This document shows, in pieces, positions 1 through 64,000 of a DNA stretch of 64,000 nt. The DNA comes from a virus. Position 1 is the first letter of the stretch. Each line of letters starts with the position of its first letter. A program made the translations under genes and the position numbers. Under the pieces are notes generated by a model. The model was not told the DNA's origin, searched no databases, and worked only from the letters and a program-made list of their open reading frames with translations. The stretch spans positions 1-64,000 of IMG/VR virus record IMGVR_UViG_3300021962_000094. The stretch is one strand, 5' to 3'.

Positions 1-386
1 AACACAGACAACGAAATGTCCGCAAGACACTAGTTGTTAATCGGAGTCTGAACGGTGTCCGCAAGACTTAACTGCTGTCGAAGGCAGACGGATGGATGAA
101 GGTTGAATAGTTCTAGGTTAAGGTTGATAAGCCACAACCCTAAAAAGGCAGTCATGTTGGATACGATTATAGGCGCAAGTCGTAATCGTGGATAAGTTAG
201 GAAGCCTGTCCGCAAGATGGGTATAATCTAACCGAAGGTCAACAGTGAAGGCGGTAATCTCACGCCAAACACTTAATAAGATATTTGTTGATAGACTTTA
301 TACGGAACATTAATGTGAAATCCAACAATACTCTTATAAAAAATTGATTGATATAATCACAATCTCATTTATATTTATATGAGATT
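1..386 (+). ncRNA. Hairpin-rich non-coding segment, candidate structured RNA
   Basis: No gene is visible here, but the stretch is full of short helices. Three hairpins have the same CGCAA loop (around 18-28, 57-67 and 207-219). A 7-bp helix pairs 163-169 with 183-189, a GGTTG/CAACC stem lies near 122-140, and a CTGC/GCAG stem lies near 71-87. Helix density stops near 290 and is followed by an AT-rich leader to the gene at 387. The left end is cut by the window, so the RNA may be longer. I do not recognise RNase P, tmRNA or intron core motifs. Large phage RNAs of the GOLLD type are one possibility, unproven. Strand is assumed. Confidence 0.5.
371..378 (+). promoter_or_regulatory. ATATTTAT motif before gene at 387
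   Basis: The octamer ATATTTAT ends 8 nt before the start codon. It recurs 2-8 nt before about a dozen start codons in this window and is read here as a phage promoter -10 element. Confidence 0.5.
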
Positions 387-3300
387 ATGGCCAAATTCAA
401 AAACATTGCACGAGAACAATTTTATCATAAACTCATCACCGAGTTTGTAAATTCCCACCACAAATCACAATTTACCGTCTTGAATGAAGGATTGGATACA
501 AAGTCCAATCTTTATTATGCAATTCAATTGGGTGAACAAACTGCTAAACAGATTGAAGCAGACATTTTGAGTGAATATCTCAATGAACACCCAGTTCTAA
601 AGGAAGATATTTTTCAACGTGGTTTGGCCAAGACAAAAGCATGGTTGACTACACCACTTGGTAAAGGATTTACACAAGGTAAAGACACACAAGTAATTCA
701 GAACTTGTTTGCAGCTCTCAAGAAGAACACAGACAAAATCATCAATGCGGGGCCAAGTCCATTTGCTCCATCCGCTGAAGATGTCAAAAACAGTCCTACA
801 CAGATTGGCCAAATCGGTGCATTGATTGGTAAAAGATTTGCTGCTCTTCAAAACAATCCAAAGTTAAATGTTCCAGCTACACCAGCAGAACAACAAGCTG
901 GTATGGGTCGTATTCAACAATTGATTGATAAATTGCGTTCGACTGGTTTGGTCAAGGGTGCAGATAATGTATTGGATGAAATTGGTATTTTTGCTCGTCA
1001 ACATCCTACATTGACCAACATGATTGTCGGAGGTTTGGTCGCCGTATTGACACTTTCTACAGGCGGAGGTTTGTTTGGTATTCCACTTCTAGGTAAGTTT
1101 TTGGTCGGCACAGCATTAAGAACTTTGCTTGGTATGTTGAAGGGTGAAAAAGCAACCCAAGCAGCAACAAAAGCAGCCGCAGTATCTGGTGCTGGTATCG
1201 CAATTGGTAAGTTGTTGGGATTGTTTTATGATAAGTTGGCAGGTTGGTTGAGTGGTCCAGACGATGGATCTGCTCTTCCAGTTCCAACAAAACCGGTTCC
1301 TACTCCTCAAGCAATGGATGTTGATACTAGCGCATTGGGTAAAGAAGAATATCTATCTAGTTACAGAGGAATGCTGTTTAATAAGGCTGAGAATGCAGCT
1401 AGTGCTGAAGAGTTTCAAACATATCTTCAACAAATTCAAAACAGCGATGCTCAATATGGGTTTAATGGAGAACTTCCTCAATGGAATCCAGCAAATGCGA
1501 GTGGCCAGTTACCTATTGGAACTCCAAACGTAACTCCTCCACCAGTTCCAACACCAACCACAGTTCCGCCTGGAATACCACAACCAGGCTTTGATCAACA
1601 ACCTCCTGTAACTGGTGTTGATATTCAACCAACACTTACTACTCTACGTCCTAAGTTGGATGCATTGGCTAGATTGGCAAGCACAACGGATGTGAGAGGT
1701 GCTACTGCTCCAGCTGCAAGACAAGCACTTCAAAACTGGGTAGCTGGTATTAGTCAACCAGAAGCTCAAACAATGTTGGCAGATCCTAATGTGACCAATC
1801 AACTGATGCGTAAGGGTGCTTTGGGATTATTGAAGAAGAAATTTGGTCTACAAGAAAGTGAAATTGATTTGTTGAAAGCTGAGTTATTGGGAAGTGCAAT
1901 TGCATTGACCGAAGCAAATCCACTTACAGCTGCTAAGAACTTTATGTTTGGTGGTCCAGAAGTCGGTGGTAAAAATTCTCGTTTGGATTACAAACAAGTC
2001 GAAAGCGACTATTTGAAGTTCTTGAATAACATGGAAAGTTCTTTGGGTCTCAAGAGTGAAAAAGATATTCTTGATACATTGAAGAAGTATGATAAGACAT
2101 TCCCAGGCGTTTATGATTATGTGAAGAAGGTCCGTGATTGGTTGTATGGTGCTACACCAGAGTCTAATGCTGCAACTCCTGATCCAGTAGTTGTTCCACC
2201 AGGCGAAGTTCCAACACCAACAAATCCAAATCCCGGCCCAGCAAATCCTACTGATCCTAAAACTATTCCAAAAGATCCACCAAAACAAGGTGATACTCCA
2301 ACCCCAACTGTTGGTGGAGTATATTCAAATAAAAACTTGTCAAAGTATTTGGCTGCTTTGAAAGCAAGTCCGTTGTTTACTGGAAATCTACAACAACGTG
2401 TGGTCAATATGTTGAAGGCTTCTGACAATCCAAATAGTCCAGAAGCAAAAGCAGCCATGGCTACACTCAAGACATTCTTGATCAATTTCAGCAAAGCAAT
2501 TAGTGATGCTTCTGCTCAATATCGTCAAAAGGTTGGAGATCCAAACGCAGTTCGTGCTGAAATAACAAAAGATCCTCAATTTACATCATTGGCTGAAGCA
2601 GCTGCTGATCTATTGGCACGAAACAAAGATAGACAAACATTTTTGGGTGAGTTCAATGCTTCTATACCAAACTTGGTTGGAGCTGCTTTTGAACTTCGTC
2701 AAGCATTTAATAGAAAGAACCCAAACAATGTATACGGTATGCAAAGAGCAGCTGCCGGTGCAGTTCCTCCAGTAATTGGATCTACAGTATCAGAAGATTT
2801 GGAAACCCGTGGTAAGGCTGTTGTTCCAAACTCTAGTGCTACCGGTAACTTGACTGGACCAGACATTGCAAATGCTAGAGCAATGTTTGCTAAGTTGATT
2901 GACTTGGGACCAATTCTTCAAAGAATTAACCCAGACAGTCTTGATAAGGCATCTTTGAAACAATTGATTATCTCGTTCTTGGATATTGGCGATGTGTTAG
3001 TATACAAGAAGGGTAGTAAGAAGACCAATAAAGCTGTTGATGCAGCACTTCAAGGTTTGGATCTTCTTGGACCAGGTGGTGCAGCTGTTCCACAACCACA
3101 ACAAGGTGGATTCAAACCTAAAGAAAAGACTTTGGTTATAGCTGGACCAGAAGAAAAACCATTGACACCAAAAGCTGTTTATCAATATTTTGGTGATAAA
3201 TGGAATCTTGTGACAAAGAGTGGATTACAACCACTTGATGTTAAAGGTGCGGCTAATAAGATTGCTAAGTTGAATGCAATTGCTAAGGATGGTAGAAATG

Positions 3301-3431
3301 ACTATGATAAAGCAATTCAATTGATCAAGACTAACAAAAATGATAAGAGCAAAGGTATTAGTTATGATCTAGGTAATCAAATTAAGGAAGGACTATATGA
3401 TCTAAACGATTATAGGAAGTTCTTTATCTAA
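387..3431 (+). CDS. Large probable virion protein with hydrophobic helices and Pro-rich linkers
   Basis: The 1014-residue product matches no family I recognise. Residues about 205-252 and 258-290 are hydrophobic and Gly/Ala-rich, like membrane-interacting helices. Pro-rich linkers near 292-300, 381-410 and 598-642 separate helical blocks, and a basic C-terminal domain follows about 910. This beads-on-linkers layout fits a virion protein, possibly one released into the host envelope during infection, but that is inference. It is transcribed alone between the structured RNA and a terminator. The start follows an ATATTTAT motif and has no Shine-Dalgarno sequence. Confidence 0.75.
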   Translation: MAKFKNIAREQFYHKLITEFVNSHHKSQFTVLNEGLDTKSNLYYAIQLGEQTAKQIEADILSEYLNEHPVLKEDIFQRGLAKTKAWLTTPLGKGFTQGKDTQVIQNLFAALKKNTDKIINAGPSPFAPSAEDVKNSPTQIGQIGALIGKRFAALQNNPKLNVPATPAEQQAGMGRIQQLIDKLRSTGLVKGADNVLDEIGIFARQHPTLTNMIVGGLVAVLTLSTGGGLFGIPLLGKFLVGTALRTLLGMLKGEKATQAATKAAAVSGAGIAIGKLLGLFYDKLAGWLSGPDDGSALPVPTKPVPTPQAMDVDTSALGKEEYLSSYRGMLFNKAENAASAEEFQTYLQQIQNSDAQYGFNGELPQWNPANASGQLPIGTPNVTPPPVPTPTTVPPGIPQPGFDQQPPVTGVDIQPTLTTLRPKLDALARLASTTDVRGATAPAARQALQNWVAGISQPEAQTMLADPNVTNQLMRKGALGLLKKKFGLQESEIDLLKAELLGSAIALTEANPLTAAKNFMFGGPEVGGKNSRLDYKQVESDYLKFLNNMESSLGLKSEKDILDTLKKYDKTFPGVYDYVKKVRDWLYGATPESNAATPDPVVVPPGEVPTPTNPNPGPANPTDPKTIPKDPPKQGDTPTPTVGGVYSNKNLSKYLAALKASPLFTGNLQQRVVNMLKASDNPNSPEAKAAMATLKTFLINFSKAISDASAQYRQKVGDPNAVRAEITKDPQFTSLAEAAADLLARNKDRQTFLGEFNASIPNLVGAAFELRQAFNRKNPNNVYGMQRAAAGAVPPVIGSTVSEDLETRGKAVVPNSSATGNLTGPDIANARAMFAKLIDLGPILQRINPDSLDKASLKQLIISFLDIGDVLVYKKGSKKTNKAVDAALQGLDLLGPGGAAVPQPQQGGFKPKEKTLVIAGPEEKPLTPKAVYQYFGDKWNLVTKSGLQPLDVKGAANKIAKLNAIAKDGRNDYDKAIQLIKTNKNDKSKGISYDLGNQIKEGLYDLNDYRKFFI

Positions 3432-3454
3432 CAAATTAACAATATAATTAACGA

Positions 3455-3488
3455 AAATACATCTGCTTTCGGGCGGATGTATTTTTTG
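3455..3488 (+). terminator. Rho-independent terminator
   Basis: A 12-bp stem (AAATACATCTGC pairing with GCGGATGTATTT) with a short TTTCGG-type loop is followed by a T run. It closes the transcript of the 1014-residue protein. Confidence 0.85.
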
Positions 3489-3492
3489 TTTC

Positions 3493-3520
3493 TTGACATT
3501 GTTAGCAAAAGTGGTAAACT
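3493..3520 (+). promoter_or_regulatory. Sigma70-like promoter
   Basis: TTGACA, 16 nt, then TAAACT preceded by TGG. The same arrangement precedes the tRNA array and the genes at 7004 and 16863. Transcription should begin about 5 nt before the start codon at 3532. Confidence 0.6.
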
Positions 3521-3531
3521 AAAGGAGTATT

Positions 3532-3855
3532 ATGAATAACAGTAATATAAATAAACAAGAATTAGCAACGTTGGTCTTTAACGAGGAGTTGAAGTCTAAT
3601 GTTGAAAATACATTGAAGAACCATTATGGAGTCAAAACGGTAAACTATCGTTTGATGACCTATGGTATGGGAATCGAAATATCTGGAAGTGATAGTTTTG
3701 ATTTCATCCGTGGCGCAATGGTCAAGGTCAGTGGATTGCCAACCGAAACTTTTAGTATAATTTCAGAAGACAAAAAGTCACAGTCTGCATTTTATGTGTA
3801 TATGCCTGAAAAAGATAAGGCACTAAACCGTAGAATTCGTAGAGACAAAAATTAA
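3532..3855 (+). CDS. Hypothetical protein, 107 aa
   Basis: Not recognised. It is a small soluble mixed alpha/beta protein with a basic tail rich in Arg and Lys (last 10 residues) and no signal peptide or membrane segment. It has one of the few clear Shine-Dalgarno sequences in the window (AAAGGAG, 5 nt before ATG) and its own TTGACA/TAAACT promoter, so it is probably expressed early from host sigma70 holoenzyme. It follows a terminator and is therefore a separate unit. Confidence 0.75.
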   Translation: MNNSNINKQELATLVFNEELKSNVENTLKNHYGVKTVNYRLMTYGMGIEISGSDSFDFIRGAMVKVSGLPTETFSIISEDKKSQSAFYVYMPEKDKALNRRIRRDKN

Positions 3856-3916
3856 TCGGTTTTTAGACATATTCTAAGATATTTATTGTAACCAAGATAA
3901 TGTGAAAGGATTTTAT

Positions 3917-4060
3917 ATGATTGGAATTATTCGTAGAATTTTTAGTAAAATTTTTGGAACAAACAGTGGGTGCTGTAAGCTTCCAAATAAAGGCGAACTG
4001 ACTAATGAGTTACAAAAGTCATATGTTACTTCTCAGAAGTCATATGCCAGTTCGAAGTAA
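3917..4060 (+). CDS. Small protein, 47 aa
   Basis: A 47-residue frame starts MIGIIRRIFSKIFG, an amphipathic basic helix that could lie on a membrane, then has a CC pair at residues 19-20 and a Ser/Lys-rich tail. GAAAGGA lies 7 nt upstream of ATG, supporting translation. An ATATTTAT motif lies at 3879-3886. It sits 32 nt before the beta-barrel gene and may be co-transcribed with it. Function unknown. Confidence 0.6.
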   Translation: MIGIIRRIFSKIFGTNSGCCKLPNKGELTNELQKSYVTSQKSYASSK

Positions 4061-4092
4061 ACAAAACACAAATAAAAGGAAAATAGATAAAT

Positions 4093-4797
4093 ATGAAGAA
4101 ACTAGTATTGATGGTATTGTCAGTGTTTGCTGCTTTGTCAGTCGCTCGTGCCGCTGATATCGCAAACTTTAATGTTGACGCTGGTTACAACAACTATTAT
4201 GTTGTTAACGGCGTTGCTTACGCAAAGGACACTCCATACGCAGGTATTGGTGCTGTTAAGTCCCTCAAGTATGCTGATGTATACGCTGGCGGTCTTTTCA
4301 CTGCTGATAGTAACAATGAGCAGTCTCACTGGTTTGTTGGTGCAGGTAAGAGCTTGAGTCTTAATAAGGATTTTGCTCTCCGTTTGGACGGCACTGCACT
4401 TCGTCACCAAACTTCAACTGTTGGAATTGACAATTCTACGGAACTTGGAGCCAAGCTCGCTCTACAAAATCCATGGGTGACTCCATATGTTCGTGGTTCA
4501 TTCAACTTTGAGTTGCATCAGAATGCATACTTTGTTGGTGCTGAACGTGCTCAGAAGCTCCCTCTTGGTTTCGTCTTGACTCCATCCGTTGAGTGGGGTA
4601 AGTCAACCTCTTATGAGGCAGTTAATGCCAAGGCTTCGTTGACTCGTCCAGTCACTTTTGCTTGGGGAACTGTTTCTCCTTATGCTGAAGTTGGTTGGTA
4701 TCACAACAATGTTTTTGACACTACTGCTAGGGCATTTGCTTTGGGACGTTTTGACAACGACGTTGTTTATACTGCTGGTGTCAAGTTGAGCTTCTAA
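4093..4797 (+). CDS. Outer-membrane beta-barrel protein with signal peptide
   Basis: The 234-residue product starts with a classic Sec signal peptide (KK, hydrophobic 4-18, probable cleavage after Ala-Arg-Ala at residue 20). The mature part is a series of amphipathic strands with alternating aromatic residues and ends in V-K-L-S-F; a terminal Phe is the usual BAM-complex insertion signal. Length suits an 8-10 strand barrel. It should therefore be exported and inserted into the host outer membrane, where masking a receptor (superinfection exclusion) is the obvious but untested role. AAAGGAAA precedes the start. Codons such as CTC and CGT are commoner than in neighbouring genes, hinting at a bacterial origin. 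A strong terminator follows. Confidence 0.85.
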   Translation: MKKLVLMVLSVFAALSVARAADIANFNVDAGYNNYYVVNGVAYAKDTPYAGIGAVKSLKYADVYAGGLFTADSNNEQSHWFVGAGKSLSLNKDFALRLDGTALRHQTSTVGIDNSTELGAKLALQNPWVTPYVRGSFNFELHQNAYFVGAERAQKLPLGFVLTPSVEWGKSTSYEAVNAKASLTRPVTFAWGTVSPYAEVGWYHNNVFDTTARAFALGRFDNDVVYTAGVKLSF

Positions 4798-4822
4798 TCC
4801 AAATAAGCCAAACTAATAAATC

Positions 4823-4853
4823 AAAAGCCAATGGCAACCCCATTGGTTTTTTT
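4823..4853 (+). terminator. Rho-independent terminator
   Basis: CCAATGG (4828-4834) pairs with CCATTGG (4840-4846), extended by A-T pairs and followed by a run of seven T. It ends the beta-barrel transcript. Confidence 0.85.
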
Positions 4854-4911
4854 ATGCGTTGATATGCAATTTCACTTTAATTGAAAAAAATTAAATTTTC
4901 ACTTTTTCGAA

Positions 4912-4919
4912 AATGTGAT
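4912..4919. promoter_or_regulatory. GTGATCAC palindrome
   Basis: A perfect 8-bp palindrome in a very AT-rich stretch upstream of the small RNA candidate. It could be an operator, but nothing else supports this. Confidence 0.2.
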
Positions 4920-4954
4920 CACTTTTTCAAATTTCGATGATATATATTGTTGTA

Positions 4955-5077
4955 TGCGTAACAGTCTACAACCATCATTGTCCGTAGCGGGTCAACCTAG
5001 TTTGACCTGAGACCGATGGTTGCTATTTGCGAAAACTCAAGTAACCGTTGGTCTGAAAAGATCAACGGTTTTTTGTT
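4955..5077 (+). ncRNA. Candidate small RNA with its own terminator
   Basis: An 8-bp stem pairs 4969-4976 with 5015-5022. Inside it a second stem pairs GGGTCAA (4989-4995) with TTGACCT (5002-5008). A third hairpin (AACCGTTG at 5043-5050 with CAACGGTT at 5063-5070) ends in a T run and is a terminator. A TATATT element near 4942 could be its promoter. No convincing gene overlaps it. The layout, nested helix plus terminator, is that of a small regulatory RNA. Function and exact 5-prime end are unknown. Confidence 0.5.
5043..5077 (+). terminator. Rho-independent terminator of the small RNA
   Basis: 8-bp stem AACCGTTG/CAACGGTT with a 12-nt loop, followed by TTTTTTG. No protein gene lies directly upstream, which implies a transcribed non-coding RNA. 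Confidence 0.75.
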
Positions 5078-5101
5078 TTAAAAGATTTCGCAAAAAGCCC
5101 A

Positions 5102-5129
5102 TTGACAATTTCAAGGATGGTGGTAAAGT
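5102..5129 (+). promoter_or_regulatory. Promoter of the tRNA array
   Basis: TTGACA, 16 nt, TGG then TAAAGT. It lies between the small-RNA terminator and the first tRNA and is the likely start of the tRNA transcript. The roughly 120-nt leader (5136-5258) contains a GGGG/CCCC helix around 5143-5168. Confidence 0.6.
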
Positions 5130-5258
5130 AGTTACATGTTCGGGGTTGAAACTCTATCTGGTGTCCCCAACGAAAGTTAAAACACTTGATCGGTCTGAGG
5201 GTGATATGCTTAGTGCAGAACCTGACTGGCGATAATTGGATAAAAGAAAACAATTTAT

Positions 5259-5333
5259 GGACGATTAGCTCAGTGGAAGAGCACCTCCTTTACACGGAGA
5301 ATGTCGGGGGTTCAAATCCCTCATCGTCCACCA
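5259..5333 (+). tRNA. tRNA-Val(TAC)
   Basis: Acceptor GGACGAT/ATCGTCC, D stem GCTC/GAGC, anticodon loop TTTACAC, T loop TTCAAAT, discriminator A and encoded CCA. All arms pair normally. Confidence 0.93.
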
Positions 5334-5340
5334 CTTTTAT

Positions 5341-5418
5341 CGGAATGTAGCTCAACTTGGCTAGAGCGCTTGCTTTGGGAGCAAGAAGTTGCAGGTTCAA
5401 ATCCTGTCATTCCGACCA
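5341..5418 (+). tRNA. tRNA-Pro(TGG)
   Basis: Acceptor CGGAATG/CATTCCG, anticodon stem CTTGC/GCAAG with loop TTTGGGA, T loop TTCAAAT, encoded CCA. The C1-G72 pair is typical of tRNA-Pro. Confidence 0.93.
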
Positions 5419-5424
5419 TTTTAC

Positions 5425-5502
5425 GGTGATATAGACCAACTGGAAGGAGTCGTTACTTTGAGATAGTAAATAGTGCAGGTTCGAATCCTGTTATCACCAC
5501 CA
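5425..5502 (+). tRNA. tRNA with Leu anticodon GAG, short variable loop
   Basis: Acceptor GGTGATA/TATCACC, anticodon stem TTACT/AGTAA with loop TTGAGAT (anticodon GAG), T arm GCAGG/CCTGT, encoded CCA, discriminator A. The variable loop is only 5 nt (ATAGT), whereas bacterial tRNA-Leu is class II with a long variable arm. It shares its D region almost exactly with the tRNA at 5600, so the two are duplicates. Confidence 0.85.
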
Positions 5503-5505
5503 ATT

Positions 5506-5589
5506 CGGCATGTGATGTAACAGAAGCCATGCGAGTCTTAGAAGCTCGTCCCGAAAGGGGTGTAGGTGCAAGTCCTATCATGCCGACCA
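5506..5589 (+). tRNA. tRNA-Leu(TAG)
   Basis: Acceptor CGGCATG/CATGCCG, anticodon stem CGAGT/GCTCG with loop CTTAGAA, variable arm with a CCC-GAAA-GGG helix, T arm GTAGG/CCTAT, encoded CCA. A class II leucine tRNA. Confidence 0.88.
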
Positions 5590-5599
5590 AATTTATAAT

Positions 5600-5677
5600 G
5601 GCTACGTAGACCAACTGGAAGGAGTCGTCTATCTCAAAAATAGAATAGTGCTGGTTCGAATCCAGTCGTAGCTACCA
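5600..5677 (+). tRNA. tRNA with Leu anticodon CAA, short variable loop
   Basis: Acceptor GGCTACG/CGTAGCT (G-T first pair), anticodon stem TCTAT/ATAGA with loop CTCAAAA, 5-nt variable loop, T arm GCTGG/CCAGT, encoded CCA. It would read TTG, the dominant leucine codon of this phage. Class I shape is unusual for leucine. Confidence 0.83.
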
Positions 5678-5686
5678 ATCTAAAAC

Positions 5687-5772
5687 GGGTGTGTGGACTA
5701 AAGCGAAATTGGAAGAAGCGCCTTGTTTAAAGCGAGGAGTCCTTGGGGGTTCGAATCCCTTCACACCTACCA
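5687..5772 (+). tRNA. tRNA-Leu(TAA)
   Basis: Acceptor GGGTGTG/CACACCT, leucine-like D region (GCGAAATTGG), anticodon stem CCTTG/CGAGG with loop TTTAAAG, short variable region, T loop TTCGAAT, encoded CCA. The D region is long and the variable arm reduced compared with normal tRNA-Leu. Confidence 0.82.
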
Positions 5773-5779
5773 ATTTTAT

Positions 5780-5857
5780 GGGCTGGCATGTTCTAAGGCT
5801 AAGCGAGACTGCTTTGCAAGCAATCTGATGTGAGTTCGATTCTCACCTGGTCCACCA
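5780..5857 (+). tRNA. tRNA-Ala(TGC), first copy
   Basis: Anticodon loop TTTGCAA, T arm GTGAG/CTCAC, encoded CCA. The acceptor has the G3-T70 wobble that marks alanine tRNA. The anticodon stem has one C-A mismatch and the D arm is irregular, so this copy looks less well maintained than the one at 6152. Confidence 0.78.
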
Positions 5858-5956
5858 ATTTCAAAAGTGACTTTAAAATCATATTTGGTCGTATGATCTA
5901 TGAGTGTAATTGACCTTTCGGGTGCAGTCACACATACCCAGTTTTTTAATTTATAC

Positions 5957-6044
5957 GGAAGTAGTCCGGCAGGTCGAGGAAAGCGTCTTGAAAACGCCTG
6001 GGGCCTAAAAACCCTCGTAGGTTCGATTCCTACTGCTTCCGCCA
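5957..6044 (+). tRNA. tRNA-Ser(TGA)
   Basis: Acceptor GGAAGTA/TGCTTCC, anticodon loop CTTGAAA, long variable arm with GGG/CCC helix, T loop TTCGATT, discriminator G and encoded CCA, all typical of class II serine tRNA. The 99 nt before it (5858-5956) hold no recognisable gene. Confidence 0.88.
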
Positions 6045-6051
6045 TTTTTAT

Positions 6052-6145
6052 GGAAGGTAGACGAATAGTTAGTTAGTCGTAGCAGTTTGCTAAACTGCCG
6101 TGGCCTAAAAAACCACTGAGGGGGCAGCACCCTCACCTTCCGCCA
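6052..6145 (+). tRNA. tRNA-Ser(GCT) with atypical T loop
   Basis: Acceptor GGAAGGT/ACCTTCC, anticodon stem GCAGT/ACTGC with loop TTGCTAA, long variable arm with GTGG/CCAC helix, discriminator G, encoded CCA. The T loop reads GGCAGCA instead of the usual TTCGAAT type, and the same loop occurs in the Met tRNA at 7438. Confidence 0.85.
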
Positions 6146-6151
6146 CTTTAC

Positions 6152-6227
<76 letters not shown>

Positions 6228-6236
6228 ATTTATAAC

Positions 6237-6310
6237 GCGGGTGTGATGTAACGGTAGCCTACATCCTTGCCAAGGACGATGAGAGGGTTCGATTCCCTCC
6301 ACCCGCTCCA
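6237..6310 (+). tRNA. tRNA-Gly(GCC)
   Basis: Acceptor GCGGGTG/CACCCGC, anticodon loop TTGCCAA, T arm GAGGG/CCCTC, discriminator T and encoded CCA. Confidence 0.92.
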
Positions 6311-6320
6311 ATTTCAGAAC

Positions 6321-6394
6321 TGGGGATTTGCATAATGGTAGTGCGGAAGACTTTGAATCTTCTTGTAGGGGTTCGATTCCCTTATCCCCTGCCA
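6321..6394 (+). tRNA. tRNA-Gln(TTG)
   Basis: Acceptor TGGGGAT/ATCCCCT (T-T at the first position), anticodon stem GAAGA/TCTTC with loop CTTTGAA, T loop TTCGATT, discriminator G, encoded CCA. Confidence 0.9.
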
Positions 6395-6513
6395 TTTTAT
6401 ATATATCGGTTAAGGGTGTAATTTTAGAGAAATTGTAATAAGTGATCATCAGTTACAAGAGTAAGAACTAGTGATCGAAAGATCCATTCATCAAACACCG
6501 ACAACAATTTATT

Positions 6514-6590
6514 CGGGGTGTATTGTCAATTAGGAGACGGCCTGATCTGGAGTCAGGAAGCTGCAGGTGCAAGTCCTGTCACCCCGACCA
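6514..6590 (+). tRNA. tRNA-Pro-like, anticodon loop TCTGGAG
   Basis: The acceptor CGGGGTG/CACCCCG with A-CCA and the T arm are typical of proline tRNA. The anticodon stem CCTGA/TCAGG pairs perfectly and encloses TCTGGAG. Read normally the anticodon is TGG (Pro), but position 33, almost always T, is C. The D arm (GTC/GAC) is also unlike the Pro tRNA at 5341. Either a non-standard decoder or a decaying gene. The 120 nt before it hold only a GATC-GAAA-GATC hairpin and a possible GGT/ACC closing stem. Confidence 0.75.
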
Positions 6591-6598
6591 TTTTATAT

Positions 6599-6683
6599 GC
6601 TAGCTGCAATCTGGTGAGAACGTTGGCTTAGGATTGAACCTAAGTTATCAGCGGTGATGGGTTCGATTCCCATAGTTTGCACC
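6599..6683 (+). tRNA. Class II tRNA-like gene, identity uncertain
   Basis: T arm ATGGG/CCCAT with loop TTCGATT is good and a variable arm (ATCA/TGAT) is present. The acceptor stem has a T-T mismatch, the anticodon stem CTTAGG/CCTAAG leaves a 6-nt loop (or 8 nt with a shorter stem), and the end reads ACCG instead of ACCA. A TGA (Ser) anticodon is possible. Probably degenerate. A T run follows and may end the transcript. Confidence 0.5.
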
Positions 6684-6689
6684 GTTTTT

Positions 6690-6960
6690 TAGATTTAACA
6701 ATGTGCGTGTTGGGGATTGACTCCAACATCGTGAGGGACACGATACACCCCTGTATGTCTGACCCGGACGAATCCGGCCCGGATAGGGTAGGGTTGAATT
6801 TAAATTTGATCGTTAGTGTATAGAATTATAGCACGATACCTATTTGCTGGTAGAGGAGATGGAAGTTGATGGGATAGATTAGTGAACAGTGAACCGGTCC
6901 TGTTCAATACTAGGAACGATTCGTGAAATCCCCATACATTCGCAAGTCACGGTCATCCAA
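6690..6960 (+). ncRNA. GC-richer hairpin-rich segment, candidate structured RNA
   Basis: This 270-nt gap has higher GC than its surroundings and no gene. Clear helices include GTTGG/CCAAC near 6709-6726, ATCGTG/CACGAT near 6728-6745, CCGG/CCGG near 6762-6778 and GATCGT/ACGATA-type pairing around 6808-6840. It lies between the last array tRNA-like gene and a promoter for the gene at 7004. I do not recognise the family. Strand is assumed from its neighbours. Confidence 0.45.
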
Positions 6961-6969
6961 TTTTAACAG

Positions 6970-6997
6970 TTGACACAACAACAATCTGTGGTAGACT
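6970..6997 (+). promoter_or_regulatory. Sigma70-like promoter, possibly leaderless
   Basis: TTGACA, 16 nt, TGG then TAGACT. The -10 ends 6 nt before the ATG at 7004, so transcription should begin at or next to the start codon. Confidence 0.6.
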
Positions 6998-7003
6998 TTA
7001 GAT

Positions 7004-7231
7004 ATGAAGAAACTATTGATATCGTTGATTTTGATTGGCAACATTTTGGTTGCAAGTGAAATTATCAAGGAAGAAAAGATCTTGCCAATTACGGTATATG
7101 TTGTCCGTAATGGTGACAGTGAACGATCAATTCATAAGGTTTTTTTGACCGAGAAGTCAGCAAAAAAGTATTGTGATATGTTTAAGGAAAATCACAATTA
7201 CGAATATGAAGTTCTTGTGTTGACCGAATAA
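7004..7231 (+). CDS. Small secreted protein, 75 aa
   Basis: A Sec signal peptide covers about residues 1-18 (MKK, hydrophobic core, Val-Ala-Ser before Glu). The mature 57 residues are charged, with one Cys, and contain SERSIHKVFLTEKSAKKYC, which looks like an alpha/beta fold. It should end up in the periplasm or outer envelope. Family unknown. It stands alone between RNA genes with a promoter so close that the mRNA would be nearly leaderless, and no Shine-Dalgarno sequence is present. Confidence 0.7.
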   Translation: MKKLLISLILIGNILVASEIIKEEKILPITVYVVRNGDSERSIHKVFLTEKSAKKYCDMFKENHNYEYEVLVLTE

Positions 7232-7238
7232 TATTTAT
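7231..7238 (+). promoter_or_regulatory. ATATTTAT motif before tRNA-Gly
   Basis: The octamer ends 6 nt before the 5-prime nucleotide of tRNA-Gly(TCC). Its use before an RNA gene argues for a transcriptional rather than translational role. Confidence 0.5.
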
Positions 7239-7244
7239 TAGAAT

Positions 7245-7318
7245 GCGGGTATGATGTAATGGTAGCCTGAAGCTCTTCCAAAGCCTATGCGTGAGTTCGA
7301 TTCTCACTACCCGCTCCA
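7245..7318 (+). tRNA. tRNA-Gly(TCC)
   Basis: Acceptor GCGGGTA/TACCCGC, anticodon loop CTTCCAA with one A-C mismatch in the stem, T arm GTGAG/CTCAC, discriminator T, encoded CCA. Together with Gly(GCC) it covers glycine codons. Confidence 0.87.
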
Positions 7319-7331
7319 CTTTTTAAATATT

Positions 7332-7430
7332 ATGGCAACTAAAGGCATGAGACGACAACACTTACGTAAAACCAAGAAGGGTTACTGCAATGTTAAAAGT
7401 TGTAGTGTAAAAAAACGTAAGAAGAAGTAA
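7332..7430 (+). CDS. Tiny basic protein, 32 aa
   Basis: A 32-codon frame between two tRNA genes encodes a very basic peptide: MATKGMRRQHLRKTKK, then GYCNVKSC with two Cys, ending in a KKRKKK tail. The net charge and two cysteines suggest nucleic-acid or ribosome binding. No Shine-Dalgarno sequence is visible. It could be a chance frame, but nearly half its residues are Lys or Arg and it fills the gap between the tRNAs neatly. Confidence 0.5.
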   Translation: MATKGMRRQHLRKTKKGYCNVKSCSVKKRKKK

Positions 7431-7437
7431 TTTTAAC

Positions 7438-7509
7438 GGCTGGGGTTTCAGCAAACGACGAATCCTCATAAGGTTTGTTAAGTGGGGGCAGCACCCATAC
7501 CAGCTACCA
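7438..7509 (+). tRNA. tRNA-Met(CAT) with atypical T loop
   Basis: Anticodon stem GAATC/GGTTT with loop CTCATAA, T stem GTGGG/CCCAT with loop GGCAGCA, encoded CCA. Acceptor GGCTGGG/ACCAGCT has a poor last pair. It could instead be a tRNA-Ile whose C34 is modified to lysidine. Confidence 0.72.
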
Positions 7510-7531
7510 TTTTTGTTCTTTAAAATTTAAT

Positions 7532-7916
7532 GGGCGCGTTCAGGTTTCGATTTAAGGATGCGTTCATGCTAGGCACGTAGAGGATGATAGTTGGCCTCTT
7601 TAAACGTCTATCAAAACATAACTGCTGAAGAAAACGTGGTTAGCTATGACTTCTCTTATGGAGAAGTTGCAGCACTCGCAGCCTAATTAAAGGTTGCACA
7701 CTTGACTAATGACTGTTCGATAGTTGGTTGGGTGTTATCATCGAACTATAATTGGAATGATTGATTTGCTCATCCAATCTACCATTCTGTAAATCTTAAG
7801 AAACGGATTTTTGATGATTTAGATTCTGTTTCCTATCAAATTCAAATCATACAAGCGTGTAGTCTGGTATGGATCACTTCTTAAAGACGCGAGTTCGATT
7901 CTCGCCGCGTCCACCA
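7532..7916 (+). ncRNA. ssrA: tmRNA (transfer-messenger RNA)
   Basis: The ends form the tRNA-like domain: GGGCGCG pairs with CGCGTCC, followed by A and CCA, and the T arm is GCGAG/CTCGC with loop TTCGATT. Between them a reading frame at 7624-7686 starts GCT-GAA-GAA-AAC and encodes a 20-residue tag beginning AEENVV and ending ALAA, the usual ClpXP degradation signal, then TAA. tmRNA rescues stalled ribosomes and tags the unfinished protein for proteolysis. Phage-borne copies are uncommon. The tag is longer than the 10-residue tag of Escherichia coli. A strong terminator follows within 12 nt. Confidence 0.93.
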
Positions 7917-7927
7917 TTTTAACTTAT

Positions 7928-7954
7928 AACCCCGAGCATAGCTCGGGGTTTTTT
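7928..7954. terminator. Bidirectional Rho-independent terminator
   Basis: 10-bp stem AACCCCGAGC/GCTCGGGGTT with a 3-nt loop and T run. It ends the RNA island on the plus strand and lies directly after the stop codon of the minus-strand gene 7953-8171, so it may serve both. Confidence 0.9.
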
Positions 7955-8171
7955 ATGGTTCGAAGTCAATGTAACTATCAAATATTAGACAGTTTTTGTT
8001 GGTAGGATCTATATAACCTTCATCTGTTAGATACTTCACCATGTGTTCTCTACAATGTTCATCTTCATACAAATCACATTTTTCTGGGTGTCTTAATACA
8101 ACAAAACGGTCATCCCATATGGTTATTTTGTGATTGTTGATTTCGATGTCATGAAAATTAACAGAGTCCAT
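7953..8171 (-). CDS. Hypothetical protein, 72 aa, minus strand
   Basis: One of very few minus-strand genes. The ATG at 8171 is chosen; a TTG at 8195 would add 8 residues. The product is acidic, soluble, with two Cys in the segment CDLYEDEHC, and resembles no family I know. It is convergent with the tmRNA and shares its terminator. On the minus strand ATAAATAT lies 10 nt upstream, so the element at 8182-8189 may serve genes in both directions. Confidence 0.6.
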   Translation of the reverse strand: MDSVNFHDIEINNHKITIWDDRFVVLRHPEKCDLYEDEHCREHMVKYLTDEGYIDPTNKNCLIFDSYIDFEP

Positions 8172-8181
8172 AACTATAAGT

Positions 8182-8189
8182 ATATTTAT
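8182..8189 (+). promoter_or_regulatory. ATATTTAT motif before gene at 8195
   Basis: Ends 5 nt before the ATG. Its reverse complement contains TAAATA of the T4 late consensus and faces the minus-strand gene. Confidence 0.45.
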
Positions 8190-8194
8190 ATTCA

Positions 8195-8608
8195 ATGAAA
8201 TCCTACAGTTTGCTATACGAAGCTAGCATATATGATTATTTGATTTGGGAGCCTCAAGGCAAACTCAAGCATATTGCTGACACACTTGATACATACAATA
8301 ACTTTTCGTCAGACGATTTGTTCAGAGGCATGTCCAAGAAGGAGTTGGATCTATTACAAAAGCATGGCAGAGTAACTTCGAAGGGTAAAGGTAACACACG
8401 TAACATATATGGTAGTTATCTAGCTAGTGATTTCAAATTGAGTGCTAGATTTGCTTTGGTAAACTATCGTGATAAGAAAGAGGGAGTCATAATCGTCGTA
8501 GATAAAAATAAGTTACCCGATTTAAAAAGTGTTGATCCAGGCAACTTTGTTACTAGTTATATACCGTTAGAAGCAGTAAAACAAATTATAGATTTATCAA
8601 AGTTATGA
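8195..8608 (+). CDS. ADP-ribosyltransferase-like protein with prohead-targeting-like N-terminus
   Basis: The N-terminus MKSYSLLYE-A resembles the capsid-targeting segment of T4 internal proteins and ends in L-Y-E, matching the L/I-x-E cleavage rule of the gp21 protease. The rest has the order seen in ADP-ribosyltransferase folds: LFRGM (Arg in the first strand), a YGSYLASD-F-LSARFA block, EGVIIVVD strand and an IPLEAVKQI end. The catalytic Glu cannot be placed with certainty, so activity is open. T4 packages and injects the comparable enzyme Alt. The stop codon overlaps the next start (ATGA). Confidence 0.5.
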   Translation: MKSYSLLYEASIYDYLIWEPQGKLKHIADTLDTYNNFSSDDLFRGMSKKELDLLQKHGRVTSKGKGNTRNIYGSYLASDFKLSARFALVNYRDKKEGVIIVVDKNKLPDLKSVDPGNFVTSYIPLEAVKQIIDLSKL

Positions 8609-8784
8609 GCCAACTCAAATTAAACAAAGCAGATGCACAAAAGAAAGTATACGAACTAACCGAGAAGCTTCTCTTCGTAAAGAAGGACTTTAAGGATGTA
8701 GCAGCCGGATACAAGGAAAAGATCAAGGAAATTGAAAACGAAATCAAGGCTGTTGTAGAAGAATCTACGGCTACAACTCCGTAA
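8605..8784 (+). CDS. Small coiled-coil protein, 59 aa
   Basis: Starts in an ATGA overlap with the previous gene, so the two are translationally coupled. The sequence is strongly helical with heptad-like spacing (KLLFVKKDFKDVAAGYKEKIKEIENEI) and a Thr-rich end. Not recognised; a partner or regulator of the upstream protein is possible. Confidence 0.7.
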   Translation: MSQLKLNKADAQKKVYELTEKLLFVKKDFKDVAAGYKEKIKEIENEIKAVVEESTATTP

Positions 8785-8786
8785 TA

Positions 8787-8894
8787 TCATTTTTGTTTTT
8801 TAACACGTTTCTTTTTGGGTTTACGATCCTTATCAGTTGTCAATCGGATGCTATTTATAAACTCTTCCGTCTTGACATTTAATTTTTTCTTCAT
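8787..8894 (-). CDS. Possible small basic protein, 35 aa, minus strand
   Basis: A 35-codon minus-strand frame from ATG at 8894 encodes MKKKLNVKTEEFINSI followed by a Lys/Arg-rich tail ending KKKRVKKQK. It occupies an otherwise empty gap and diverges from the gene at 8908. No ribosome-binding site is seen. The longer frame up to 9044 lies opposite the plus-strand gene and is discounted. Confidence 0.35.
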   Translation of the reverse strand: MKKKLNVKTEEFINSIRLTTDKDRKPKKKRVKKQK

Positions 8895-8899
8895 ATAAT
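8872..8899 (+). promoter_or_regulatory. Sigma70-like promoter, near-leaderless
   Basis: TTGACA, 16 nt, TATAAT: a consensus promoter. The -10 ends 8 nt before the ATG at 8908, leaving essentially no 5-prime leader. Confidence 0.7.
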
Positions 8900-8907
8900 T
8901 AAGTATC

Positions 8908-9300
8908 ATGTCAAGGATCAAAGAAAAAGTTAAACGTAAGAAACGTATAAAGAAAGATATTGTTGTTGACCGTGAGATATCTAAGTTGACAAAAGGTTTG
9001 GAAGTTGTTAACAAGACATATAGTGCTAACGGCAATCCATTCAAAATCTACAAGAATATTCCAACCGAATTGGCGATAGATCATATGACTGAAAAGGGAC
9101 GTAAGATATTGTCGTCCATATATCCAGACAGTCATGAAATTTATTTGGTTCAGTATCATCGCCCGGGTGAACCAACATATCCGCATGGCGGAGTAAAGAT
9201 TTACAATAAAACATTGGGTGAACAAAGGTGTGTTTATCCAGATGCTGTGGTTAAACACAAAGACGTTGAGTATTACAATAAATCAATGGAAATCGATTGA
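8908..9300 (+). CDS. Hypothetical protein, 130 aa
   Basis: The first 25 residues are very basic (KRKKRIKK), then a folded alpha/beta region with Pro, Gly and Tyr-rich turns (QYHRPGEPTYPHGGVKIYNK). No family recognised. It has its own consensus promoter, suggesting early expression. The basic arm could contact nucleic acid. The 104 nt after its stop hold a CCCT/AGGG small hairpin and nothing else. Confidence 0.7.
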   Translation: MSRIKEKVKRKKRIKKDIVVDREISKLTKGLEVVNKTYSANGNPFKIYKNIPTELAIDHMTEKGRKILSSIYPDSHEIYLVQYHRPGEPTYPHGGVKIYNKTLGEQRCVYPDAVVKHKDVEYYNKSMEID

Positions 9301-9404
9301 CATACATTCATCTAAGTGATATTGTAACGACCCTGTAGGGACTGATAATCCCCACAGTAACTAATTATATCAATGCTATAACATAATAACACATATAAGA
9401 ATAC

Positions 9405-9611
9405 ATGCAAACTAAGATTAAGAAAAACGAAAATATTAATGAGTCAGTTGATCGTTTTGTTGTGTTGCGAAATGGCGCTCGTGTTTCTGATGAGGAATAT
9501 ACGAACCGTAGTGAGGCACAACCAGAATTTGATCACTGGAACAAAGTTATTACTCGTTGGCCAGATGGTAGTAAGTTGGAAATCGTTAACCTCTCAAAGA
9601 AAGGTAGGTAA
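9405..9611 (+). CDS. Hypothetical protein, 68 aa
   Basis: Small soluble protein with the stretch DRFVVLRNGARVSDEEYTNRSEA, a strand-turn-helix pattern seen in many small phage proteins. It is followed after 2 nt by the next gene, with which it forms a two-gene unit ended by the terminator at 9877. Function unknown. Confidence 0.7.
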   Translation: MQTKIKKNENINESVDRFVVLRNGARVSDEEYTNRSEAQPEFDHWNKVITRWPDGSKLEIVNLSKKGR

Positions 9612-9613
9612 TT

Positions 9614-9844
9614 ATGGGACTACGTGAACAAATTAAAACCGCAAATTCTGAATCAGAAATTTCGACCTTGTTGTCAAAGGGTAGAAATTTTGAGTTTGCA
9701 TCTGAGCGAACCAAACAGTCTTGGAGATCCACAGCAAAGTTTAGACTTGCTCAATTGACTAACGGAGATACAGCACAAACACCAGAGAAGTCTAGTGAGA
9801 CGAAGAAGGTCAAAGGCAAGACGGGTAAGAAGAAAGCTGTCTAA
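9614..9844 (+). CDS. Hypothetical protein, 76 aa, basic tail
   Basis: Helical N-terminal region and a Lys-rich C-terminal tail of about 25 residues (ETKKVKGKTGKKKAV). Starts 2 nt after the previous stop. The tail suggests DNA or RNA contact; no family recognised. Confidence 0.7.
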   Translation: MGLREQIKTANSESEISTLLSKGRNFEFASERTKQSWRSTAKFRLAQLTNGDTAQTPEKSSETKKVKGKTGKKKAV

Positions 9845-9876
9845 TAAATAGTAGATACAACTTGGTTAAATGATGA

Positions 9877-9909
9877 GGGCGCCAAAATTATGGCGCCCTT
9901 ATTATTTTT
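9877..9909 (+). terminator. Rho-independent terminator
   Basis: Perfect 8-bp stem GGGCGCCA/TGGCGCCC, 6-nt loop, then TTATTATTTTT. Confidence 0.88.
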
Positions 9910-9916
9910 GCGATAG

Positions 9917-9924
9917 ATATTTAT
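9917..9924 (+). promoter_or_regulatory. ATATTTAT motif before gene at 9929
   Basis: Ends 4 nt before the ATG, immediately after a terminator, as expected for a promoter opening a new unit. Confidence 0.55.
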
Positions 9925-9928
9925 TAAC

Positions 9929-10303
9929 ATGGCAAAGAGGTTTCAACCAAAAATGATACCATCGGAGTTTAAGTCGATGGAGGAGTTTGTTATAAAGCAT
10001 AAATCGGAGTTGACAGAACAAGTTGTCACCGCCATAGAATTTGCATTAAAAAACAATTTATCAAATGTTGAGGTTTTCAATTTCAGTAAAACTGATTTTA
10101 TAGTGGTTTTGAATATATCTACGTTCAAAGAGAACTTGGACAACATTTACAACTACTATATTAACACGGAACAATATGAATTCTGTGAACGTGTTTTGAA
10201 CCTTCAAAAGATAATTAACCAAGAAAAACCTAATGAGCAAGAAAAAAGACACAAGTCCAAAAGTTCCCCAAAATCCAAAAATAAGGGACTCAATCCAAAT
10301 TAA
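9929..10303 (+). CDS. Hypothetical protein, 124 aa
   Basis: Helical protein with a Lys/Ser-rich disordered tail. The central part, TDFIVVLNISTFKENLDNIYNYYINTEQYEFCERVLNLQKII, looks like a small all-helical domain. Its last 71 nt overlap the start of phoH in another frame, so the pair is probably coupled. No known family. Confidence 0.75.
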   Translation: MAKRFQPKMIPSEFKSMEEFVIKHKSELTEQVVTAIEFALKNNLSNVEVFNFSKTDFIVVLNISTFKENLDNIYNYYINTEQYEFCERVLNLQKIINQEKPNEQEKRHKSKSSPKSKNKGLNPN

Positions 10304-10943
10304 AAGTGTAGACTTAACTGAAAAACAAAAACAGCTCATAGAAGTATTACGAGACAAAAACACAAAACTAGTATTTGTAGCCGGTCCAGCCGGAACATCA
10401 AAAACATACACTGCAATTCTTGCCGGTTTACATCTTATTAATGATAAACGTGTAAGCGAACTGATTTATATCAGAACAGCTGTCGAAAGCAGTGACAGCA
10501 AGTTGGGATTTTTGCCTGGTGAAATGGACGACAAGATGAGTCCATATATACAACCACTCGTTGATAAGCTTGAAGAAATGTTGCCTAAACATGATATCGA
10601 AAAGCTTAAAAAGGAAGAACGTATTCATGGAGCACCAGTTAACTTTCTTCGTGGTCTAAACTGGAATGCTAAATGTATTGTTGCCGACGAAGCACAAAAC
10701 ATGACCAAGAAGGAACTAATCACTTTGGTCACAAGAGTAGGTGAGTTCAGTAAGTTGTATGTTTGTGGTGACCCAGATCAAAGTGATATCAATGGCAAGA
10801 GTGGTTTGACTGCCATTATGAATGTGTTCGACGACGCAGAAAGTCGTGAGAATGGAATTCATATATTCAGATTTACTGAAGACGATGTAGTGAGAAGTGG
10901 TCTGGTCAAATTTATATTAAAAAAACTCAAAAAGTTTACCTGA
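10233..10943 (+). CDS. phoH: PhoH-like ATPase
   Basis: A PhoH-family P-loop protein of 236 residues. Walker A GPAGTSKT lies at 51-58 and Walker B IVADEAQNM at about 149-157, with the family sequence RTAVESSDSKLGFLPGEMDDKM after the first helix and CGDPDQSD further on. PhoH proteins are NTPases related to superfamily 1 helicases and are very common in marine T4-like phages; their exact task, perhaps RNA handling or phosphate stress, is unsettled. The gene begins inside the preceding one. Confidence 0.93.
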   Translation: MSKKKDTSPKVPQNPKIRDSIQIKSVDLTEKQKQLIEVLRDKNTKLVFVAGPAGTSKTYTAILAGLHLINDKRVSELIYIRTAVESSDSKLGFLPGEMDDKMSPYIQPLVDKLEEMLPKHDIEKLKKEERIHGAPVNFLRGLNWNAKCIVADEAQNMTKKELITLVTRVGEFSKLYVCGDPDQSDINGKSGLTAIMNVFDDAESRENGIHIFRFTEDDVVRSGLVKFILKKLKKFT

Positions 10944-10952
10944 TTGATAATT

Positions 10953-10960
10953 ATATTTAT
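10953..10960 (+). promoter_or_regulatory. ATATTTAT motif before fibre gene at 10966
   Basis: Ends 5 nt before the ATG; no Shine-Dalgarno sequence is present. Confidence 0.55.
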
Positions 10961-10965
10961 AACAT

Positions 10966-13503
10966 ATGGCAGTATTAACAAATAAAGCGAGACCAGTCCC
11001 AGCCCTACCAGAAACAACAGGTAGTAGGGCTGGTGATTTTCTGATAATTCAGGACGTAACTAGTAATGTAACCAAAAAGATAACGTTCAGTAATTTGGTC
11101 AACTCTATATTTTCGGCACCACCAAGCACAGTTGAATTTACTGGGTCTTTTTACGTTCCGACTGCATATACTTTAACTTCAAAGGGTCTTACAAAATTGG
11201 GTGTCGGTCCAAGCGGTTTACCTTCAATAAATACATACTATGATGGAGTGCTTGGCAATCAAGTCTATATAAGAACCAACATATTTGATGTAGTCAGCAA
11301 TGAAGGTAATATTACTGTAACCAATACACTTTTCTTGGAAGGTAGTTCGGTGTTGATTAATGGTAATACTGAGTTCAACAGTCCTATCACGGCATCTTAT
11401 GGAAGAATTACCAACCTAATAGCTACAGTTACAGGCAACTTTTTTGGTGGGTTGTATGGAGATGTATACTCTGCAACTGGTAATAAAGTATTGGAGAATG
11501 GTGCTGGTCCAGCAAAAGATGCGCAATTTACTGGAACTTCTAGTTATGCATCAAGGGCAAAATCTGCATCATATGCACATGTTGCTACAAATGCATTTAC
11601 GTGTTCTACAAATGTTGTTTTTGCTGATACCGCTACGTCCGCTTCATATGCTCTTAGTGCTAGTCAAACACAAGTGGCGAAAACCGCATCATATTTAGAA
11701 TACAGTATAAATAATGGTTCGGCATCGTATGCGGTTTTTGCTGGAAGTGCATTGAACGTGATCAACACTCCTACAACAGCTGTGAGTGCAAGTTATGCTT
11801 TAAAATCAGCTGCTACAGATGAAGTTGACGGAGTTGGTCTTGGAAATGGTAGTGGCAATTTCAATATCGCATTTTTCTCACAGTCTGTGGTTGCGTCAAA
11901 TGTAGGAATGAAACGAGTTACAAATGGCACAGGCATTGGTAATTATCAATTGTTGGAGATATCTTCATCAAGATATTTGAACGGGTTGAGAGTAGCATCC
12001 AGAGGATATAATGGACAAAATCAATCATTGATCTCGTTCTATAATTTAAATAATGCAAAGAATCTAATCAACTATCCAAACATTTCTGGATATACGATTG
12101 GATCGATCAATAGTGGAAGTTTAACATTTATTGCTCCACTCGGTAGTGCAGAATTTTCTTCTTCAACCAGAACAGCTGTAGGTAGTGCTACCGAAACTTA
12201 CGGGCTTGTAAGCAGAAGATCTGGATATTATTTCTGGCCATATCTAGCATCAAATACTCCATCAAGAGAAGGATCTATTGGTATTGGTTTCCAACCACCT
12301 ACATCAGCTGATACCGATCCTACATTGCTTGGTAAGTTTAGTATCAGATGTTTTAGCTCAAGCAAAGCACACGTTGGTAAAGTCACGGGACAAGCTTTGA
12401 CTGGAACTGTGAAGTTGCCTGAGTATGCAATTTATGTAGACTATGGTTCTAGTAGTTATAATCCAATTTTCAGTGTGGGTGCTTCTGGTTCAAATGCTGG
12501 TGACGTTTATGTTGGTGGTGACATGACCGTGGCAGGAACATTAAATGCTACACTTGGTTATGGAACTCAAACTGCAAATGCATTTGCAGTAAGATATCCG
12601 CTTGGTGCGATAACTTACGGAGATTACATCTTCTATTGTCAATCCAATTTCACAAACAAAGGATACTTTTTTAGACTAAATCAAGTTACAAATGAAGTAA
12701 CTAAAATTTTTGACGGAAATAATACTTTTTCTCCAGCAAGACAGTTTTATGTTGGTCACATGGCACTTCATAACTTTGACAACAATGGTGTCACTGGAGA
12801 TTATATAGTGGTCACCGATAGTTCATACATATATGCATTCGGAGCTTTGACTTCTGGAACTCCAACAATCACAGAATTTTCAACTGGCGGAGGTAATTTT
12901 TATCAATTTAAATGCGCGTATGTAGATGCGTCTTCTGGTTTACCTGGAACAGGTGCAGGAACGCCAACACACCCTACTTTCTACTTGTTACCCGACTCGT
13001 TTCAAGCTGGAGGTAATACGGCCAATGGTCTAACAATGTATAAGATTTACTGGAATGGATCTGCATATACCTATGCTACAGTAGGAACAGCATTGGATAT
13101 ATTGAATAATTCTCTTGTATTGGGTAATTCAAATTTGGTGAGTATAAATGGCACCATTAACTACAATACAATAACTAACATATATAATCCAGTTAAACGT
13201 AGATGGTATTGTATTAATAACAACAGTGGTATGTGTGATATATTCAATATCAATGCGTATAGTTCTAATGATATTGGAGCATGGTGGGCCCAGGCAGCAG
13301 CAATTAGAGATCCACAATTGCAATATGTAAAGACTATTGTAATTCCACAACAGGGTTCTAATTACTGGACTGATTCTAACTGGGAATCATATGGTTTGGA
13401 GTATGACACAACCACGGGTCAAGAAAAGTTCTGGACATGGAATCGTGTCAACAACAGTTCATTGACGGGTATTGTGGGTAAATCACCATACTACGGTAGC
13501 TAA
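10966..13503 (+). CDS. Tail fibre protein with SASYA repeats
   Basis: An 845-residue fibre-type protein. The N-terminal 45 residues (GDFLIIQD, KKITFSNLV) resemble the start of the next fibre and are probably a shared baseplate anchor. Residues about 185-285 contain repeated SASYA-type units, typical of triple-stranded beta fibre shafts. The C-terminal 300 residues are rich in Tyr, Asn, Gly and Trp and are probably the receptor-contact part. It begins a run of three fibre genes and has no chaperone domain of its own. Confidence 0.82.
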   Translation: MAVLTNKARPVPALPETTGSRAGDFLIIQDVTSNVTKKITFSNLVNSIFSAPPSTVEFTGSFYVPTAYTLTSKGLTKLGVGPSGLPSINTYYDGVLGNQVYIRTNIFDVVSNEGNITVTNTLFLEGSSVLINGNTEFNSPITASYGRITNLIATVTGNFFGGLYGDVYSATGNKVLENGAGPAKDAQFTGTSSYASRAKSASYAHVATNAFTCSTNVVFADTATSASYALSASQTQVAKTASYLEYSINNGSASYAVFAGSALNVINTPTTAVSASYALKSAATDEVDGVGLGNGSGNFNIAFFSQSVVASNVGMKRVTNGTGIGNYQLLEISSSRYLNGLRVASRGYNGQNQSLISFYNLNNAKNLINYPNISGYTIGSINSGSLTFIAPLGSAEFSSSTRTAVGSATETYGLVSRRSGYYFWPYLASNTPSREGSIGIGFQPPTSADTDPTLLGKFSIRCFSSSKAHVGKVTGQALTGTVKLPEYAIYVDYGSSSYNPIFSVGASGSNAGDVYVGGDMTVAGTLNATLGYGTQTANAFAVRYPLGAITYGDYIFYCQSNFTNKGYFFRLNQVTNEVTKIFDGNNTFSPARQFYVGHMALHNFDNNGVTGDYIVVTDSSYIYAFGALTSGTPTITEFSTGGGNFYQFKCAYVDASSGLPGTGAGTPTHPTFYLLPDSFQAGGNTANGLTMYKIYWNGSAYTYATVGTALDILNNSLVLGNSNLVSINGTINYNTITNIYNPVKRRWYCINNNSGMCDIFNINAYSSNDIGAWWAQAAAIRDPQLQYVKTIVIPQQGSNYWTDSNWESYGLEYDTTTGQEKFWTWNRVNNSSLTGIVGKSPYYGS

Positions 13504-13529
13504 ATTTAAAGTATAAAAGAAACAATACG

Positions 13530-13537
13530 ATATTTAT
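13530..13537 (+). promoter_or_regulatory. ATATTTAT motif before fibre gene at 13544
   Basis: Ends 6 nt before the ATG. Confidence 0.55.
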
Positions 13538-13543
13538 TAACAT

Positions 13544-14836
13544 ATGTCAAGTCCATGTAACAGCTTAAACGTCCAGACAATCAAGATAAGCTCTTTAAGA
13601 GATCCATCCAGAGCAATTCAATCGAATGATTATCTATTGTTGATTCAGAATGATTCACCAAACTACTATTCTCGAAAAACAACAATTAGTGATTTGGTGT
13701 CATATATAAGTGACCTTGACGGTAGTTACACTGGTAGTTTTACTGGTAGTTTTATAGGAATACACACTGGTAGTTTTACTGGTAGTTTTGTAGGCGACCA
13801 CACTGGAGATCTTGTTGGAACATCAAGTTGGGCTACAAATGCCGTAACTACTGAGACTGCTTCATATGTTGAGGGTTACGTATCTGGTTCAGGCACTACA
13901 GATTACTACGCATATTGGAAAAATTCAGCCGAAGTAGCCGGTTCTGATTGGTTACGTCGTAATACCACTGGAACCGTCGCCGGGTTTGGATTGGCAGGAG
14001 CATATCCAGCCGCAACTGGCAGAGTTACATTGTATAGACCATTGGCAGTAAATAACTACATTGGTCAACAGTTTATTCAGTTCTCAGCATCTGCTGCTGG
14101 AATTAATTACATGTATGATATTGGATTGCAACCTGGTTCCAGCTACATAAGAACCGGTGCAAATTTTGCAATATATTATTCTGGTTCGTATGATGGAAAT
14201 ACCAGTTTTGTTTCTGCAAGTGAAAAAGACGGATACTGGAATCCAAATACCGCTGCTAAGAAAGGTATATATGGATGGACATCATTTGGTGTTCGTGGTC
14301 GTCTTATAGGTGTTGGACACTTCCCACAAACCAACAATGTTCAGGCTCAATTACACGTTCATTTGAGTAGTTCATTTGGTTGGCCTCAATACTATGCTGA
14401 TAATGTGAGTCAAACTAACACTTACATTCCACATCGTAACGTATTCTTGGTCACATCTGGTAGCTCTTACACAAAGTTGATGAGAGTTAGTGGTAGTGGT
14501 CAACTCGACGTTCGTGGTGATATCGTGGCATATTCAACATTTGCTTCATCAGACGCACGTTTGAAGGATGATATTGAACCAATCGAAGACGCAATTGGAA
14601 AATTGTCATCTTTGAATCCAGTTTCATTTGTTTGGAACAACACTGAACAATCAGATTTTGGTTTGATTGCTCAAGAAGTTGAAGATGTGTTCCCAGAGTT
14701 TGTCAAAGAAGACATGAACGGATTTAAAGCAGTTAAATACAATTCGTTTGTATCATTGTTGATCAAAACTGTTCAAGAACAACAAGCATTGATAGAAGAT
14801 CTACAAGATCGTGTATCTGCCTTGGAAGACAAATAA
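13544..14836 (+). CDS. Tail fibre with S74 intramolecular chaperone domain
   Basis: A 430-residue fibre. Residues about 60-85 are T-G-S-F repeats. The last 100 residues are a peptidase S74 chaperone: SSDARLKDDIEPI, then LNPVSFVWNN, FGLIAQEVEDVFPE and a C-terminal coiled coil (LIKTVQEQQALIEDLQDRVSALEDK). This domain drives trimer folding and then cuts itself off before the Ser-Asp motif near residue 341. The N-terminus shares the anchor of the previous fibre. The next gene starts 3 nt after its stop. Confidence 0.9.
   Translation: MSSPCNSLNVQTIKISSLRDPSRAIQSNDYLLLIQNDSPNYYSRKTTISDLVSYISDLDGSYTGSFTGSFIGIHTGSFTGSFVGDHTGDLVGTSSWATNAVTTETASYVEGYVSGSGTTDYYAYWKNSAEVAGSDWLRRNTTGTVAGFGLAGAYPAATGRVTLYRPLAVNNYIGQQFIQFSASAAGINYMYDIGLQPGSSYIRTGANFAIYYSGSYDGNTSFVSASEKDGYWNPNTAAKKGIYGWTSFGVRGRLIGVGHFPQTNNVQAQLHVHLSSSFGWPQYYADNVSQTNTYIPHRNVFLVTSGSSYTKLMRVSGSGQLDVRGDIVAYSTFASSDARLKDDIEPIEDAIGKLSSLNPVSFVWNNTEQSDFGLIAQEVEDVFPEFVKEDMNGFKAVKYNSFVSLLIKTVQEQQALIEDLQDRVSALEDK
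13728..13806 (+). repeat. ACTGGTAGTTTT tandem repeats in a fibre gene
   Basis: The 12-mer ACTGGTAGTTTT occurs twice in a row, then twice again after a short interruption, encoding TGSF units. In-frame repeats of this kind can change copy number. Confidence 0.8.
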
Positions 14837-14839
14837 TTT

Positions 14840-16744
14840 ATGTCTGCTATAACAAGACTAAATAGATCAGGTCCAATTGCATTTTCCCAACTCACAACGG
14901 GAACACCATATGGTTCTATTAACAATTTGATAGACAATGTTGTTGGAACACCTCCGACTCAAAATATTTCTTTGTCTTCGTCGTTGGGGTTGTTGATGAG
15001 AAACACGGGTGATCCAGTAACAGACACTCAAAATGCTTTGGGAATTGGTATAGGATTGGTGACCCTCAATGATTTGGCTGATGCCAGAATGAGTGAGTTT
15101 TATGGAGGCAATTTTTTAAGTGCATCTATACAAGAATATGGAGTTAATCAAGGAGTTAGGTATACAAATTTTTATCCAGATAGTGTGGTGCCAAACGCGA
15201 ATTTCTTAACTAGAGAAACGTCTAGTAGAGTATACAGATATGCTGTTTATTCAAAACCAGCAGCTTCTCCAGGGTCAGATTTTAGACTACAATATTCATA
15301 TGTAAGACCAAATGATTCGGATGAATATATTTCAAATCTCACCAGTAACAACATCTATAAAATTGTATTGAAAGATGTAGTTTCTAACGCATTTACATCT
15401 AGTATATTCACTGGAACTTGTTCATCAACATCTACAACAAGTCCAACAACATTGTTTCAATCCAACAATACAACAAACTTTCAAACAGCAATTGATTCGA
15501 CCAAAGCATCAATCAATGCTAGTAGTGCTATATCAAGTCTTCAACGTCAAGATTTGAATTTTGTATGTAATTTTTTATCAACATTGATCAACACTCCTGA
15601 GACATATACACTCAGTGGATTTTCAAGAATAATATCTACATCGTGGCCATCTGGTGGCACCAGAACTTTTACAGTAGAAGGATTTATAGCAAATGTTGTA
15701 AATGGAGGAAGATATTTTGCCGGATATGTTTCTGCTTCTGGAGGAACGGGAACACTACCATATTCATATGCTATTTCTGATGCTACGACAACCACTGGAA
15801 ATGCTAGTCTTGCGGTTTCTACTATTTCAGATCCAAGTGCGTCTTCTTGTGGATCAGCCCCATCAATTACTATTTCAAATACATCGGTTACTCAAAGATG
15901 TGGCACAGCAGCACAAGTAACAAACAATCCTACTACCCCATTGCAAGTGAGGTTCAGTGGTAGTGCGATTTTCATAAATCCTTCTACAAATGCTTATAGT
16001 GCTACATACACACTAAATGCTGATTGGATAAATTTGGCAAACAATCAATCTTTGTATGCCGCACCAGCTGGTATTGCACAATTGTTGCCAACATTCAGTC
16101 CATCTACGTTTACTTTAGCACCTGGTGCGACACAAATTGTTCAATATGGGTTCGGTTTACCATATTATAATCAATCATATCAAAGTTCAAGTTTTTCAGC
16201 ACGTGCTACATTTGCGGCATCTTTTGCAACATCTCCAAGCCCAACCGTGTTGCAAGGTCAGGTATCTGCAACTTTAGACAAATCAGTATGTTATGTAGCT
16301 GCTCCACCTCCAAGTGGTGGCGGTGGTGGATGTCCAGCTGCTTGGCAATTGATGGAAACTCTTGAACGTGGATTTATACCTGCTAGAGAAATCCAAATTG
16401 GCATGCATTTACGTGACATACAAGATGGTTTGTGGAACAAAGTCACAGTTGCTTACATCGCTAAGGCACCAATCTACAGAACCACAATCAATGGTAATGA
16501 TTTTGATGTAGACGACAGTCATCAATGGTATGTTGGTAACGATGTATGGAAGGTTGTTACCGAAGTTAAGAAGGGTGACAAGCTTGAAGGCACCGAAGGT
16601 GAAGTATTGACTGTAGATGACAATATCTTGTTGTTTGAAGAAGAAGAATACATGCACTTGAATTGTGAAAACCAGAGATTTGTTATGGGAACTAATGTCA
16701 TAGGTCACAATTTCCCACTCAAGGTTCCTATCGTAAAAAATTGA
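14840..16744 (+). CDS. Fibre-type virion protein ending in a Hint domain
   Basis: A 634-residue protein. The N-terminus (SGPIAFSQLTTGTPYG, then NISLSS) is the kind found on phage fibre and collar proteins. After a Gly run, residues 498-634 look like a Hint domain: Cys498 in GGGGGCPAAW, an EIQIGMHL strand, VDDSHQWYV matching intein block B with its His, VKKGDKL, and NVIGHN near the end matching the intein His-Asn. The residue after Asn is Phe, so splicing is not expected; self-cleavage is more likely. No downstream extein exists. The last 14 residues follow the Asn. Confidence 0.78.
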   Translation: MSAITRLNRSGPIAFSQLTTGTPYGSINNLIDNVVGTPPTQNISLSSSLGLLMRNTGDPVTDTQNALGIGIGLVTLNDLADARMSEFYGGNFLSASIQEYGVNQGVRYTNFYPDSVVPNANFLTRETSSRVYRYAVYSKPAASPGSDFRLQYSYVRPNDSDEYISNLTSNNIYKIVLKDVVSNAFTSSIFTGTCSSTSTTSPTTLFQSNNTTNFQTAIDSTKASINASSAISSLQRQDLNFVCNFLSTLINTPETYTLSGFSRIISTSWPSGGTRTFTVEGFIANVVNGGRYFAGYVSASGGTGTLPYSYAISDATTTTGNASLAVSTISDPSASSCGSAPSITISNTSVTQRCGTAAQVTNNPTTPLQVRFSGSAIFINPSTNAYSATYTLNADWINLANNQSLYAAPAGIAQLLPTFSPSTFTLAPGATQIVQYGFGLPYYNQSYQSSSFSARATFAASFATSPSPTVLQGQVSATLDKSVCYVAAPPPSGGGGGCPAAWQLMETLERGFIPAREIQIGMHLRDIQDGLWNKVTVAYIAKAPIYRTTINGNDFDVDDSHQWYVGNDVWKVVTEVKKGDKLEGTEGEVLTVDDNILLFEEEEYMHLNCENQRFVMGTNVIGHNFPLKVPIVKN

Positions 16745-16755
16745 TTTTTCGTATC

Positions 16756-16785
16756 TTGACAAATATATATTCTTGATGGTAAATT
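16756..16785 (+). promoter_or_regulatory. Sigma70-like promoter of the heat-shock gene
   Basis: TTGACA, 18 nt, TGG then TAAATT. It is followed by a 70-nt leader, the longest of the TTGACA promoters here. Confidence 0.55.
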
Positions 16786-16789
16786 ACCG

Positions 16790-16862
16790 TCACGGCAACG
16801 CTCGAGTGAGGTTGCTATGATAATAAGTTCAATAGAATTATTATAAAAAAGAAAGGAAATAT
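16790..16862 (+). promoter_or_regulatory. Structured leader of the heat-shock gene
   Basis: GCAAC/GTTGC forms a hairpin at about 16795-16814 and ATAATAA/TTATTAT another at about 16819-16843. GTTGCT upstream could pair with the AAAGGA ribosome-binding site, as in ROSE RNA thermometers of small heat-shock genes. The pairing is only a possibility read by eye. Confidence 0.3.
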
Positions 16863-17345
16863 ATGAGTATTGTTAGATATAAAGTGCCTGCATTGCGTCC
16901 TACTTCTAAGGACGATTTCGTAACCCCATTCGACAAGTTGTTCGATGAGGTTTTTGCAAATACCTTCCCAGAACTTACAAAGGATTTTGGTGTGGGTTTC
17001 TTCGAAAAGCAAAGTTATCCCCGTGTAGACGTAATTGATTATTCAGACCGAATTGAGGTTGTAGCTGAGATTCCTGGTCTTGATCGTGACGAGGTTGGTG
17101 TTGAAATTGAGGAGAATCTATTGATTATCAGTGGTCAGAAGACCAAGACTGTTAATGATAGTGACACCAAACGCACCTACATTCGTAAAGAATTGAAGCA
17201 CAGTAGTTTCAAACGTGCTTTTGTGTTGAGTGATGTGTTTGATAAGGACACACCGTCTGCTAAGTTTGAAAATGGATTGTTAACGGTTACTGTGAAGAAG
17301 GTTAAACCTACACCTCCTACCAGTAAAAAGGTTAAAATCACATAA
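16863..17345 (+). CDS. hsp20: Small heat-shock protein (Hsp20 family)
   Basis: A 160-residue protein with a central alpha-crystallin domain: YPRVDVIDYSDRIEVVAEIPGLDRDEVGVEIEENLLIISGQK, the SFKRAF strand, and the family GLL-T-V-T-V motif (ENGLLTVTVKKVKP) near the end. These chaperones hold unfolding proteins; phage copies are frequent in marine T4-like genomes and may help with assembly. A clear GAAAGGA site precedes the ATG, unlike most genes here. A terminator follows. Confidence 0.95.
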   Translation: MSIVRYKVPALRPTSKDDFVTPFDKLFDEVFANTFPELTKDFGVGFFEKQSYPRVDVIDYSDRIEVVAEIPGLDRDEVGVEIEENLLIISGQKTKTVNDSDTKRTYIRKELKHSSFKRAFVLSDVFDKDTPSAKFENGLLTVTVKKVKPTPPTSKKVKIT

Positions 17346-17370
17346 TTACACAGTAAATTGGTTATATTCT

Positions 17371-17399
17371 ACCCTCCATTTAAAGTGGAGGGTTTTTTA
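17371..17399 (+). terminator. Rho-independent terminator
   Basis: CCCTCCA/TGGAGGG stem with T6, 26 nt after the heat-shock stop codon. Confidence 0.9.
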
Positions 17400-17408
17400 T
17401 TTGTATTG

Positions 17409-17416
17409 ATATTTAT
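17409..17416 (+). promoter_or_regulatory. ATATTTAT motif before gene at 17421
   Basis: Ends 4 nt before the ATG, just after a terminator. Confidence 0.55.
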
Positions 17417-17420
17417 ATAT

Positions 17421-18536
17421 ATGATAAAATTTAGGCATCTAGTAATGTTCACATCTATGTTGATCGCAGGTTGCGCTGCTTTCTTTAGTGTGTATGGTAT
17501 CGGACTACTATTTTCTGGCGCAGTAGTTGCTGCTATGATTATGGCTAGTTCATTGGAGTTGGGTAAGCTTGTAACTACATCATGGTTGTTTAGATATTGG
17601 CACATTGCCAACAAGTTAATGAAGGTTTATATGGTTATTGCCGTTGTGGTATTGATGTGTATTACTTCGTTGGGTATCTTTGGATATTTGACCGCTGCTT
17701 ATCAAAAGTCTTCGTTGGAGACCGAATTGGCAAACACAAAAATTACAACTTTGGAAGCTCAAAAATTAGAAGAGACCAAAAAGTTAGACAACGTAAGATC
17801 AACCATTGACAAATTGTTGGCATTAAGAAGTAGTCAAGAGTCAAGATTGGGTGAAAGTATGACCAATGCTCTTATTGCTAGAAATCCAGTTCAACTACAA
17901 ATGCTTCAAAACCAAATCAACGAACAAATTGAGGGGTTAAATAAGCAGATTGAAAATGAAAATGAAAAGTTGAAGACCGCATCTACAAAATCTACTAAGA
18001 TTGATGATGAAATTTTTAAGTTGAAGATTGACAATAGTCAGAAGAAGGATATTACTACATTCAAGTTTGTTGCGAAGGAGTTTAACTCTGATATTAACAC
18101 CGTTGTGAAGTGGTTTATCATAGTATTGATTACTGTATTCGATCCTCTTGCTGTGGTTTTATTGTTGGCATACAACATGTCTGAGAACTATCGTGAAGTT
18201 GAGTCTGACAAGGAATACGAACTTTACAAGAAGAAAGATAAGGAAGAAAAGAAAAAATCAGTGTATGACCAACCAGAACCAGTTCAAGAAGTCAAGCCAA
18301 CAGTGATTGAGAAAATTGTTGAGGTTGAAAAGCCTGTTGAAACAATTGTTGAGAAAATTGTTGAGGTTGAAAAACCAGTGGAAGTTATTAAAGAGGTTGA
18401 AAAACAAGTTGAGGTGGAAAAAATTGTTGAAAAACCAACAGAAGTAATTAGAGAAGTTGAAAAGCCAGTCGAAAAAGTAGTGGAGAAAGTCAAGAGAATA
18501 AATGTTGGCGGATTGAGAAGAATGTTCAGCTTCTAA
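17421..18536 (+). CDS. Membrane protein with coiled coil and VEKPVE repeats
   Basis: The ATG at 17421 is preferred; an upstream in-frame start at 17358 would run through the terminator. The 371-residue product has hydrophobic segments at about 8-50 and 70-98, a long coiled coil (105-205), another hydrophobic segment at about 227-250 (WFIIVLITVFDPLAVVLLLA), and a tail of repeated E-K-I-V-E-V-E-K-P-V-E-type units (about 294-360). It probably sits in the host inner membrane during infection. The tail is similar to proline-kinked repeats that span or tether. Function unknown; the gene opens the transcript carrying the sigma-like factor. Confidence 0.82.
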   Translation: MIKFRHLVMFTSMLIAGCAAFFSVYGIGLLFSGAVVAAMIMASSLELGKLVTTSWLFRYWHIANKLMKVYMVIAVVVLMCITSLGIFGYLTAAYQKSSLETELANTKITTLEAQKLEETKKLDNVRSTIDKLLALRSSQESRLGESMTNALIARNPVQLQMLQNQINEQIEGLNKQIENENEKLKTASTKSTKIDDEIFKLKIDNSQKKDITTFKFVAKEFNSDINTVVKWFIIVLITVFDPLAVVLLLAYNMSENYREVESDKEYELYKKKDKEEKKKSVYDQPEPVQEVKPTVIEKIVEVEKPVETIVEKIVEVEKPVEVIKEVEKQVEVEKIVEKPTEVIREVEKPVEKVVEKVKRINVGGLRRMFSF

Positions 18537-18583
18537 AATAAAAATTCGTTTTTCATACGTCTAACTATATATTACTGTTAACT

Positions 18584-18721
18584 ATGAATAACGAAGAGCT
18601 TTTAGAACTGCGTCGAATTCTTCTTGATGCAAACGAAAATAATGATTGGTCTACTGTAGAAGAAGCAATTGACTTTATTAATGAGTTTGTAGATTTCGAT
18701 GATGATACCGACGAACTATGA
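18584..18721 (+). CDS. Small acidic protein, 45 aa
   Basis: A 45-residue, strongly acidic helical protein (FVDFDDDTDEL at the end). Its stop codon overlaps the next start as ATGA, supporting real translation. Not recognised. Confidence 0.65.
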   Translation: MNNEELLELRRILLDANENNDWSTVEEAIDFINEFVDFDDDTDEL

Positions 18722-19062
18722 TCACAACTATATTAGTTACACTCCTTACATTGTCCATCGGCGTTGCCGTCTTTTTTTACGTTTCTCTTAAAAAGGCATT
18801 GGAACGAATTGATGTATTAGAATCTGAGTTGGATACCATTGAAAAGCTGAATACAGAACTTGGCCAATGGGTCGTTGATTTTAGAAAACTTGTATCTAAT
18901 GTATACAAAAAGTTGAAAAGTGTTGATGAGCGTGGTATCTTTGAAAAAGACGACGATGTTGGCTTTCTTTTCCAAGAAATGGTAACTATTGTCGAAGAAT
19001 GTAATAAAAGGATAACAGATAATGACGACAATCTCAGTAATGAAGAACAAAACAAAAAGTAA
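18718..19062 (+). CDS. Small membrane-anchored coiled-coil protein, 114 aa
   Basis: One N-terminal membrane helix (residues 3-24) followed by a heptad-rich helix (LERIDVLESELDTIEKLNTELGQW) and an acidic tail. It overlaps both neighbours, so it is translated with them. Similar small anchored proteins occur in many phages without known function. Confidence 0.72.
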   Translation: MITTILVTLLTLSIGVAVFFYVSLKKALERIDVLESELDTIEKLNTELGQWVVDFRKLVSNVYKKLKSVDERGIFEKDDDVGFLFQEMVTIVEECNKRITDNDDNLSNEEQNKK

Positions 19063-20023
19063 AACCTTATCTTCTAAGAAGAAAAGCAATTCTGTTCTTT
19101 CCAAAAAAACGAAGAAACAGAAACTCAAGGTTATTTATGATGTAAAAATCAAGAAGCCAAAGTCTGTTGCCAAGAAAAAGACCAAAATCAAATCGGATGA
19201 TAAACCCATAGAGTCCCGTATAGAGATTGAAGTAAAACGAGACAGTGATGTTGATATTATCCCAAAGGCCGAGACCGATATTGATGTAGACGATGATACT
19301 GTCACACTTGATGATGAACCAAAGAGGGTCAGACGCCGTGGTAGAAACAAGAAAGAGAAGATCTATTTTAGCAAGGCTACAGAAGAAGCCATTATTGAGT
19401 ATAACGCAGAGGAAAACTTTGATATTAGAAATACCATCTATAATGAACGTATCAAGTTTAGTTTTGAAAAGTTGGTAGAAAACATTTATAATACATTCAA
19501 GTTTACTTATTTTGACAATGGCCCACTTGAGGTTCAAAAAGAAACGGTCACACATCTTGTAGCTAACATACATAAGTTCCAAGCTGGTAAAGGAAAAGCA
19601 TTTAGTTATTTCAGTATTGTTGCTAAGAACTATTTGATTTTCCACAACAATAACAACTACAAACGTTTCAACCAACACGTTGATATCAGTGAAACTCCAT
19701 CAGAAGATACTGTGTGTCTACAGACTGAGGATGCTCATCATAAAGATGTTCAGACTCAAGAGTTGATGCACTTGTTGATTGATTACTGGGAGAAGAACAT
19801 TACCAAGATCTTTAGTAAATCTAAGGATCTAAACATTGCTTATGCGGTGATTGAATTGTTCCGTAACTGTGATCGAATTGAGAGTTTCAACAAGAAGACA
19901 TTGTATTTGTATATTCGTGAAATTAGCAATTGTAAGACTCAACAAATTACCAAGGTATTGAATAAGATGAAGAGTTATCAAACTGCGGTCATGAAGAATT
20001 ATATGAATCGTGGAACAGTCTGA
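19022..20023 (+). CDS. gp55: Probable late sigma factor, gp55-like
   Basis: The first 115 residues are Lys-rich then Asp-rich and probably disordered. Residues about 140-225 resemble sigma region 2 of T4-like gp55: an FEKLVENIYNTFKF helix, then KFQAGKGKAFSYFSIVAKNYLI, the aromatic core helix that binds and melts the -10 element. A helical C-terminal domain follows. T4 gp55 directs host RNA polymerase to late promoters with a single -10 box; here the candidate target is the ATATTTAT motif. The start may be 19022 or the ATG at 19040; it overlaps the previous gene by 41 nt. The match is read by eye. Confidence 0.62.
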   Translation: MTTISVMKNKTKSKTLSSKKKSNSVLSKKTKKQKLKVIYDVKIKKPKSVAKKKTKIKSDDKPIESRIEIEVKRDSDVDIIPKAETDIDVDDDTVTLDDEPKRVRRRGRNKKEKIYFSKATEEAIIEYNAEENFDIRNTIYNERIKFSFEKLVENIYNTFKFTYFDNGPLEVQKETVTHLVANIHKFQAGKGKAFSYFSIVAKNYLIFHNNNNYKRFNQHVDISETPSEDTVCLQTEDAHHKDVQTQELMHLLIDYWEKNITKIFSKSKDLNIAYAVIELFRNCDRIESFNKKTLYLYIREISNCKTQQITKVLNKMKSYQTAVMKNYMNRGTV

Positions 20024-20050
20024 TTCGATAGAATAAATAGTATAAAAACA

Positions 20051-20079
20051 AAACCAATCGACAAAACGATTGGTTTTTT
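20051..20079 (+). terminator. Rho-independent terminator
   Basis: AACCAATCG/CGATTGGTT stem followed by T6, closing the sigma-factor transcript. Confidence 0.9.
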
Positions 20080-20080
20080 C

Positions 20081-20087
20081 TATTTAT
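20081..20087 (+). promoter_or_regulatory. TATTTAT motif before gene at 20093
   Basis: Ends 5 nt before the ATG and directly follows a terminator; opens the long baseplate transcript. Confidence 0.5.
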
Positions 20088-20092
20088 TGAGT

Positions 20093-20443
20093 ATGGATAC
20101 TAACTTTGAGATATACAAGGGAAAGAACTTCTCTGGTCTATGTAAGGACATAGTGAAAAACTCAGAAAGTAAGAAGGATCAAATTGACATTCTTATTTCT
20201 GAACTACGTTCTTTGATTAAGACTGTAAATGATGCGGTTATTATTGTTCCGTTAATCAAAGACTATTATGACGTTGGAGTCAAGAACGATGAACAATTGG
20301 TTAAATTGGCTTCTATTGTTCAGAAATTGGTTGCCAAAGGTGAAGCTAGTGGTGAAGGAAATTCAATGATACTATCCGACGATGAAAGAAGACAGTTGAT
20401 GGAGGATGTGGTATCAATTGCCAAGGTCACAAAACAAGATTAA
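20093..20443 (+). CDS. Hypothetical protein, 116 aa
   Basis: ATG at 20093 is preferred over an upstream TTG at 20087. All-helical protein (KKDQIDILISELRSLIKTVND, then LVKLASIVQKLVAK) with an acidic C-terminus. It is first in the baseplate operon, 2 nt before a baseplate gene, so an assembly role is plausible. Not recognised. Confidence 0.72.
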   Translation: MDTNFEIYKGKNFSGLCKDIVKNSESKKDQIDILISELRSLIKTVNDAVIIVPLIKDYYDVGVKNDEQLVKLASIVQKLVAKGEASGEGNSMILSDDERRQLMEDVVSIAKVTKQD

Positions 20444-20445
20444 TT

Positions 20446-22161
20446 ATGGCAGACTCATCAACAGATATTTCCAGATACGTGACCAATCAGAATCCGTCTG
20501 GTAGAAACATAGACCCTTCAAATAGAATTGGAGACAATCCAAATTTTCAATTGGCTGTGGTAGTTGATGTTATTCTCAATGACCAACATCCATTCTTTAG
20601 TAAAAGTCCAGATGATCCAAGTTCAAGACCAACGATCACTATAAATCCACAACAAATACCAGTCAACTATAAGAACGATGTTCCAAATAGTAATGATGTG
20701 GACTATAGTTTTATTGGTCGTGCTAAGGTAAGAATACTAGAGTTGGAAAAGAAAACACCAATTGAAAAATTACCATGGGCTATACCATTGGATAATACCA
20801 TAACACAATTTCCGTTATTGAACGAACAAGTTATGGTCATAAAAGTTGGTGGTAATTTCTACTACACAAAGCCTTTTAATCGTTTCAATTTTGTAGGAAC
20901 AAATGTAGACTTTGTTACTGAGTCTGGTTTGAGTAATGATAATACCAGTGCTACTCCAGCAAATGCTGATACTCTCAGAAAGAGTTATATTTCACACCCA
21001 TTCTTCAAAGCAATAACAAAAGTGGGATATTTGGGTGACTATTTTATATTGAACCCATTTATTCGTAGTGTAAGAAAGTTTGAGGGTGATACTGTTGTTG
21101 AAAGTAGATTCGGACAATCAATAAGATTCACAGCCTATGACGACATTAGAAGCAATGATAAATCAAAATATCTATCGTATGCAATTAATTCTAATCTATT
21201 CAGAGAATCTGTTGCCGGTGGTTACGGTAATCCTCGCATAATTCTAAGAAACCGACAGAGAAATATTGCGTTGGATAAACCACAACAACTACATCCAAAG
21301 TTGCCTCCAATTCCACCCATAACAGAACGTGAGAAAAATTATGGTGGACAAATTGAAGAGGATATCAACAACGATGGAACTACAATTGAGATAAACAGTG
21401 GATCGCCAATAAGTGATTGGAAAACTACTGTTTATAAAAGCATGTTTGGTGTTACCAGAAACGATAGAAAACCAACTGAAGAACAAGTTAAGTTTAATCC
21501 GCCAGGCTCTTCAAACTTTGAGTTTCCAACATTAAATGGCGATCAACTAATATTGAACACTGACAGAATTGTTCTTAGTAGTCGATTTGCTGAAACACTA
21601 CATTTTAGTAAAAAGCGTTATGGCATTGCTACAGATTCGGATTATACCGTTGATGCAAATGATCAAATTGTTTTGACCACAAACAGAGTAGCTTGTGTAA
21701 ACGCGCCACAGATTTTTTTAGGACAATATGGAGAAACAAACGAACCTGCACTACTCGGACAAACTACTGTTGATTGGCTTTATGATCTTTGTAATTGGTT
21801 ACTTGATCACGTTCATTGGTATCATCACGTTCATCCTCATCCTCACGGTCATGATGACGCTGGTCAGATTACTCAAGAAAATACCAACGATGCTAATCCC
21901 GACCAAACACAAATCCCCGTTCAACAGATAACACTAAAATTGTTGCGTGATAATCTACACAAAACTTTGAGCCGTCGTGTTTATTTGACCGGTGGTGGAT
22001 ACGCACCTGGATCAAATGGTGTGAAACCAGTGGGAAGCGGTGCAGAATGTGCGCCTCCAGTAGTAATCAATACTGTGACTGGTGAGGGTGCTATAGGAGA
22101 CTTCAAGGGTAGAAATCGTAGAGAAGGTCCAGTTCAGATTGAGTTTGAATTCACAAATTAA
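20446..22161 (+). CDS. Baseplate hub or spike-type protein with His-rich metal motif
   Basis: A 571-residue protein with the sequence VVESRFGQSIRF in the middle, a signature I associate with T4-like baseplate and central-spike structural proteins, preceded by an OB-like region. Residues about 375-430 repeat strand pairs (GDQLILNTDRIVLSS, NDQIVLTTNRV). A histidine cluster at about 454-471 (HVHWYHHVHPHPHGHDD) is suited to metal binding, as at the tips of phage spikes where His residues hold iron. Placement before gp25 and gp6 supports a baseplate role. Confidence 0.72.
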   Translation: MADSSTDISRYVTNQNPSGRNIDPSNRIGDNPNFQLAVVVDVILNDQHPFFSKSPDDPSSRPTITINPQQIPVNYKNDVPNSNDVDYSFIGRAKVRILELEKKTPIEKLPWAIPLDNTITQFPLLNEQVMVIKVGGNFYYTKPFNRFNFVGTNVDFVTESGLSNDNTSATPANADTLRKSYISHPFFKAITKVGYLGDYFILNPFIRSVRKFEGDTVVESRFGQSIRFTAYDDIRSNDKSKYLSYAINSNLFRESVAGGYGNPRIILRNRQRNIALDKPQQLHPKLPPIPPITEREKNYGGQIEEDINNDGTTIEINSGSPISDWKTTVYKSMFGVTRNDRKPTEEQVKFNPPGSSNFEFPTLNGDQLILNTDRIVLSSRFAETLHFSKKRYGIATDSDYTVDANDQIVLTTNRVACVNAPQIFLGQYGETNEPALLGQTTVDWLYDLCNWLLDHVHWYHHVHPHPHGHDDAGQITQENTNDANPDQTQIPVQQITLKLLRDNLHKTLSRRVYLTGGGYAPGSNGVKPVGSGAECAPPVVINTVTGEGAIGDFKGRNRREGPVQIEFEFTN

Positions 22162-22167
22162 GATATT

Positions 22168-24129
22168 ATGGAAGAGAAACTAGTAGACATTTTAGGATTC
22201 TTACAACCCGACTCTGGTAACAACTGGAGTAAAGGTCTGTATCTCAATGGTAATGCGAAAATAATTTATGCATTTGAAGACATTGTGCCTTTTGTAGGTG
22301 GAGGGTTTGGATTTTTTGACGGAGATGATGAGTTTGGTAATTCGGATAAAGGTTACACGTATCCAGAGTTATACAAGTATTTGAATGATCGAAAGTTGTT
22401 ACCTGATGTTCCAGACAAAAACAATCTACCTCCAGTAATAGTTGGTTATGCTGGTCCCAAAACACCACATCAAAACATTATTGTCAATATAAATCAACGC
22501 CCGATTTTTAGAGAAATTTATTATTCAAAATGGCCATGTTTGAAAGATCTGGAAACATCAAGACTTGATACATTTTTATTAACAGTTCATGATTACATAC
22601 AACGTTATGAAACTTCTTTGTTACGAGGAGATGTTTCATATGTAGAAAAAACCAAAACCCAACAAAAAGCACATCTTGCGTCTGTGATTGAAGATGCCAT
22701 AGATAATGTTAAATCTGGTAAGTGGGATAAAAATAAAATACCAGCATGTTTCCTTCCAGACCCAGATCCAGCCTTGGTTGGTCCTCCATCTCAAACCATC
22801 TATGGAACAATAAATAAAGCACCTAGTGTTGATAATCCCAACTTAAAGTTGCCATCATCCACACCAAAACAATTGGACCCATCAAAAGCTTTGACCGAGG
22901 TGGATAAAAAAGAGGATGACATAGACAAAATGTTGGACAAGAACAGTGCCGACCTTGACAAAATGATGTCGGATTCTGCCAATGAAACTCCAACATCTTC
23001 AATATCAGATCCTAATGCTGTAACTACCCGCACTGTTACTTCTACCAACACAGTCACATCCAAGGAAACTGTGACTGGTGGTGGTGTGACTGTAAGAACA
23101 AGTTTCGCATCAGACGATCCTAGATCAAGGATGACATCGGCTGAGTTGGATGCTCTTCCAAATGGTGCCGGTCAAAGTGAGTTTAAGATACCAGGCAAAG
23201 ATTCTGTAACTACCACCACAGATTCAATATCATCTACAGTTAGTCAAGTCAAGACTCCAACTGGAACTGATGTCGTATCTAAGTTGAACGTTGATAGTAA
23301 GATAAAAGTAGAGACTCCAAAAGTTCCAACTGTAGAAAAACCAAAGTTTGTCAAAGATGGTCTCGGAGAGAATTGGAGTCCAGATAAATACAGACCTGAA
23401 ACTATCGCTGGTAACACTAAGTTTGTTGATCCAGCTACGGGTAATATTGGTTCAACTGAGAAGATTGCTGCTGTAGATAAACTAAAGAGTGCAATACCAG
23501 ATGTTCCTAAACCAAACCTACCAGATTTACCAGCTAATCCCGTTCCTACAAACATAACCAATGCTGATGCGGCATTGACCAACTTATCAAATGGTAATGT
23601 TGGATCTTTGAGTCCAAACAACGCCATAACTCCTCCAAACACACTGGTTAAAGCGGCAACCGGAGGGTTGGTTGGTGGCGGTCTTGGTGCTGGAGTTGGC
23701 GCATTGGCTGGTGGAGGTCAAGGTGCGTTGATTGGAGGACTATCTGGGGCTGCTTTAGGTGGTGGCATAGCTTTGGGTGGTGTGGGTGGTGGAACACTCG
23801 CAGGAGCTGGTTTAGGAGGCGGAATAGGTGCTTTGGCTGGAGGTGGTAAGGGTGCTTTGATTGGAGCTGCTGCAGGTGGAGCACTTGGTGCTGCGGCTGC
23901 TAAACTAGCTTTAGTCAAAAAAGGTATGCCTAAACCAAAAATACCAAAACCACCGTCTGCACCACGTATCAAAAAGGTCAAAATAAAGGCTCCTTCCAAT
24001 ACAAAGGGAGCAGAAGATCTGTTAAATTTACAAAAATCCAAATTGGAAGCGGCTAAAAACCAAGCTAATTCTCAAATAACATCTAATGTCAATATGAATC
24101 AGTTGAACTCATTGGGAGGGTTGGCATAA
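22168..24129 (+). CDS. Virion protein with glycine-zipper membrane segment
   Basis: 653 residues. A folded N-terminal domain of about 200 residues is followed by a long Thr/Ser/Pro-rich linker. Residues about 494-583 are almost only Gly, Ala, Leu and Val in G-x3-G patterns (glycine zippers, as in membrane-crossing channels). A basic Pro-Lys stretch (KPKIPKPPSAPRIKKVKIK) and a helix end the protein. The zipper suggests insertion into the host membrane during DNA delivery. Its place next to baseplate genes fits. Family not recognised. Confidence 0.7.
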   Translation: MEEKLVDILGFLQPDSGNNWSKGLYLNGNAKIIYAFEDIVPFVGGGFGFFDGDDEFGNSDKGYTYPELYKYLNDRKLLPDVPDKNNLPPVIVGYAGPKTPHQNIIVNINQRPIFREIYYSKWPCLKDLETSRLDTFLLTVHDYIQRYETSLLRGDVSYVEKTKTQQKAHLASVIEDAIDNVKSGKWDKNKIPACFLPDPDPALVGPPSQTIYGTINKAPSVDNPNLKLPSSTPKQLDPSKALTEVDKKEDDIDKMLDKNSADLDKMMSDSANETPTSSISDPNAVTTRTVTSTNTVTSKETVTGGGVTVRTSFASDDPRSRMTSAELDALPNGAGQSEFKIPGKDSVTTTTDSISSTVSQVKTPTGTDVVSKLNVDSKIKVETPKVPTVEKPKFVKDGLGENWSPDKYRPETIAGNTKFVDPATGNIGSTEKIAAVDKLKSAIPDVPKPNLPDLPANPVPTNITNADAALTNLSNGNVGSLSPNNAITPPNTLVKAATGGLVGGGLGAGVGALAGGGQGALIGGLSGAALGGGIALGGVGGGTLAGAGLGGGIGALAGGGKGALIGAAAGGALGAAAAKLALVKKGMPKPKIPKPPSAPRIKKVKIKAPSNTKGAEDLLNLQKSKLEAAKNQANSQITSNVNMNQLNSLGGLA

Positions 24130-24185
24130 TATTACCATAAAAGATAAATTTTGTAAAATACCAAACAAGTTAATAATTATATAAT

Positions 24186-24623
24186 ATGAAACTAGATACT
24201 CTTAAAGAATACATTCGTCAAGAAGTAAGAAATGCTGTCAGAGAAGAAGTAAAAAACTGCTTGTTGGAAGCATTTTCTAAAGAATCAATTTCAAGATCAG
24301 ATTCGTCACCATCATTTTCATCTTTGGTGAGTGAATCGGTTACAGAACAACATGTGGAGCAATCACAAAACAAAAAGAAGTTTGTCAAATACACTAGCAA
24401 TCCAGTATTGAATCAAATATTGAATGAAACAACTGGTGGTGTGCCTCAAGAAGGTGGTTTGGCAAGTATCATGGGTGGTGGCGAACCAAGTGTTGTTGAC
24501 AAGTTGACTGAATCTGTGACTGAACATGCTGCAGAACCAGTAAAAGCCGTTGCTCAAGCAGTTACCAGAGATTATAGATCACTACTGAAAGCTGTTGATA
24601 AAAAGCGTGGCGAAAAGAAATAA
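24186..24623 (+). CDS. Hypothetical protein, 145 aa
   Basis: Starts MKLDTLKEYIRQEVRNAVREEVKNCLLEAF, a highly charged helix, followed by a Ser-rich region and an acidic-basic mixed C-terminus. The early L-K-E could be a gp21-type site, but this gene lies among baseplate genes. It starts 56 nt after the previous stop and 6 nt before the gp25-like gene. Not recognised. Confidence 0.68.
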   Translation: MKLDTLKEYIRQEVRNAVREEVKNCLLEAFSKESISRSDSSPSFSSLVSESVTEQHVEQSQNKKKFVKYTSNPVLNQILNETTGGVPQEGGLASIMGGGEPSVVDKLTESVTEHAAEPVKAVAQAVTRDYRSLLKAVDKKRGEKK

Positions 24624-24629
24624 CAATAT

Positions 24630-25031
24630 ATGGCTAAACAGATACTTGGACTTAAGTTACCGTTGAGATTGGGTCAAGATGGATATTTTGAAACCAATAC
24701 TGCTACTATTGATCAAGTATCTTCAAACATAAGAAACTTGTTGTTGACCAAACCAGGCGAAAGACGATTCAACAATGAGTTTGGATCTGGATTGTATTAC
24801 CTATTATTTCAACAAAATGAAGTGGAGGTCAATCCAGGTATTATTGTTGATGTTGTTCAACGTGATATCAACAAATTTTTGAATGGTGTGATCGTTAACG
24901 ATGTGAAGGTAAAAATAGCATCCACTCAAAACGAAAATACTGATGCAAATACGATATTTATAAGTGTGGTGTTCACTTATAACAAGATCACTTCTACTAC
25001 TGAGGTGGAACTTACTAATAACAGAATCTAA
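24630..25031 (+). CDS. gp25: Baseplate wedge protein, gp25-like
   Basis: A 133-residue protein of the GPW/gp25 family. The diagnostic NLLLTKPGERRFNNEFGSGL lies at about 35-55. gp25 is the sheath-nucleating part of the baseplate wedge and is homologous to components of contractile injection systems. The stop codon overlaps the start of gp6 (TAATG), the usual order in T4-like phages. Confidence 0.94.
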   Translation: MAKQILGLKLPLRLGQDGYFETNTATIDQVSSNIRNLLLTKPGERRFNNEFGSGLYYLLFQQNEVEVNPGIIVDVVQRDINKFLNGVIVNDVKVKIASTQNENTDANTIFISVVFTYNKITSTTEVELTNNRI

Positions 25032-27028
25032 TGGCACAAATAATTAACAAGACTTTTAGAGCAAATACTAAAGACGTAAATTACGTTAATAGAGATTTTG
25101 CATCTTTGAAGCAACAATTGATCGATTTCACTAAGCAATACTACCCACAAAGTTATAGAGATTTTAGTGAGAGTTCGCCTGGTCAAATTTTCATTGAACA
25201 AGCCGCATATGTTGGTGACATATTATCATATTATACCGATCAACAGTTCAAGGAAAGTTTTATTCAGTTTGCCACGGATAGAAGAAATTTGATCAACCAA
25301 GCTAGATATTTGGGATACAAACCAAAGGTCACATCGGCAGCTGCAACTGATCTTGAACTGTTTCAACTAGTTCCAGCCAAAAGAGTGGGCGAGATAGACG
25401 GTGAATATGTTCCAGATGACACCTATTGTTTGATATTGAAACCATTCACACAATTGTCCAGTGTTTCTGGAGTTCCATTCTTGATTGAAGAAAGTGTAGA
25501 CTTTAGTCAAGACACGGTATTTTCACCAAGAGAAGTGTCTGTGTATAACCGTGATGAAACTGGAGCACCACTATTTTACTTGATCAAAAAGACTGCAAAA
25601 GCATATGCAGGTAAACTTGTAGTCAAACAAGTAAGTGTAGGAACCGCAACACCATTTTTAGAAATTAAATTGGACGCTACTGATGTATTGAAAGTAGCAA
25701 GTATAGTTGATAGTAACAATAACAATTACTATGAAGTTCAATATCTAGCACAAGAAACAATACCAATTTCTGTTGACAACGTTCCATTAACAAATCAAAC
25801 CTTGTCGAAGTATAGAGGTGAAACGCCTAAGTTGTTAAAGTATCTTAGAACCGAGAATCGTTTCATTACTACAATTGATGAAAACAATTCAACACACATT
25901 CAGTTTGGTGCAAACACTGAAAACTTCGATAACACTGTGATCATACCAAATCCTTCAAACGTGGGTGTGGGTTTGTCTAATTTAGATAATCTTAACATCA
26001 GTTTGGACGGAACAAACGTGTTGAAGAGCAATTCGTATGGTGTATCTCCATCGAACACAATATTGACCATCACTTATATTGTTGGTGGCGGTGTAAATTC
26101 TAACGTCAACTCTGGAGAAATCAATACAATTAGTGCGGTCGGATTGATGAATGATATTACTGGATTAACAGATAGTCAAGTTACATTGTTCAATAATATC
26201 AAGAACTCTTTGAGAGTAAACAACCCACTTGCAGCAACTGGTGGAGATGGTCCAGAAACCGACGAAGAAATACGTCAAAATGCGATTGCAAATTTTTCAT
26301 CTCAAAATCGTATCGTGACTGAGGAGGACATACTTCTTCGTGTATACGCAATGAGTCCACAATTTGGTAGTATAGCTAAAGCGTTCGTTCAATCAAATGC
26401 TACTAGACAAATTGCATATACTGGATTGATCAGTGGTGTTATCACAGGTTCAGCTGCTCAAAATGAGTTGTTGAATTTGAACCCATTGAATCCGCTTGAT
26501 CGTAGAAAGTTTTTGGAGTCAAACAATCCATTCACAAACAACTTGTATATTCTAGGATACAACAGTGATAAGAAACTCACTCCATGTAACGAAGCAACAC
26601 TTTTGAATTTGAAGAACTACTTGAGTCAATACAAGATTTTGACTGATAGATTCAATGTGATTGACGGATACATTATCAATATCGGCGTTGAATTCAAGAT
26701 CACAGTCTTTGCTGGTTTCAACAAACGTGATGTGTTGAATGAATGTATTGCATCTGTTCAAGCATTTTTCAATATTGACAACTGGGGATTCAATCAACCA
26801 ATCAATCTAAGTCAATTAACCTTTGAAATAATGAAAAACGAAGGTGTTCAATCTGTGACCGAAGTTACAATCAAAAATTTGACTTATGATACTGATGGAG
26901 TTCAATATTCGCCTATAGCTTATAATATTGATATTGCTACACAGAACAATATCGTATATCCATCAAAAGACCCTTCAATATTTGAAGTCAAGTTTCCAGA
27001 TACCGACATTAAAGGATTAGTGGTATAA
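25031..27028 (+). CDS. gp6: Baseplate wedge protein, gp6-like
   Basis: 665 residues with the conserved gp6/J N-terminus (VNYVNRDFASLKQQLIDF, SPGQIFIEQAAYVGDILSYY, RRNLINQARYLGYKP). gp6 dimers form the continuous ring linking the wedges; the J-like core is shared with P2. The GDGPETDEEIRQNAIANFSSQNRIVTEEDI segment near 410-440 is also typical. It directly follows gp25 and is followed after 1 nt by the next gene. Confidence 0.93.
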   Translation: MAQIINKTFRANTKDVNYVNRDFASLKQQLIDFTKQYYPQSYRDFSESSPGQIFIEQAAYVGDILSYYTDQQFKESFIQFATDRRNLINQARYLGYKPKVTSAAATDLELFQLVPAKRVGEIDGEYVPDDTYCLILKPFTQLSSVSGVPFLIEESVDFSQDTVFSPREVSVYNRDETGAPLFYLIKKTAKAYAGKLVVKQVSVGTATPFLEIKLDATDVLKVASIVDSNNNNYYEVQYLAQETIPISVDNVPLTNQTLSKYRGETPKLLKYLRTENRFITTIDENNSTHIQFGANTENFDNTVIIPNPSNVGVGLSNLDNLNISLDGTNVLKSNSYGVSPSNTILTITYIVGGGVNSNVNSGEINTISAVGLMNDITGLTDSQVTLFNNIKNSLRVNNPLAATGGDGPETDEEIRQNAIANFSSQNRIVTEEDILLRVYAMSPQFGSIAKAFVQSNATRQIAYTGLISGVITGSAAQNELLNLNPLNPLDRRKFLESNNPFTNNLYILGYNSDKKLTPCNEATLLNLKNYLSQYKILTDRFNVIDGYIINIGVEFKITVFAGFNKRDVLNECIASVQAFFNIDNWGFNQPINLSQLTFEIMKNEGVQSVTEVTIKNLTYDTDGVQYSPIAYNIDIATQNNIVYPSKDPSIFEVKFPDTDIKGLVV

Positions 27029-27029
27029 T

Positions 27030-28895
27030 ATGCACACATTTATTTATCCGTCTCAAGACACCTACATCAATAACGCCAAAGTTTACAAAAACAAAAACTT
27101 TGGTATAGACGAAATTTTGGAGGTGTATGCTAGCAACGATGGTAACAAGTTGGTATACACAGATCCAATTTGGAGAACTCCTCCACAAAACAGTTCGTCA
27201 TATGGTAACGAAGGTTGGTTGGCATACACAACATCTAGTTTCTATGTTTACTCTGGAAGTCTTTGGAGAGAATACCCACTCGCAACATCTGTGGTCGAAT
27301 CTGCGATTGCAATTGCTTCGTTCAACGGTGTATTCTCAAATATAAACGTTAGTCCATTTGTTTCACTATATGTGTCTGGTTCATCGGATTTTGCTTCTGG
27401 TTCGTTTAGTGGTAGCTATAACTTCTTGAGCAATGTAACCGTGAATGGTCAAATTTCAACGGGAAGTTTCAGTGGAACTGTTTACAGTGGATCGTCATTT
27501 ACAAACCTAGATGTCAATGGTGTAACCTACACAACTTCACCACTAACACAGTCATTAATTGGTAGTGGTAGTATTGGTGGATTCTCAGGAAAACTATTTG
27601 GAACATCTTGCACTGGACCTGGACCACTTTGCATTCAAAATGGAACATTCGATGGTAGTGTAACTGGTTCTCAATTTGTTGGAATTATATCTACTGAAAC
27701 GTCTAGCACCAGTTACTATTTGGATGTTGAAAATTTCCAAGGATATTTCCGTGGTTATTACAGTGGTTCTATAACTCCTCCAACATCTGTATACTATTTG
27801 TTGAGACCTGAGTTTTCAAGAACTGTGGTTCAGTTTGACATTACCAACATCAGTGCTTCTATAGCAAACAATGAGTTGTCTAGTTCAAACATAAAGTTCA
27901 CTTTGAATTTGACTGCTTGTGGACAAAGAAATCTACCACTCAACTACACAATTTATGCTTACCCAGTAAGTCAAAGTTGGGACAATGGTAATGGTAGATG
28001 GGCGGATGGTGGAACCACAATGGGTGCAAGTTGGAATTTTAGAGATTACTCTGGAAGCAATGCTTGGTATGTGCCGTTTACTGGTTCTTACCAACAAATC
28101 GATTACTTGTTGACATCTTCTTATAAGACCGCCAGCTTTGAAAATGGTGGAGGAACTTGGTATTATGATGTTCCGTCTACATATAGTGATGTAAACTTCT
28201 GGTTCTGTTCATCGTCTGCATTCCCATCATTGAGTGGTTCAAGTTTGATTTGCAGTCAATCATATACTCTCGGTCAACAAGGCGACATAACCATGGATGT
28301 CACCAACATAGTTCGTTCTTGGATTTGTGGATGTATTCCAAACAACGGAATCATACTGTTGTCTTCGTTGGAGTTGACTGTTCCACCGGTTGGTAAGACC
28401 AATGGATTGTTACAGTTCTTCAGTAAAGAAACCAATACAATCTATAGTCCATACATCGATGTTGCTTGGGATGATACTACATTCAATACGGGTAGTTTAG
28501 CACCTGTGACTGGTTCTATTGAGAACTTAATTACTCTACAACAGTTAAAAGACACGTATAAGGCTGGTAGTTTACCAAAAGTATTTGTGTTCGCAAGAGA
28601 TCAATACCCTCTCAAGAACTTCCAAAAAGCATATCAACAACCTGTGATGGTAACACCTAAATACCTACCTACTTCATCATATTATCAAATAACTGATGCT
28701 GAGTCTGGTCAGGTTTTTGTAGACTTTGACGAATATTCTAAACTCAGCTGTGACCCTAACCAAGGAAATTATTTTAAGTTTGATACCACTGGATTGCCAC
28801 AAGAAAGATATTTCAAGATATTTATAAAGGCGGAGTATCCAGATGGAACGGTGGACATTGTGGACACCGACAAGGTATTCCAAATTGTAAGATAA
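27030..28895 (+). CDS. Baseplate or fibre protein with DNRLRE-like domain
   Basis: 621 residues. The first 20 residues (TFIYPSQDTYINNAKVYKNKNFG) and the region from about 263 onward (RTVVQFDITNIS, then DITMDVTNIVRSWICG) have the pattern of DNRLRE jelly-roll domains. Between them about 200 residues are Ser/Gly/Thr-rich fibre-like sequence with repeated SGS-type units, as if a fibre segment were inserted into the domain. A further beta domain ends the protein. Part of the wedge operon, probably a decoration or short fibre on the baseplate. Confidence 0.68.
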   Translation: MHTFIYPSQDTYINNAKVYKNKNFGIDEILEVYASNDGNKLVYTDPIWRTPPQNSSSYGNEGWLAYTTSSFYVYSGSLWREYPLATSVVESAIAIASFNGVFSNINVSPFVSLYVSGSSDFASGSFSGSYNFLSNVTVNGQISTGSFSGTVYSGSSFTNLDVNGVTYTTSPLTQSLIGSGSIGGFSGKLFGTSCTGPGPLCIQNGTFDGSVTGSQFVGIISTETSSTSYYLDVENFQGYFRGYYSGSITPPTSVYYLLRPEFSRTVVQFDITNISASIANNELSSSNIKFTLNLTACGQRNLPLNYTIYAYPVSQSWDNGNGRWADGGTTMGASWNFRDYSGSNAWYVPFTGSYQQIDYLLTSSYKTASFENGGGTWYYDVPSTYSDVNFWFCSSSAFPSLSGSSLICSQSYTLGQQGDITMDVTNIVRSWICGCIPNNGIILLSSLELTVPPVGKTNGLLQFFSKETNTIYSPYIDVAWDDTTFNTGSLAPVTGSIENLITLQQLKDTYKAGSLPKVFVFARDQYPLKNFQKAYQQPVMVTPKYLPTSSYYQITDAESGQVFVDFDEYSKLSCDPNQGNYFKFDTTGLPQERYFKIFIKAEYPDGTVDIVDTDKVFQIVR

Positions 28896-28896
28896 T

Positions 28897-29373
28897 ATGG
28901 CTGATATAGTAGTAGAATATACAGTAGGTCTTAAACAGTTACAGACTTTTAAGGATCTTGGTCAGTTTCCGAACAACATTGATTCATTCGGAAACTTTCA
29001 ACTCATTTATAATGATAATAAGACCGACGAAGGTAAGTTTTACTATACAGATATCACATTAAAAACACTAGAATACAATCCAGACAAAGTTTTGGATACC
29101 AATTCGATTGGGTTTAATGAATTGCAAACTACTCAACAAGAGCAAGCACAAGATATCAATACTATTTTACAACAATATAATGAAGCCATTGCCGAAAACA
29201 GAATTCTCAATGAGACTGTGAACTCTTTGGTTGAAAAGTATGAACTCAACGATGATAAACAAGTCATAGCAGCAATGAAGACCGAAATTATCGATCTAAG
29301 AATCAAGTTGGGTCAAGGAAATGTTCCATCTGACTTCAGTGACGACTTTCCATTTTTACCATTAACATCATAA
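28897..29373 (+). CDS. Coiled-coil baseplate-associated protein, 158 aa
   Basis: An N-terminal beta region of about 75 residues is followed by a coiled coil (QEQAQDINTILQQYNEAIAENRILNETVNSLVEKY) and a short acidic end. It starts 1 nt after the preceding stop and ends 1 nt before the next gene, so it is translated within the wedge set. Likely a structural partner of its neighbours; no family recognised. Confidence 0.7.
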   Translation: MADIVVEYTVGLKQLQTFKDLGQFPNNIDSFGNFQLIYNDNKTDEGKFYYTDITLKTLEYNPDKVLDTNSIGFNELQTTQQEQAQDINTILQQYNEAIAENRILNETVNSLVEKYELNDDKQVIAAMKTEIIDLRIKLGQGNVPSDFSDDFPFLPLTS

Positions 29374-29374
29374 T

Positions 29375-32300
29375 ATGCCATATAGTTATCTAAATTTTGA
29401 TGAGACGACGTTAAACACTGGAATAGCTAGTGGTTCATATTTTACCCCAGATCTACAAGAACTGTATGAACAAAAGTATCTGGACCGTGAACGTTTCTTT
29501 GGAACGTCAGACAGTGACATCATTGAATTCAGTCTTTACAACAGTTCTCAAGAAAGTATTGCTTTCAATAGAGTTGTTCCAACCGTGTCTTATTCGGTGG
29601 TCCAAGGTTCTTATCGTGATATCAACAACAAGTTGACATATTACAACTTTGCGCAACCTTTTACAAACTACGCAAAGTTCAATAATGACATCTTGATTGA
29701 TACCCAAGACGTTCTTAGACAGACACAAGTTGCGCCTGGTTTGTATTATGTTCTCTACAACTTTGTTAGAAACGTTGCTGGTAACAACCAAAACAGACTT
29801 GTAATCAAGGAAATTTCTCCAAGTAGAACTGAATTGCGTTTATCGTTTGCATTCAATACCACATTGACCCCACAGAATGCACTGGATGCTATAAAGGTGT
29901 CAGCATTTGCTGATAAGAAGTATTTGTTCCTACAGATATCTTCGTTCATCAACCAAATTGTTGACAACAATCCAATCTCAGAGACGTTTGTTCGCAATTC
30001 TGTCAACTACAATTACAATGCAATTGCTCAAAGTTTGGGTCTTCAAAATGCGGCTGAACTTCAAGAGTTTATTATTCAGACCTATGTTGGTTTTGATAAA
30101 GTAATTACACTTTCGGCTAACGATGAGTCGATTCAACAAGCTTCAAAGTTCATTGGTATTGATGACCAAATCAAGAACTTTACATACACATACAATTCAA
30201 CCGAGTTTAGTGCTGACGAAATCTTGTTGGCATTCAAGACGATTGTAACCAAAGTTTCTCAAGATAGAATTCTACAAAAGACATCGATCAACCAAATACA
30301 ATTGCAGGGTATATTGGACTTGTTTGTCAAGATTATCTACACCGACTGGTTGGAAACTCAAACAACTTTGCTTTTGACCGAGTATGCTAACAAGTATTTT
30401 GGTCTATACAAAAATGCATTGAATTTTGACAATGGTAATTTGGTTCAAATTTTGACTCACACAAATTACTTCAACCCAATTGATGGTCGTGTAAATGTTC
30501 AAGTCAAGTTGTCTGATCCGTTGCCTTTGGAATATGATATCAGAACCACATGTTGGATTTCTAATATTTCAATTGCTCCTATTTACTTCAAGGTAAATCT
30601 ATTTGCGGAGGCTGTAAAACGCAACGTATCTCTAAACGGTGTTAATTTTACGGTTAACGTAGATACTGCTGACCCTATCAATCAAAAGTATTCTGACCAC
30701 GATGTAAATACACTATTTGAAGCACAGTCAAGACTAAAACAAAGAATCAATGATTTGTTGATTGATTATGATAACTTTGCAAACTTCATAGTTTACTCAT
30801 CAGCTGAACTCAGAACCAAGATTGCCAAGAACAAGATTTCTGATTACAACAAGTTAGAAACTCAGAAGGTTCAAGTTCATACAGCAGCTAGTTCTTCAGC
30901 ATTGACTATACGTGCTACATATGAAACAGATATAGATCGTATTACTCAATCTCAAATTGACATACTAAACTCTCTTGATGAGTATGAGTCATATTTGTTC
31001 TTCAATACTTCTAGCATCGATGATAAGATTGAAGATGGTATTTCATATGACCAAAACAATGTAGACAGTTTACTAAATCAACTACCAGAATATATTCGTG
31101 AAGACAGTCAGTCTGTTGATTATTTGAAGTTCACTTCGATGGTGGGTCATTTCTTTGATAACATTTTGGTCTACATCAAAAAGTTTCCAAAGACATATCC
31201 TCTCGGAGTATCTGAACTCAGTGATTATCCAAAGAACTTCTTGGATGAGTTATTGAATTCGTTCAGCTGGAATACAAACAACTTCAAGTTTCAAAACAGT
31301 GGTATTTCTCAATACTTGTTCGATAACACTGAGATATCTAGTTCACTATCAAGTTCTTATTTTGACTACGGTAAGAAGATCTTAAATAGATTTGCTAACA
31401 ACCTTCCTTATATCTACAAGACAAAAGGAACTTCAACATCATTGGATTTGATCAGATCATTGTTTGGTATACCTTCTGAGTTGATTCAACTTCGTGAATA
31501 TGGAAGCACAGATGTAAATGTAAATCGTCAAAATTATTATGACTTTGAAGATATCATTTATTTGACCAGAATCAAAGATGGTAGATACATAAAGTTTGAT
31601 TATACAGACCCAGAATATGTTTCTGTGGTAGGTGATCCTTTATATTACAGTGGATCTCAGGCAAACACATATACATCTTCAAGATCACAAACAGAAGAGT
31701 TTCGTGGATATGATACTTTTGAAGCTTCGTTTAGATTCAAATCAAAAGACTACAATTTCAACGATAAGATTCCTATTGTAAGAAAGATCAGAAACAACAA
31801 AATTGACTGGGAAGTTTATATAAGAAAGACACAACAAGCTGAGTCCGGTGTGTTGATTTATGATCTACATCCAACTGAATCGAATACCACATCAAGTATC
31901 AAGTTGGATGAACTGCCATATTTGAATGGCAACATATTCACACTCATGATATCCCGTGATATTAAAGCTGATTATGAATATGATAGTATCACACCAGAAC
32001 AAAACACGGACACAAACACTTATGGTAGTATTACCGTGTTTACATCATCACTCACATCATCAGCAGCTGAAAAGTATGTTCCCAACACATATACATTCGC
32101 AGTCAATCAGTATGATGGTTCGTTGAAGAATTTCAGTAGTATAAAGACCAAGGTAATTAACTACAATCAAAACAATTATTTCTCAAGTGGTAGCTATTAT
32201 GTTGGTAATTACAATACCACATACAACAACAATATTGAGTTTGATGGAAACATCGATAAGATAAAGGTTTTCCGTGATCCATTGAGTTTGTCTGACTTTG

Positions 32301-33886
32301 ATGAACATAGTTACAATCTCGATTCTATATCAATTCCAGACAAGGCAGCATTGTATTACAATTTGATTTACTTGTGGAGTTTTGATACTCCAATGCAATT
32401 ATGGGCAGCAAGTTCGTCAATAAACACACCAGTCAGTTCATCTGTGAGTGCCTCTTTGGTTATTTCTTCAACACAAGTTGGTATACCAAATAGAAACACT
32501 TACTATGACACTTGGTTTACCGCTTCAAACTTTACGGGAGAATCTGTAACTCAACCATATCCATCATGTGCTCCAGCGTATGTGTCGGAGTTTCCATATC
32601 AATTTGACAAGGTTGTTGTAAATCAAGCAATCAATTCAAATCGTTTTGGTCCAAACTATAAGAACAATGTGAAGATAAACAAGATTGATGAATTTGCTAC
32701 ATCAAATCTTGTTCCTTATGACTATTCTACAAAGACCAATGACATCGTAGGTAGTGACAGTAACGTTGTAGGATTCTATATCAGTCCATACACATACTTG
32801 GAATCCAATATGGAAAACTTTTTGGGTAAAGAAGGTATCACTGATATTATTGGTGATCCAAAATACCTAACCAGTCAAAATTATCCAGAGTTGGACTTGA
32901 GATTGAGGGAATTTGCTTCACTTCCATCGTCAAGTATTAAGTATATTTACCCTCAAGAGTTCTACACAACCTACAAGTTGTATATTGACTTTTCAATTTT
33001 TGATTATGTCAAGAATGTGGTTCCAAACCGTGCTTCAATAAAAACAGGTTTGTTGATTGAACCATCTATTCTTGAAAGAAAGAAGTTCAATTACAAGGAC
33101 ATCTCATACAATGTAAGTGGATTGTATACGTCTAGTATTTATTTTAACAATGCTGCTGAATTGACTCCTATATTCACAACCGGCAGTCCTATGAATATTA
33201 CGGTCGAGTCAATTACAACGTATGATACAGATAGAAATCAATATAACTATCAACGTTTAGAAATCCCTCCGTCAATTGATAGTCGAGATTTCATCTACGC
33301 AAAGTATGGAAAGTATATCAATGTCGATTCTAATGGTTATCACGTTAGAAACACATATAATGTTCCAGGCAATGAGTATTATCAAATGGTAAATGATAAT
33401 GGTAACATAGTGACATTCACTTCTAGTTTCAATACAGTAGAAGTAATTGGATCGGGATCTGTAACTGGGTCGTCTGTATTTACCAATGTTTATAGAGGTG
33501 AAGGAAACACTGGATATTCTCCAAGACACTTGAGTAAGGTTATGATGCCTGGTTCTCGCCAAAAGTATATTGCGGTGAGTGGATCTAATTTTAGTCTAAA
33601 CAATGGTGTTAAGGTGTTTGCTCCAGCACAGTTGACATATTATACTTACATTAAGGGTAAGAATGATTCTACCACAACTGTGAACCGTAAAGGACTTCCA
33701 AATGGATCTAGTCCAGTCACTACAATACCTGGCTATTTGAGTCTCAATATCAGTAGTAGTGATTTCCCAGTATATGGCACCACAACGGGGTCTGCTGGAG
33801 ATCCAAACAATCTATTTGTTCAGTTACCATTGACAGCTTCTATGGAAACTAGTGCAAGTTTGGACAAATACATCATGAATTTATAA
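29375..33886 (+). CDS. Very large baseplate wedge-type protein with LamG-like domain
   Basis: 1503 residues, the largest protein in the window. Residues about 672-715 (LPYIYKTKGTSTSLDLIRSLFGIPSELIQLREYG) match a motif shared by P2 gpI-type and T4-like wedge proteins. A region at about 785-985 (FEASFRFKS ... NIDKIKVFRD) looks like a concanavalin/LamG jelly roll, a possible glycan-binding module. The position after gp6 is that of T4 gp7, the large wedge protein, but direct homology is not shown. Confidence 0.72.
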   Translation: MPYSYLNFDETTLNTGIASGSYFTPDLQELYEQKYLDRERFFGTSDSDIIEFSLYNSSQESIAFNRVVPTVSYSVVQGSYRDINNKLTYYNFAQPFTNYAKFNNDILIDTQDVLRQTQVAPGLYYVLYNFVRNVAGNNQNRLVIKEISPSRTELRLSFAFNTTLTPQNALDAIKVSAFADKKYLFLQISSFINQIVDNNPISETFVRNSVNYNYNAIAQSLGLQNAAELQEFIIQTYVGFDKVITLSANDESIQQASKFIGIDDQIKNFTYTYNSTEFSADEILLAFKTIVTKVSQDRILQKTSINQIQLQGILDLFVKIIYTDWLETQTTLLLTEYANKYFGLYKNALNFDNGNLVQILTHTNYFNPIDGRVNVQVKLSDPLPLEYDIRTTCWISNISIAPIYFKVNLFAEAVKRNVSLNGVNFTVNVDTADPINQKYSDHDVNTLFEAQSRLKQRINDLLIDYDNFANFIVYSSAELRTKIAKNKISDYNKLETQKVQVHTAASSSALTIRATYETDIDRITQSQIDILNSLDEYESYLFFNTSSIDDKIEDGISYDQNNVDSLLNQLPEYIREDSQSVDYLKFTSMVGHFFDNILVYIKKFPKTYPLGVSELSDYPKNFLDELLNSFSWNTNNFKFQNSGISQYLFDNTEISSSLSSSYFDYGKKILNRFANNLPYIYKTKGTSTSLDLIRSLFGIPSELIQLREYGSTDVNVNRQNYYDFEDIIYLTRIKDGRYIKFDYTDPEYVSVVGDPLYYSGSQANTYTSSRSQTEEFRGYDTFEASFRFKSKDYNFNDKIPIVRKIRNNKIDWEVYIRKTQQAESGVLIYDLHPTESNTTSSIKLDELPYLNGNIFTLMISRDIKADYEYDSITPEQNTDTNTYGSITVFTSSLTSSAAEKYVPNTYTFAVNQYDGSLKNFSSIKTKVINYNQNNYFSSGSYYVGNYNTTYNNNIEFDGNIDKIKVFRDPLSLSDFDEHSYNLDSISIPDKAALYYNLIYLWSFDTPMQLWAASSSINTPVSSSVSASLVISSTQVGIPNRNTYYDTWFTASNFTGESVTQPYPSCAPAYVSEFPYQFDKVVVNQAINSNRFGPNYKNNVKINKIDEFATSNLVPYDYSTKTNDIVGSDSNVVGFYISPYTYLESNMENFLGKEGITDIIGDPKYLTSQNYPELDLRLREFASLPSSSIKYIYPQEFYTTYKLYIDFSIFDYVKNVVPNRASIKTGLLIEPSILERKKFNYKDISYNVSGLYTSSIYFNNAAELTPIFTTGSPMNITVESITTYDTDRNQYNYQRLEIPPSIDSRDFIYAKYGKYINVDSNGYHVRNTYNVPGNEYYQMVNDNGNIVTFTSSFNTVEVIGSGSVTGSSVFTNVYRGEGNTGYSPRHLSKVMMPGSRQKYIAVSGSNFSLNNGVKVFAPAQLTYYTYIKGKNDSTTTVNRKGLPNGSSPVTTIPGYLSLNISSSDFPVYGTTTGSAGDPNNLFVQLPLTASMETSASLDKYIMNL

Positions 33887-33923
33887 TATCAATTTTGATG
33901 TAAAACATAAAATCCTTGATAAT

Positions 33924-33930
33924 TATTTAT
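33924..33930 (+). promoter_or_regulatory. TATTTAT motif before gene at 33933
   Basis: Ends 2 nt before the ATG, the closest spacing in the window. Confidence 0.4.
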
Positions 33931-33932
33931 AT

Positions 33933-34574
33933 ATGGCATACTTAGACAACAATGTGATCACGATTAACGCGGTCTTGACCAAGAAAGGTCGTGAAATCCT
34001 AGCGAAAACTGGTGGATTAAACATTACAGCATTTGCTCTCGCAGATGACGAAATCGACTACACACAGTTTAACCCAGATCATCCGATGGGAAGTGCTTAT
34101 TACGATATCGCAATTCGTAATACTCCAGTAATGGAACCCATCACCGATGAATCACAGTTGATGAAGTATAAGTTGGTGACACTCAATCAAGGTGTTACTG
34201 CCGTTCCTACGATCAGCGTGGCACAATCGGTAATTACGGTAGATAGAGACTATACTGGTGATATCAGTATCAGCCCAAGCACAAACCCAACTTACAACGT
34301 CACTCTTGGATATACCGCAATTTTGGCAAACAAGAATGTCGGAACATTGATCGTAACAGAAACCAACAGTCTAAACTCAACCACTGCAACAGTTCCTTCT
34401 TTCTCCGGCGATTTGGCATCTCAGACATCTCAAGTGGTAGTAGGAAACAAGTTTAGATTTGTTCCAAATGCTTCTTTGTCCAAGACAACCACCACAAATA
34501 TCACTATCATAGGTAATGAGAGTGGCGGAAATACGTCGATTACTGTTACTGTTAAAGTCCCAACAACAACATAA
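33933..34574 (+). CDS. Virion structural protein, 213 aa
   Basis: Starts with LTKKGREILAKTGGLNITAFALADDEIDY, a sequence common to structural proteins of large T4-like marine phages but without assigned function. The second half is Thr/Val/Ser-rich beta sequence resembling an immunoglobulin-like domain. It lies between wedge and fibre genes and probably decorates the tail. Confidence 0.72.
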   Translation: MAYLDNNVITINAVLTKKGREILAKTGGLNITAFALADDEIDYTQFNPDHPMGSAYYDIAIRNTPVMEPITDESQLMKYKLVTLNQGVTAVPTISVAQSVITVDRDYTGDISISPSTNPTYNVTLGYTAILANKNVGTLIVTETNSLNSTTATVPSFSGDLASQTSQVVVGNKFRFVPNASLSKTTTTNITIIGNESGGNTSITVTVKVPTTT

Positions 34575-34582
34575 ACTGAATT

Positions 34583-35686
34583 ATGATATTTAGTCAATTT
34601 ACAAGTGATGACATCGTAGCGGGTAGAATAAACCAAGTATCTTCTGGATTATTCGGAACAGGTAGTTTGTATGTAACTCAATCCAGATTTACTACATCTT
34701 CTACACAAGCAAATAATCTTACTGGATCATCACCATTTGATGTTAAGAACGGACAATATTACTTGAATGTTTTATTGGATGGCGAAACTTATTTTGCTAT
34801 TGCTTACGGTGACTATGAAACCAGTGGTAGTTCCGTGTTTAACGGATCATCTTCGATAAACGTGTTGACTCACGAAACCAAGGTAATTTATTCTCAATAC
34901 AAGAACACATTGTTGCAACCAGGTGACCAATTGTTCTCGTTTGCTTCTGGTAGTGTAACAACACCAGTTGACAGTGAAAATATCTTTGTCATGAATTTTT
35001 CTTCAGACAAGATCAAGGATCAATTGGACCCAGGTCAAATCCAAATCAACTTGTCGGGATCTAGTGGATCTTTCTCATATATTGACGATTCACAAGTTAT
35101 CAATAAACAACAAAATGTATACAATTTGATTTCTGGTTCTGTTATTCAGGGTGTGGCTACTCCATATCTTAAGAATGGAAGTCCAGTATATGCTGGTATC
35201 GGTTTGTTTTATCCGTCGAATGGCATCGTGGTTTTTAATACTACCAAGACAAATGCTCAAGTTGGATTTACACACGGAACTTATATCAATCAACGATTGT
35301 CAAATTTGAGTAGTTATATTGGTGCAAATTCTGTTCAAGCAATAGCTCGTTTGTGGCAACGTGACTTTTTTAATGCTATCAAACGTAGTGATAAAACCAT
35401 GGCAGCACGTAAGAGTGAGTTTGTTCCATCAACAAATTACTTCGTTCGTGTAAAGAATAAAGAGTTCAACTACAGTAACAATCCTACTTTTGTGTCGGAT
35501 GGAACTGACGGTCTCACAAAGGGAACAATTATTTATCAAGATTTGATCAATAACCCTAGAACCTACATTACTAGTGTGGGTTTATACAACTCTAACAACG
35601 AATTGTTAGCTATTGGTAAGATCAGCAGACCAGTTCAGAAGAGTTTTGATAGCGAACTACTCATAAAAGTCCGTATCGATTTCTAA
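34583..35686 (+). CDS. Virion structural protein, 367 aa
   Basis: Beta-rich throughout, with repeated Ser/Gly/Thr segments. The C-terminal 40 residues (TYITSVGLYNSNNELLAIGKISRPVQKSF ... VRIDF) are similar to the end of the 863-residue protein at 43020 (YITQVGLYAGADLVAVGKIATPI), so both share a module, perhaps for docking to the same tail site. Part of the baseplate/fibre set; no named family. Confidence 0.7.
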   Translation: MIFSQFTSDDIVAGRINQVSSGLFGTGSLYVTQSRFTTSSTQANNLTGSSPFDVKNGQYYLNVLLDGETYFAIAYGDYETSGSSVFNGSSSINVLTHETKVIYSQYKNTLLQPGDQLFSFASGSVTTPVDSENIFVMNFSSDKIKDQLDPGQIQINLSGSSGSFSYIDDSQVINKQQNVYNLISGSVIQGVATPYLKNGSPVYAGIGLFYPSNGIVVFNTTKTNAQVGFTHGTYINQRLSNLSSYIGANSVQAIARLWQRDFFNAIKRSDKTMAARKSEFVPSTNYFVRVKNKEFNYSNNPTFVSDGTDGLTKGTIIYQDLINNPRTYITSVGLYNSNNELLAIGKISRPVQKSFDSELLIKVRIDF

Positions 35687-35694
35687 TACAATCC

Positions 35695-35701
35695 TATTTA
35701 T
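35695..35701 (+). promoter_or_regulatory. TATTTAT motif before gene at 35708
   Basis: Ends 6 nt before the ATG. Confidence 0.5.
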
Positions 35702-35707
35702 ATTAGG

Positions 35708-37333
35708 ATGATCAAGTTTTTTAGAAATCAAGACATCATACTAACTCCGTTCACTCTTGCCAAACCACAAGAGTTGAACAGTGTGTTTAATGACATAATC
35801 ATAGCAAACGAGGGTGACGAAACATTTCCATTGATCATTCCGATAGTAGCATGCGATGATAATCTGTCGGGAAGTTGCACACAAAAAAGTGTTGATGGTT
35901 TCTTGGGAACAACTCAATTTGAAGATCCTATAAACCTTCAAATTGGTATATACGTTCCTTCCAGTTCGGTATTTTATCCAAGTGGTAGTGCTGATTATAA
36001 TCCTGCTACAAATCCACAAAACTTGGACGGAACATATCAACGTCAAGTGTATAATACCATCAAAAAGATGTATTATAACAACTACAACAATGCTTACAAC
36101 ATTTTTGGCATCGATGGTTATGACAATTCATTGATGACCAGTAGTTTGACCAACGATATTTCTGTTTTCAATCTAACCATCAATCAAACGGGTGACAAAA
36201 TTAGACCAACTACCTTGGTGATAAACAATCAAAGTGGTGATATCGTTGCGGATGTTATAGATGATGGAAATTACAATTTGATATTGTCTGGTAGTTACTT
36301 TATCAACAAGTATCCATTACAAAGTGATTCAACAGATTTGACTGTTCCATTGAACATCTGTGGTTTGGGTGCATATTTGTCCGATCCATACAATACGGGT
36401 GAATGTTGTATTGCTCCAACACCAACTCCAACTCCGGCACCTACTGCGACCCCAACTCCAACGCCGACCGCAACAGCAACTCCAACGGCTACTCCAACCG
36501 TAACCCCTACACCTACGCCTGGTCCTACAGCAACACCAACGCCTACACCAACAGCAACTTCGACTCCAACGCCTACACCCACCGCCACAAACACACCAAC
36601 ACCAACACCAACACCTACTCCAGTTGGTCCAACGGCTACTCCAACCCCAACGGCAACATCAACTCCTACGCCTACTCCAACACCCGTTGTTCCTACTAAT
36701 ACGCCTACGCCTACACCTACGGCTACTGCTACACCTACCCCAACACCTACTCCAGTTGGACCTACGGCAACTCCTACACCAACACCTACAGCTACTCCAA
36801 TACCTACTGACACACCAACGCCGACACCTACTGCTACTGCTACGCCGACACCAACGCCTACTCCATCTGAGGAATTTTATTATGCGGTCTTACGTTCACC
36901 GGGATCTTGTTCAAGTCAGCCTGAATGCACTGATCCCGCAACGTGTGATCCTTGTTGGGATGGGACGGGGACTGCTCCATATTGTGACCCTGGTTATATC
37001 GCCGTTACGGTTGATATTAACCCATATAATTCGGGTGGGGCTATCATGGAAGTGGTTGGAACACCTGTATCCACCATGGCATGTGGCATAGTAGATTTAC
37101 AGACTGTAGCAACTATTAGATTCAACTCAGCATTTAGAGCAATGTCAAATTCTAGTAACTGTGAACGAATTACCAGAACGATGCCAACAAGGGATGATAA
37201 CGATTGTTGCAACACCACCGAATACGTAGGTTCATGGCAAACTTATGATGACATCAATAGTGCAATAAGTGTCGCAGAAAGTGCGGGTCTTGGATCAGGC
37301 ACAATAGCAGATCCTTGGAGGATAGGCGCGTAA
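35708..37333 (+). CDS. Virion protein with long Pro-Thr repeat and Cys-rich end
   Basis: 541 residues in three parts: a folded N-terminal domain (1-235), a repeat of alternating Pro and Thr with some Ala, Ser, Val, Asn and Gly (about 237-387), and a C-terminal domain of about 150 residues with more than ten Cys ([20 protein letters not shown]). The repeat should form an extended stiff rod and is dense in Thr and Pro, the residues used for O-linked sugars. The glycosyltransferase genes downstream may act on it. A second Pro-Thr protein follows. Confidence 0.78.
36414..36869 (+). repeat. Hexanucleotide-type repeat encoding Pro-Thr
   Basis: CCNACN hexamers (mostly CCAACN and CCTACN) run for about 455 nt with few interruptions, encoding alternating Pro-Thr. 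Because units are 6 nt, length change keeps the frame. Confidence 0.9.
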
Positions 37334-37361
37334 CGTAACTTTAAAGTAGAAAGAAAAAATT

Positions 37362-39122
37362 ATGATCGATAACTTATACTCTTATCTTTTATACAAGCCA
37401 AATTTGATATCATGGCTTTTAACCATATCAGATACCGATAAATTTCTTTCTACTACAGCTATCAAACTGATTTCAGACTTGGAAAATGACATTCTGACAA
37501 CATCTCCTGCGTATAACTTGTTGTTTAAAAAATACAAGTTCAAGGTGACACAACAAAGTGTAGGCAATGGACAATCTTTAGGATACGTGTTGTTTCAGTA
37601 TAACGACATCAAGGATAGTTTCACGTTTGTAGGCGTGATCAAAAATCCAATAATATGTCCATGTAACTCAGAAGATTTGCCTCCTACCGCTACACCTACG
37701 CCAACCCCTACACCTACGCCAACCCCTACGCCTACGCCAACAGCTACAGTCACTCCTACGCCAACTGCTACAGCTACATCAACACCAACACCAACACCTA
37801 CTCCTACATCAACTTCTACACCTACGCCAACACCTATTCCACCAACAGCAACACCAACACCTACACCAACATCAACACCTACTGTAACCCCTACGCCTAC
37901 TCCGGGACCAACAAACACTCCTACTCCTACTCCAACACCTACAGCTACTTCGACACCAACTCCAACCCCTATCCCGCCAACAGCAACACCTACGCCAACG
38001 CCTATTCCACCGGCGCCTACAGCTACACCTACTCCTACTCCAACAAATACTCCTACTCCAACAGCAACTCCTACACCAACTCCAACCCCTACGCCCGATC
38101 CTAGTATTCAATTATTTATGGTAGGTGGAGGTGGTGCGGGTGGTGACAAAATAAACAGCGTCGTTGCTAGTGAACCAACAATGGGAGGTGGCGGATCAGG
38201 TGCTTATGTATTAACAAATACCTTTATACCTGTTGCTGGTGTAACATACAACTTTGTTGTTGGTAGTGGTGGCGACTTTACCGGTTCAGTAATGGCTAAT
38301 AGAAATGGTCAAACCACTATGTTTGCTGACACATATTATGCCGGTGGTGGCGGTGGCGGCGCAAGTTATATCAACGGCGCAGCTGTTCCTGCGGGTAATG
38401 GCGTATATGGTGGTGGCGGCGGTGGTGGCGGTGTTGCACCCGATGGCACCCTCATAGCAGCGGGTAACGGAGACGGATCCGGCGGTTCTGGCGGCGTTGG
38501 AATTGAAAACGTTGACTATAGAGCTGGTGGTTCTGGTGGTGGATACAATTCTAATGGAGCCAGTGGACAACTTGTGAGTGGCACCACACCACAAGGTGGT
38601 AATGGAACCGCAGTTATGACTGTCGGCGAAGTTCCAACTTGGTTTGATATCGATGTTGACCCGTTTGTAGCGGATGCTATTGCAGGAAGCGGCGGAGGTA
38701 GTTCTTTAAGAAAGAATTTATCACTTAATTCCGCAATAAGGTCGTCAGCACCTGGCAGAGGTCAAGGTGGTGGTGACGGATCTGTTGGAAGAGGAATTGA
38801 TGGTGGAATGCCTACAAACCAGGCGGCGGGTTATGGTGCTGGTAACGGTGGTGGCGGTGGCATGGGCCCTTATGTAAGTGGATTTGGTGGAGATGGATTT
38901 ATCGCTTATAGATATCCATCTACTTGGTCTACTCCAGTTGTAACATATACAGGCAACGGATCCGCTAGTTACTTTAACTACACAATATTGCTTAGTGGAG
39001 CATATAGAATACTATACATAACCATCGCTAGTAGAAATAATGGTGTCGAAGTCAATGGTCGTGGATGGAATGATGGCATGAAAACATATTCTGGAACTGT
39101 AAGGTGGGATACTGTGGCTTAA
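37362..39122 (+). CDS. Virion protein with Pro-Thr repeat and poly-Gly adhesin-like domain
   Basis: 586 residues. The N-terminal 105 residues are helical and probably anchor the protein. Residues about 107-246 are Pro-Thr repeat. After [12 protein letters not shown] the C-terminal 330 residues contain long Gly tracts separated by short strands, a pattern seen in phage tip adhesins with packed polyglycine-II helices and in Gly-rich fibre domains. It is therefore a good candidate receptor-binding protein on a Pro-Thr stalk, and it sits right before the glycosyltransferase cluster. Confidence 0.78.
37681..38097 (+). repeat. Second hexanucleotide-type repeat encoding Pro-Thr
   Basis: About 415 nt of CCNACN units like those at 36414, in the next gene. 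The near-identity of short stretches between the two repeats could allow recombination. Confidence 0.9.
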
Positions 39123-39174
39123 TACCTGTCATTTTATAATAATGGTTTGAATTGTTATAATATCTATATAAACA

Positions 39175-40428
39175 ATGGTTATGTCTAAAATATTCGTTCA
39201 AATTGCTAGTTATAGAGACCCAGAGTTGGTTCCTACAATCCGAGATCTAATTAACAAAGCCAGACATCCAGAAAATCTGACGTTTGGCATTTGTTGGCAA
39301 CGTGATGATACTGAGTCGTTGGAAGAATTTACCAATGATCCTAGATTCAGAGTTGTAGATGTTCAATATCAAAAGAGTGAGGGTTTGGGATGGGCAAGAA
39401 ACCTAACACAAAAGTTGTGGAAGGACGAAGAGTATACATTACAAATTGATTCACATCATAGATTTGTTCAAGACTGGGATGTGATGTGTATCGAAGACTA
39501 TAATCAGGCTCTTGAATATTGTAAGAAGCCAATCATTACAACTTACTGCACACCATTCAATCCAAAGGACGATCCGTCAACATGGAATCCAGTTCCTTGT
39601 TTGATGAGTCAATATGAGTTTTCTTATGACAAGTTGTTGATGAGCATGCCTTGGTTTATACAAGACTACAAGTCAAGAACCAAAGTTATTCGTGCAAGAA
39701 CATTGTCTGGACATTTTATTTTTACACAAGGTAAGTTCTGTGAGGAAGTTCAGTATGACCCAAGAGTTTATTTTGGTGGTTACACAGAAGAAACCTCTAT
39801 GAGTCTCAGAGCTTATAGTCATGGATATGATTTCTTTTCTCCATACAGAATGATTATGTGGCATGAGTATACGAGAAATTATCGTGTCAAACATTGGGAT
39901 GATCATGGACACAAGACAGAACAGATCAAGGTTACCAGTGGTGAACGTGATGTATTGTCACGTAATCTAGTAAGACAGTTGTTTGGTCAAGAGAATCACA
40001 ATATTCCATTTGGCGTTTATGGGTTGGGAACTGAACGAACACTCCGTGACTATGAAGTAGCGTTTGGGTTTGACTTTAAGAAGTGTAGAATTCAAGGATA
40101 TACTTTAAAGGTTAACGAACCACCCAATCCAGGTGTATGGGAAGAACAGTTTACCGTCGAGAATTACAACATTGTGGTAAATTGGGACGTTGAGTTTTTC
40201 AAGAACAATGCATTAGATGGATACGAATTTATCACGTTAGGTATTATTGATAAGTTTGGTAACAATTTACACAGAGTTGATTTCAAACCAAGTGAGAATC
40301 CAAACGTGTTTAACTATACACAAACCACTCACACGGCTAAGTTTGTGAGTGAAAATAAACCTGATAAGTTGGTCATGTATGGTCACACCAAATCTGGATG
40401 GACTCCACGATACGAAAAGAACATATGA
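39175..40428 (+). CDS. GT60-like polypeptide GlcNAc transferase
   Basis: 417 residues. The N-terminus KIFVQIASYRDPELVPTIRDLINKARHPENLTFGICWQ is characteristic of the GlcNAc-transferase family that includes the Skp1 hydroxyproline enzyme of Dictyostelium (CAZy GT60). LQIDSHHRF at about 92-100 takes the place of the metal-binding DxD motif (D-x-H, as in this family), and a GYTEETSMSLRAYSHGYDF acceptor-side block follows. The last 120 residues form an extra beta domain. The gene lies directly after two Pro-Thr-repeat virion proteins, its likely targets by proximity. It overlaps the next gene by ATGA. Confidence 0.8.
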   Translation: MVMSKIFVQIASYRDPELVPTIRDLINKARHPENLTFGICWQRDDTESLEEFTNDPRFRVVDVQYQKSEGLGWARNLTQKLWKDEEYTLQIDSHHRFVQDWDVMCIEDYNQALEYCKKPIITTYCTPFNPKDDPSTWNPVPCLMSQYEFSYDKLLMSMPWFIQDYKSRTKVIRARTLSGHFIFTQGKFCEEVQYDPRVYFGGYTEETSMSLRAYSHGYDFFSPYRMIMWHEYTRNYRVKHWDDHGHKTEQIKVTSGERDVLSRNLVRQLFGQENHNIPFGVYGLGTERTLRDYEVAFGFDFKKCRIQGYTLKVNEPPNPGVWEEQFTVENYNIVVNWDVEFFKNNALDGYEFITLGIIDKFGNNLHRVDFKPSENPNVFNYTQTTHTAKFVSENKPDKLVMYGHTKSGWTPRYEKNI

Positions 40429-41528
40429 GAATTGCTTTTGTAGTAGTTGGAAATGTTAATAGAAGTGGCGATATTACTGGAGAAAAAATACGATATGAAG
40501 GGTCCAGTTGTTCTGGGACAGAAAGTAGTGTTGTATATGTGTCGGAGTATTTGAGCTCTATAGGAAATGATGTCACAGTTGCTCTTGAGTTTTGTAAAAA
40601 CCCACAGATGTCAAATGGTGTATTTTATACAAACCTTTTATTTGATGAAGTTAAATTTAAAGAATATGATGTATTAGTTACATGTTTATGGTTTGATGGA
40701 TATAAAAATCTTCCAATTAAAGTTAAAAAATCAGTGATATACTGGTATCATTTAGCTTGGGGATACGCACATAATAGTATATTAGAGTATGCTAGTGTTA
40801 ACAAACTTAGTATTGGATCTGTTTCTATTTCAAATTGGGCATTCGGTGAAAATAAACAATATAATGACTTGTATAAAAATCATGAATATGGTTATCATGA
40901 AACTATTATACCCAACGCGATTGATACGAATTTAATAAAAAATATCTTGGATAAGAATATACCAAGAAAAAAACACAAAGTAATATTTTCTGGCCAGTGG
41001 TCAAGAGGTGGTGATGTTGCTGAAGAATCGGTTCGTAATTTAAATTGGACGGATTTAGAATTTGTTCACTTCGATTACATAAATCATGAAAAAACTGCAT
41101 TAGATAAATCTAAATTGTATTATCATTTAGCCGAAAGTAACTACTTTATATTTCCATCTTTAACCCATCGAAAATTAGTATATCAAGATACTTTTTCTGT
41201 ATCAATAGCAGAGGCTCTTGCTTTGGGGGTTAATGTTGTCACATATCCGTTTGGAGCAATACCTGAATATTATGGGCACCATTGTCATTTCATAAAATTT
41301 CCCGATGGATTAGATATAGATACACTTAAAAAATCGAGAGTATTTGAGGCGCCACAATTAACTGAAACTAAGCATATCGTTGATTTGGTAAATCATATAG
41401 ATTCTAAAGATGTTTCAGTCCAACATAGATTTAGTCAATTTGAATATATAAATCAACAATTTAACATAAACAAAATCGGCAATATGTGGAATTTATTTAT
41501 TGATAAAATATGTAATAATAAAGTATGA
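40425..41528 (+). CDS. GT-B fold glycosyltransferase
   Basis: The ATG at 40425, overlapping the previous stop, is preferred over an upstream in-frame start at 40398. The 367-residue product has a Rossmann-type start (MRIAFVVVGNVNRSGD) and a C-terminal nucleotide-sugar half (FSGQWSRGGD, YHLAESNYFIFPSL, FSVSIAEALALGVNVVTYPFGAIPEYYG), the pattern of GT4-type enzymes with the E-x7-E-like region. The DNA is clearly more AT-rich than the baseplate genes, with ATA, AAA and TTA codons common, suggesting later acquisition. Sugar and acceptor unknown. Confidence 0.82.
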   Translation: MRIAFVVVGNVNRSGDITGEKIRYEGSSCSGTESSVVYVSEYLSSIGNDVTVALEFCKNPQMSNGVFYTNLLFDEVKFKEYDVLVTCLWFDGYKNLPIKVKKSVIYWYHLAWGYAHNSILEYASVNKLSIGSVSISNWAFGENKQYNDLYKNHEYGYHETIIPNAIDTNLIKNILDKNIPRKKHKVIFSGQWSRGGDVAEESVRNLNWTDLEFVHFDYINHEKTALDKSKLYYHLAESNYFIFPSLTHRKLVYQDTFSVSIAEALALGVNVVTYPFGAIPEYYGHHCHFIKFPDGLDIDTLKKSRVFEAPQLTETKHIVDLVNHIDSKDVSVQHRFSQFEYINQQFNINKIGNMWNLFIDKICNNKV

Positions 41529-42223
41529 ACAATCCATTTAATTTTTTTGACAAAATATATTACATAAATCCAGATGCTAATCTGGCTAGAAAAGTTGAAT
41601 TGGAAAAAGAGTTTTCTAAATATGCAATTGTGGCGGATAGATTGTCCGGTGTTAAAATCTCCCTTGAACAAAGTGAAATGATTACAAAAAATGGAGGTAT
41701 TCAGTGTGATCGACTTCCTGAGAGATTACCATATTTGGCAGCGGTTAGAGGTGTTACTTTATCACATTTGAATGCCATAACGTTGGCTAAATATCAAAAA
41801 TTAAAAAATGTCTTAATATTTGAAGATGATGTTGTGTTTACCGATAGTATTTTACAAGATTTACAAGCCTGTGTAGATGATTTGAAAACTATGGATTGGG
41901 ATATGTTTTTCCTCGGTTGCAATCCTGTTGAACAATTTCATCAAGTTACAGACAATCTTTCCAGATGTGGTGGTGTTTACATGGTTCATGCTTATGCTGT
42001 GAATCACACATTTTATGATAAATTGTTGAGTTTTGACTTTTCACGGTTTTGGGTATTTGATCAACACACTTTTGGGTTAGCCAAAGATCCGCAATATGGT
42101 GTTTATATGTGCAACAAGAGTTTAGTCAATCAAAAACCAGGGTTCTCTGGTGCTGAGGGTCAGTTCGTTGATTATAATCTACTAGTGAACCATAATTATA
42201 TAATAAACTTCAAAAAAATATAA
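41525..42223 (+). CDS. GT25-like glycosyltransferase
   Basis: 232 residues with the layout of family 25 enzymes (LPS galactosyltransferases and collagen hydroxylysine galactosyltransferases): KIYYINPDANLARKVELEKEF at the start, RGVTLSHLNAITLAKYQKLKNVLIFEDDVVF containing the metal-binding Glu-Asp-Asp, and a GGVYMVHAYAVNHTFYDKLL segment. The start overlaps the previous stop (ATGA). It is AT-rich like its upstream neighbour. Confidence 0.82.
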   Translation: MNNPFNFFDKIYYINPDANLARKVELEKEFSKYAIVADRLSGVKISLEQSEMITKNGGIQCDRLPERLPYLAAVRGVTLSHLNAITLAKYQKLKNVLIFEDDVVFTDSILQDLQACVDDLKTMDWDMFFLGCNPVEQFHQVTDNLSRCGGVYMVHAYAVNHTFYDKLLSFDFSRFWVFDQHTFGLAKDPQYGVYMCNKSLVNQKPGFSGAEGQFVDYNLLVNHNYIINFKKI

Positions 42224-42982
42224 ATGAATATTGGGCTTTTTTATCAAAGTGGTAATAATTTGGAGGCGTGTTATTATGCTTTGAATCAGTTTAGAACATT
42301 CTATCCCAATTCGCCTATTGCGTTATATGAAGACAACTCAGACATTCTGATACCTGTTGCAAAAAAGTTTAGTTGTGTCTATGCCAAAACCAAAGTAACT
42401 GGAATCAGTGGTCGGCCTGCTTTTAATTTAGAAACAACATTGGCGTGGTTGGACAGAGTGTATGATGCATGCGTCACATCATTAAAAAATGTTGATTACG
42501 TAATGCATTTTGAAGATGATGTGTGGATAAAACGAGAGATACGAGGTATTCCACCATATGATTTATCTGGTATTCTAGGTGTCGGGTGGTCGGATTCTGT
42601 TTACAATTATTTAAACGTTCGACCTACCGGCGTGTTTGGATGTGGCGGTGCTATTTTTAACAGACTCAAATTTTTAGAGGCATATGAAAAATCTAAAACT
42701 ATAGATTGGAATTTTATCTATAGTTTAGATAGTAGGCCGTGTGAATGGACTGACTCAGCACTTACTTTTATTTTTGCTTTTTCTAAATTAACGTTCGGAA
42801 GTTGGGCTGAACTCACGCAGTATAAAAATTCAACCGTCACTACATTAGTTGACAGACGAGGGTGGAATGAACCTATACCGGAATTAGAAAAAAAACAAGG
42901 GGACGTTGCGGTCATACATTGTTGGAAACCATACTACTACCCCACAGATGAAGAAAAAATGTTTGTAAGAAACAATCTTTGA
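42224..42982 (+). CDS. GT-A type glycosyltransferase
   Basis: 252 residues starting directly after the previous stop. A GT-A nucleotide-binding half (FYPNSPIALYEDNSD) leads to YVMHFEDDVWIKREI, with Glu-Asp-Asp as the likely metal site. GCGGAIFNRLKFLEAYEK and CEWTDSALTFIFAFSKL resemble acceptor-side motifs of GT-A enzymes. VIHCWKPYYYPTDEE near the end includes a conserved-looking His. Family not named with certainty. Last of the four-enzyme cluster. Confidence 0.75.
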   Translation: MNIGLFYQSGNNLEACYYALNQFRTFYPNSPIALYEDNSDILIPVAKKFSCVYAKTKVTGISGRPAFNLETTLAWLDRVYDACVTSLKNVDYVMHFEDDVWIKREIRGIPPYDLSGILGVGWSDSVYNYLNVRPTGVFGCGGAIFNRLKFLEAYEKSKTIDWNFIYSLDSRPCEWTDSALTFIFAFSKLTFGSWAELTQYKNSTVTTLVDRRGWNEPIPELEKKQGDVAVIHCWKPYYYPTDEEKMFVRNNL

Positions 42983-43006
42983 TTTGAAGATATTCGGTTG
43001 TAATCA

Positions 43007-43014
43007 ATATTTAT
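43007..43014 (+). promoter_or_regulatory. ATATTTAT motif before gene at 43020
   Basis: Ends 5 nt before the ATG. Confidence 0.55.
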
Positions 43015-43019
43015 AGTAA

Positions 43020-45611
43020 ATGTCGAATTTGTTAAACATCTATAATGAGAACTTTGGCCAACATGTGGTTACAAACGGTAACTACATAGCGGTTTCAAAT
43101 ACCAATTCAAAGCCATATTCTTGTAATGAGGGGTTTGCAAGACTTGGTGAGGTGTTAGTTTATCAAAAAAATAGGTTCACTACCAATTATTCTTTTGCAA
43201 AGACCTATAGACGAGGCAGTCCTCTCGACCACGGTGAACTACTATCATATTATACAGAACAAAGTGCAAGTTCTGCCTATACAGCATCATTAAGATATGA
43301 AAGTGGGTCTTTGGCTGATAATTCATTAGCCTGTGACTTTTTGATATTGGAAGACGGAACTGTAATACAAAAACAAACGTCTTATGGTTCTGCTTTGGCA
43401 ATATGCGAAAGATTCTTGGTAATATCAGACATTGCTTTTAGTCAAAGTATTGCTAGTATTGATCAAAATTATGCAACCGTAGACATATACAAAATTTACG
43501 ATGAAGCATCAACGGGGTCTTGTTCAGTAGAAAATGACAGTTTATTTTCTTTGCCAAACAGTCCATTTTGTGGAGTTACTGGATCGGCAGCTGAAGGATT
43601 TGGTCGTGCGGTTGCCGTGTCAAACAACTTTTTGGCAATAGGTTCACCATTCAGAAATTCAAACAGAGGTGCCGTTGACATCTATTTGTATACTGGATCT
43701 GGTTGTGGTTATTATAACTACTACCAAACTATTTCATCATCAAATGGTGCCGATCAGTATTTTGGTTCATCAATTTATATAGATAAATACAATGAAGATA
43801 GATTGGTAGTAGCATCTGCTTCACAAACAGGTAGCAAAGTTTTTGTGTATTTTAGAGAGGGTGGATTAAATAATGGAACTTGGAAGAATACTCAAACTTT
43901 GACACAAGATACTTCGTCAAAGTGGTTAAAATTGCAAGGTGACAGAGATATTGAATGGTTACCAGTGAGTCAGACAGCCACAAGATATGGATATTCAGTT
44001 GCTATTGCTAAAGATAATTTGATTGTTGGTGCTCCAAACGATCTCATATACTACGAATACAGTAGTTCATTGGCTTTGATTGGGTCTCAACCCATAAGAC
44101 AACGTGGTGCAATTTATTATTACAACATACCTGCTGTTGGAACCAAACAATATGTTCTATTGGAGAAGATCTACGGTGACACAAATACATTCAAAGACAA
44201 TATGTTTGGATACAGTGTTGACATAAACGGTCATTATGTTCTTGCTGGTTCTCCAAAACCATATTTTCCATTCTCTAGTTTATATCTATCTTCATCGGTA
44301 AACAGATACAATATTAACTTTGAAACAAACGACTTTGGTGCTAGCACATTCAACGGTCAAGCAATGTTATACAAGATTTCTACGGGGTCGTGTGATAATA
44401 ATTTGACGTTGAAGATGGCAACAACCACACCAATCGGATACAGAAAAAAGTTAGACGAAAGTTTTACCGCATTTGGTGCCTCAGTAGCATTATCAGATTT
44501 AAATTTGGTAATTGGTTCACCAGCACCTTTGAATGATGATTTGTATTTGTCAGAACCATATGCAGCTGAACAAAGCGGCAGTGGTTTGTTTACATGTAAC
44601 TCAGATGGACCATCTATCAGTTCATTTTATTTCAGAATGGAAGATGAAATCTGTGGTTGTGATGGTAACAACTTAAACGCAACTGATAGTGGGTCAATTG
44701 TGCTTGTGATGGAACAAGATTCAAATGTCACAGATTCAGTATTTGGTAGATCGTTTATTTATGATTTTGGTGATCTTCAAACCAATCCAAATATAGGTAA
44801 CATATTTTATAGTTACAATAAGTTTGTGGTCAATAATACTGGTAGTATATTGTCTGATATATTGAAGAATCCATTACAACAATTGGATGACTATATTTAC
44901 GGAGAATACCAAAGTCAAATAACTCTACATGAAAAACAATACATTTGCACTGTAGAACCTGGCGAGTTTAATATTTCTACAAATCCAACTGCTGTTACTG
45001 CATCTTATGTTGGACCATATTGTGTGATCAACAAAGAGACATTTGACTTTAGTAATTTGGATATTATTTTGAGATATATTAACTATAAGTTGACTACAAC
45101 TCACGTTGAATCATGGTGGGATGTATTGGTGTCTGGAGATGTTCAAGAAAGCATCTTTGGATACTTCAGTTCTTCGATGGTTGATTATACAAACAATAGA
45201 TTGACTCCAGAGTTGAAGTGTGAGTTGGCAACCAAAGACTTTGATGTAAATAAAGATGGTATGGTAAATTACGCAGATGCGTATATGATCTGGAACTACT
45301 TTATAGAAAATTTGACGGTTGAAAATTACCAACAGTATATCACCCCAACATCAAGAAGGAAAAACTATGACGACATCATTTCTTTCTTGGACAACCAAAC
45401 TGGTAAAGGCAGTCAAAATACTATCAAAGCTGAATTTTTCAATTACAACTTTAGTTCGTCTGTAGATCCTACTGGTTCTTATTTGGCACCATACATTACA
45501 CAGGTTGGATTATATGCTGGTGCCGACCTAGTAGCAGTTGGAAAAATTGCAACTCCTATAAAAAACAATGGTCAAATTCCAATAAATATTGTTGTTAAAT
45601 GGGACACCTAA
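43020..45611 (+). CDS. Virion protein with FG-GAP propeller and dockerin-like repeat
   Basis: 863 residues. Five or six blades of an FG-GAP (integrin-alpha-like) propeller are visible: GFGRAVAVSNNFLAIGSPF, YFGSSIYID, RYGYSVAIAKDNLIVGAPN, MFGYSVDINGHYVLAGSP and AFGASVALSDLNLVIGSP. At about 740-762 FDVNKDGMVNYADAYMIWNYF is a dockerin-like calcium loop and helix. The C-terminal 45 residues match the end of the protein at 34583. Propellers often bind sugars or proteins, so a surface-binding tail protein is likely. The dockerin-like unit is rare in phage virions. Confidence 0.8.
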   Translation: MSNLLNIYNENFGQHVVTNGNYIAVSNTNSKPYSCNEGFARLGEVLVYQKNRFTTNYSFAKTYRRGSPLDHGELLSYYTEQSASSAYTASLRYESGSLADNSLACDFLILEDGTVIQKQTSYGSALAICERFLVISDIAFSQSIASIDQNYATVDIYKIYDEASTGSCSVENDSLFSLPNSPFCGVTGSAAEGFGRAVAVSNNFLAIGSPFRNSNRGAVDIYLYTGSGCGYYNYYQTISSSNGADQYFGSSIYIDKYNEDRLVVASASQTGSKVFVYFREGGLNNGTWKNTQTLTQDTSSKWLKLQGDRDIEWLPVSQTATRYGYSVAIAKDNLIVGAPNDLIYYEYSSSLALIGSQPIRQRGAIYYYNIPAVGTKQYVLLEKIYGDTNTFKDNMFGYSVDINGHYVLAGSPKPYFPFSSLYLSSSVNRYNINFETNDFGASTFNGQAMLYKISTGSCDNNLTLKMATTTPIGYRKKLDESFTAFGASVALSDLNLVIGSPAPLNDDLYLSEPYAAEQSGSGLFTCNSDGPSISSFYFRMEDEICGCDGNNLNATDSGSIVLVMEQDSNVTDSVFGRSFIYDFGDLQTNPNIGNIFYSYNKFVVNNTGSILSDILKNPLQQLDDYIYGEYQSQITLHEKQYICTVEPGEFNISTNPTAVTASYVGPYCVINKETFDFSNLDIILRYINYKLTTTHVESWWDVLVSGDVQESIFGYFSSSMVDYTNNRLTPELKCELATKDFDVNKDGMVNYADAYMIWNYFIENLTVENYQQYITPTSRRKNYDDIISFLDNQTGKGSQNTIKAEFFNYNFSSSVDPTGSYLAPYITQVGLYAGADLVAVGKIATPIKNNGQIPINIVVKWDT

Positions 45612-45613
45612 CC

Positions 45614-45621
45614 ATATTTAT
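45614..45621 (+). promoter_or_regulatory. ATATTTAT motif upstream of gene at 45645
   Basis: Lies 23 nt before the ATG, farther than most copies of the motif. Confidence 0.4.
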
Positions 45622-45644
45622 TATATAAAGCGACATAAAATCAT

Positions 45645-46133
45645 ATGGCAACTCTATCTGACAGCAAAATAATTGACCGTGAATCATCAAACAAGAGTTT
45701 GGCAGACAGATATTTGTCTGGTCAAGCTGCTGGTGGTGCTTACCAACCAGTTCAAAAGAACGTAAAGACTCAAGGATCTAATGAATTGTCTCTTGGTGGT
45801 AGCACTGCTGATAGAGATTGGACCGTTAGTAAGGGATTTTTGACCAAGGTAACAACTGGCACTGAGAATTTCAATAAGAGCGCACTCAGTTATAGTGATA
45901 ATACCAGATTGGGTCCGGTGATCACCAATGGTGTAAACAAGATTGCTACAAACTGGAACGGAGGATCTTCAATCAAGGATTCGTTGTATACCGTTGACCC
46001 AGGCTTTGTTACAAATACTCCAACTGGTGCTACTCAGTTCAAAGATGCTACTGGAAATCAATCCAAGCAGCTTTCTATCTATTTGAAGGGATTCAATTCC
46101 AACAAATATATTAATGGCAAGTTTACCCGTTAA
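45645..46133 (+). CDS. Hypothetical virion-type protein, 162 aa
   Basis: Polar, Gly/Ser/Asn-rich protein without hydrophobic core, starting MATLSDSKIIDRESSNKSLADRYLSGQAAGG. It contains DRDWTVSKGFLTKVTTGTENFNK and ends in basic residues. Composition suggests a small structural protein. It lies between the FG-GAP protein and the replication block. Not recognised. Confidence 0.7.
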   Translation: MATLSDSKIIDRESSNKSLADRYLSGQAAGGAYQPVQKNVKTQGSNELSLGGSTADRDWTVSKGFLTKVTTGTENFNKSALSYSDNTRLGPVITNGVNKIATNWNGGSSIKDSLYTVDPGFVTNTPTGATQFKDATGNQSKQLSIYLKGFNSNKYINGKFTR

Positions 46134-46147
46134 TATATCTATTGTTA

Positions 46148-46660
46148 ATGGTTATACTGGGTTTAGATTCTTCAACATCTGTAACTGGATGGGCGTTTAA
46201 CGTTGATGGTAAGATCGAACAAGCGGGATTTATTGACACAAAAAAGTTCGAAACTACCAAAGAAAAAACGTTTCATGTAATTTCAGAATTAGAAAAAGTG
46301 ACACTCATAAAAAAGGTGGATCATATTAATCTTGAAGCTGCTCTAAGTGGTTTTGCAGGCGGGTTTACTTCACAACAAGTTATTATAACTCTGGCTAGAC
46401 ACAACGCTGTATTTGCTTACATCATTGAAGAACATTTCAAGACGAAAGTAAATCTTTTATCGGTCACCACAATGCGTAAACATTTGTTTGGTAAGTGTCG
46501 TGTCAAGGGCATCAAACCAAAAGAGTTTGTAAAAGAAGAGTTGGAGAAGTTGATGCCAAACGTCACCAAGTTTACTGTTAAGAATAAGAAGGGAAATTGG
46601 GACGAACGAAATAGCGACATGTATGATGGAATTGTGTGCGCAATGTATGTCGAAAAATAA
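46148..46660 (+). CDS. RuvC-like Holliday-junction resolvase
   Basis: The ATG at 46148 is preferred over a TTG 6 nt upstream. The 170-residue product has the RNase-H-fold start of RuvC (VILGLDSSTSVTGWAF, Asp7), a second acidic site in HINLEAAL (about 61), and a C-terminal pair of Asp in NSDMYDGIVCAMY (about 157-160). RuvC-type enzymes cut four-way junctions; here it would resolve replication or recombination intermediates before packaging. It heads a block with primase and the fused nuclease-ATPase. Confidence 0.82.
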   Translation: MVILGLDSSTSVTGWAFNVDGKIEQAGFIDTKKFETTKEKTFHVISELEKVTLIKKVDHINLEAALSGFAGGFTSQQVIITLARHNAVFAYIIEEHFKTKVNLLSVTTMRKHLFGKCRVKGIKPKEFVKEELEKLMPNVTKFTVKNKKGNWDERNSDMYDGIVCAMYVEK

Positions 46661-46704
46661 AAAGTTGAATCTTCCGATTCGTCGTGTAGTATCTGAAGTG
46701 ACGT

Positions 46705-47616
46705 ATGGTAGAGACTTCTGTTATAGATACACTTACAAGACTGTTTAAACACAAACCGTCTGTCCAAAAGGGCGGAACGGAGTTGATGTTTTTTTGTCCT
46801 AATTGTAATCACTATAAAAGAAAGTTAAACGTAAACACCACAACTGGTTATTATCATTGTTGGGTTTGTAATTTTAGTGGTAAAGGATTCAAGAGTCTTC
46901 TAAACAAGATCAAAGCTCCGGCGGAGTTCTATGAGTCGTTGTGCAAAATAAAGGCTCCAAAAACAATCAAATCCGAAATCAAAAAGTTACAACTTCCGTC
47001 TGAATTCAAACCCTTGTATAAGGCTAGTTCGGATGTTACGCACAAACACGCTTTGAACTATTGTTTCAAACGTGGTCTGTCGGTTTACGATATGATTCGA
47101 TACAACATCGGATATTGTTCTGATGGTCAATTCAAAAACAGAGTTGTGGTTCCGTCATATTCTGCAACGGGTGAACTAAACTTTTATTGTGGTCGAGACA
47201 TCTATGAAAGTAAGATGAAGTATAGATTGTGTGACTCGACCAAGGATATTGTTGGATTTGAAATGTTCACCGATTTTAGTAAGCCTGTAACTTTGGTGGA
47301 AGGTGTCTTTGACGCATTTTCTGTAAAATACAATGTGATTCCATTGTTTGGTAAAACGTTGTCTAACAAATTAAAGGCCAAGTTGTCGTCACAAAAACCT
47401 CCGAGGGTCAATGTGTTGTTGGACAATGATGCGATTAAAAACAGTTTGGATATTTGTCAATTCTTGGTTTGTAATGGAATTGATGCACACTTGGTTTTGT
47501 TAAACGGTAAAGATCCAAACGAAATCGGACATAAAAATACTTGGAAAGCCATAGATGCCAGTGTTAAGATCTCTGAAAGCGATTTATTCAAATTGAAAAT
47601 TAAACATAAGATATGA
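46705..47616 (+). CDS. gp61: DNA primase, gp61-like
   Basis: 303 residues. A zinc ribbon is formed by Cys31, Cys34, Cys52 and Cys55 (FFCPNCNHYKRK ... YHCWVC). Then comes a primase core, with TOPRIM-type acidic sites in TLVEGVFDAFS (about 196-206) and VLLDNDA (about 237-243). This is the DnaG-type primase layout used to make RNA primers on the lagging strand. Its stop overlaps the next start (ATGA). No helicase gene is seen alongside. Confidence 0.88.
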   Translation: MVETSVIDTLTRLFKHKPSVQKGGTELMFFCPNCNHYKRKLNVNTTTGYYHCWVCNFSGKGFKSLLNKIKAPAEFYESLCKIKAPKTIKSEIKKLQLPSEFKPLYKASSDVTHKHALNYCFKRGLSVYDMIRYNIGYCSDGQFKNRVVVPSYSATGELNFYCGRDIYESKMKYRLCDSTKDIVGFEMFTDFSKPVTLVEGVFDAFSVKYNVIPLFGKTLSNKLKAKLSSQKPPRVNVLLDNDAIKNSLDICQFLVCNGIDAHLVLLNGKDPNEIGHKNTWKAIDASVKISESDLFKLKIKHKI

Positions 47617-50600
47617 TAGTATTAAAAAACACAGATCAACGTATAGACAATGTGGTTCAGGTATCTGATATTCACATTCGTCTAACAAAGAGGCACGACG
47701 AATATACCTCTGTATTCGAACGTTTTTATACTGTCTTGGACAAACTCAAAAAGAACACAAGTTTGGTTTGTGTTATTACCGGTGACGTTTTCCATAACAA
47801 GTCTGACCTCAGTCCAGAGTGTGTTAAAATTGGTAGTGACTTCTTGAAGAATTGTGCGGATAGAGTTCCTACCATCTTGATTGCTGGTAACCACGATGCT
47901 ACATTAGCTAATAAGTCACGATTGGATTGTTTGACTCCCATCGTGGAAGCATTGAATCATCCCAATTTGTATTATCTAAAGCCCAGTGAGGTGTTTAGAT
48001 ATGAGAACATTTTGTTCAATCATTTCAGTGTATTTGATGAACCAGATAAGTATATCAACTATTATACCATTCCTTCAAGGTATAAGGTGGAAACTGATCA
48101 TCACATCGCACTATTCCACGGACCTGTGAATGATGCCGTAACAGATGTTGGTTATACTGTCAGCAACAGAACCATCATGAATAATTTGTTTGAAGGTCAC
48201 CACATCGCAATGTTGGGTGATATTCACAAACATCAGATACTTCAAGAATACAACGAGGATGAAAATAAGCCAGTGATTGTGTATGCTGGATCAATGATTC
48301 AACAAAACCATGGTGAAGAACTCAAGGGTCATGGATTTTTGTTGTGGGATCTAAAGCGTAAGTTGTTCAAACACTATGAATTGGCGAACGACTATGGTTT
48401 TTATACTGTCGAAATCAACAAGGGTAAGTTGGTAACAGATATTAGTGATATTCCCAAGAAGGCTCGTATCAGAACCAAGTGTTTTGAATCTATTCCTTCA
48501 CAAGTAAAAGAAGTTATCAATGAAATTAAGGATAAGTGTGAGATTCTTGAATCAACTTTTATTCGTATTGATGAATTTGATAACAGTTCTACTAAGATCA
48601 ATCACGTTCTTGATATTCATAACATCTTCAATGTTGATTATCAAAACAAGTTAATTGAAGAAACACTGACTTCAAAAAAGACTGACAAGGCCTTGATTGA
48701 GAAAGTCAAGAATCTAAATAAGGATATCAACCTTCAAATTCCTAAAGATAAGACTCCAAAGAATATTCGATGGAAGCCAAAGACCTTTGAATTTGACAAC
48801 ATGTTTAGTTATGGTGAAGGTAATTATATCGACTTTACCAAACTCAAAGGAACTATTGGTTTGTTTGCTCCAAATGCTAGTGGTAAATCTAGTATCATGG
48901 ATGCTTTGGCATTTTGTGTCTTCGATAAGTTCAGTAAGGGATACAAGGCTGGTCACGTTCTTAATACTCAAAAGATGAGCTTCAAGTGTAAGTTTAATTT
49001 TGAAGTGAGTGGTGTTGATTATTACATCGAACGTGAAGGTAAGGCTGATAAGAAGGGTAGTGTCAAGGTGGAGGTCAAATTCTATAAGATTGACAAAGAT
49101 GGTAACGAAGTGCCTTTGAACGGTGAAGCTCGTAGAAGCACCAATGATATTATCAGAGACTATGTTGGAACATACGATGACTTTATTTTGACCGTGTTGA
49201 GTGTTCAAAACAGTAAGGCTGGATCTTTTATTGATCTTGGTCAGACTGAACGCAAGGACTTGTTGTGCCAATTCATGGGATTGAATGTCTTTGATCAACT
49301 TTATAATATTGCTAACGAGAACTTCAAGGAAACTAATACTCTATTGAAGAATATCAGTAAAGATCAATTGGAATCAGACCTTGTTACCATATCTGGTAGT
49401 ATCAATACCAACTTGGAAAACATTGCCTCTTTCAATGTTGAGTTGAAGAACTTGGAGTTAAAGAAAGATGAACATAATAATGAACTGTTACAGTTGAGCA
49501 AGAATATTGTTAAACTGGATTCGGTCAAGTATGTTGATATCACTTCTCTTGAAAAAGATAAGATTGATTATGAGGAAAAAGTCAACAAGTTCACTTTGGA
49601 TATTTCTGAGAATAAGACCAAGTTGGAAGAGACTGACTCCGAGATTTCACAGTTGAGTTCTTCTCTAAAGGCGTGTGATAACATTGAGACTACATATCAA
49701 GAGTATAAGAATGCAAAGAAACTTGAAGAATCAAAGCAGGCTGAAATTGAACGATTGAAGTATGTTATCAAGACCAAGGTTGACAAACTCAAGAAGCTTG
49801 AAGAACATAAGTATGACCCTAATTGTGAATACTGCGTCAACAACGTGTTCGTAAAAGATGCTATTGCAACCAAACAAGATCTTGAAAATGAAAAGGTCAA
49901 CGCAACTACTATCATTGGTGAATACAACACTTTAAAGTCTAAGGTTGAAGAGTTTGGTGATATTGAGACTAGATACAAAAATTGTCAGAGTCTAAATAAT
50001 GATAGAGTCAAATTGGAAAAGAAGCGTGGTGTTATCAATACGGCAATACTACGTGATGAAAACTATTTGATTACGTTGCAAAACAAGCTGAAGGATATTG
50101 TTGATGCAATTGATAGTTTCTATAAGAATAAGGATACTATTGAAAACAATCAGAAGTTGTTGGATCAAATTGATGAACACAAGTCTTTTATCAAGGATAT
50201 TGAAACTCAGATTAAGTTTGTGAATTCAAAATTGTTCACTGCTTCTACCGAAAAGGGTAAGTTGGAACTTCAATATAAGAATACTACCGATCAATTGAAT
50301 AAGGTAAAAGAGTTGGAGTCTTCATATGAAGCTTACAAGTTGTATACCGCAATTATTAGTCGTGACGGTATTCCATATGATGTTATTTCCAAGACCTTGC
50401 CAGAGATTGAGAAAGAAGTTAACAATATTCTTCATCAGATTGTTGAGTTTAGTGTTACTCTACAAACTGACGGTAAAAACATCATGACCAACATTGTTTA
50501 TGATGACAAACGTTGGCCTCTTGAAATGGCTAGTGGTATGGAGAAGTTTGTGAGTGGATTGGCAATCAGAGTTGCTTTGATTAATATTAGTAATCTACCT

Positions 50601-50804
50601 AGACCCAATATTATTTGTATTGACGAAGGATTTGGATGTGCTGATAGTGATCATTTGGGACAGATGGGTGCTCTATTTACATATTTGAAACACCAGTTTG
50701 AGTTTATTTGGATTATCAGCCATCTTGATCAAATGAGAGACATGGTTGATCAACAACTAGAGATCAAAAAAGAAAATGGGTATAGCAAGATCGATTTTCG
50801 GTGA
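47613..50804 (+). CDS. Fused Mre11-Rad50 (gp47-gp46) recombination nuclease
   Basis: One 1063-residue polypeptide contains both partners. Residues 1-260 are the Mre11/SbcD nuclease: VSDIHIRL, ITGDVFHN, LIAGNHD, FHGPVND and GDIHKHQ phosphoesterase motifs. Residues about 395-1063 are the Rad50/SbcC ATPase: Walker A GLFAPNASGKSS (about 416-427), long coiled coils with a zinc-hook Cys738-x2-Cys741, and Walker B IICIDEGFG near 1003. In T4 these are separate genes 47 and 46, which process DNA ends for recombination-dependent replication. The frame is continuous with no sign of an internal start. Confidence 0.93.
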   Translation: MIVLKNTDQRIDNVVQVSDIHIRLTKRHDEYTSVFERFYTVLDKLKKNTSLVCVITGDVFHNKSDLSPECVKIGSDFLKNCADRVPTILIAGNHDATLANKSRLDCLTPIVEALNHPNLYYLKPSEVFRYENILFNHFSVFDEPDKYINYYTIPSRYKVETDHHIALFHGPVNDAVTDVGYTVSNRTIMNNLFEGHHIAMLGDIHKHQILQEYNEDENKPVIVYAGSMIQQNHGEELKGHGFLLWDLKRKLFKHYELANDYGFYTVEINKGKLVTDISDIPKKARIRTKCFESIPSQVKEVINEIKDKCEILESTFIRIDEFDNSSTKINHVLDIHNIFNVDYQNKLIEETLTSKKTDKALIEKVKNLNKDINLQIPKDKTPKNIRWKPKTFEFDNMFSYGEGNYIDFTKLKGTIGLFAPNASGKSSIMDALAFCVFDKFSKGYKAGHVLNTQKMSFKCKFNFEVSGVDYYIEREGKADKKGSVKVEVKFYKIDKDGNEVPLNGEARRSTNDIIRDYVGTYDDFILTVLSVQNSKAGSFIDLGQTERKDLLCQFMGLNVFDQLYNIANENFKETNTLLKNISKDQLESDLVTISGSINTNLENIASFNVELKNLELKKDEHNNELLQLSKNIVKLDSVKYVDITSLEKDKIDYEEKVNKFTLDISENKTKLEETDSEISQLSSSLKACDNIETTYQEYKNAKKLEESKQAEIERLKYVIKTKVDKLKKLEEHKYDPNCEYCVNNVFVKDAIATKQDLENEKVNATTIIGEYNTLKSKVEEFGDIETRYKNCQSLNNDRVKLEKKRGVINTAILRDENYLITLQNKLKDIVDAIDSFYKNKDTIENNQKLLDQIDEHKSFIKDIETQIKFVNSKLFTASTEKGKLELQYKNTTDQLNKVKELESSYEAYKLYTAIISRDGIPYDVISKTLPEIEKEVNNILHQIVEFSVTLQTDGKNIMTNIVYDDKRWPLEMASGMEKFVSGLAIRVALINISNLPRPNIICIDEGFGCADSDHLGQMGALFTYLKHQFEFIWIISHLDQMRDMVDQQLEIKKENGYSKIDFR

Positions 50805-50821
50805 AAAAAAGTTAAAGATGA

Positions 50822-50862
50822 TATAAATAGTTAGGTGTTCCACTTTTCTGGCAATATTTATA
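50822..50862 (+). promoter_or_regulatory. TATAAATA and TATTTATA elements before the sheath gene
   Basis: TATAAATA (50822-50829), identical to the T4 late promoter box, and TATTTATA (50855-50862) lie upstream of the sheath gene, whose leader also has GAAAGGA 8 nt before ATG. Confidence 0.5.
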
Positions 50863-50917
50863 AAGTAAACATAACTTTTGGAAAAGTTAAGTTGACACTC
50901 TGAAAGGAACATAAATT

Positions 50918-53900
50918 ATGCCAATTCAAGAAGGTGGACGCTGGAGTCCAACACAACAAATAGTAAGTCCTGGTGTATTCACCAGAGAAAATGACTTATC
51001 GGGGCTAGCCCAAGGCGTAGCCAACATCGGTGGTGCAATCGTGGCTCCGTTTGCTGACGGACCTGCGTTTTACCCAAATATTATAACTGACGTAGCAACA
51101 CTAGAACAACGCTTCGGTATTGCTGACGGTGTATACTACGGTCCCTACACTGCAAAAGAATATCTCATTCAACAAGGCGTTGTAACTATCGTCCGTGTTG
51201 GTGGATTGACTGGTTACTGGCAAAAGAACCCATTGGTGGTTTATGCTGAACCAGGTCAATGGTTGAGAACATCAGACATTGGTGCTTTGACCACTGCTTC
51301 GTTCATGTATTTGAACAGTGATGACTATACTGCGAACATTCAATATGTTCACAGCGCATCATCGTGGGAAATTCAACCAAACGCTCTAACTAGAACAAAC
51401 CCTCTCGCAGGTATCTGGATCACAGGTTCTAACACTACAAATCAAGAAATTGCTGATTTCGTTGGTGCAAATTCAAGTTTGCCAGACATCAACAGTTTGT
51501 CTGCTTCTCTTGTAGTATTGAAAGATGCTTATCAATTGGTAAGTTTGACCACATACAATGCTGATTCAGCATTTAGTGCTTCGATTGTTGATAACGGACT
51601 AAAGGTAACTCCTTCAGGTGGTGGTTCTGACTATGCTTTGGCATGGTTTGATGTCACACAATGGGCACCAAGTGGATATATTTTCAAGTCTGGTTCTGGT
51701 GCATTTGCCTCTATTTTGATAGATAGTGGTATTACGGGCAACGTTGTAGCCGGATTCCCAGCTGGATCTGGATCTTATTTGACCGCTTCGGTAACTAAGA
51801 TCAATAATCAACAAGTCAAGTTCCCATTCGTAGTATTGGATACAAGTGTTGGTGCAAATGCAAAGTTGTGTTCTCACAGAGAAACTGGTGCGAACACCGC
51901 ATTCTCGCCACATCTTTATTCAACATTTGATTGTTCATACTTGACAATTAGTGGTAGTATCAATGCAAGATTTGGTAGTGCCGCATTGACCAGTGGTTTC
52001 CCAGCCAACTATGATGGAACTGGTAACTTGAGTGGTAGTAAGTTGTATGCTGGTAAACAAGTAAGTCTTGGAACAGTAGAAACTGCACAACTCAGCAGAT
52101 ACTTCGATGATGGTGGCAACTTAGCACCTTCGGGATCTGTTGGTTTGTATTTCTTCTTGAGTTCTAGTGCTCAAGGAAGTAGCACAGCTACACCACAAAC
52201 ACAAATTGCTCGATCAATTCAAGAAAGCACTGAAGTTTCCTTCTTGTTGACTTCAAGCTTGTTGAACATTGGTGGTGATACAACCGATATTACATTGGCA
52301 TATGATCAAGATACATTTGATGCTACAAGCACATTGTATGTCAAGAGTGGTAGTTTTGCCACTGTTCGTAGTGCCGCAACTTGCGGTGCTGCATTGAGAT
52401 TCTTGGGTCTTGTGAGTGGTTCTTATGGAGCATTTACAGGAAACTTCCAAGCTGATGGTTCGGGTGGATCTGATCCATGTAATCCATCTACTACTGGTCG
52501 TTCTTCAGTTGTGTTAGCAGTTTTGGCAAATACCCAAAATGCTTCGACACAATTCAGTAGCGACTATGAAGTATACGGATTCGATACTTCTGCTGTAAGT
52601 CAATTGACCAGTTCAATATATCCATATCAAGGTATTGTAAATCCAAACGACAACGTTTATCAACTTATCTTGAGATACAACTGGACTGATACTGATGGTA
52701 ACGTTTCTGACGGAACCTATGGTTACTATGACTTCAGTTTGAATGAAGACGACAACAACTACATCAAGGACGTTTTCGGAATTGATCCAACTGTTGGTAA
52801 TCCTTCTAAACAAATTGCTGGTCAAAAGATTGAGGCTGCTTATAACTACATCCTCTTCGAAGACACCATCAAGAAGTTCGTTGCTGAAAAGACCCGTCCA
52901 AATGCTGAGGGTGGTGGTTGGAGATTGCAAGTAGCAACTGCTCCATCTGCTTCGTTCAGTGTTGGTGAGTCTATGAAGTTCTTGGATCAATACTCACTAG
53001 ATCCTAACAGTGGTGATTCACAATTTGCTATCACAAATGCTAAGACACCATGGATCTACAGTCAACAAATTGCTCCATTCAAGGGAAGCGCTGATGAAGT
53101 TGCTGTTCCTACCAAGTTCAAGTTGTTCAAGGTTCACACTCTCAGTGACGGTAGTTTGAGCAACAAGAAGTATAAGATCGAAATTAGCAACGTTAAGTTG
53201 GCTGGAACTGTTCCAGGCAGCAACTGGGGTTCATTCACTCTTGCTGTTCGTGCTTACAGTGACACCGACAAGCGTCCTAAGTATCTCGAAATCTTCCAAA
53301 ACTTGAACCTTGATCCAGACAGTGCAAACTTTGTTGCACGTCGTATTGGTGATCGTTATGCTTACATTACGAACACCAGTAAGATCGTAGAATACGGAAC
53401 TTACGTAAACTTGAGTAAGTATGTTCGTATCGAAATGACTGATGTGGCATACCCACAATCGGTTGTTCCATACGGTTTCGAATCATATTCAACTCCAGTA
53501 GACGGAACTCTTGGTAACTTGTTGCCAGCAGTTCGTTACAGTAAGGCATCTATCTATGGTCTAGGACCTGGTAAGTATCCATCGGGAACAGTGTTCGGTG
53601 AAGTTCCAGAAAGTGGAGCTGAAATCGCTGCTCTATATCCTACCGCTTCGTTTGGAGTTGGTATTGAGAACGATACAAAGCAATGGTTCAAGCCACTTCC
53701 ATACTACGGTGGCGCAGATCAAAACGGTGAAAACATCGACTTTGATCTTGAAGCCAAAGTATGGGGAACAGCTGACTGTTCATACTATGCTCAAGGTGTA
53801 GCAGCAAGCACAGGCTCGTTGCTCGCTCCAAGTTTGAGTGGTAGTATTCCTTCAGTATACGATCCAGTCAACGAATCTACTTATGTAAGACTTCGTAAGT

Positions 53901-54889
53901 TCGTGATTGGATTCCAAGGTGGATTTGATGGTCAATGGCCAGCAATTCCAATCAACGTTGGATCTGACATCACTGCTGGTAATACCCAAGGTTTGGATTG
54001 CACAAACATTACAAGCCCAGGTAGTATCGCATACAAGCAATGTATCACTGCTCTCGGTAACGCCGATGAGTTTGATATCAACTTGATCGTGTTGCCAGGT
54101 ATCTTCCGTGAACAACACAGCTATGTCACCGAGATCACCATTGATATGTGTGAAGCTCGTGGAGATTGTTTCTACATCATGGATAACGTGGTGTTCCCAG
54201 CAAGTAACCAAAGCGTAGGTTTGATCAATGCAGCAATTAATACTGTTGCTACAATTGATAGTAACTATGTTGGAACTTACTATCCATGGGTCAAGATTTT
54301 GGATACAAACTTGAATAAGATTATCAGTGTTCCTCCTTCAGTAGTGTTGCCAGCAGTTTATGCTGCTAACGACAATGCTGCTGCAGAATGGTATGCTCCA
54401 GCCGGTCTAAATCGTGGTGGTATCCCACAAGCTGTTCAAGTCCTAGACAGATTGACACATGCTGAACGTGACACTCTATATGAGAATCGTGTGAACCCAA
54501 TCGCAGCATTCCCAGGTCAAGGTATCGTAGTTTGGGGTCAAAAGACTCTACAAATTGCTCCAAGTGCCTTGGATCGTATCAATGTTCGTCGTTTGTTGAT
54601 CAACTTGAAGAAGTTTATCGCAAGTTCAAGCAACTACTTGGTATTTGAACAAAATGTTGCTTCAACTCGTAACCGTTTCTTGAGTATCGTCAATCCATAC
54701 TTGGAGAGTGTTCAACAACGTAACGGTATCTATGCTTACCAAGTTAAGATGGATGCTGAAAACAACACTCCTGACTTGATTGATCGCAATATTCTTTACG
54801 GTCAAATCTTCATTCAACCAACCAGAACTGCTGAATTCATATTGCTTGACTTCAACATTCTGCCAACTGGTGCTACTTTCGGTGAATAA
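50918..54889 (+). CDS. gp18: Tail sheath protein, gp18-like, double length
   Basis: 1323 residues, about twice T4 gp18 (659). The N-terminus (SPGVFTRENDLSG, then TAKEYLIQQG-VTIVRV) and C-terminus (GIVVWGQKTLQIAPSALDRINVRRLLINLKKFI, then FEQNVASTRNRFLSIVNPYLESVQQRNGIYAYQVKMD) are the sheath core that forms the contractile lattice. The extra length is in the middle (about 180-600), Ser/Gly-rich beta domains probably exposed on the outside of the tail. Codons are more GC-ending and regular than elsewhere, as expected for a highly expressed protein, and it has a good ribosome-binding site. No tail-tube gene follows directly, unlike T4. Confidence 0.93.
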   Translation: MPIQEGGRWSPTQQIVSPGVFTRENDLSGLAQGVANIGGAIVAPFADGPAFYPNIITDVATLEQRFGIADGVYYGPYTAKEYLIQQGVVTIVRVGGLTGYWQKNPLVVYAEPGQWLRTSDIGALTTASFMYLNSDDYTANIQYVHSASSWEIQPNALTRTNPLAGIWITGSNTTNQEIADFVGANSSLPDINSLSASLVVLKDAYQLVSLTTYNADSAFSASIVDNGLKVTPSGGGSDYALAWFDVTQWAPSGYIFKSGSGAFASILIDSGITGNVVAGFPAGSGSYLTASVTKINNQQVKFPFVVLDTSVGANAKLCSHRETGANTAFSPHLYSTFDCSYLTISGSINARFGSAALTSGFPANYDGTGNLSGSKLYAGKQVSLGTVETAQLSRYFDDGGNLAPSGSVGLYFFLSSSAQGSSTATPQTQIARSIQESTEVSFLLTSSLLNIGGDTTDITLAYDQDTFDATSTLYVKSGSFATVRSAATCGAALRFLGLVSGSYGAFTGNFQADGSGGSDPCNPSTTGRSSVVLAVLANTQNASTQFSSDYEVYGFDTSAVSQLTSSIYPYQGIVNPNDNVYQLILRYNWTDTDGNVSDGTYGYYDFSLNEDDNNYIKDVFGIDPTVGNPSKQIAGQKIEAAYNYILFEDTIKKFVAEKTRPNAEGGGWRLQVATAPSASFSVGESMKFLDQYSLDPNSGDSQFAITNAKTPWIYSQQIAPFKGSADEVAVPTKFKLFKVHTLSDGSLSNKKYKIEISNVKLAGTVPGSNWGSFTLAVRAYSDTDKRPKYLEIFQNLNLDPDSANFVARRIGDRYAYITNTSKIVEYGTYVNLSKYVRIEMTDVAYPQSVVPYGFESYSTPVDGTLGNLLPAVRYSKASIYGLGPGKYPSGTVFGEVPESGAEIAALYPTASFGVGIENDTKQWFKPLPYYGGADQNGENIDFDLEAKVWGTADCSYYAQGVAASTGSLLAPSLSGSIPSVYDPVNESTYVRLRKFVIGFQGGFDGQWPAIPINVGSDITAGNTQGLDCTNITSPGSIAYKQCITALGNADEFDINLIVLPGIFREQHSYVTEITIDMCEARGDCFYIMDNVVFPASNQSVGLINAAINTVATIDSNYVGTYYPWVKILDTNLNKIISVPPSVVLPAVYAANDNAAAEWYAPAGLNRGGIPQAVQVLDRLTHAERDTLYENRVNPIAAFPGQGIVVWGQKTLQIAPSALDRINVRRLLINLKKFIASSSNYLVFEQNVASTRNRFLSIVNPYLESVQQRNGIYAYQVKMDAENNTPDLIDRNILYGQIFIQPTRTAEFILLDFNILPTGATFGE

Positions 54890-54910
54890 CCTAGAGTAAA
54901 CTAAATCAAG

Positions 54911-54940
54911 ACCCCGGCCCTAAAAAGCCGGGGTTTTTTG
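54911..54940 (+). terminator. Rho-independent terminator
   Basis: CCCCGGC/GCCGGGG stem with T6 after the sheath gene. Confidence 0.92.
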
Positions 54941-54996
54941 TTTATTTGAACAGACTAGATTGATAAATTAATATAGATATTTTTTGAGAACACCAC

Positions 54997-55004
54997 ATAT
55001 TTAT
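54997..55004 (+). promoter_or_regulatory. ATATTTAT motif before gene at 55010
   Basis: Ends 5 nt before the ATG and follows a terminator. Confidence 0.55.
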
Positions 55005-55009
55005 ATGCG

Positions 55010-55792
55010 ATGATTAGTCTATCAGACCTTCTAACAGAGGCTAAATTGCCAGCAAGTGAACAAGACATGGACTTGTATGCTAAAAAATACAAGAAGACCA
55101 TGGATTATTTGCGTAGTAAAAACAAAGTGTTACTATTGACTACAAGTAATCGTTGGTCTCAACATAAAGACGATGTTCCAAAAAGCAGTCAGTTAGCCAT
55201 TAAAATTCAAGAGTTGCTTGGCAAAGAAAAAGTAACATTGATTGACACAACAAAACTACACATCGTTCCATGTGAAGGTAATGTGAGTAGCAACAAAGAG
55301 TTTGGTGGCAACCATTGTGGAACGATTGGTGCTTTATTGAAAAACAAAGAACAAAATCCAAGTGGTCATCATCGTTGTTGGGCTAGTGTAAATGAGAAGG
55401 GTGACGAACTTTGGAAGATCAGTAAGGAGTTGTTTGAGAGTGATTGTGTATTATTTTTTGCAAGTGTTAGATGGGGTCAAGCCAACGGTTATTATCAAAA
55501 GTTGATTGAACGTTTGACTTGGATTGAAAATAGACACTCGACTTTGGGTGAATCCAATCTAGTTAAAGATATTGATGCTGGATTTATTGCTGTTGGTCAG
55601 AACTGGAACGGTAAACACGTTGTTCAAACACAAAAGAGTGTTCTTGAATTTTTTGGATTCAAGACACCGGACCAATTGTTTTGGAATTGGCAATTTACAG
55701 ATGATGCCCTTGATGAAACCAAACGTTCATACTTAAAAGGCGTATCTACATTCGAAAAAACATTTATTAAACCATATGATAAAGCTGAGTAA
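55010..55792 (+). CDS. Flavodoxin-fold NAD(P)H-FMN reductase-like protein with prohead-targeting-like N-terminus
   Basis: 260 residues. The N-terminus MISLSDLLTE-A ends in L-T-E, a gp21-type cleavage site. After about residue 40 a flavodoxin-like fold is visible: KVLLLTTSNRWSQHKDDV (phosphate-binding loop), SDCVLFFASVRWGQANGYYQKLIERL (flavin-binding part) and a GFIAVGQNWNGKHVVQTQKSVLEFFG half. Such proteins reduce flavins, quinones or metals. The short leader suggests packaging in the head and injection, an inference. The next gene starts inside its last codons. Confidence 0.72.
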   Translation: MISLSDLLTEAKLPASEQDMDLYAKKYKKTMDYLRSKNKVLLLTTSNRWSQHKDDVPKSSQLAIKIQELLGKEKVTLIDTTKLHIVPCEGNVSSNKEFGGNHCGTIGALLKNKEQNPSGHHRCWASVNEKGDELWKISKELFESDCVLFFASVRWGQANGYYQKLIERLTWIENRHSTLGESNLVKDIDAGFIAVGQNWNGKHVVQTQKSVLEFFGFKTPDQLFWNWQFTDDALDETKRSYLKGVSTFEKTFIKPYDKAE

Positions 55793-56828
55793 TATTTTGT
55801 CGGAAGTTCTTAGAGAAGGTGGTGCTGGTGGTCACATGGAACATCCATTTGACTTTGCATCCAACGGAAAACAACTAGTTGACATCTTTCAGAAGTCCAT
55901 TAACTCTTTGGAAAAGGGAACTGGTAGTGTAAAGATTGACGGTGTTAATGCAAGTATTCGTTTGGTTAATGGAGAATTTGTGATGGACCGTGGTAGTGCA
56001 AAACCATTAGACATCAAGGGAATGCGTCCACAAGATCTATCTGCTAGATTTTTACCAAATCCAGAAACAGGTGCTGAACATGGATTCATCAAGATTGGTT
56101 CTACTGTAATTCAAATTTTTGATGATGCAATTCCATCAACAACAAACGAGTTGAAGGCTCTTGGTTTGTTGAACAATCCAAACATTTTATTGAACGTTGA
56201 ATATGTTGAGGGACAAACAAATGTTTTGGGTTACGAAGACATCGGTAACTTCTTGGCAATTCACGGTTTGAAAGAAATCAAACCCAAGACGTTTGGTAAG
56301 GATGGTAGTGTCAAATCCAGAGTAGCTACTGAAATTCCTTATGATAAGACAGTCATGCAATCATATATCAATAAGTTGAATGTGTTTGCTAAGAAACGTG
56401 GATTTAAGGTATTGGGTAGTGTTGACACCAAGTTTAAGACCAAGCCAAACCTCTCCAAACCACTCGGTGAAAAGGTTACTTTGTATCCACAAGGTAATCC
56501 AGTCACAAAGAGTTTGAAGGATTGGTTAAAAGATGTAAATATTCAAACACCATTGATTACCCGTGAACAGTTCCAAAAGGCTGTTGCTAGTAAGAATATT
56601 GCCATGGATTTTGAGGGACAAGATATAGATAAAGTTGTCAATGATACAGTTGTATATTTGGCAACGATCAAGCTTGGTGATGAAATATTAAAGAATGCTA
56701 CTAGTGAAATTGGTGATCTTGAAAAACACGAAGGAATCGTGGTCAGAGATCCTAGTATTCACAGTAGTCCATTTAAAATAACTGGTAGTTTCATTATTAA
56801 GGGACTACAAAGTGGTTTTGGGAAATAA
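55776..56828 (+). CDS. Nucleotidyltransferase (ligase-like) with prohead-targeting-like N-terminus
   Basis: 350 residues. The N-terminus MIKLSNILSE-V ends in L-S-E. GGAGGHMEHPFDF follows, a conserved-looking lead. SVKIDGVNASIR has Lys53 in a K-x-D-G motif, the adenylated Lys of covalent nucleotidyltransferases (DNA and RNA ligases, capping enzymes). VLNVEYVEG (motif III-like), EGIVVRDP (motif IV-like, near 318) and FIIKGLQSGFGK (motif V-like) follow in order. It could seal RNA or DNA nicks; the true substrate is unknown. It overlaps the reductase gene by 17 nt. Confidence 0.75.
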   Translation: MIKLSNILSEVLREGGAGGHMEHPFDFASNGKQLVDIFQKSINSLEKGTGSVKIDGVNASIRLVNGEFVMDRGSAKPLDIKGMRPQDLSARFLPNPETGAEHGFIKIGSTVIQIFDDAIPSTTNELKALGLLNNPNILLNVEYVEGQTNVLGYEDIGNFLAIHGLKEIKPKTFGKDGSVKSRVATEIPYDKTVMQSYINKLNVFAKKRGFKVLGSVDTKFKTKPNLSKPLGEKVTLYPQGNPVTKSLKDWLKDVNIQTPLITREQFQKAVASKNIAMDFEGQDIDKVVNDTVVYLATIKLGDEILKNATSEIGDLEKHEGIVVRDPSIHSSPFKITGSFIIKGLQSGFGK

Positions 56829-56846
56829 AATAAATAAATATTGGTT

Positions 56847-57494
56847 ATGAAAAGAGCACAAGGCAAAAGCAATCTGGAGATTGTAAAAGATTATCTGGAC
56901 GGAAATCGACCATTTATACAAGTTGGTTACACCGAAGACATAAATAACGCCACACGTAAAGAAGGTGAAGAGTGGGAGGATGGTCAAGGTCGTAAATGGG
57001 TTTGGAAGAATGGTAGCAAACGTCGAGTTCCAAAGAAGGTTATAATCGACAACAAACAAATTTGTAAGCAATGTAGTGCCGACGTTCGTTGGGGTAACTA
57101 TTTGGATTCACAAGTTTGGCCCAAGACACATTTGTGTTATGACTGTTTCACTAACAATGAAACTAAGATGAAGATGGATGGAACTTGGGAATACTTTGAC
57201 AAGATCCGTGACTTTAAGAATGAGAAAGCAATTTTGTCTGAATACAAAAAGAAGTTTGATGAAACTCTCAAGTGGTGTGAAGAAAAAGAGGGTAAACCTC
57301 TTGAGTTTATCAACGAAGATGGTTCTATAGAAAAGTGGGAGGGTGAGACCGGTCTTGATAAGATCAAACAAGATGTTTTGAAGGATCTTGAGTATGTAAA
57401 TGCTAGATTGTCAGAAATCGACACGTTTATTGACAATTTAGAAAAAGAATATGAGTCAGCAAAATCTAAGAGAAATAATAAAGCAGGAGTATAA
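56847..57494 (+). CDS. Zinc-ribbon protein before terminase, 215 aa
   Basis: ATG at 56847 is preferred over TTG at 56841. Cys73, Cys76, Cys97 and Cys100 form a zinc ribbon (CKQC ... CYDC), followed by a long helical C-terminal half. It overlaps the terminase gene by 44 nt. T4 has the small terminase gp16 in this place, so a role in DNA recognition for packaging is possible, but no sequence similarity to gp16 is visible. Family not recognised. Confidence 0.75.
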   Translation: MKRAQGKSNLEIVKDYLDGNRPFIQVGYTEDINNATRKEGEEWEDGQGRKWVWKNGSKRRVPKKVIIDNKQICKQCSADVRWGNYLDSQVWPKTHLCYDCFTNNETKMKMDGTWEYFDKIRDFKNEKAILSEYKKKFDETLKWCEEKEGKPLEFINEDGSIEKWEGETGLDKIKQDVLKDLEYVNARLSEIDTFIDNLEKEYESAKSKRNNKAGV

Positions 57495-59064
57495 GAAGTG
57501 TGTTGAAAATCCGATATACTTCATGAAGAAGTATGTCAAGATTCAACATCCCGTCAAGGGAACCTGCAACTTTGACTTGTATCCCTTCCAAGAAGGTGCT
57601 CTACAAGACATGGTGGATCATAGTCTCAACATCATTCTAAAGAGTCGTCAGATGGGTATTTCTACTTTGACGGCAGCATATAGTTTGTGGTTGATGACGT
57701 TCCATACAGACAAGAACATTTTGATCATCAGTATCACGCAAGAGACTGCAAAAGAAATTGTTACAAAGGTTAGATTTGCCAATGACAATCTTCCTACATG
57801 GTTAAAAGTTCCATGTGTAGAAGATAATCGTTTGTCACTACGTCTTAAAAATGGCTCTCAAATTAAAGCTGTGTCAAGTGCTGGAACCGCAGGTCGTTCC
57901 GCCGCATTGTCACTTCTAATCATTGACGAAGCTGCATTCATTGATGGTATTGAAGAAATTTGGTTGTCTGCTCAGTATACGTTATCAACTGGTGGTAGAG
58001 CTATTTTGTTATCGACCCCTAACGGTGTTGGTAACTTTTTTCACAAGACATGGGTTGCTGCCGAAGCTGGAGAAAATGGTTTCAATACAATTAGATTACC
58101 ATGGCATTTACATCCAGAACGTGATCAAGCTTGGCGTGACAAACAAACTGAATTGTCTGGTGTAAAAGGTGCTGCTCAAGAGTGTGATTGTGACTTTTCA
58201 ACATCTGGTAATCAAGTTGTGTCGGTTGATACTCTTGAGTTTTACAAACAAACTTACATCAAAGATCCAGTTGAAAAACGTGGAGCAAGTCAAGATTTGT
58301 GGATTTGGGATCGTCCAGACAATAGCAAAAACTATATCGTATCTGCTGACTGTGCTCGTGGTGATGGTGCTGACTATAGTGCATTTCATGTATTTGATGT
58401 TGACACATTGACACAAGTAGCGGAGTATAAGGGTCAGTTAACTACCAAAGATTATGGTAACTTGTTGGTGGCAATTGCAACTGAATATAACAGTGCATTG
58501 CTTGTTGTAGAAAATAACAACATTGGTTGGGGAACACTACAACAAATTATTGATAGAGATTATCAAAACACTTTCTATAGCACACCAGATCTGAACGTGG
58601 TTGATGTAGAACACAATTACACAAACAAACTTAATGCTCAAGATAAAAAATTAGTGCCGGGATTTACAACCACCAACAAGAATAGACCATTGATGGTAAG
58701 TAACATGGAATCGTGTTTCAGAGACAAGTCAGTCACTATAAGGTCTATTAGGACATATGAGGAACTCAATGTGTTTATCTGGAATGGTCCTAAGGCAGAA
58801 GCAATGAGGGGTTATAATGATGATTTGGTTATGGCTCTTAGTATTGGTCTGTGGGTTCGTGGAACCGCATTAAAGTTGAGAACAGAACAAATGGCATATA
58901 CACGAACAATGTTGAGCGGAATAACAAAAGTAACAAATACAACACCTGGTCCGTCATCACAATATAAAATCATTCAATCGCCTCAAGAAACGTGGCAATT
59001 TGAAACTGGAGGTGGTGGAGTTCCAGGCACAGGTAAAAAAGAATCACTAACTTGGTTGTTGTAA
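57451..59064 (+). CDS. gp17: Large terminase subunit, gp17-like
   Basis: 537 residues. The ATPase has SRQMGIST (about 63-70) as its Walker A variant and LLIIDEAAF (about 155-163) as Walker B with the catalytic Glu, then STPNGVGNFFHK (coupling motif). The nuclease has SADCARGDGADYSAF (about 298-312) with catalytic Asp residues and a further VVENNNIG acidic strand. It pumps DNA into the prohead through the portal and cuts it. Portal follows 24 nt later, as expected. Confidence 0.96.
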   Translation: MSQQNLREIIKQEYKKCVENPIYFMKKYVKIQHPVKGTCNFDLYPFQEGALQDMVDHSLNIILKSRQMGISTLTAAYSLWLMTFHTDKNILIISITQETAKEIVTKVRFANDNLPTWLKVPCVEDNRLSLRLKNGSQIKAVSSAGTAGRSAALSLLIIDEAAFIDGIEEIWLSAQYTLSTGGRAILLSTPNGVGNFFHKTWVAAEAGENGFNTIRLPWHLHPERDQAWRDKQTELSGVKGAAQECDCDFSTSGNQVVSVDTLEFYKQTYIKDPVEKRGASQDLWIWDRPDNSKNYIVSADCARGDGADYSAFHVFDVDTLTQVAEYKGQLTTKDYGNLLVAIATEYNSALLVVENNNIGWGTLQQIIDRDYQNTFYSTPDLNVVDVEHNYTNKLNAQDKKLVPGFTTTNKNRPLMVSNMESCFRDKSVTIRSIRTYEELNVFIWNGPKAEAMRGYNDDLVMALSIGLWVRGTALKLRTEQMAYTRTMLSGITKVTNTTPGPSSQYKIIQSPQETWQFETGGGGVPGTGKKESLTWLL

Positions 59065-59088
59065 TACTTATATATAAGATAGCATTAT

Positions 59089-61065
59089 ATGGATGACAAA
59101 TCATTTCAAGAGTTAAAAAATAGGTCACTTTACGCTAGGCTGAAGAGACTGTTCAGCAACGACGTAATTGTTCGTAACGTGGGTGGCAAAAAACTCAAGG
59201 TCATCGACACCGATGAAATTCAGTATGCTACCGACCGTAATAGTTTAAGAGATCGTTTCAATCGTCTCAGAACTACTGCGTATAATTCGTATACCCGTGA
59301 CTTCAATTTGTCATATCAAAGCAGTCGTGTAGAACTGTTTCGTGATTATGATACGATGGACATGGACCCAATTTTGGCATCCGCATTGGACATTTATGCT
59401 GATGAATGCACCACTCGTAATGAAATGGGTGACATTATCACTGTTCGTAGCACCAACGATGATATCAAGAGCATCTTAAATAATTTGTTCTATGACATCT
59501 TGAATATCGAATTCAACCTTTGGTCGTGGACTCGTAGTTTGGTCAAGTATGGCGATTTTTATTTGAGAATGCACATCAGTCCAGAGTATGGTGTTTACAT
59601 GGTTGAACCACTCAGTAGTTACTATGTGACCCGTGTAGAAAATGCGCATCTACAAAATAAGAATTTCGTAAAGTTCCAAGTCAATCTTCCATATGGTAAC
59701 AAGATTGAAGATTTGGAAAACTATCAGATGGCTCATTTCCGTTTGTTGAGTGATAGTAATTTCTTGCCTTATGGTAAGAGTATGTTGGAAGGTGCTCGTC
59801 GTGTTTGGAAACAGTTGAGTTTGATGGAAGACGCAATGTTGATTCATCGTATCATGCGTGCTCCAGAAAAACGTATTTTCAAGATTGATATTGGTAACAT
59901 TCCGCCAAACGAAGTTGATAATCACATGGAGAGAATCATTCAACAAATGAAGAAGACTCCATATTTGGATCAAGCAACTGGTGATTACAATCTTCGTTTC
60001 AATCTACAGAACATGGTTGAGGACTTTTTCTTGCCAGTTCGCGGTGGTGATAGTGGAACTGCTATTGATAACTTGCCAGGTCTTGAATGGACTGGAACAG
60101 ACGATATCGAATATCTACGTAACAAGATGATGGCAGCTCTTAAAATTCCTAAGGCATTCTTGGGTTACGACGAGAGTTTGAGTGGTAAGGCTACACTTGC
60201 TGCCGAAGATATTCGTTTTGCCAGAACGATCCAACGTATTCAACGTATCATTGTTAGTGAGTTGAACAAGATTGCTGTGGTTCATTTGTATAGTCAAGGA
60301 TACAGAGACGAGTCACTCGTTGATTTTAGTCTTGAATTGACCAATCCTTCTACAATCTTTGAAAAGGAAAAGATTGATGTATGGAAGAGCAAGGTTGAAG
60401 TCAGTAAGGACATGCAAGAACAAAAGTTGTTTAGCAAGAAGTGGATTTATGAAAATGTCTTTGGTATGAGTGATCAAGACATGATTATGTTGCAAAAACA
60501 ACTTGTTGATGATGCTAAGGGAACTTACAGATTTAAGCAGATCGAAGAAGACGGTAACGATCCTGCATTGAACTTCCTCAAGGCCAAGGGCTCAGAAGGA
60601 GAAGACGGAGCCGGAGGCGCGGAAGGGGGTAGCGCTGGTGGAGGCGAAGAAGCGGCAGGCGGAGGAGAAGTAGGAGGAGGTGCTGAAACCAGCGCTACAG
60701 CTCCCGCAGGTGGAGAAACTGCTCCAGCTGGTGGTGGAGAAACGCCAAAATTGACTGAAAAAGTTAAGATGTCTGCTCATGAACGTGCGGAAGCAAACCG
60801 TAAAAAAGAAGAAAACCGTGATAGGGACCAAACTGGTAGAAAAGATGCTAGAAAATACCCATTTGGTGAAGATCCACTTGGAACACTAGAGAACAATAGT
60901 GACAGTGATTTGTCTCCTACTCACAAATATAAGAAACGTTCTCCATTGTCTTTAGAATCAATGGAATCACTATCGACAATTCTACAAGGATTGGATAAGT
61001 CCAAAGAAATTTTGAGAGAAGGAGTATCAGGATCTTATATGGACGAAACAAACATCAAAGAATGA
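59089..61065 (+). CDS. gp20: Portal protein, gp20-like, with Gly/Glu-rich tail insert
   Basis: 658 residues; T4 gp20 has 524. Core signatures include VELFRDYDTMDMDPILASALDIYADECT, YMVEPLSSYYVTRVEN and FLGYDESLSGKATLAAEDIRFARTIQRIQ. Residues about 500-555 are an insert of Gly, Glu and Ala repeats (GGAEGGSAGGGEEAAGGGE), then a basic charged tail. The dodecamer is the DNA gate and neck anchor. The low-complexity insert is unusual for portals and may face the capsid interior. Confidence 0.94.
   Translation: MDDKSFQELKNRSLYARLKRLFSNDVIVRNVGGKKLKVIDTDEIQYATDRNSLRDRFNRLRTTAYNSYTRDFNLSYQSSRVELFRDYDTMDMDPILASALDIYADECTTRNEMGDIITVRSTNDDIKSILNNLFYDILNIEFNLWSWTRSLVKYGDFYLRMHISPEYGVYMVEPLSSYYVTRVENAHLQNKNFVKFQVNLPYGNKIEDLENYQMAHFRLLSDSNFLPYGKSMLEGARRVWKQLSLMEDAMLIHRIMRAPEKRIFKIDIGNIPPNEVDNHMERIIQQMKKTPYLDQATGDYNLRFNLQNMVEDFFLPVRGGDSGTAIDNLPGLEWTGTDDIEYLRNKMMAALKIPKAFLGYDESLSGKATLAAEDIRFARTIQRIQRIIVSELNKIAVVHLYSQGYRDESLVDFSLELTNPSTIFEKEKIDVWKSKVEVSKDMQEQKLFSKKWIYENVFGMSDQDMIMLQKQLVDDAKGTYRFKQIEEDGNDPALNFLKAKGSEGEDGAGGAEGGSAGGGEEAAGGGEVGGGAETSATAPAGGETAPAGGGETPKLTEKVKMSAHERAEANRKKEENRDRDQTGRKDARKYPFGEDPLGTLENNSDSDLSPTHKYKKRSPLSLESMESLSTILQGLDKSKEILREGVSGSYMDETNIKE
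60594..60750 (+). repeat. Gly/Glu/Ala-rich low-complexity region in portal gene
   Basis: GGAGGNGNA-type repeats encoding Gly, Glu and Ala stretches inside an otherwise ordinary portal gene. GC is much higher than in flanking sequence. Confidence 0.75.
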
Positions 61066-61095
61066 TATAAATCCGATGATTTTCCAAATTTCAAT

Positions 61096-61103
61096 ATATT
61101 TAT
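61096..61103 (+). promoter_or_regulatory. ATATTTAT motif before gene at 61121
   Basis: Ends 17 nt before the ATG. AGAG lies between, a weak Shine-Dalgarno candidate. Confidence 0.4.
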
Positions 61104-61120
61104 AAATAATAGAGAACTAT

Positions 61121-61993
61121 ATGCGCAAAAAAGCTAAACATTCTAAGTTTAAGAATAGCGGAGTATTGTTTGAGTTGCTCACGCGACAGATTACCGCAGA
61201 TATATTGGCAGGTCGTGACGAATCGTTCACCAAGAATTTGATGTTCAAATATTTTAACGAAAGCACTGCGCTCGGAAAAGAATTTCAACTATACAATTTT
61301 ATAGTAAGTCAATCTTCTAAAAATGCCGAGTCTGCTGATCGTATTTTGAACGTAGTATTACAAACTCGTTCAAAACTAAATGAACGTGAGTTGAACTCCG
61401 AAAAATACAACCTCATCAAAGAAATCAAGGAGCAGTTCAACATCGATGAATTTCTAAAGAATAAAATTCCAAACTATAAACTTTATGCCTCGGTATACAA
61501 GTTGTTTGAAAACCAAGGATCTGATGAAGTTAAGTTTGATGTAGAAGAAATTTTGGAAGCAAGAGAGTGTGTGGTAGAAAGTTTGACAAGAGAAAAGAAG
61601 AACGAAGAACAAGCTTTGGATGTATATAGTTCTCAACCAGCCGAAGTGAAGTTACTCGCATATAAGTTCTTGATCGAAAACTTCAATAAGAAGTATTCTT
61701 CTTTGTTGCCTGCTCAAAAGGTATTGTTGAAAGAATTTATTACAAACGTTTCCAACACTAACAAGTTTACTGAATTTGTTAATAACGAATACAAGAGGGT
61801 TGCTGACCTTCTCAAGGAAAGATCGATTTTGGTTAAGAATGATATTATCAAGATCAAGCTTAACGAAACGGTTGCTCAGCTTTCAAACAAAACACTTACA
61901 GGCATTGTAAAGGAGAATCAATTGACTCCTCTTTTGAGTGCTTATGAGTTGATAGAAGAATTGAATAAACTTGCTGATGAAAAAGCTTCTTAA
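61121..61993 (+). CDS. Head-module protein, 290 aa
   Basis: All-helical protein between portal and protease. The N-terminus is basic (MRKKAKHSKFKNS), and charged amphipathic helices run through to the end. No membrane segment or catalytic motif is visible. Position and composition fit a head-assembly or prohead-core protein found at this site in marine T4-like phages. The next gene begins inside its last codons. Confidence 0.72.
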   Translation: MRKKAKHSKFKNSGVLFELLTRQITADILAGRDESFTKNLMFKYFNESTALGKEFQLYNFIVSQSSKNAESADRILNVVLQTRSKLNERELNSEKYNLIKEIKEQFNIDEFLKNKIPNYKLYASVYKLFENQGSDEVKFDVEEILEARECVVESLTREKKNEEQALDVYSSQPAEVKLLAYKFLIENFNKKYSSLLPAQKVLLKEFITNVSNTNKFTEFVNNEYKRVADLLKERSILVKNDIIKIKLNETVAQLSNKTLTGIVKENQLTPLLSAYELIEELNKLADEKAS

Positions 61994-63086
61994 AGAATCA
62001 GGCGATCCATTTAGAGATATTGTAAAAAAATACGCTCAATTGTATCGTGATAATGAATTGGCACGCATTGATAAAGCGCAATATCACGCGTGGCTACAAG
62101 CACATGCTGACAAGATTACACCAGCTGTAAAAGCAAGTGTCGAAAAAAAAGTCAAGGATCAGTTAAAGAATAAGAATGAAGCATCCACCAGTAGTGCTGC
62201 TGGTGCTTATATGACTCCCTTTGCCTTTTCTCGTAAAGGGCCTGGAAATGTTAGAGCTGCAACACAACTTGGTTTCAAGTTGGCTAAACCAGTCAAGAAA
62301 AGTCCTGGATATGCTTTAGAAAACCAAATGTATAGTGAGCCAGCATATGTGACACCAGCACAGAACATTGAACCTGTAGATACCTACGAGGATGAAAATG
62401 GATTGGTTCAACATGGAGATCCAGAATTAGATCCAGGTTTGGCAGGCAAGACACAAACAACTCTTCCAACTACAGAACAACGTAATTCTGTAAAGAAGAT
62501 CGTTGAAGGATATCGTGCTTCTAGATTTTTGACTAGAGAAGCGGAAGCTGGCCAACAACCTGCTCCAGCTCAACCTCAACAACAAGCTGCTCCTCAACAA
62601 GCTGAACCCGCTGTTAATGTTCAATCATATGACATCCAACCAGACTTTACTCAATTTGACACCAAGTTGAAGGATGCAACTGAACAAACTAAGTTGGAAC
62701 TTCAAAAGAAGATTCAAGACCAAATTTTAAACAAAAAGATTGTGGTTCGTGCTAGCAAGGGATACAAACAACCAGAAACAGATTACACAATCAATGTTAC
62801 TGGTGTTCAAATCGATTACTATTATGATCGATATGTAATCATCATTCTAGGTCGTGAAGAAAGTAAACAAAAGGCAGCCAAGTTCTTTGTAAAGCCTGGA
62901 TTCAAGATTAAGATTTTGGGACCAGCCGATGTAAAGCAAAGAGACAAGTATCAAATTGCTAAATCAAAAGCATTGGTTGATCCATCACAACAAACGTCTG
63001 CTGGAGCATCTAATGTTGTAACTTCAAAACAACAACCAGCTAAACCAGAAGAAAAACCTGAGGCACAACCAGCCCTACCAGCTTAA
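61977..63086 (+). CDS. Head-module protein with prohead-targeting-like N-terminus, 369 aa
   Basis: ATG at 61977 is preferred over TTG at 61971. The N-terminus MKKLLKE-S ends in L-K-E, a gp21-type site. The protein has a helical first part (QAHADKITPAVKASVEKKVKDQLK), the sequence TPFAFSRKGPGN, a Gln/Ala/Pro linker (about 190-215), and a C-terminal beta domain (KIVVRASKGYKQPETDYTINVTGVQIDYYYDRYVIIILG). A second low-complexity Pro tail ends it. Likely packaged or part of the prohead core. It precedes the protease by 1 nt. Confidence 0.72.
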   Translation: MKKLLKESGDPFRDIVKKYAQLYRDNELARIDKAQYHAWLQAHADKITPAVKASVEKKVKDQLKNKNEASTSSAAGAYMTPFAFSRKGPGNVRAATQLGFKLAKPVKKSPGYALENQMYSEPAYVTPAQNIEPVDTYEDENGLVQHGDPELDPGLAGKTQTTLPTTEQRNSVKKIVEGYRASRFLTREAEAGQQPAPAQPQQQAAPQQAEPAVNVQSYDIQPDFTQFDTKLKDATEQTKLELQKKIQDQILNKKIVVRASKGYKQPETDYTINVTGVQIDYYYDRYVIIILGREESKQKAAKFFVKPGFKIKILGPADVKQRDKYQIAKSKALVDPSQQTSAGASNVVTSKQQPAKPEEKPEAQPALPA

Positions 63087-63087
63087 T

Positions 63088-63696
63088 ATGAAAACAGTAT
63101 TAATTGACGTATTACCATTTGAATTCAAAAAGACCGCACTTAACGAATCGTTGAGTAGTGGTAAACTTCTTGTGACCGGCACACTACAACGTGCTGAAGC
63201 AAAGAACCAAAATGGTAGAATTTATCCAAAAGAAATTTTAGAGCGTGAAGCTACTAAATACATGGACAACTTTGTTAAGCAACGTCGTGCCATGGGTGAA
63301 CTTGACCATCCAGAGTCTTCTGTTGTTAACTTGAAGAATGTCAGTCATAACATCGTAGACATGGGTTGGGATGGTGATGATTTGGTTGGAACTGTAGAAA
63401 TTCTTCCAACTCCAAGTGGTAACATTCTTAAGGATCTTCTCAAGGCTGGTATTCTATTGGGTATCAGTAGCCGTGGTTTGGGTAGTGTTAAGAAAGATAT
63501 GAGAGAGGGTGCCGATGTGGTTCAAGACGATTTTGACTTGATCGCATTTGATTTTGTAAGTAATCCTTCTACTCAAGGTGCATTCATGTATCCACAAGGA
63601 AAGATCACTGAAAGTGTAAATCCTTCTGGAAATAGAATCATCAATCCTTATTCAAATATTGAGAGAATCATTCACGATATCATCTCAGAGTTGTAA
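63088..63696 (+). CDS. gp21: Prohead protease, gp21-like
   Basis: 202 residues of the T4 gp21 (U9-type) serine protease. QNGRIYPKEILEREATKYMD, the catalytic His74 in ELDHPES and catalytic Ser in GISSRGLGSV (Ser127 or Ser128) are in place, then DFDLIAFDFVSNPSTQGAFM. It matures the prohead by cutting core and shell proteins after L/I-x-E. Several proteins in this window carry such a site near the N-terminus. It starts 1 nt after the previous stop. Confidence 0.95.
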   Translation: MKTVLIDVLPFEFKKTALNESLSSGKLLVTGTLQRAEAKNQNGRIYPKEILEREATKYMDNFVKQRRAMGELDHPESSVVNLKNVSHNIVDMGWDGDDLVGTVEILPTPSGNILKDLLKAGILLGISSRGLGSVKKDMREGADVVQDDFDLIAFDFVSNPSTQGAFMYPQGKITESVNPSGNRIINPYSNIERIIHDIISEL

Positions 63697-63701
63697 GTAG
63701 T

Positions 63702-63791
63702 ATGTCTGTCAAATCAAAAACCTTGGAAAGAAGACTTCTTGGGTTTTGGAGTATTAATAAGAAAATAATTGAGACAGAATCACAATTTTAA
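63702..63791 (+). CDS. Tiny protein, 29 aa
   Basis: A 29-codon frame starts 5 nt after the protease stop and encodes a basic peptide (MSVKSKTLERRLLGFWSINKK). Tight spacing supports it; short length does not. Not recognised. Confidence 0.45.
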   Translation: MSVKSKTLERRLLGFWSINKKIIETESQF

Positions 63792-63793
63792 CT

Positions 63794-63801
63794 ATATTTA
63801 T
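63794..63801 (+). promoter_or_regulatory. ATATTTAT motif before gene at 63807
   Basis: Ends 5 nt before the ATG. Confidence 0.55.
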
Positions 63802-63806
63802 TGTAT

Positions 63807-64000
63807 ATGATAAAGCTAAGACATCTAGTAGAGAATTCCACAGAAACCGCTTATTCTCCTTTGACCAAGGAAGAGAAGATTAAACTACGTGAGACAGTAA
63901 AGGCTTATAACGAATATCGTAAGAGTCTCAAAGCTGATTGTGTATATTCTACCGCTTCCAAGATTATGGAAGCAGTCAATTTGGCTGAACGCTATGCTAT
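63807..64000 (+). CDS. Prohead core or scaffold-type protein, start only
   Basis: The first 64 residues are visible; the gene runs off the right end. The N-terminus MIKLRHLVE-N ends in L-V-E, a gp21-type site, then a charged helix (LTKEEKIKLRETVKAYNEYRKSLK). The place after the protease is that of T4 gene 22, the main scaffold, which is also cleaved by gp21. Identity is inferred from position only. Confidence 0.65.
   Translation, partial: MIKLRHLVENSTETAYSPLTKEEKIKLRETVKAYNEYRKSLKADCVYSTASKIMEAVNLAERYA

Follow-up and report, generated by a model that had tools for sequence, protein, structure and literature searches.

The T4 capsid targeting sequence is a ten-residue N-terminal leader whose cargo comprises IPI-III and Alt, and the T4 IPs and Alt are delivered into the host (PMC9026906). 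In the leader of IPIII, residues 4 and 7 are the main determinants of targeting and residues 8 and 10 those of processing; the prohead protease gp21 cuts after L/I-x-E (PMC9026906). The same review already proposes the leader as a route for T4-like phages to load various proteins, so that its use as a general cargo-loading route is not a new idea (PMC9026906). T4 Alt and other head-packaged ADP-ribosyltransferases are enzymes made together with the head proteins and injected (PMC9503650). In phiKZ and SPN3US, which have diverged relatives of gp21, the propeptides of ejection proteins are likewise cut after x-x-E, but they are longer and phiKZ cuts at S/A-x-E (PMC9026906, PMC5694885).

T4-like cyanophages provide a second point of comparison. 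In CsCl-purified S-SCSM1, 45 proteins were detected, NMNAT among them (PMC9602691), and a cytidylyltransferase was detected in virions of S-SZBM1 (PMC9146016) and of S-CREM2 (PMC10665884). The authors of the proteomes regard carriage in the virion as likely and carry-over as possible (PMC9602691, PMC10665884); in the parts of these accounts cited here, the presence in virions is called unexplained or possible carry-over, and no leader is named (PMC9602691, PMC9146016, PMC10665884). Our literature search, which covered mainly papers outside subscription journals, found none joining the capsid targeting sequence with an auxiliary metabolic gene, nor, among the matches listed, one joining a leader with NMNAT.

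Materials and Methods

The window, i.e., the whole stretch of DNA analysed, corresponds to positions 1-64,000 of the 65,752-base fragment IMGVR_UViG_3300021962_000094. Because the record is a fragment, related contigs and isolates were scanned in place of the whole genome of the phage. Proteins are named after the first position of their genes, and all features lie on the + strand. Relatives were taken from viral contigs (the best 80 of 165 matching stretches for 55010, 76 loci for 55776, and 22 stretches in 20 loci for 8195), and those whose alignment began at query residue 25 or before were retained. The cyanophage NMNAT sample comprised eight sequences plus that of S-SM1 out of 532 records, some among the matches listed aligning only from residue 71-81.

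Two patterns were used: a loose one standing in for the wording of an earlier note on this DNA, M.{1,2}[LIVFYM].{1,3}[LIV].E, and a strict one with T4 spacing, M..[LIVFYM].{1,2}[LIVFM][LIVM].E, i.e., M-x-x-h-x(1-2)-h-h-x-E. The enrichment test was family-weighted over 374 families of proteins of at least 75 aa, with the positions after internal methionines as control; proteins of at least 60 aa entered the comparison of phages. The gene caller was home-made, and its early version chose wrong starts in the clade of the phage: the leader was found in 19/51 members of the 55010 family with these starts vs. 46/51 with starts set by alignment, and the enrichment of the strict leader reported below is therefore an undercount. 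Contigs G005, G006, and G007 were covered up to base 96,000, KVP40 was sampled as 10 stretches of 20 kb out of 244,834 bases, and T4, S-SM1, RM378, SPO1, N4, and phiKZ were taken in abutting stretches, with the loss of genes crossing a border.

Results

The window holds genes for the terminase large subunit (57451..59064; Pfam PF03237, E 1.7e-10), a gp20-like portal protein (59089..61065; PF07230, E 4.5e-71), and, as had been proposed from the letters alone, a gp21-type S77 prohead protease (63088..63696; PF03420, E 2.4e-31; PHROG head maturation protease, E 5.8e-54). The protease gene and the head genes of the phage share one cluster, and an S77 match was present in 12/12 related contigs searched. 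By terminase, the nearest isolates are Microcystis phage Mel-JY01 (57%) and Flavobacterium phage immuto (52%), and the phage is an uncultivated relative of phage T4. A nucleotide search of window positions 1-25000 against phage records returned nothing useful, and a protein search with 8195, 55010, and 55776 against 50,697 phage records gave no match.

The earlier note had singled out five N-termini ending in L-x-E. All five are present, namely MKSYSLLYE-A (8195), MISLSDLLTE-A (55010), MIKLSNILSE-V (55776), MKKLLKE-S (61977), and MIKLRHLVE-N (63807), but only the first three match the strict pattern; 61977 and 63807 do not. The loose pattern, found at 5.25% of N-termini vs. 2.52% of internal methionines (family-weighted), was rejected as evidence for a leader, since it is only twofold over control. 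With the strict pattern the family-weighted values were 2.27% vs. 0.086%, a 26-fold enrichment (raw counts: 45/1508 proteins vs. 12/7020 internal methionines). Its family-weighted count at the N-terminus was 8.5, as compared with an average of 1.07 (maximum 3.73) at 46 shifted positions and 0.87 (maximum 3.25) in 200 shuffles.

T4 served as a control. Among its ATG ORFs of at least 60 aa, the strict pattern matched four genes, ipII, ipIII, 24, and 2, and 4/4 are virion-associated: in the annotation of the record, 24 is cleaved by gp21, ipII and ipIII are internal virion proteins, and 2 is the DNA end protector. With the home-made gene caller alone, only gene 24 was recovered (1/192). T4 ipI and alt were not among the matches, showing that the recall of the strict pattern is incomplete. 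The strict leader was found in 13/980 genes of S77-bearing isolates and in 46/1831 genes of all S77 genomes vs. 0/418 called genes of SPO1, phiKZ, and N4, which gave no S77 match (Fisher p 0.013 for isolates and 1.4e-4 for all, values that are guides only because contigs of the same clade are related). Within this group, phiKZ (0/237 called genes) is a control for the L-x-E form, given that its diverged gp21 relative cuts at S/A-x-E. RM378, which has S77, carried the strict leader in 0/118 genes, and this counts against reading leader-bearing proteins as head cargo.

The two proteins outside the strict pattern adjoin the portal and gp21 genes, where T4 has 67, 68, and 22, and this gene order favours a role in the head core over one as delivered enzymes. 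The 369-aa protein at 61977..63086, which starts with MKKLLKES, occupies the place of T4 67/68 and is probably a head-core protein whose leader is doubtful; L/I-x-E-S was kept in 13/17 relatives, the weakest conservation of the five. The 181-aa head-core candidate with the N-terminus MIKLRHLVEN starts at 63807 (63807..64000 in the window, ending at record position 64352), and the scored leader form was kept in 29/30 of its relatives.

The positions of a T4-type capsid targeting sequence (4, 7, 8, and 10) are present in 55010 and 55776, and also in 8195, in a register ending at E9. For the ten-codon leader of 55010 (55010..55039, predicted cut after E10), hydrophobic residues at 4 and 7, L/I at 8, and E10 were found in 46/51 distinct relatives drawn from the best 80 of 165 stretches; of the remaining relatives, four carry a single inserted residue (LLLQE) and the fifth has its start upstream. 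When these 51 proteins, again from the best 80 of 165 stretches, were aligned, L4, L8, and E10 were invariant (51/51), with five residues seen at position 9 and five at position 5. The ten-codon leader of 55776 (55776..55805, first predicted cut after E10) kept the targeting and processing positions in 38/44 distinct relatives; in the alignment, L8 was found in 42/42 and E10 in 38/42 sequences, position 9 taking at least six residues, and two relatives without E10 (MIKLNDILNKIVSE) count against the cargo reading. In the family of 8195, the nine-codon leader (8195..8221, predicted cut after E9) was kept in 13/14 distinct relatives in the register E9; the exception, L162, has no leader and also counts against that reading. 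Other leader positions were conserved as well (I2; D6 in the 55010 family).

These conserved positions coincide with the mutational map of T4 IPIII (PMC9026906), which is the strongest single argument for a T4-type leader. Together with the S77 protease, which is real, the match makes the comparison with T4 stronger than the earlier note had stated. A cargo set different from that of T4, as the note had also suggested, is supported: in this phage the strict leader was found on 8195, 55010, and 55776, in place of IPI-III and Alt. A likeness of the N-termini produced by chance and by short-motif bias is very improbable. The merely twofold excess of the loose pattern, the 13/17 conservation in 61977, and isolated matches such as the S-SCSM1 recombinase speak for such an origin; the 26-fold enrichment of the strict form, its conservation in three unrelated families, and the T4 control speak against it, and for 8195, 55010, and 55776 it is disfavoured, whereas for 61977 it may hold.

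The 260-aa protein at 55010..55792, with the leader MISLSDLLTE, is weakly FMN-reductase/flavodoxin-like. The flavodoxin-like character first proposed for it is favoured by the FMN_red profile, detected in 8/19 relatives (best E 0.0026), and by the top PDB fold match of its model (pLDDT 56), an indigo reductase with a Foldseek E of 0.023. However, the window protein itself does not match FMN_red, the Foldseek search of the PDB gave no match at E 0.001 or better, and many of its lower rows were unrelated DAHP synthases. Sequence and profile searches of the PDB with 8195, 55010, and 55776 returned marginal matches only.

The 137-aa protein at 8195..8608 (leader MKSYSLLYE) had been described as ADP-ribosyltransferase-like. 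It matched no Pfam, PHROGs, or NCBIfam family and gave no meaningful match in the sequence and profile search of the PDB; its structure model (pLDDT 42) was too poor to use, and the candidate catalytic Glu126 is not invariant, being Gln in 1/11 aligned relatives (L152). The assignment is thus unsupported and, unlike ADP-ribosyltransferases of the T4 Alt type, 8195 has no detectable relationship to this class.

The 350-aa protein at 55776..56828 carries the leader MIKLSNILSE; the start of its gene overlaps the end of 55010. Its K53-x-D-G, E142, E319-G, and K334 were invariant in 23 aligned sequences, the first and third being what we take to be the KxDG and EG motifs of nucleotidyltransferases and ligases. 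The RNA_ligase profile was detected in 5/23 sequences of the family at a best E of 0.033, below the cut-off, and the window protein scored 14 bits vs. a cut-off of 27. The ligase-like reading of the earlier note is therefore backed by the motifs and by a sub-threshold profile match, and we describe the protein as ligase-superfamily-like.

In L127, L128, and L129 (734-736 aa), and in Mel-JY01 (639 aa), a cytidylyltransferase/NMNAT-like domain precedes the ligase-like domain. The Mel-JY01 fusion gene occupies record positions 11243-13162, and its junction reads IAE before GGLGGHM. The N-termini of these fusions are leader-like, e.g., MSQLTKFLVEG in L129; L127 and L128, with Tyr at position 7, and Mel-JY01, with an extra residue, do not fit the strict pattern. 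Two further NMNAT-like fusions are L341 and L342; L341 starts without an N-terminal leader, which counts against the cargo reading. In the window, a second predicted gp21 site, the L-R-E of residues 12-14 (55806..55817), lies directly before GGAGGHM, and the mature form of 55776 probably starts there. Across the family, the three residues preceding GGxGGHM read [LIVMF]-x-E in 50/52 distinct contexts, with 14 different tripeptides, although these are not 50 independent events since the sequences are related; the two exceptions (LTC) came from a gene seemingly interrupted at that point. The site was found beside the leader as well as inside a fusion, over 200 residues from its start, which is the pattern that a conserved protease cut would leave. 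Among the new findings are the ligase-like domain fused behind an NMNAT-like domain in some relatives and the gp21-type site kept at the front edge of the ligase-like domain.

Amphipathic N-terminal helices could have a wide range of binding partners, and the leader might then be a docking helix for portal, tail, membrane, or polymerase that gp21 leaves uncut. We consider this quite improbable, because the L-x-E core was kept while x varied, because the inserted residue of LLLQE left L-x-E in place, and because the domain edge retained a second L/I-x-E whose middle residue varies, all of which is more than a mere docking helix would need.

Further carriers of the strict leader in the nine clade contigs are a GP88-type protein (PF17338) and a Mom-like protein. 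The leader occurs, too, on a DnaJ-domain protein at another locus, on two paralogues of 155-156 aa in contig G007, and on unassigned proteins of Mel-JY01 and immuto. Over 144 aa, the identity between the two G007 paralogues is 80.6%, yet their leaders share 13/33 nt ungapped; one of these leaders matches that of a GP88-type gene of the same contig at 26/30 nt after the start codon. Among 463 cross-family leader pairs, the average was 12.4 nt, and the three pairs scoring above the G007 match look like one family divided by the cut-off. As to the swapping of leaders, which the earlier note had proposed to look for in relatives, one leader looks exchanged between unrelated genes in G007, a likeness that may instead come from convergence.

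The range of these carriers bears on an unlikely alternative, namely that the proteins, although loaded into the prohead by a leader that is then cut off, act in head assembly or on packaged DNA, not as delivered enzymes acting on the host. T4 genes 24 and 2 and the 63807 family share the leader form, and the DNA inside the head could be served by a ligase or an NMNAT. However, FMN-reductase-like, DnaJ-like, and Mom-like proteins have no evident part in head building, and the T4 IPs and Alt are delivered (PMC9026906).

A late-promoter-like site, TATTTATA, lies just upstream of 8195 (8183..8190), and the same TATTTATA lies upstream of 55010 (54998..55005), which fits late expression of both genes, the motif being common to many genes. 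In the nine clade contigs it was found at most 40 nt upstream of 11/33 leader genes and 142/818 others, vs. 1/801 control windows inside genes.

The NMNAT of S-SCSM1 starts with MKSFLQFLKEA, i.e., with T4 spacing, and all nine cyanophage NMNATs examined (S-SCSM1, S-SM1, and seven more) start with the same leader, in one case two codons inside the annotated start. The strict leader is found on three annotated genes of S-SCSM1, which encode NMNAT, a hypothetical protein of 106 aa located among structural genes, and the recombinase, the last being a likely false positive. The strict leader was present in 1/47 S-SCSM1 CDS labelled virion protein, so there is no enrichment from the virion list alone.

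Discussion

The sequence comparisons above lend good support to a putative leader of the T4 type, serving targeting and cutting, on cargo that differs from that of T4. The likeness to T4 extends from the ten-residue N-terminal leader with its four positions and L/I-x-E to an S77 protease in the head cluster. The differences are the cargo, here an FMN-reductase-like protein, a ligase-like protein, and a protein of unknown fold, and, in the leader itself, two registers (E9 and E10) and a second site at a domain edge. The nine cyanophage NMNATs examined share the same leader, and in L127-L129 and Mel-JY01 a domain related to them precedes the ligase-like one.

With a probability of about 0.6, we read 8195, 55010, and 55776 as head cargo that is docked by the leader, cut by the S77 protease, and carried into the host with the DNA. 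Like the T4 capsid targeting sequence, the leader of nine to ten residues would dock each cargo protein into the core of the prohead; the S77 protease encoded at 63088 would cut after L/I-x-E, and the leader would be shed; the mature protein would then stay among the packaged DNA and enter the host alongside it. Docking, cutting, packaging, and delivery in the IMGVR_UViG_3300021962_000094 phage are what we infer from sequence; for packaging, published work on relatives lends support in the case of a single type of cargo, NMNAT (PMC9602691, PMC9146016, PMC10665884).

In the NMNAT-ligase fusions of relatives, a cut at the junction would free two enzymes from one precursor. It is possible, though rather doubtful, that the gp21-type protease is also a polyprotein maturase: a precursor would enter the prohead by means of one leader and be cut at [LI]-x-E|GGxGGHM, an NAD-making enzyme and an adenylating ligase would be delivered at the start of infection, and leaders moving between unrelated genes would turn small enzymes into injected cargo in T4-like phages. 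That the ligase would use NAD and NMNAT recycle the NMN is speculation, suggested solely by the fusion.

If the cargo reading is true, injected proteins could be recognized by their T4 targeting leader throughout the T4-like phages, even in clades that have no isolate. The reading would also give a directly testable reason for the recurrent presence of NMNAT in purified cyanophage virions, which the authors were unable to separate from carry-over. Finally, it would name candidates for the takeover of environmental bacteria in the first minute of infection, and would suggest that enzymes translated as a single chain can be released from one another by a head protease.

RNA genes of the window

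Eleven tRNA genes are located on the plus strand at 5259-7318, where they are overlapped by two minus-strand ORFs (5776-6045 and 6105-6449) that are probably not true genes. A phage-encoded tmRNA gene was detected on the same strand at 7532-7916 by both ARAGORN, which predicted the tag peptide AEENVVSYDFSYGEVAALAA, and Rfam, in which RF00023 matched over its full length with 120.5 bits.

Leader proteins and ligase-like genes in related phages

Microcystis phage Mel-JY01 (L242) encodes a pair of paralogues of ~220 aa each with similar leaders (L242:11276-11926 and L242:13056-13718). Their relatives, found in 31 records, belong to Vibrio, Dickeya, Alishewanella, and Pseudomonas phages, and a family search of the two proteins gave no match. 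In Flavobacterium phage immuto (L241), a leader protein of 146 aa (L241:3366-3806) has a glycine-rich start, YLGEGDYGAVFLV, that resembles a protein kinase by eye; no match to the protein was found in Pfam or NCBIfam.

In contig G007 (67188-68042) and at L220:11026, the ligase-like gene is apparently in two pieces: between GGAGGH and the following M lies another ORF, which contains a CxxC motif and is perhaps an intron or homing element. L341 and L342, from contigs that are relatives of the window, carry a shorter form of the NMNAT-ligase fusion, that of L341 being devoid of an N-terminal leader.

A late-promoter-like upstream motif

Among the nine contigs of the clade, TATTTATA was present within 40 nt upstream of 153 of the 851 called genes, versus 1 of 801 windows placed inside genes, and its distance to the start codon was often very small. 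Examples lie upstream of the window genes at 387, 8195, 10966, 43020, 55010, and 61121. Its reverse complement TATAAATA, which is the T4 late element, preceded only 13 of these 851 genes. It is possible that the TATTTATA sites are late promoters, whose transcripts would have very short 5' leaders or none.
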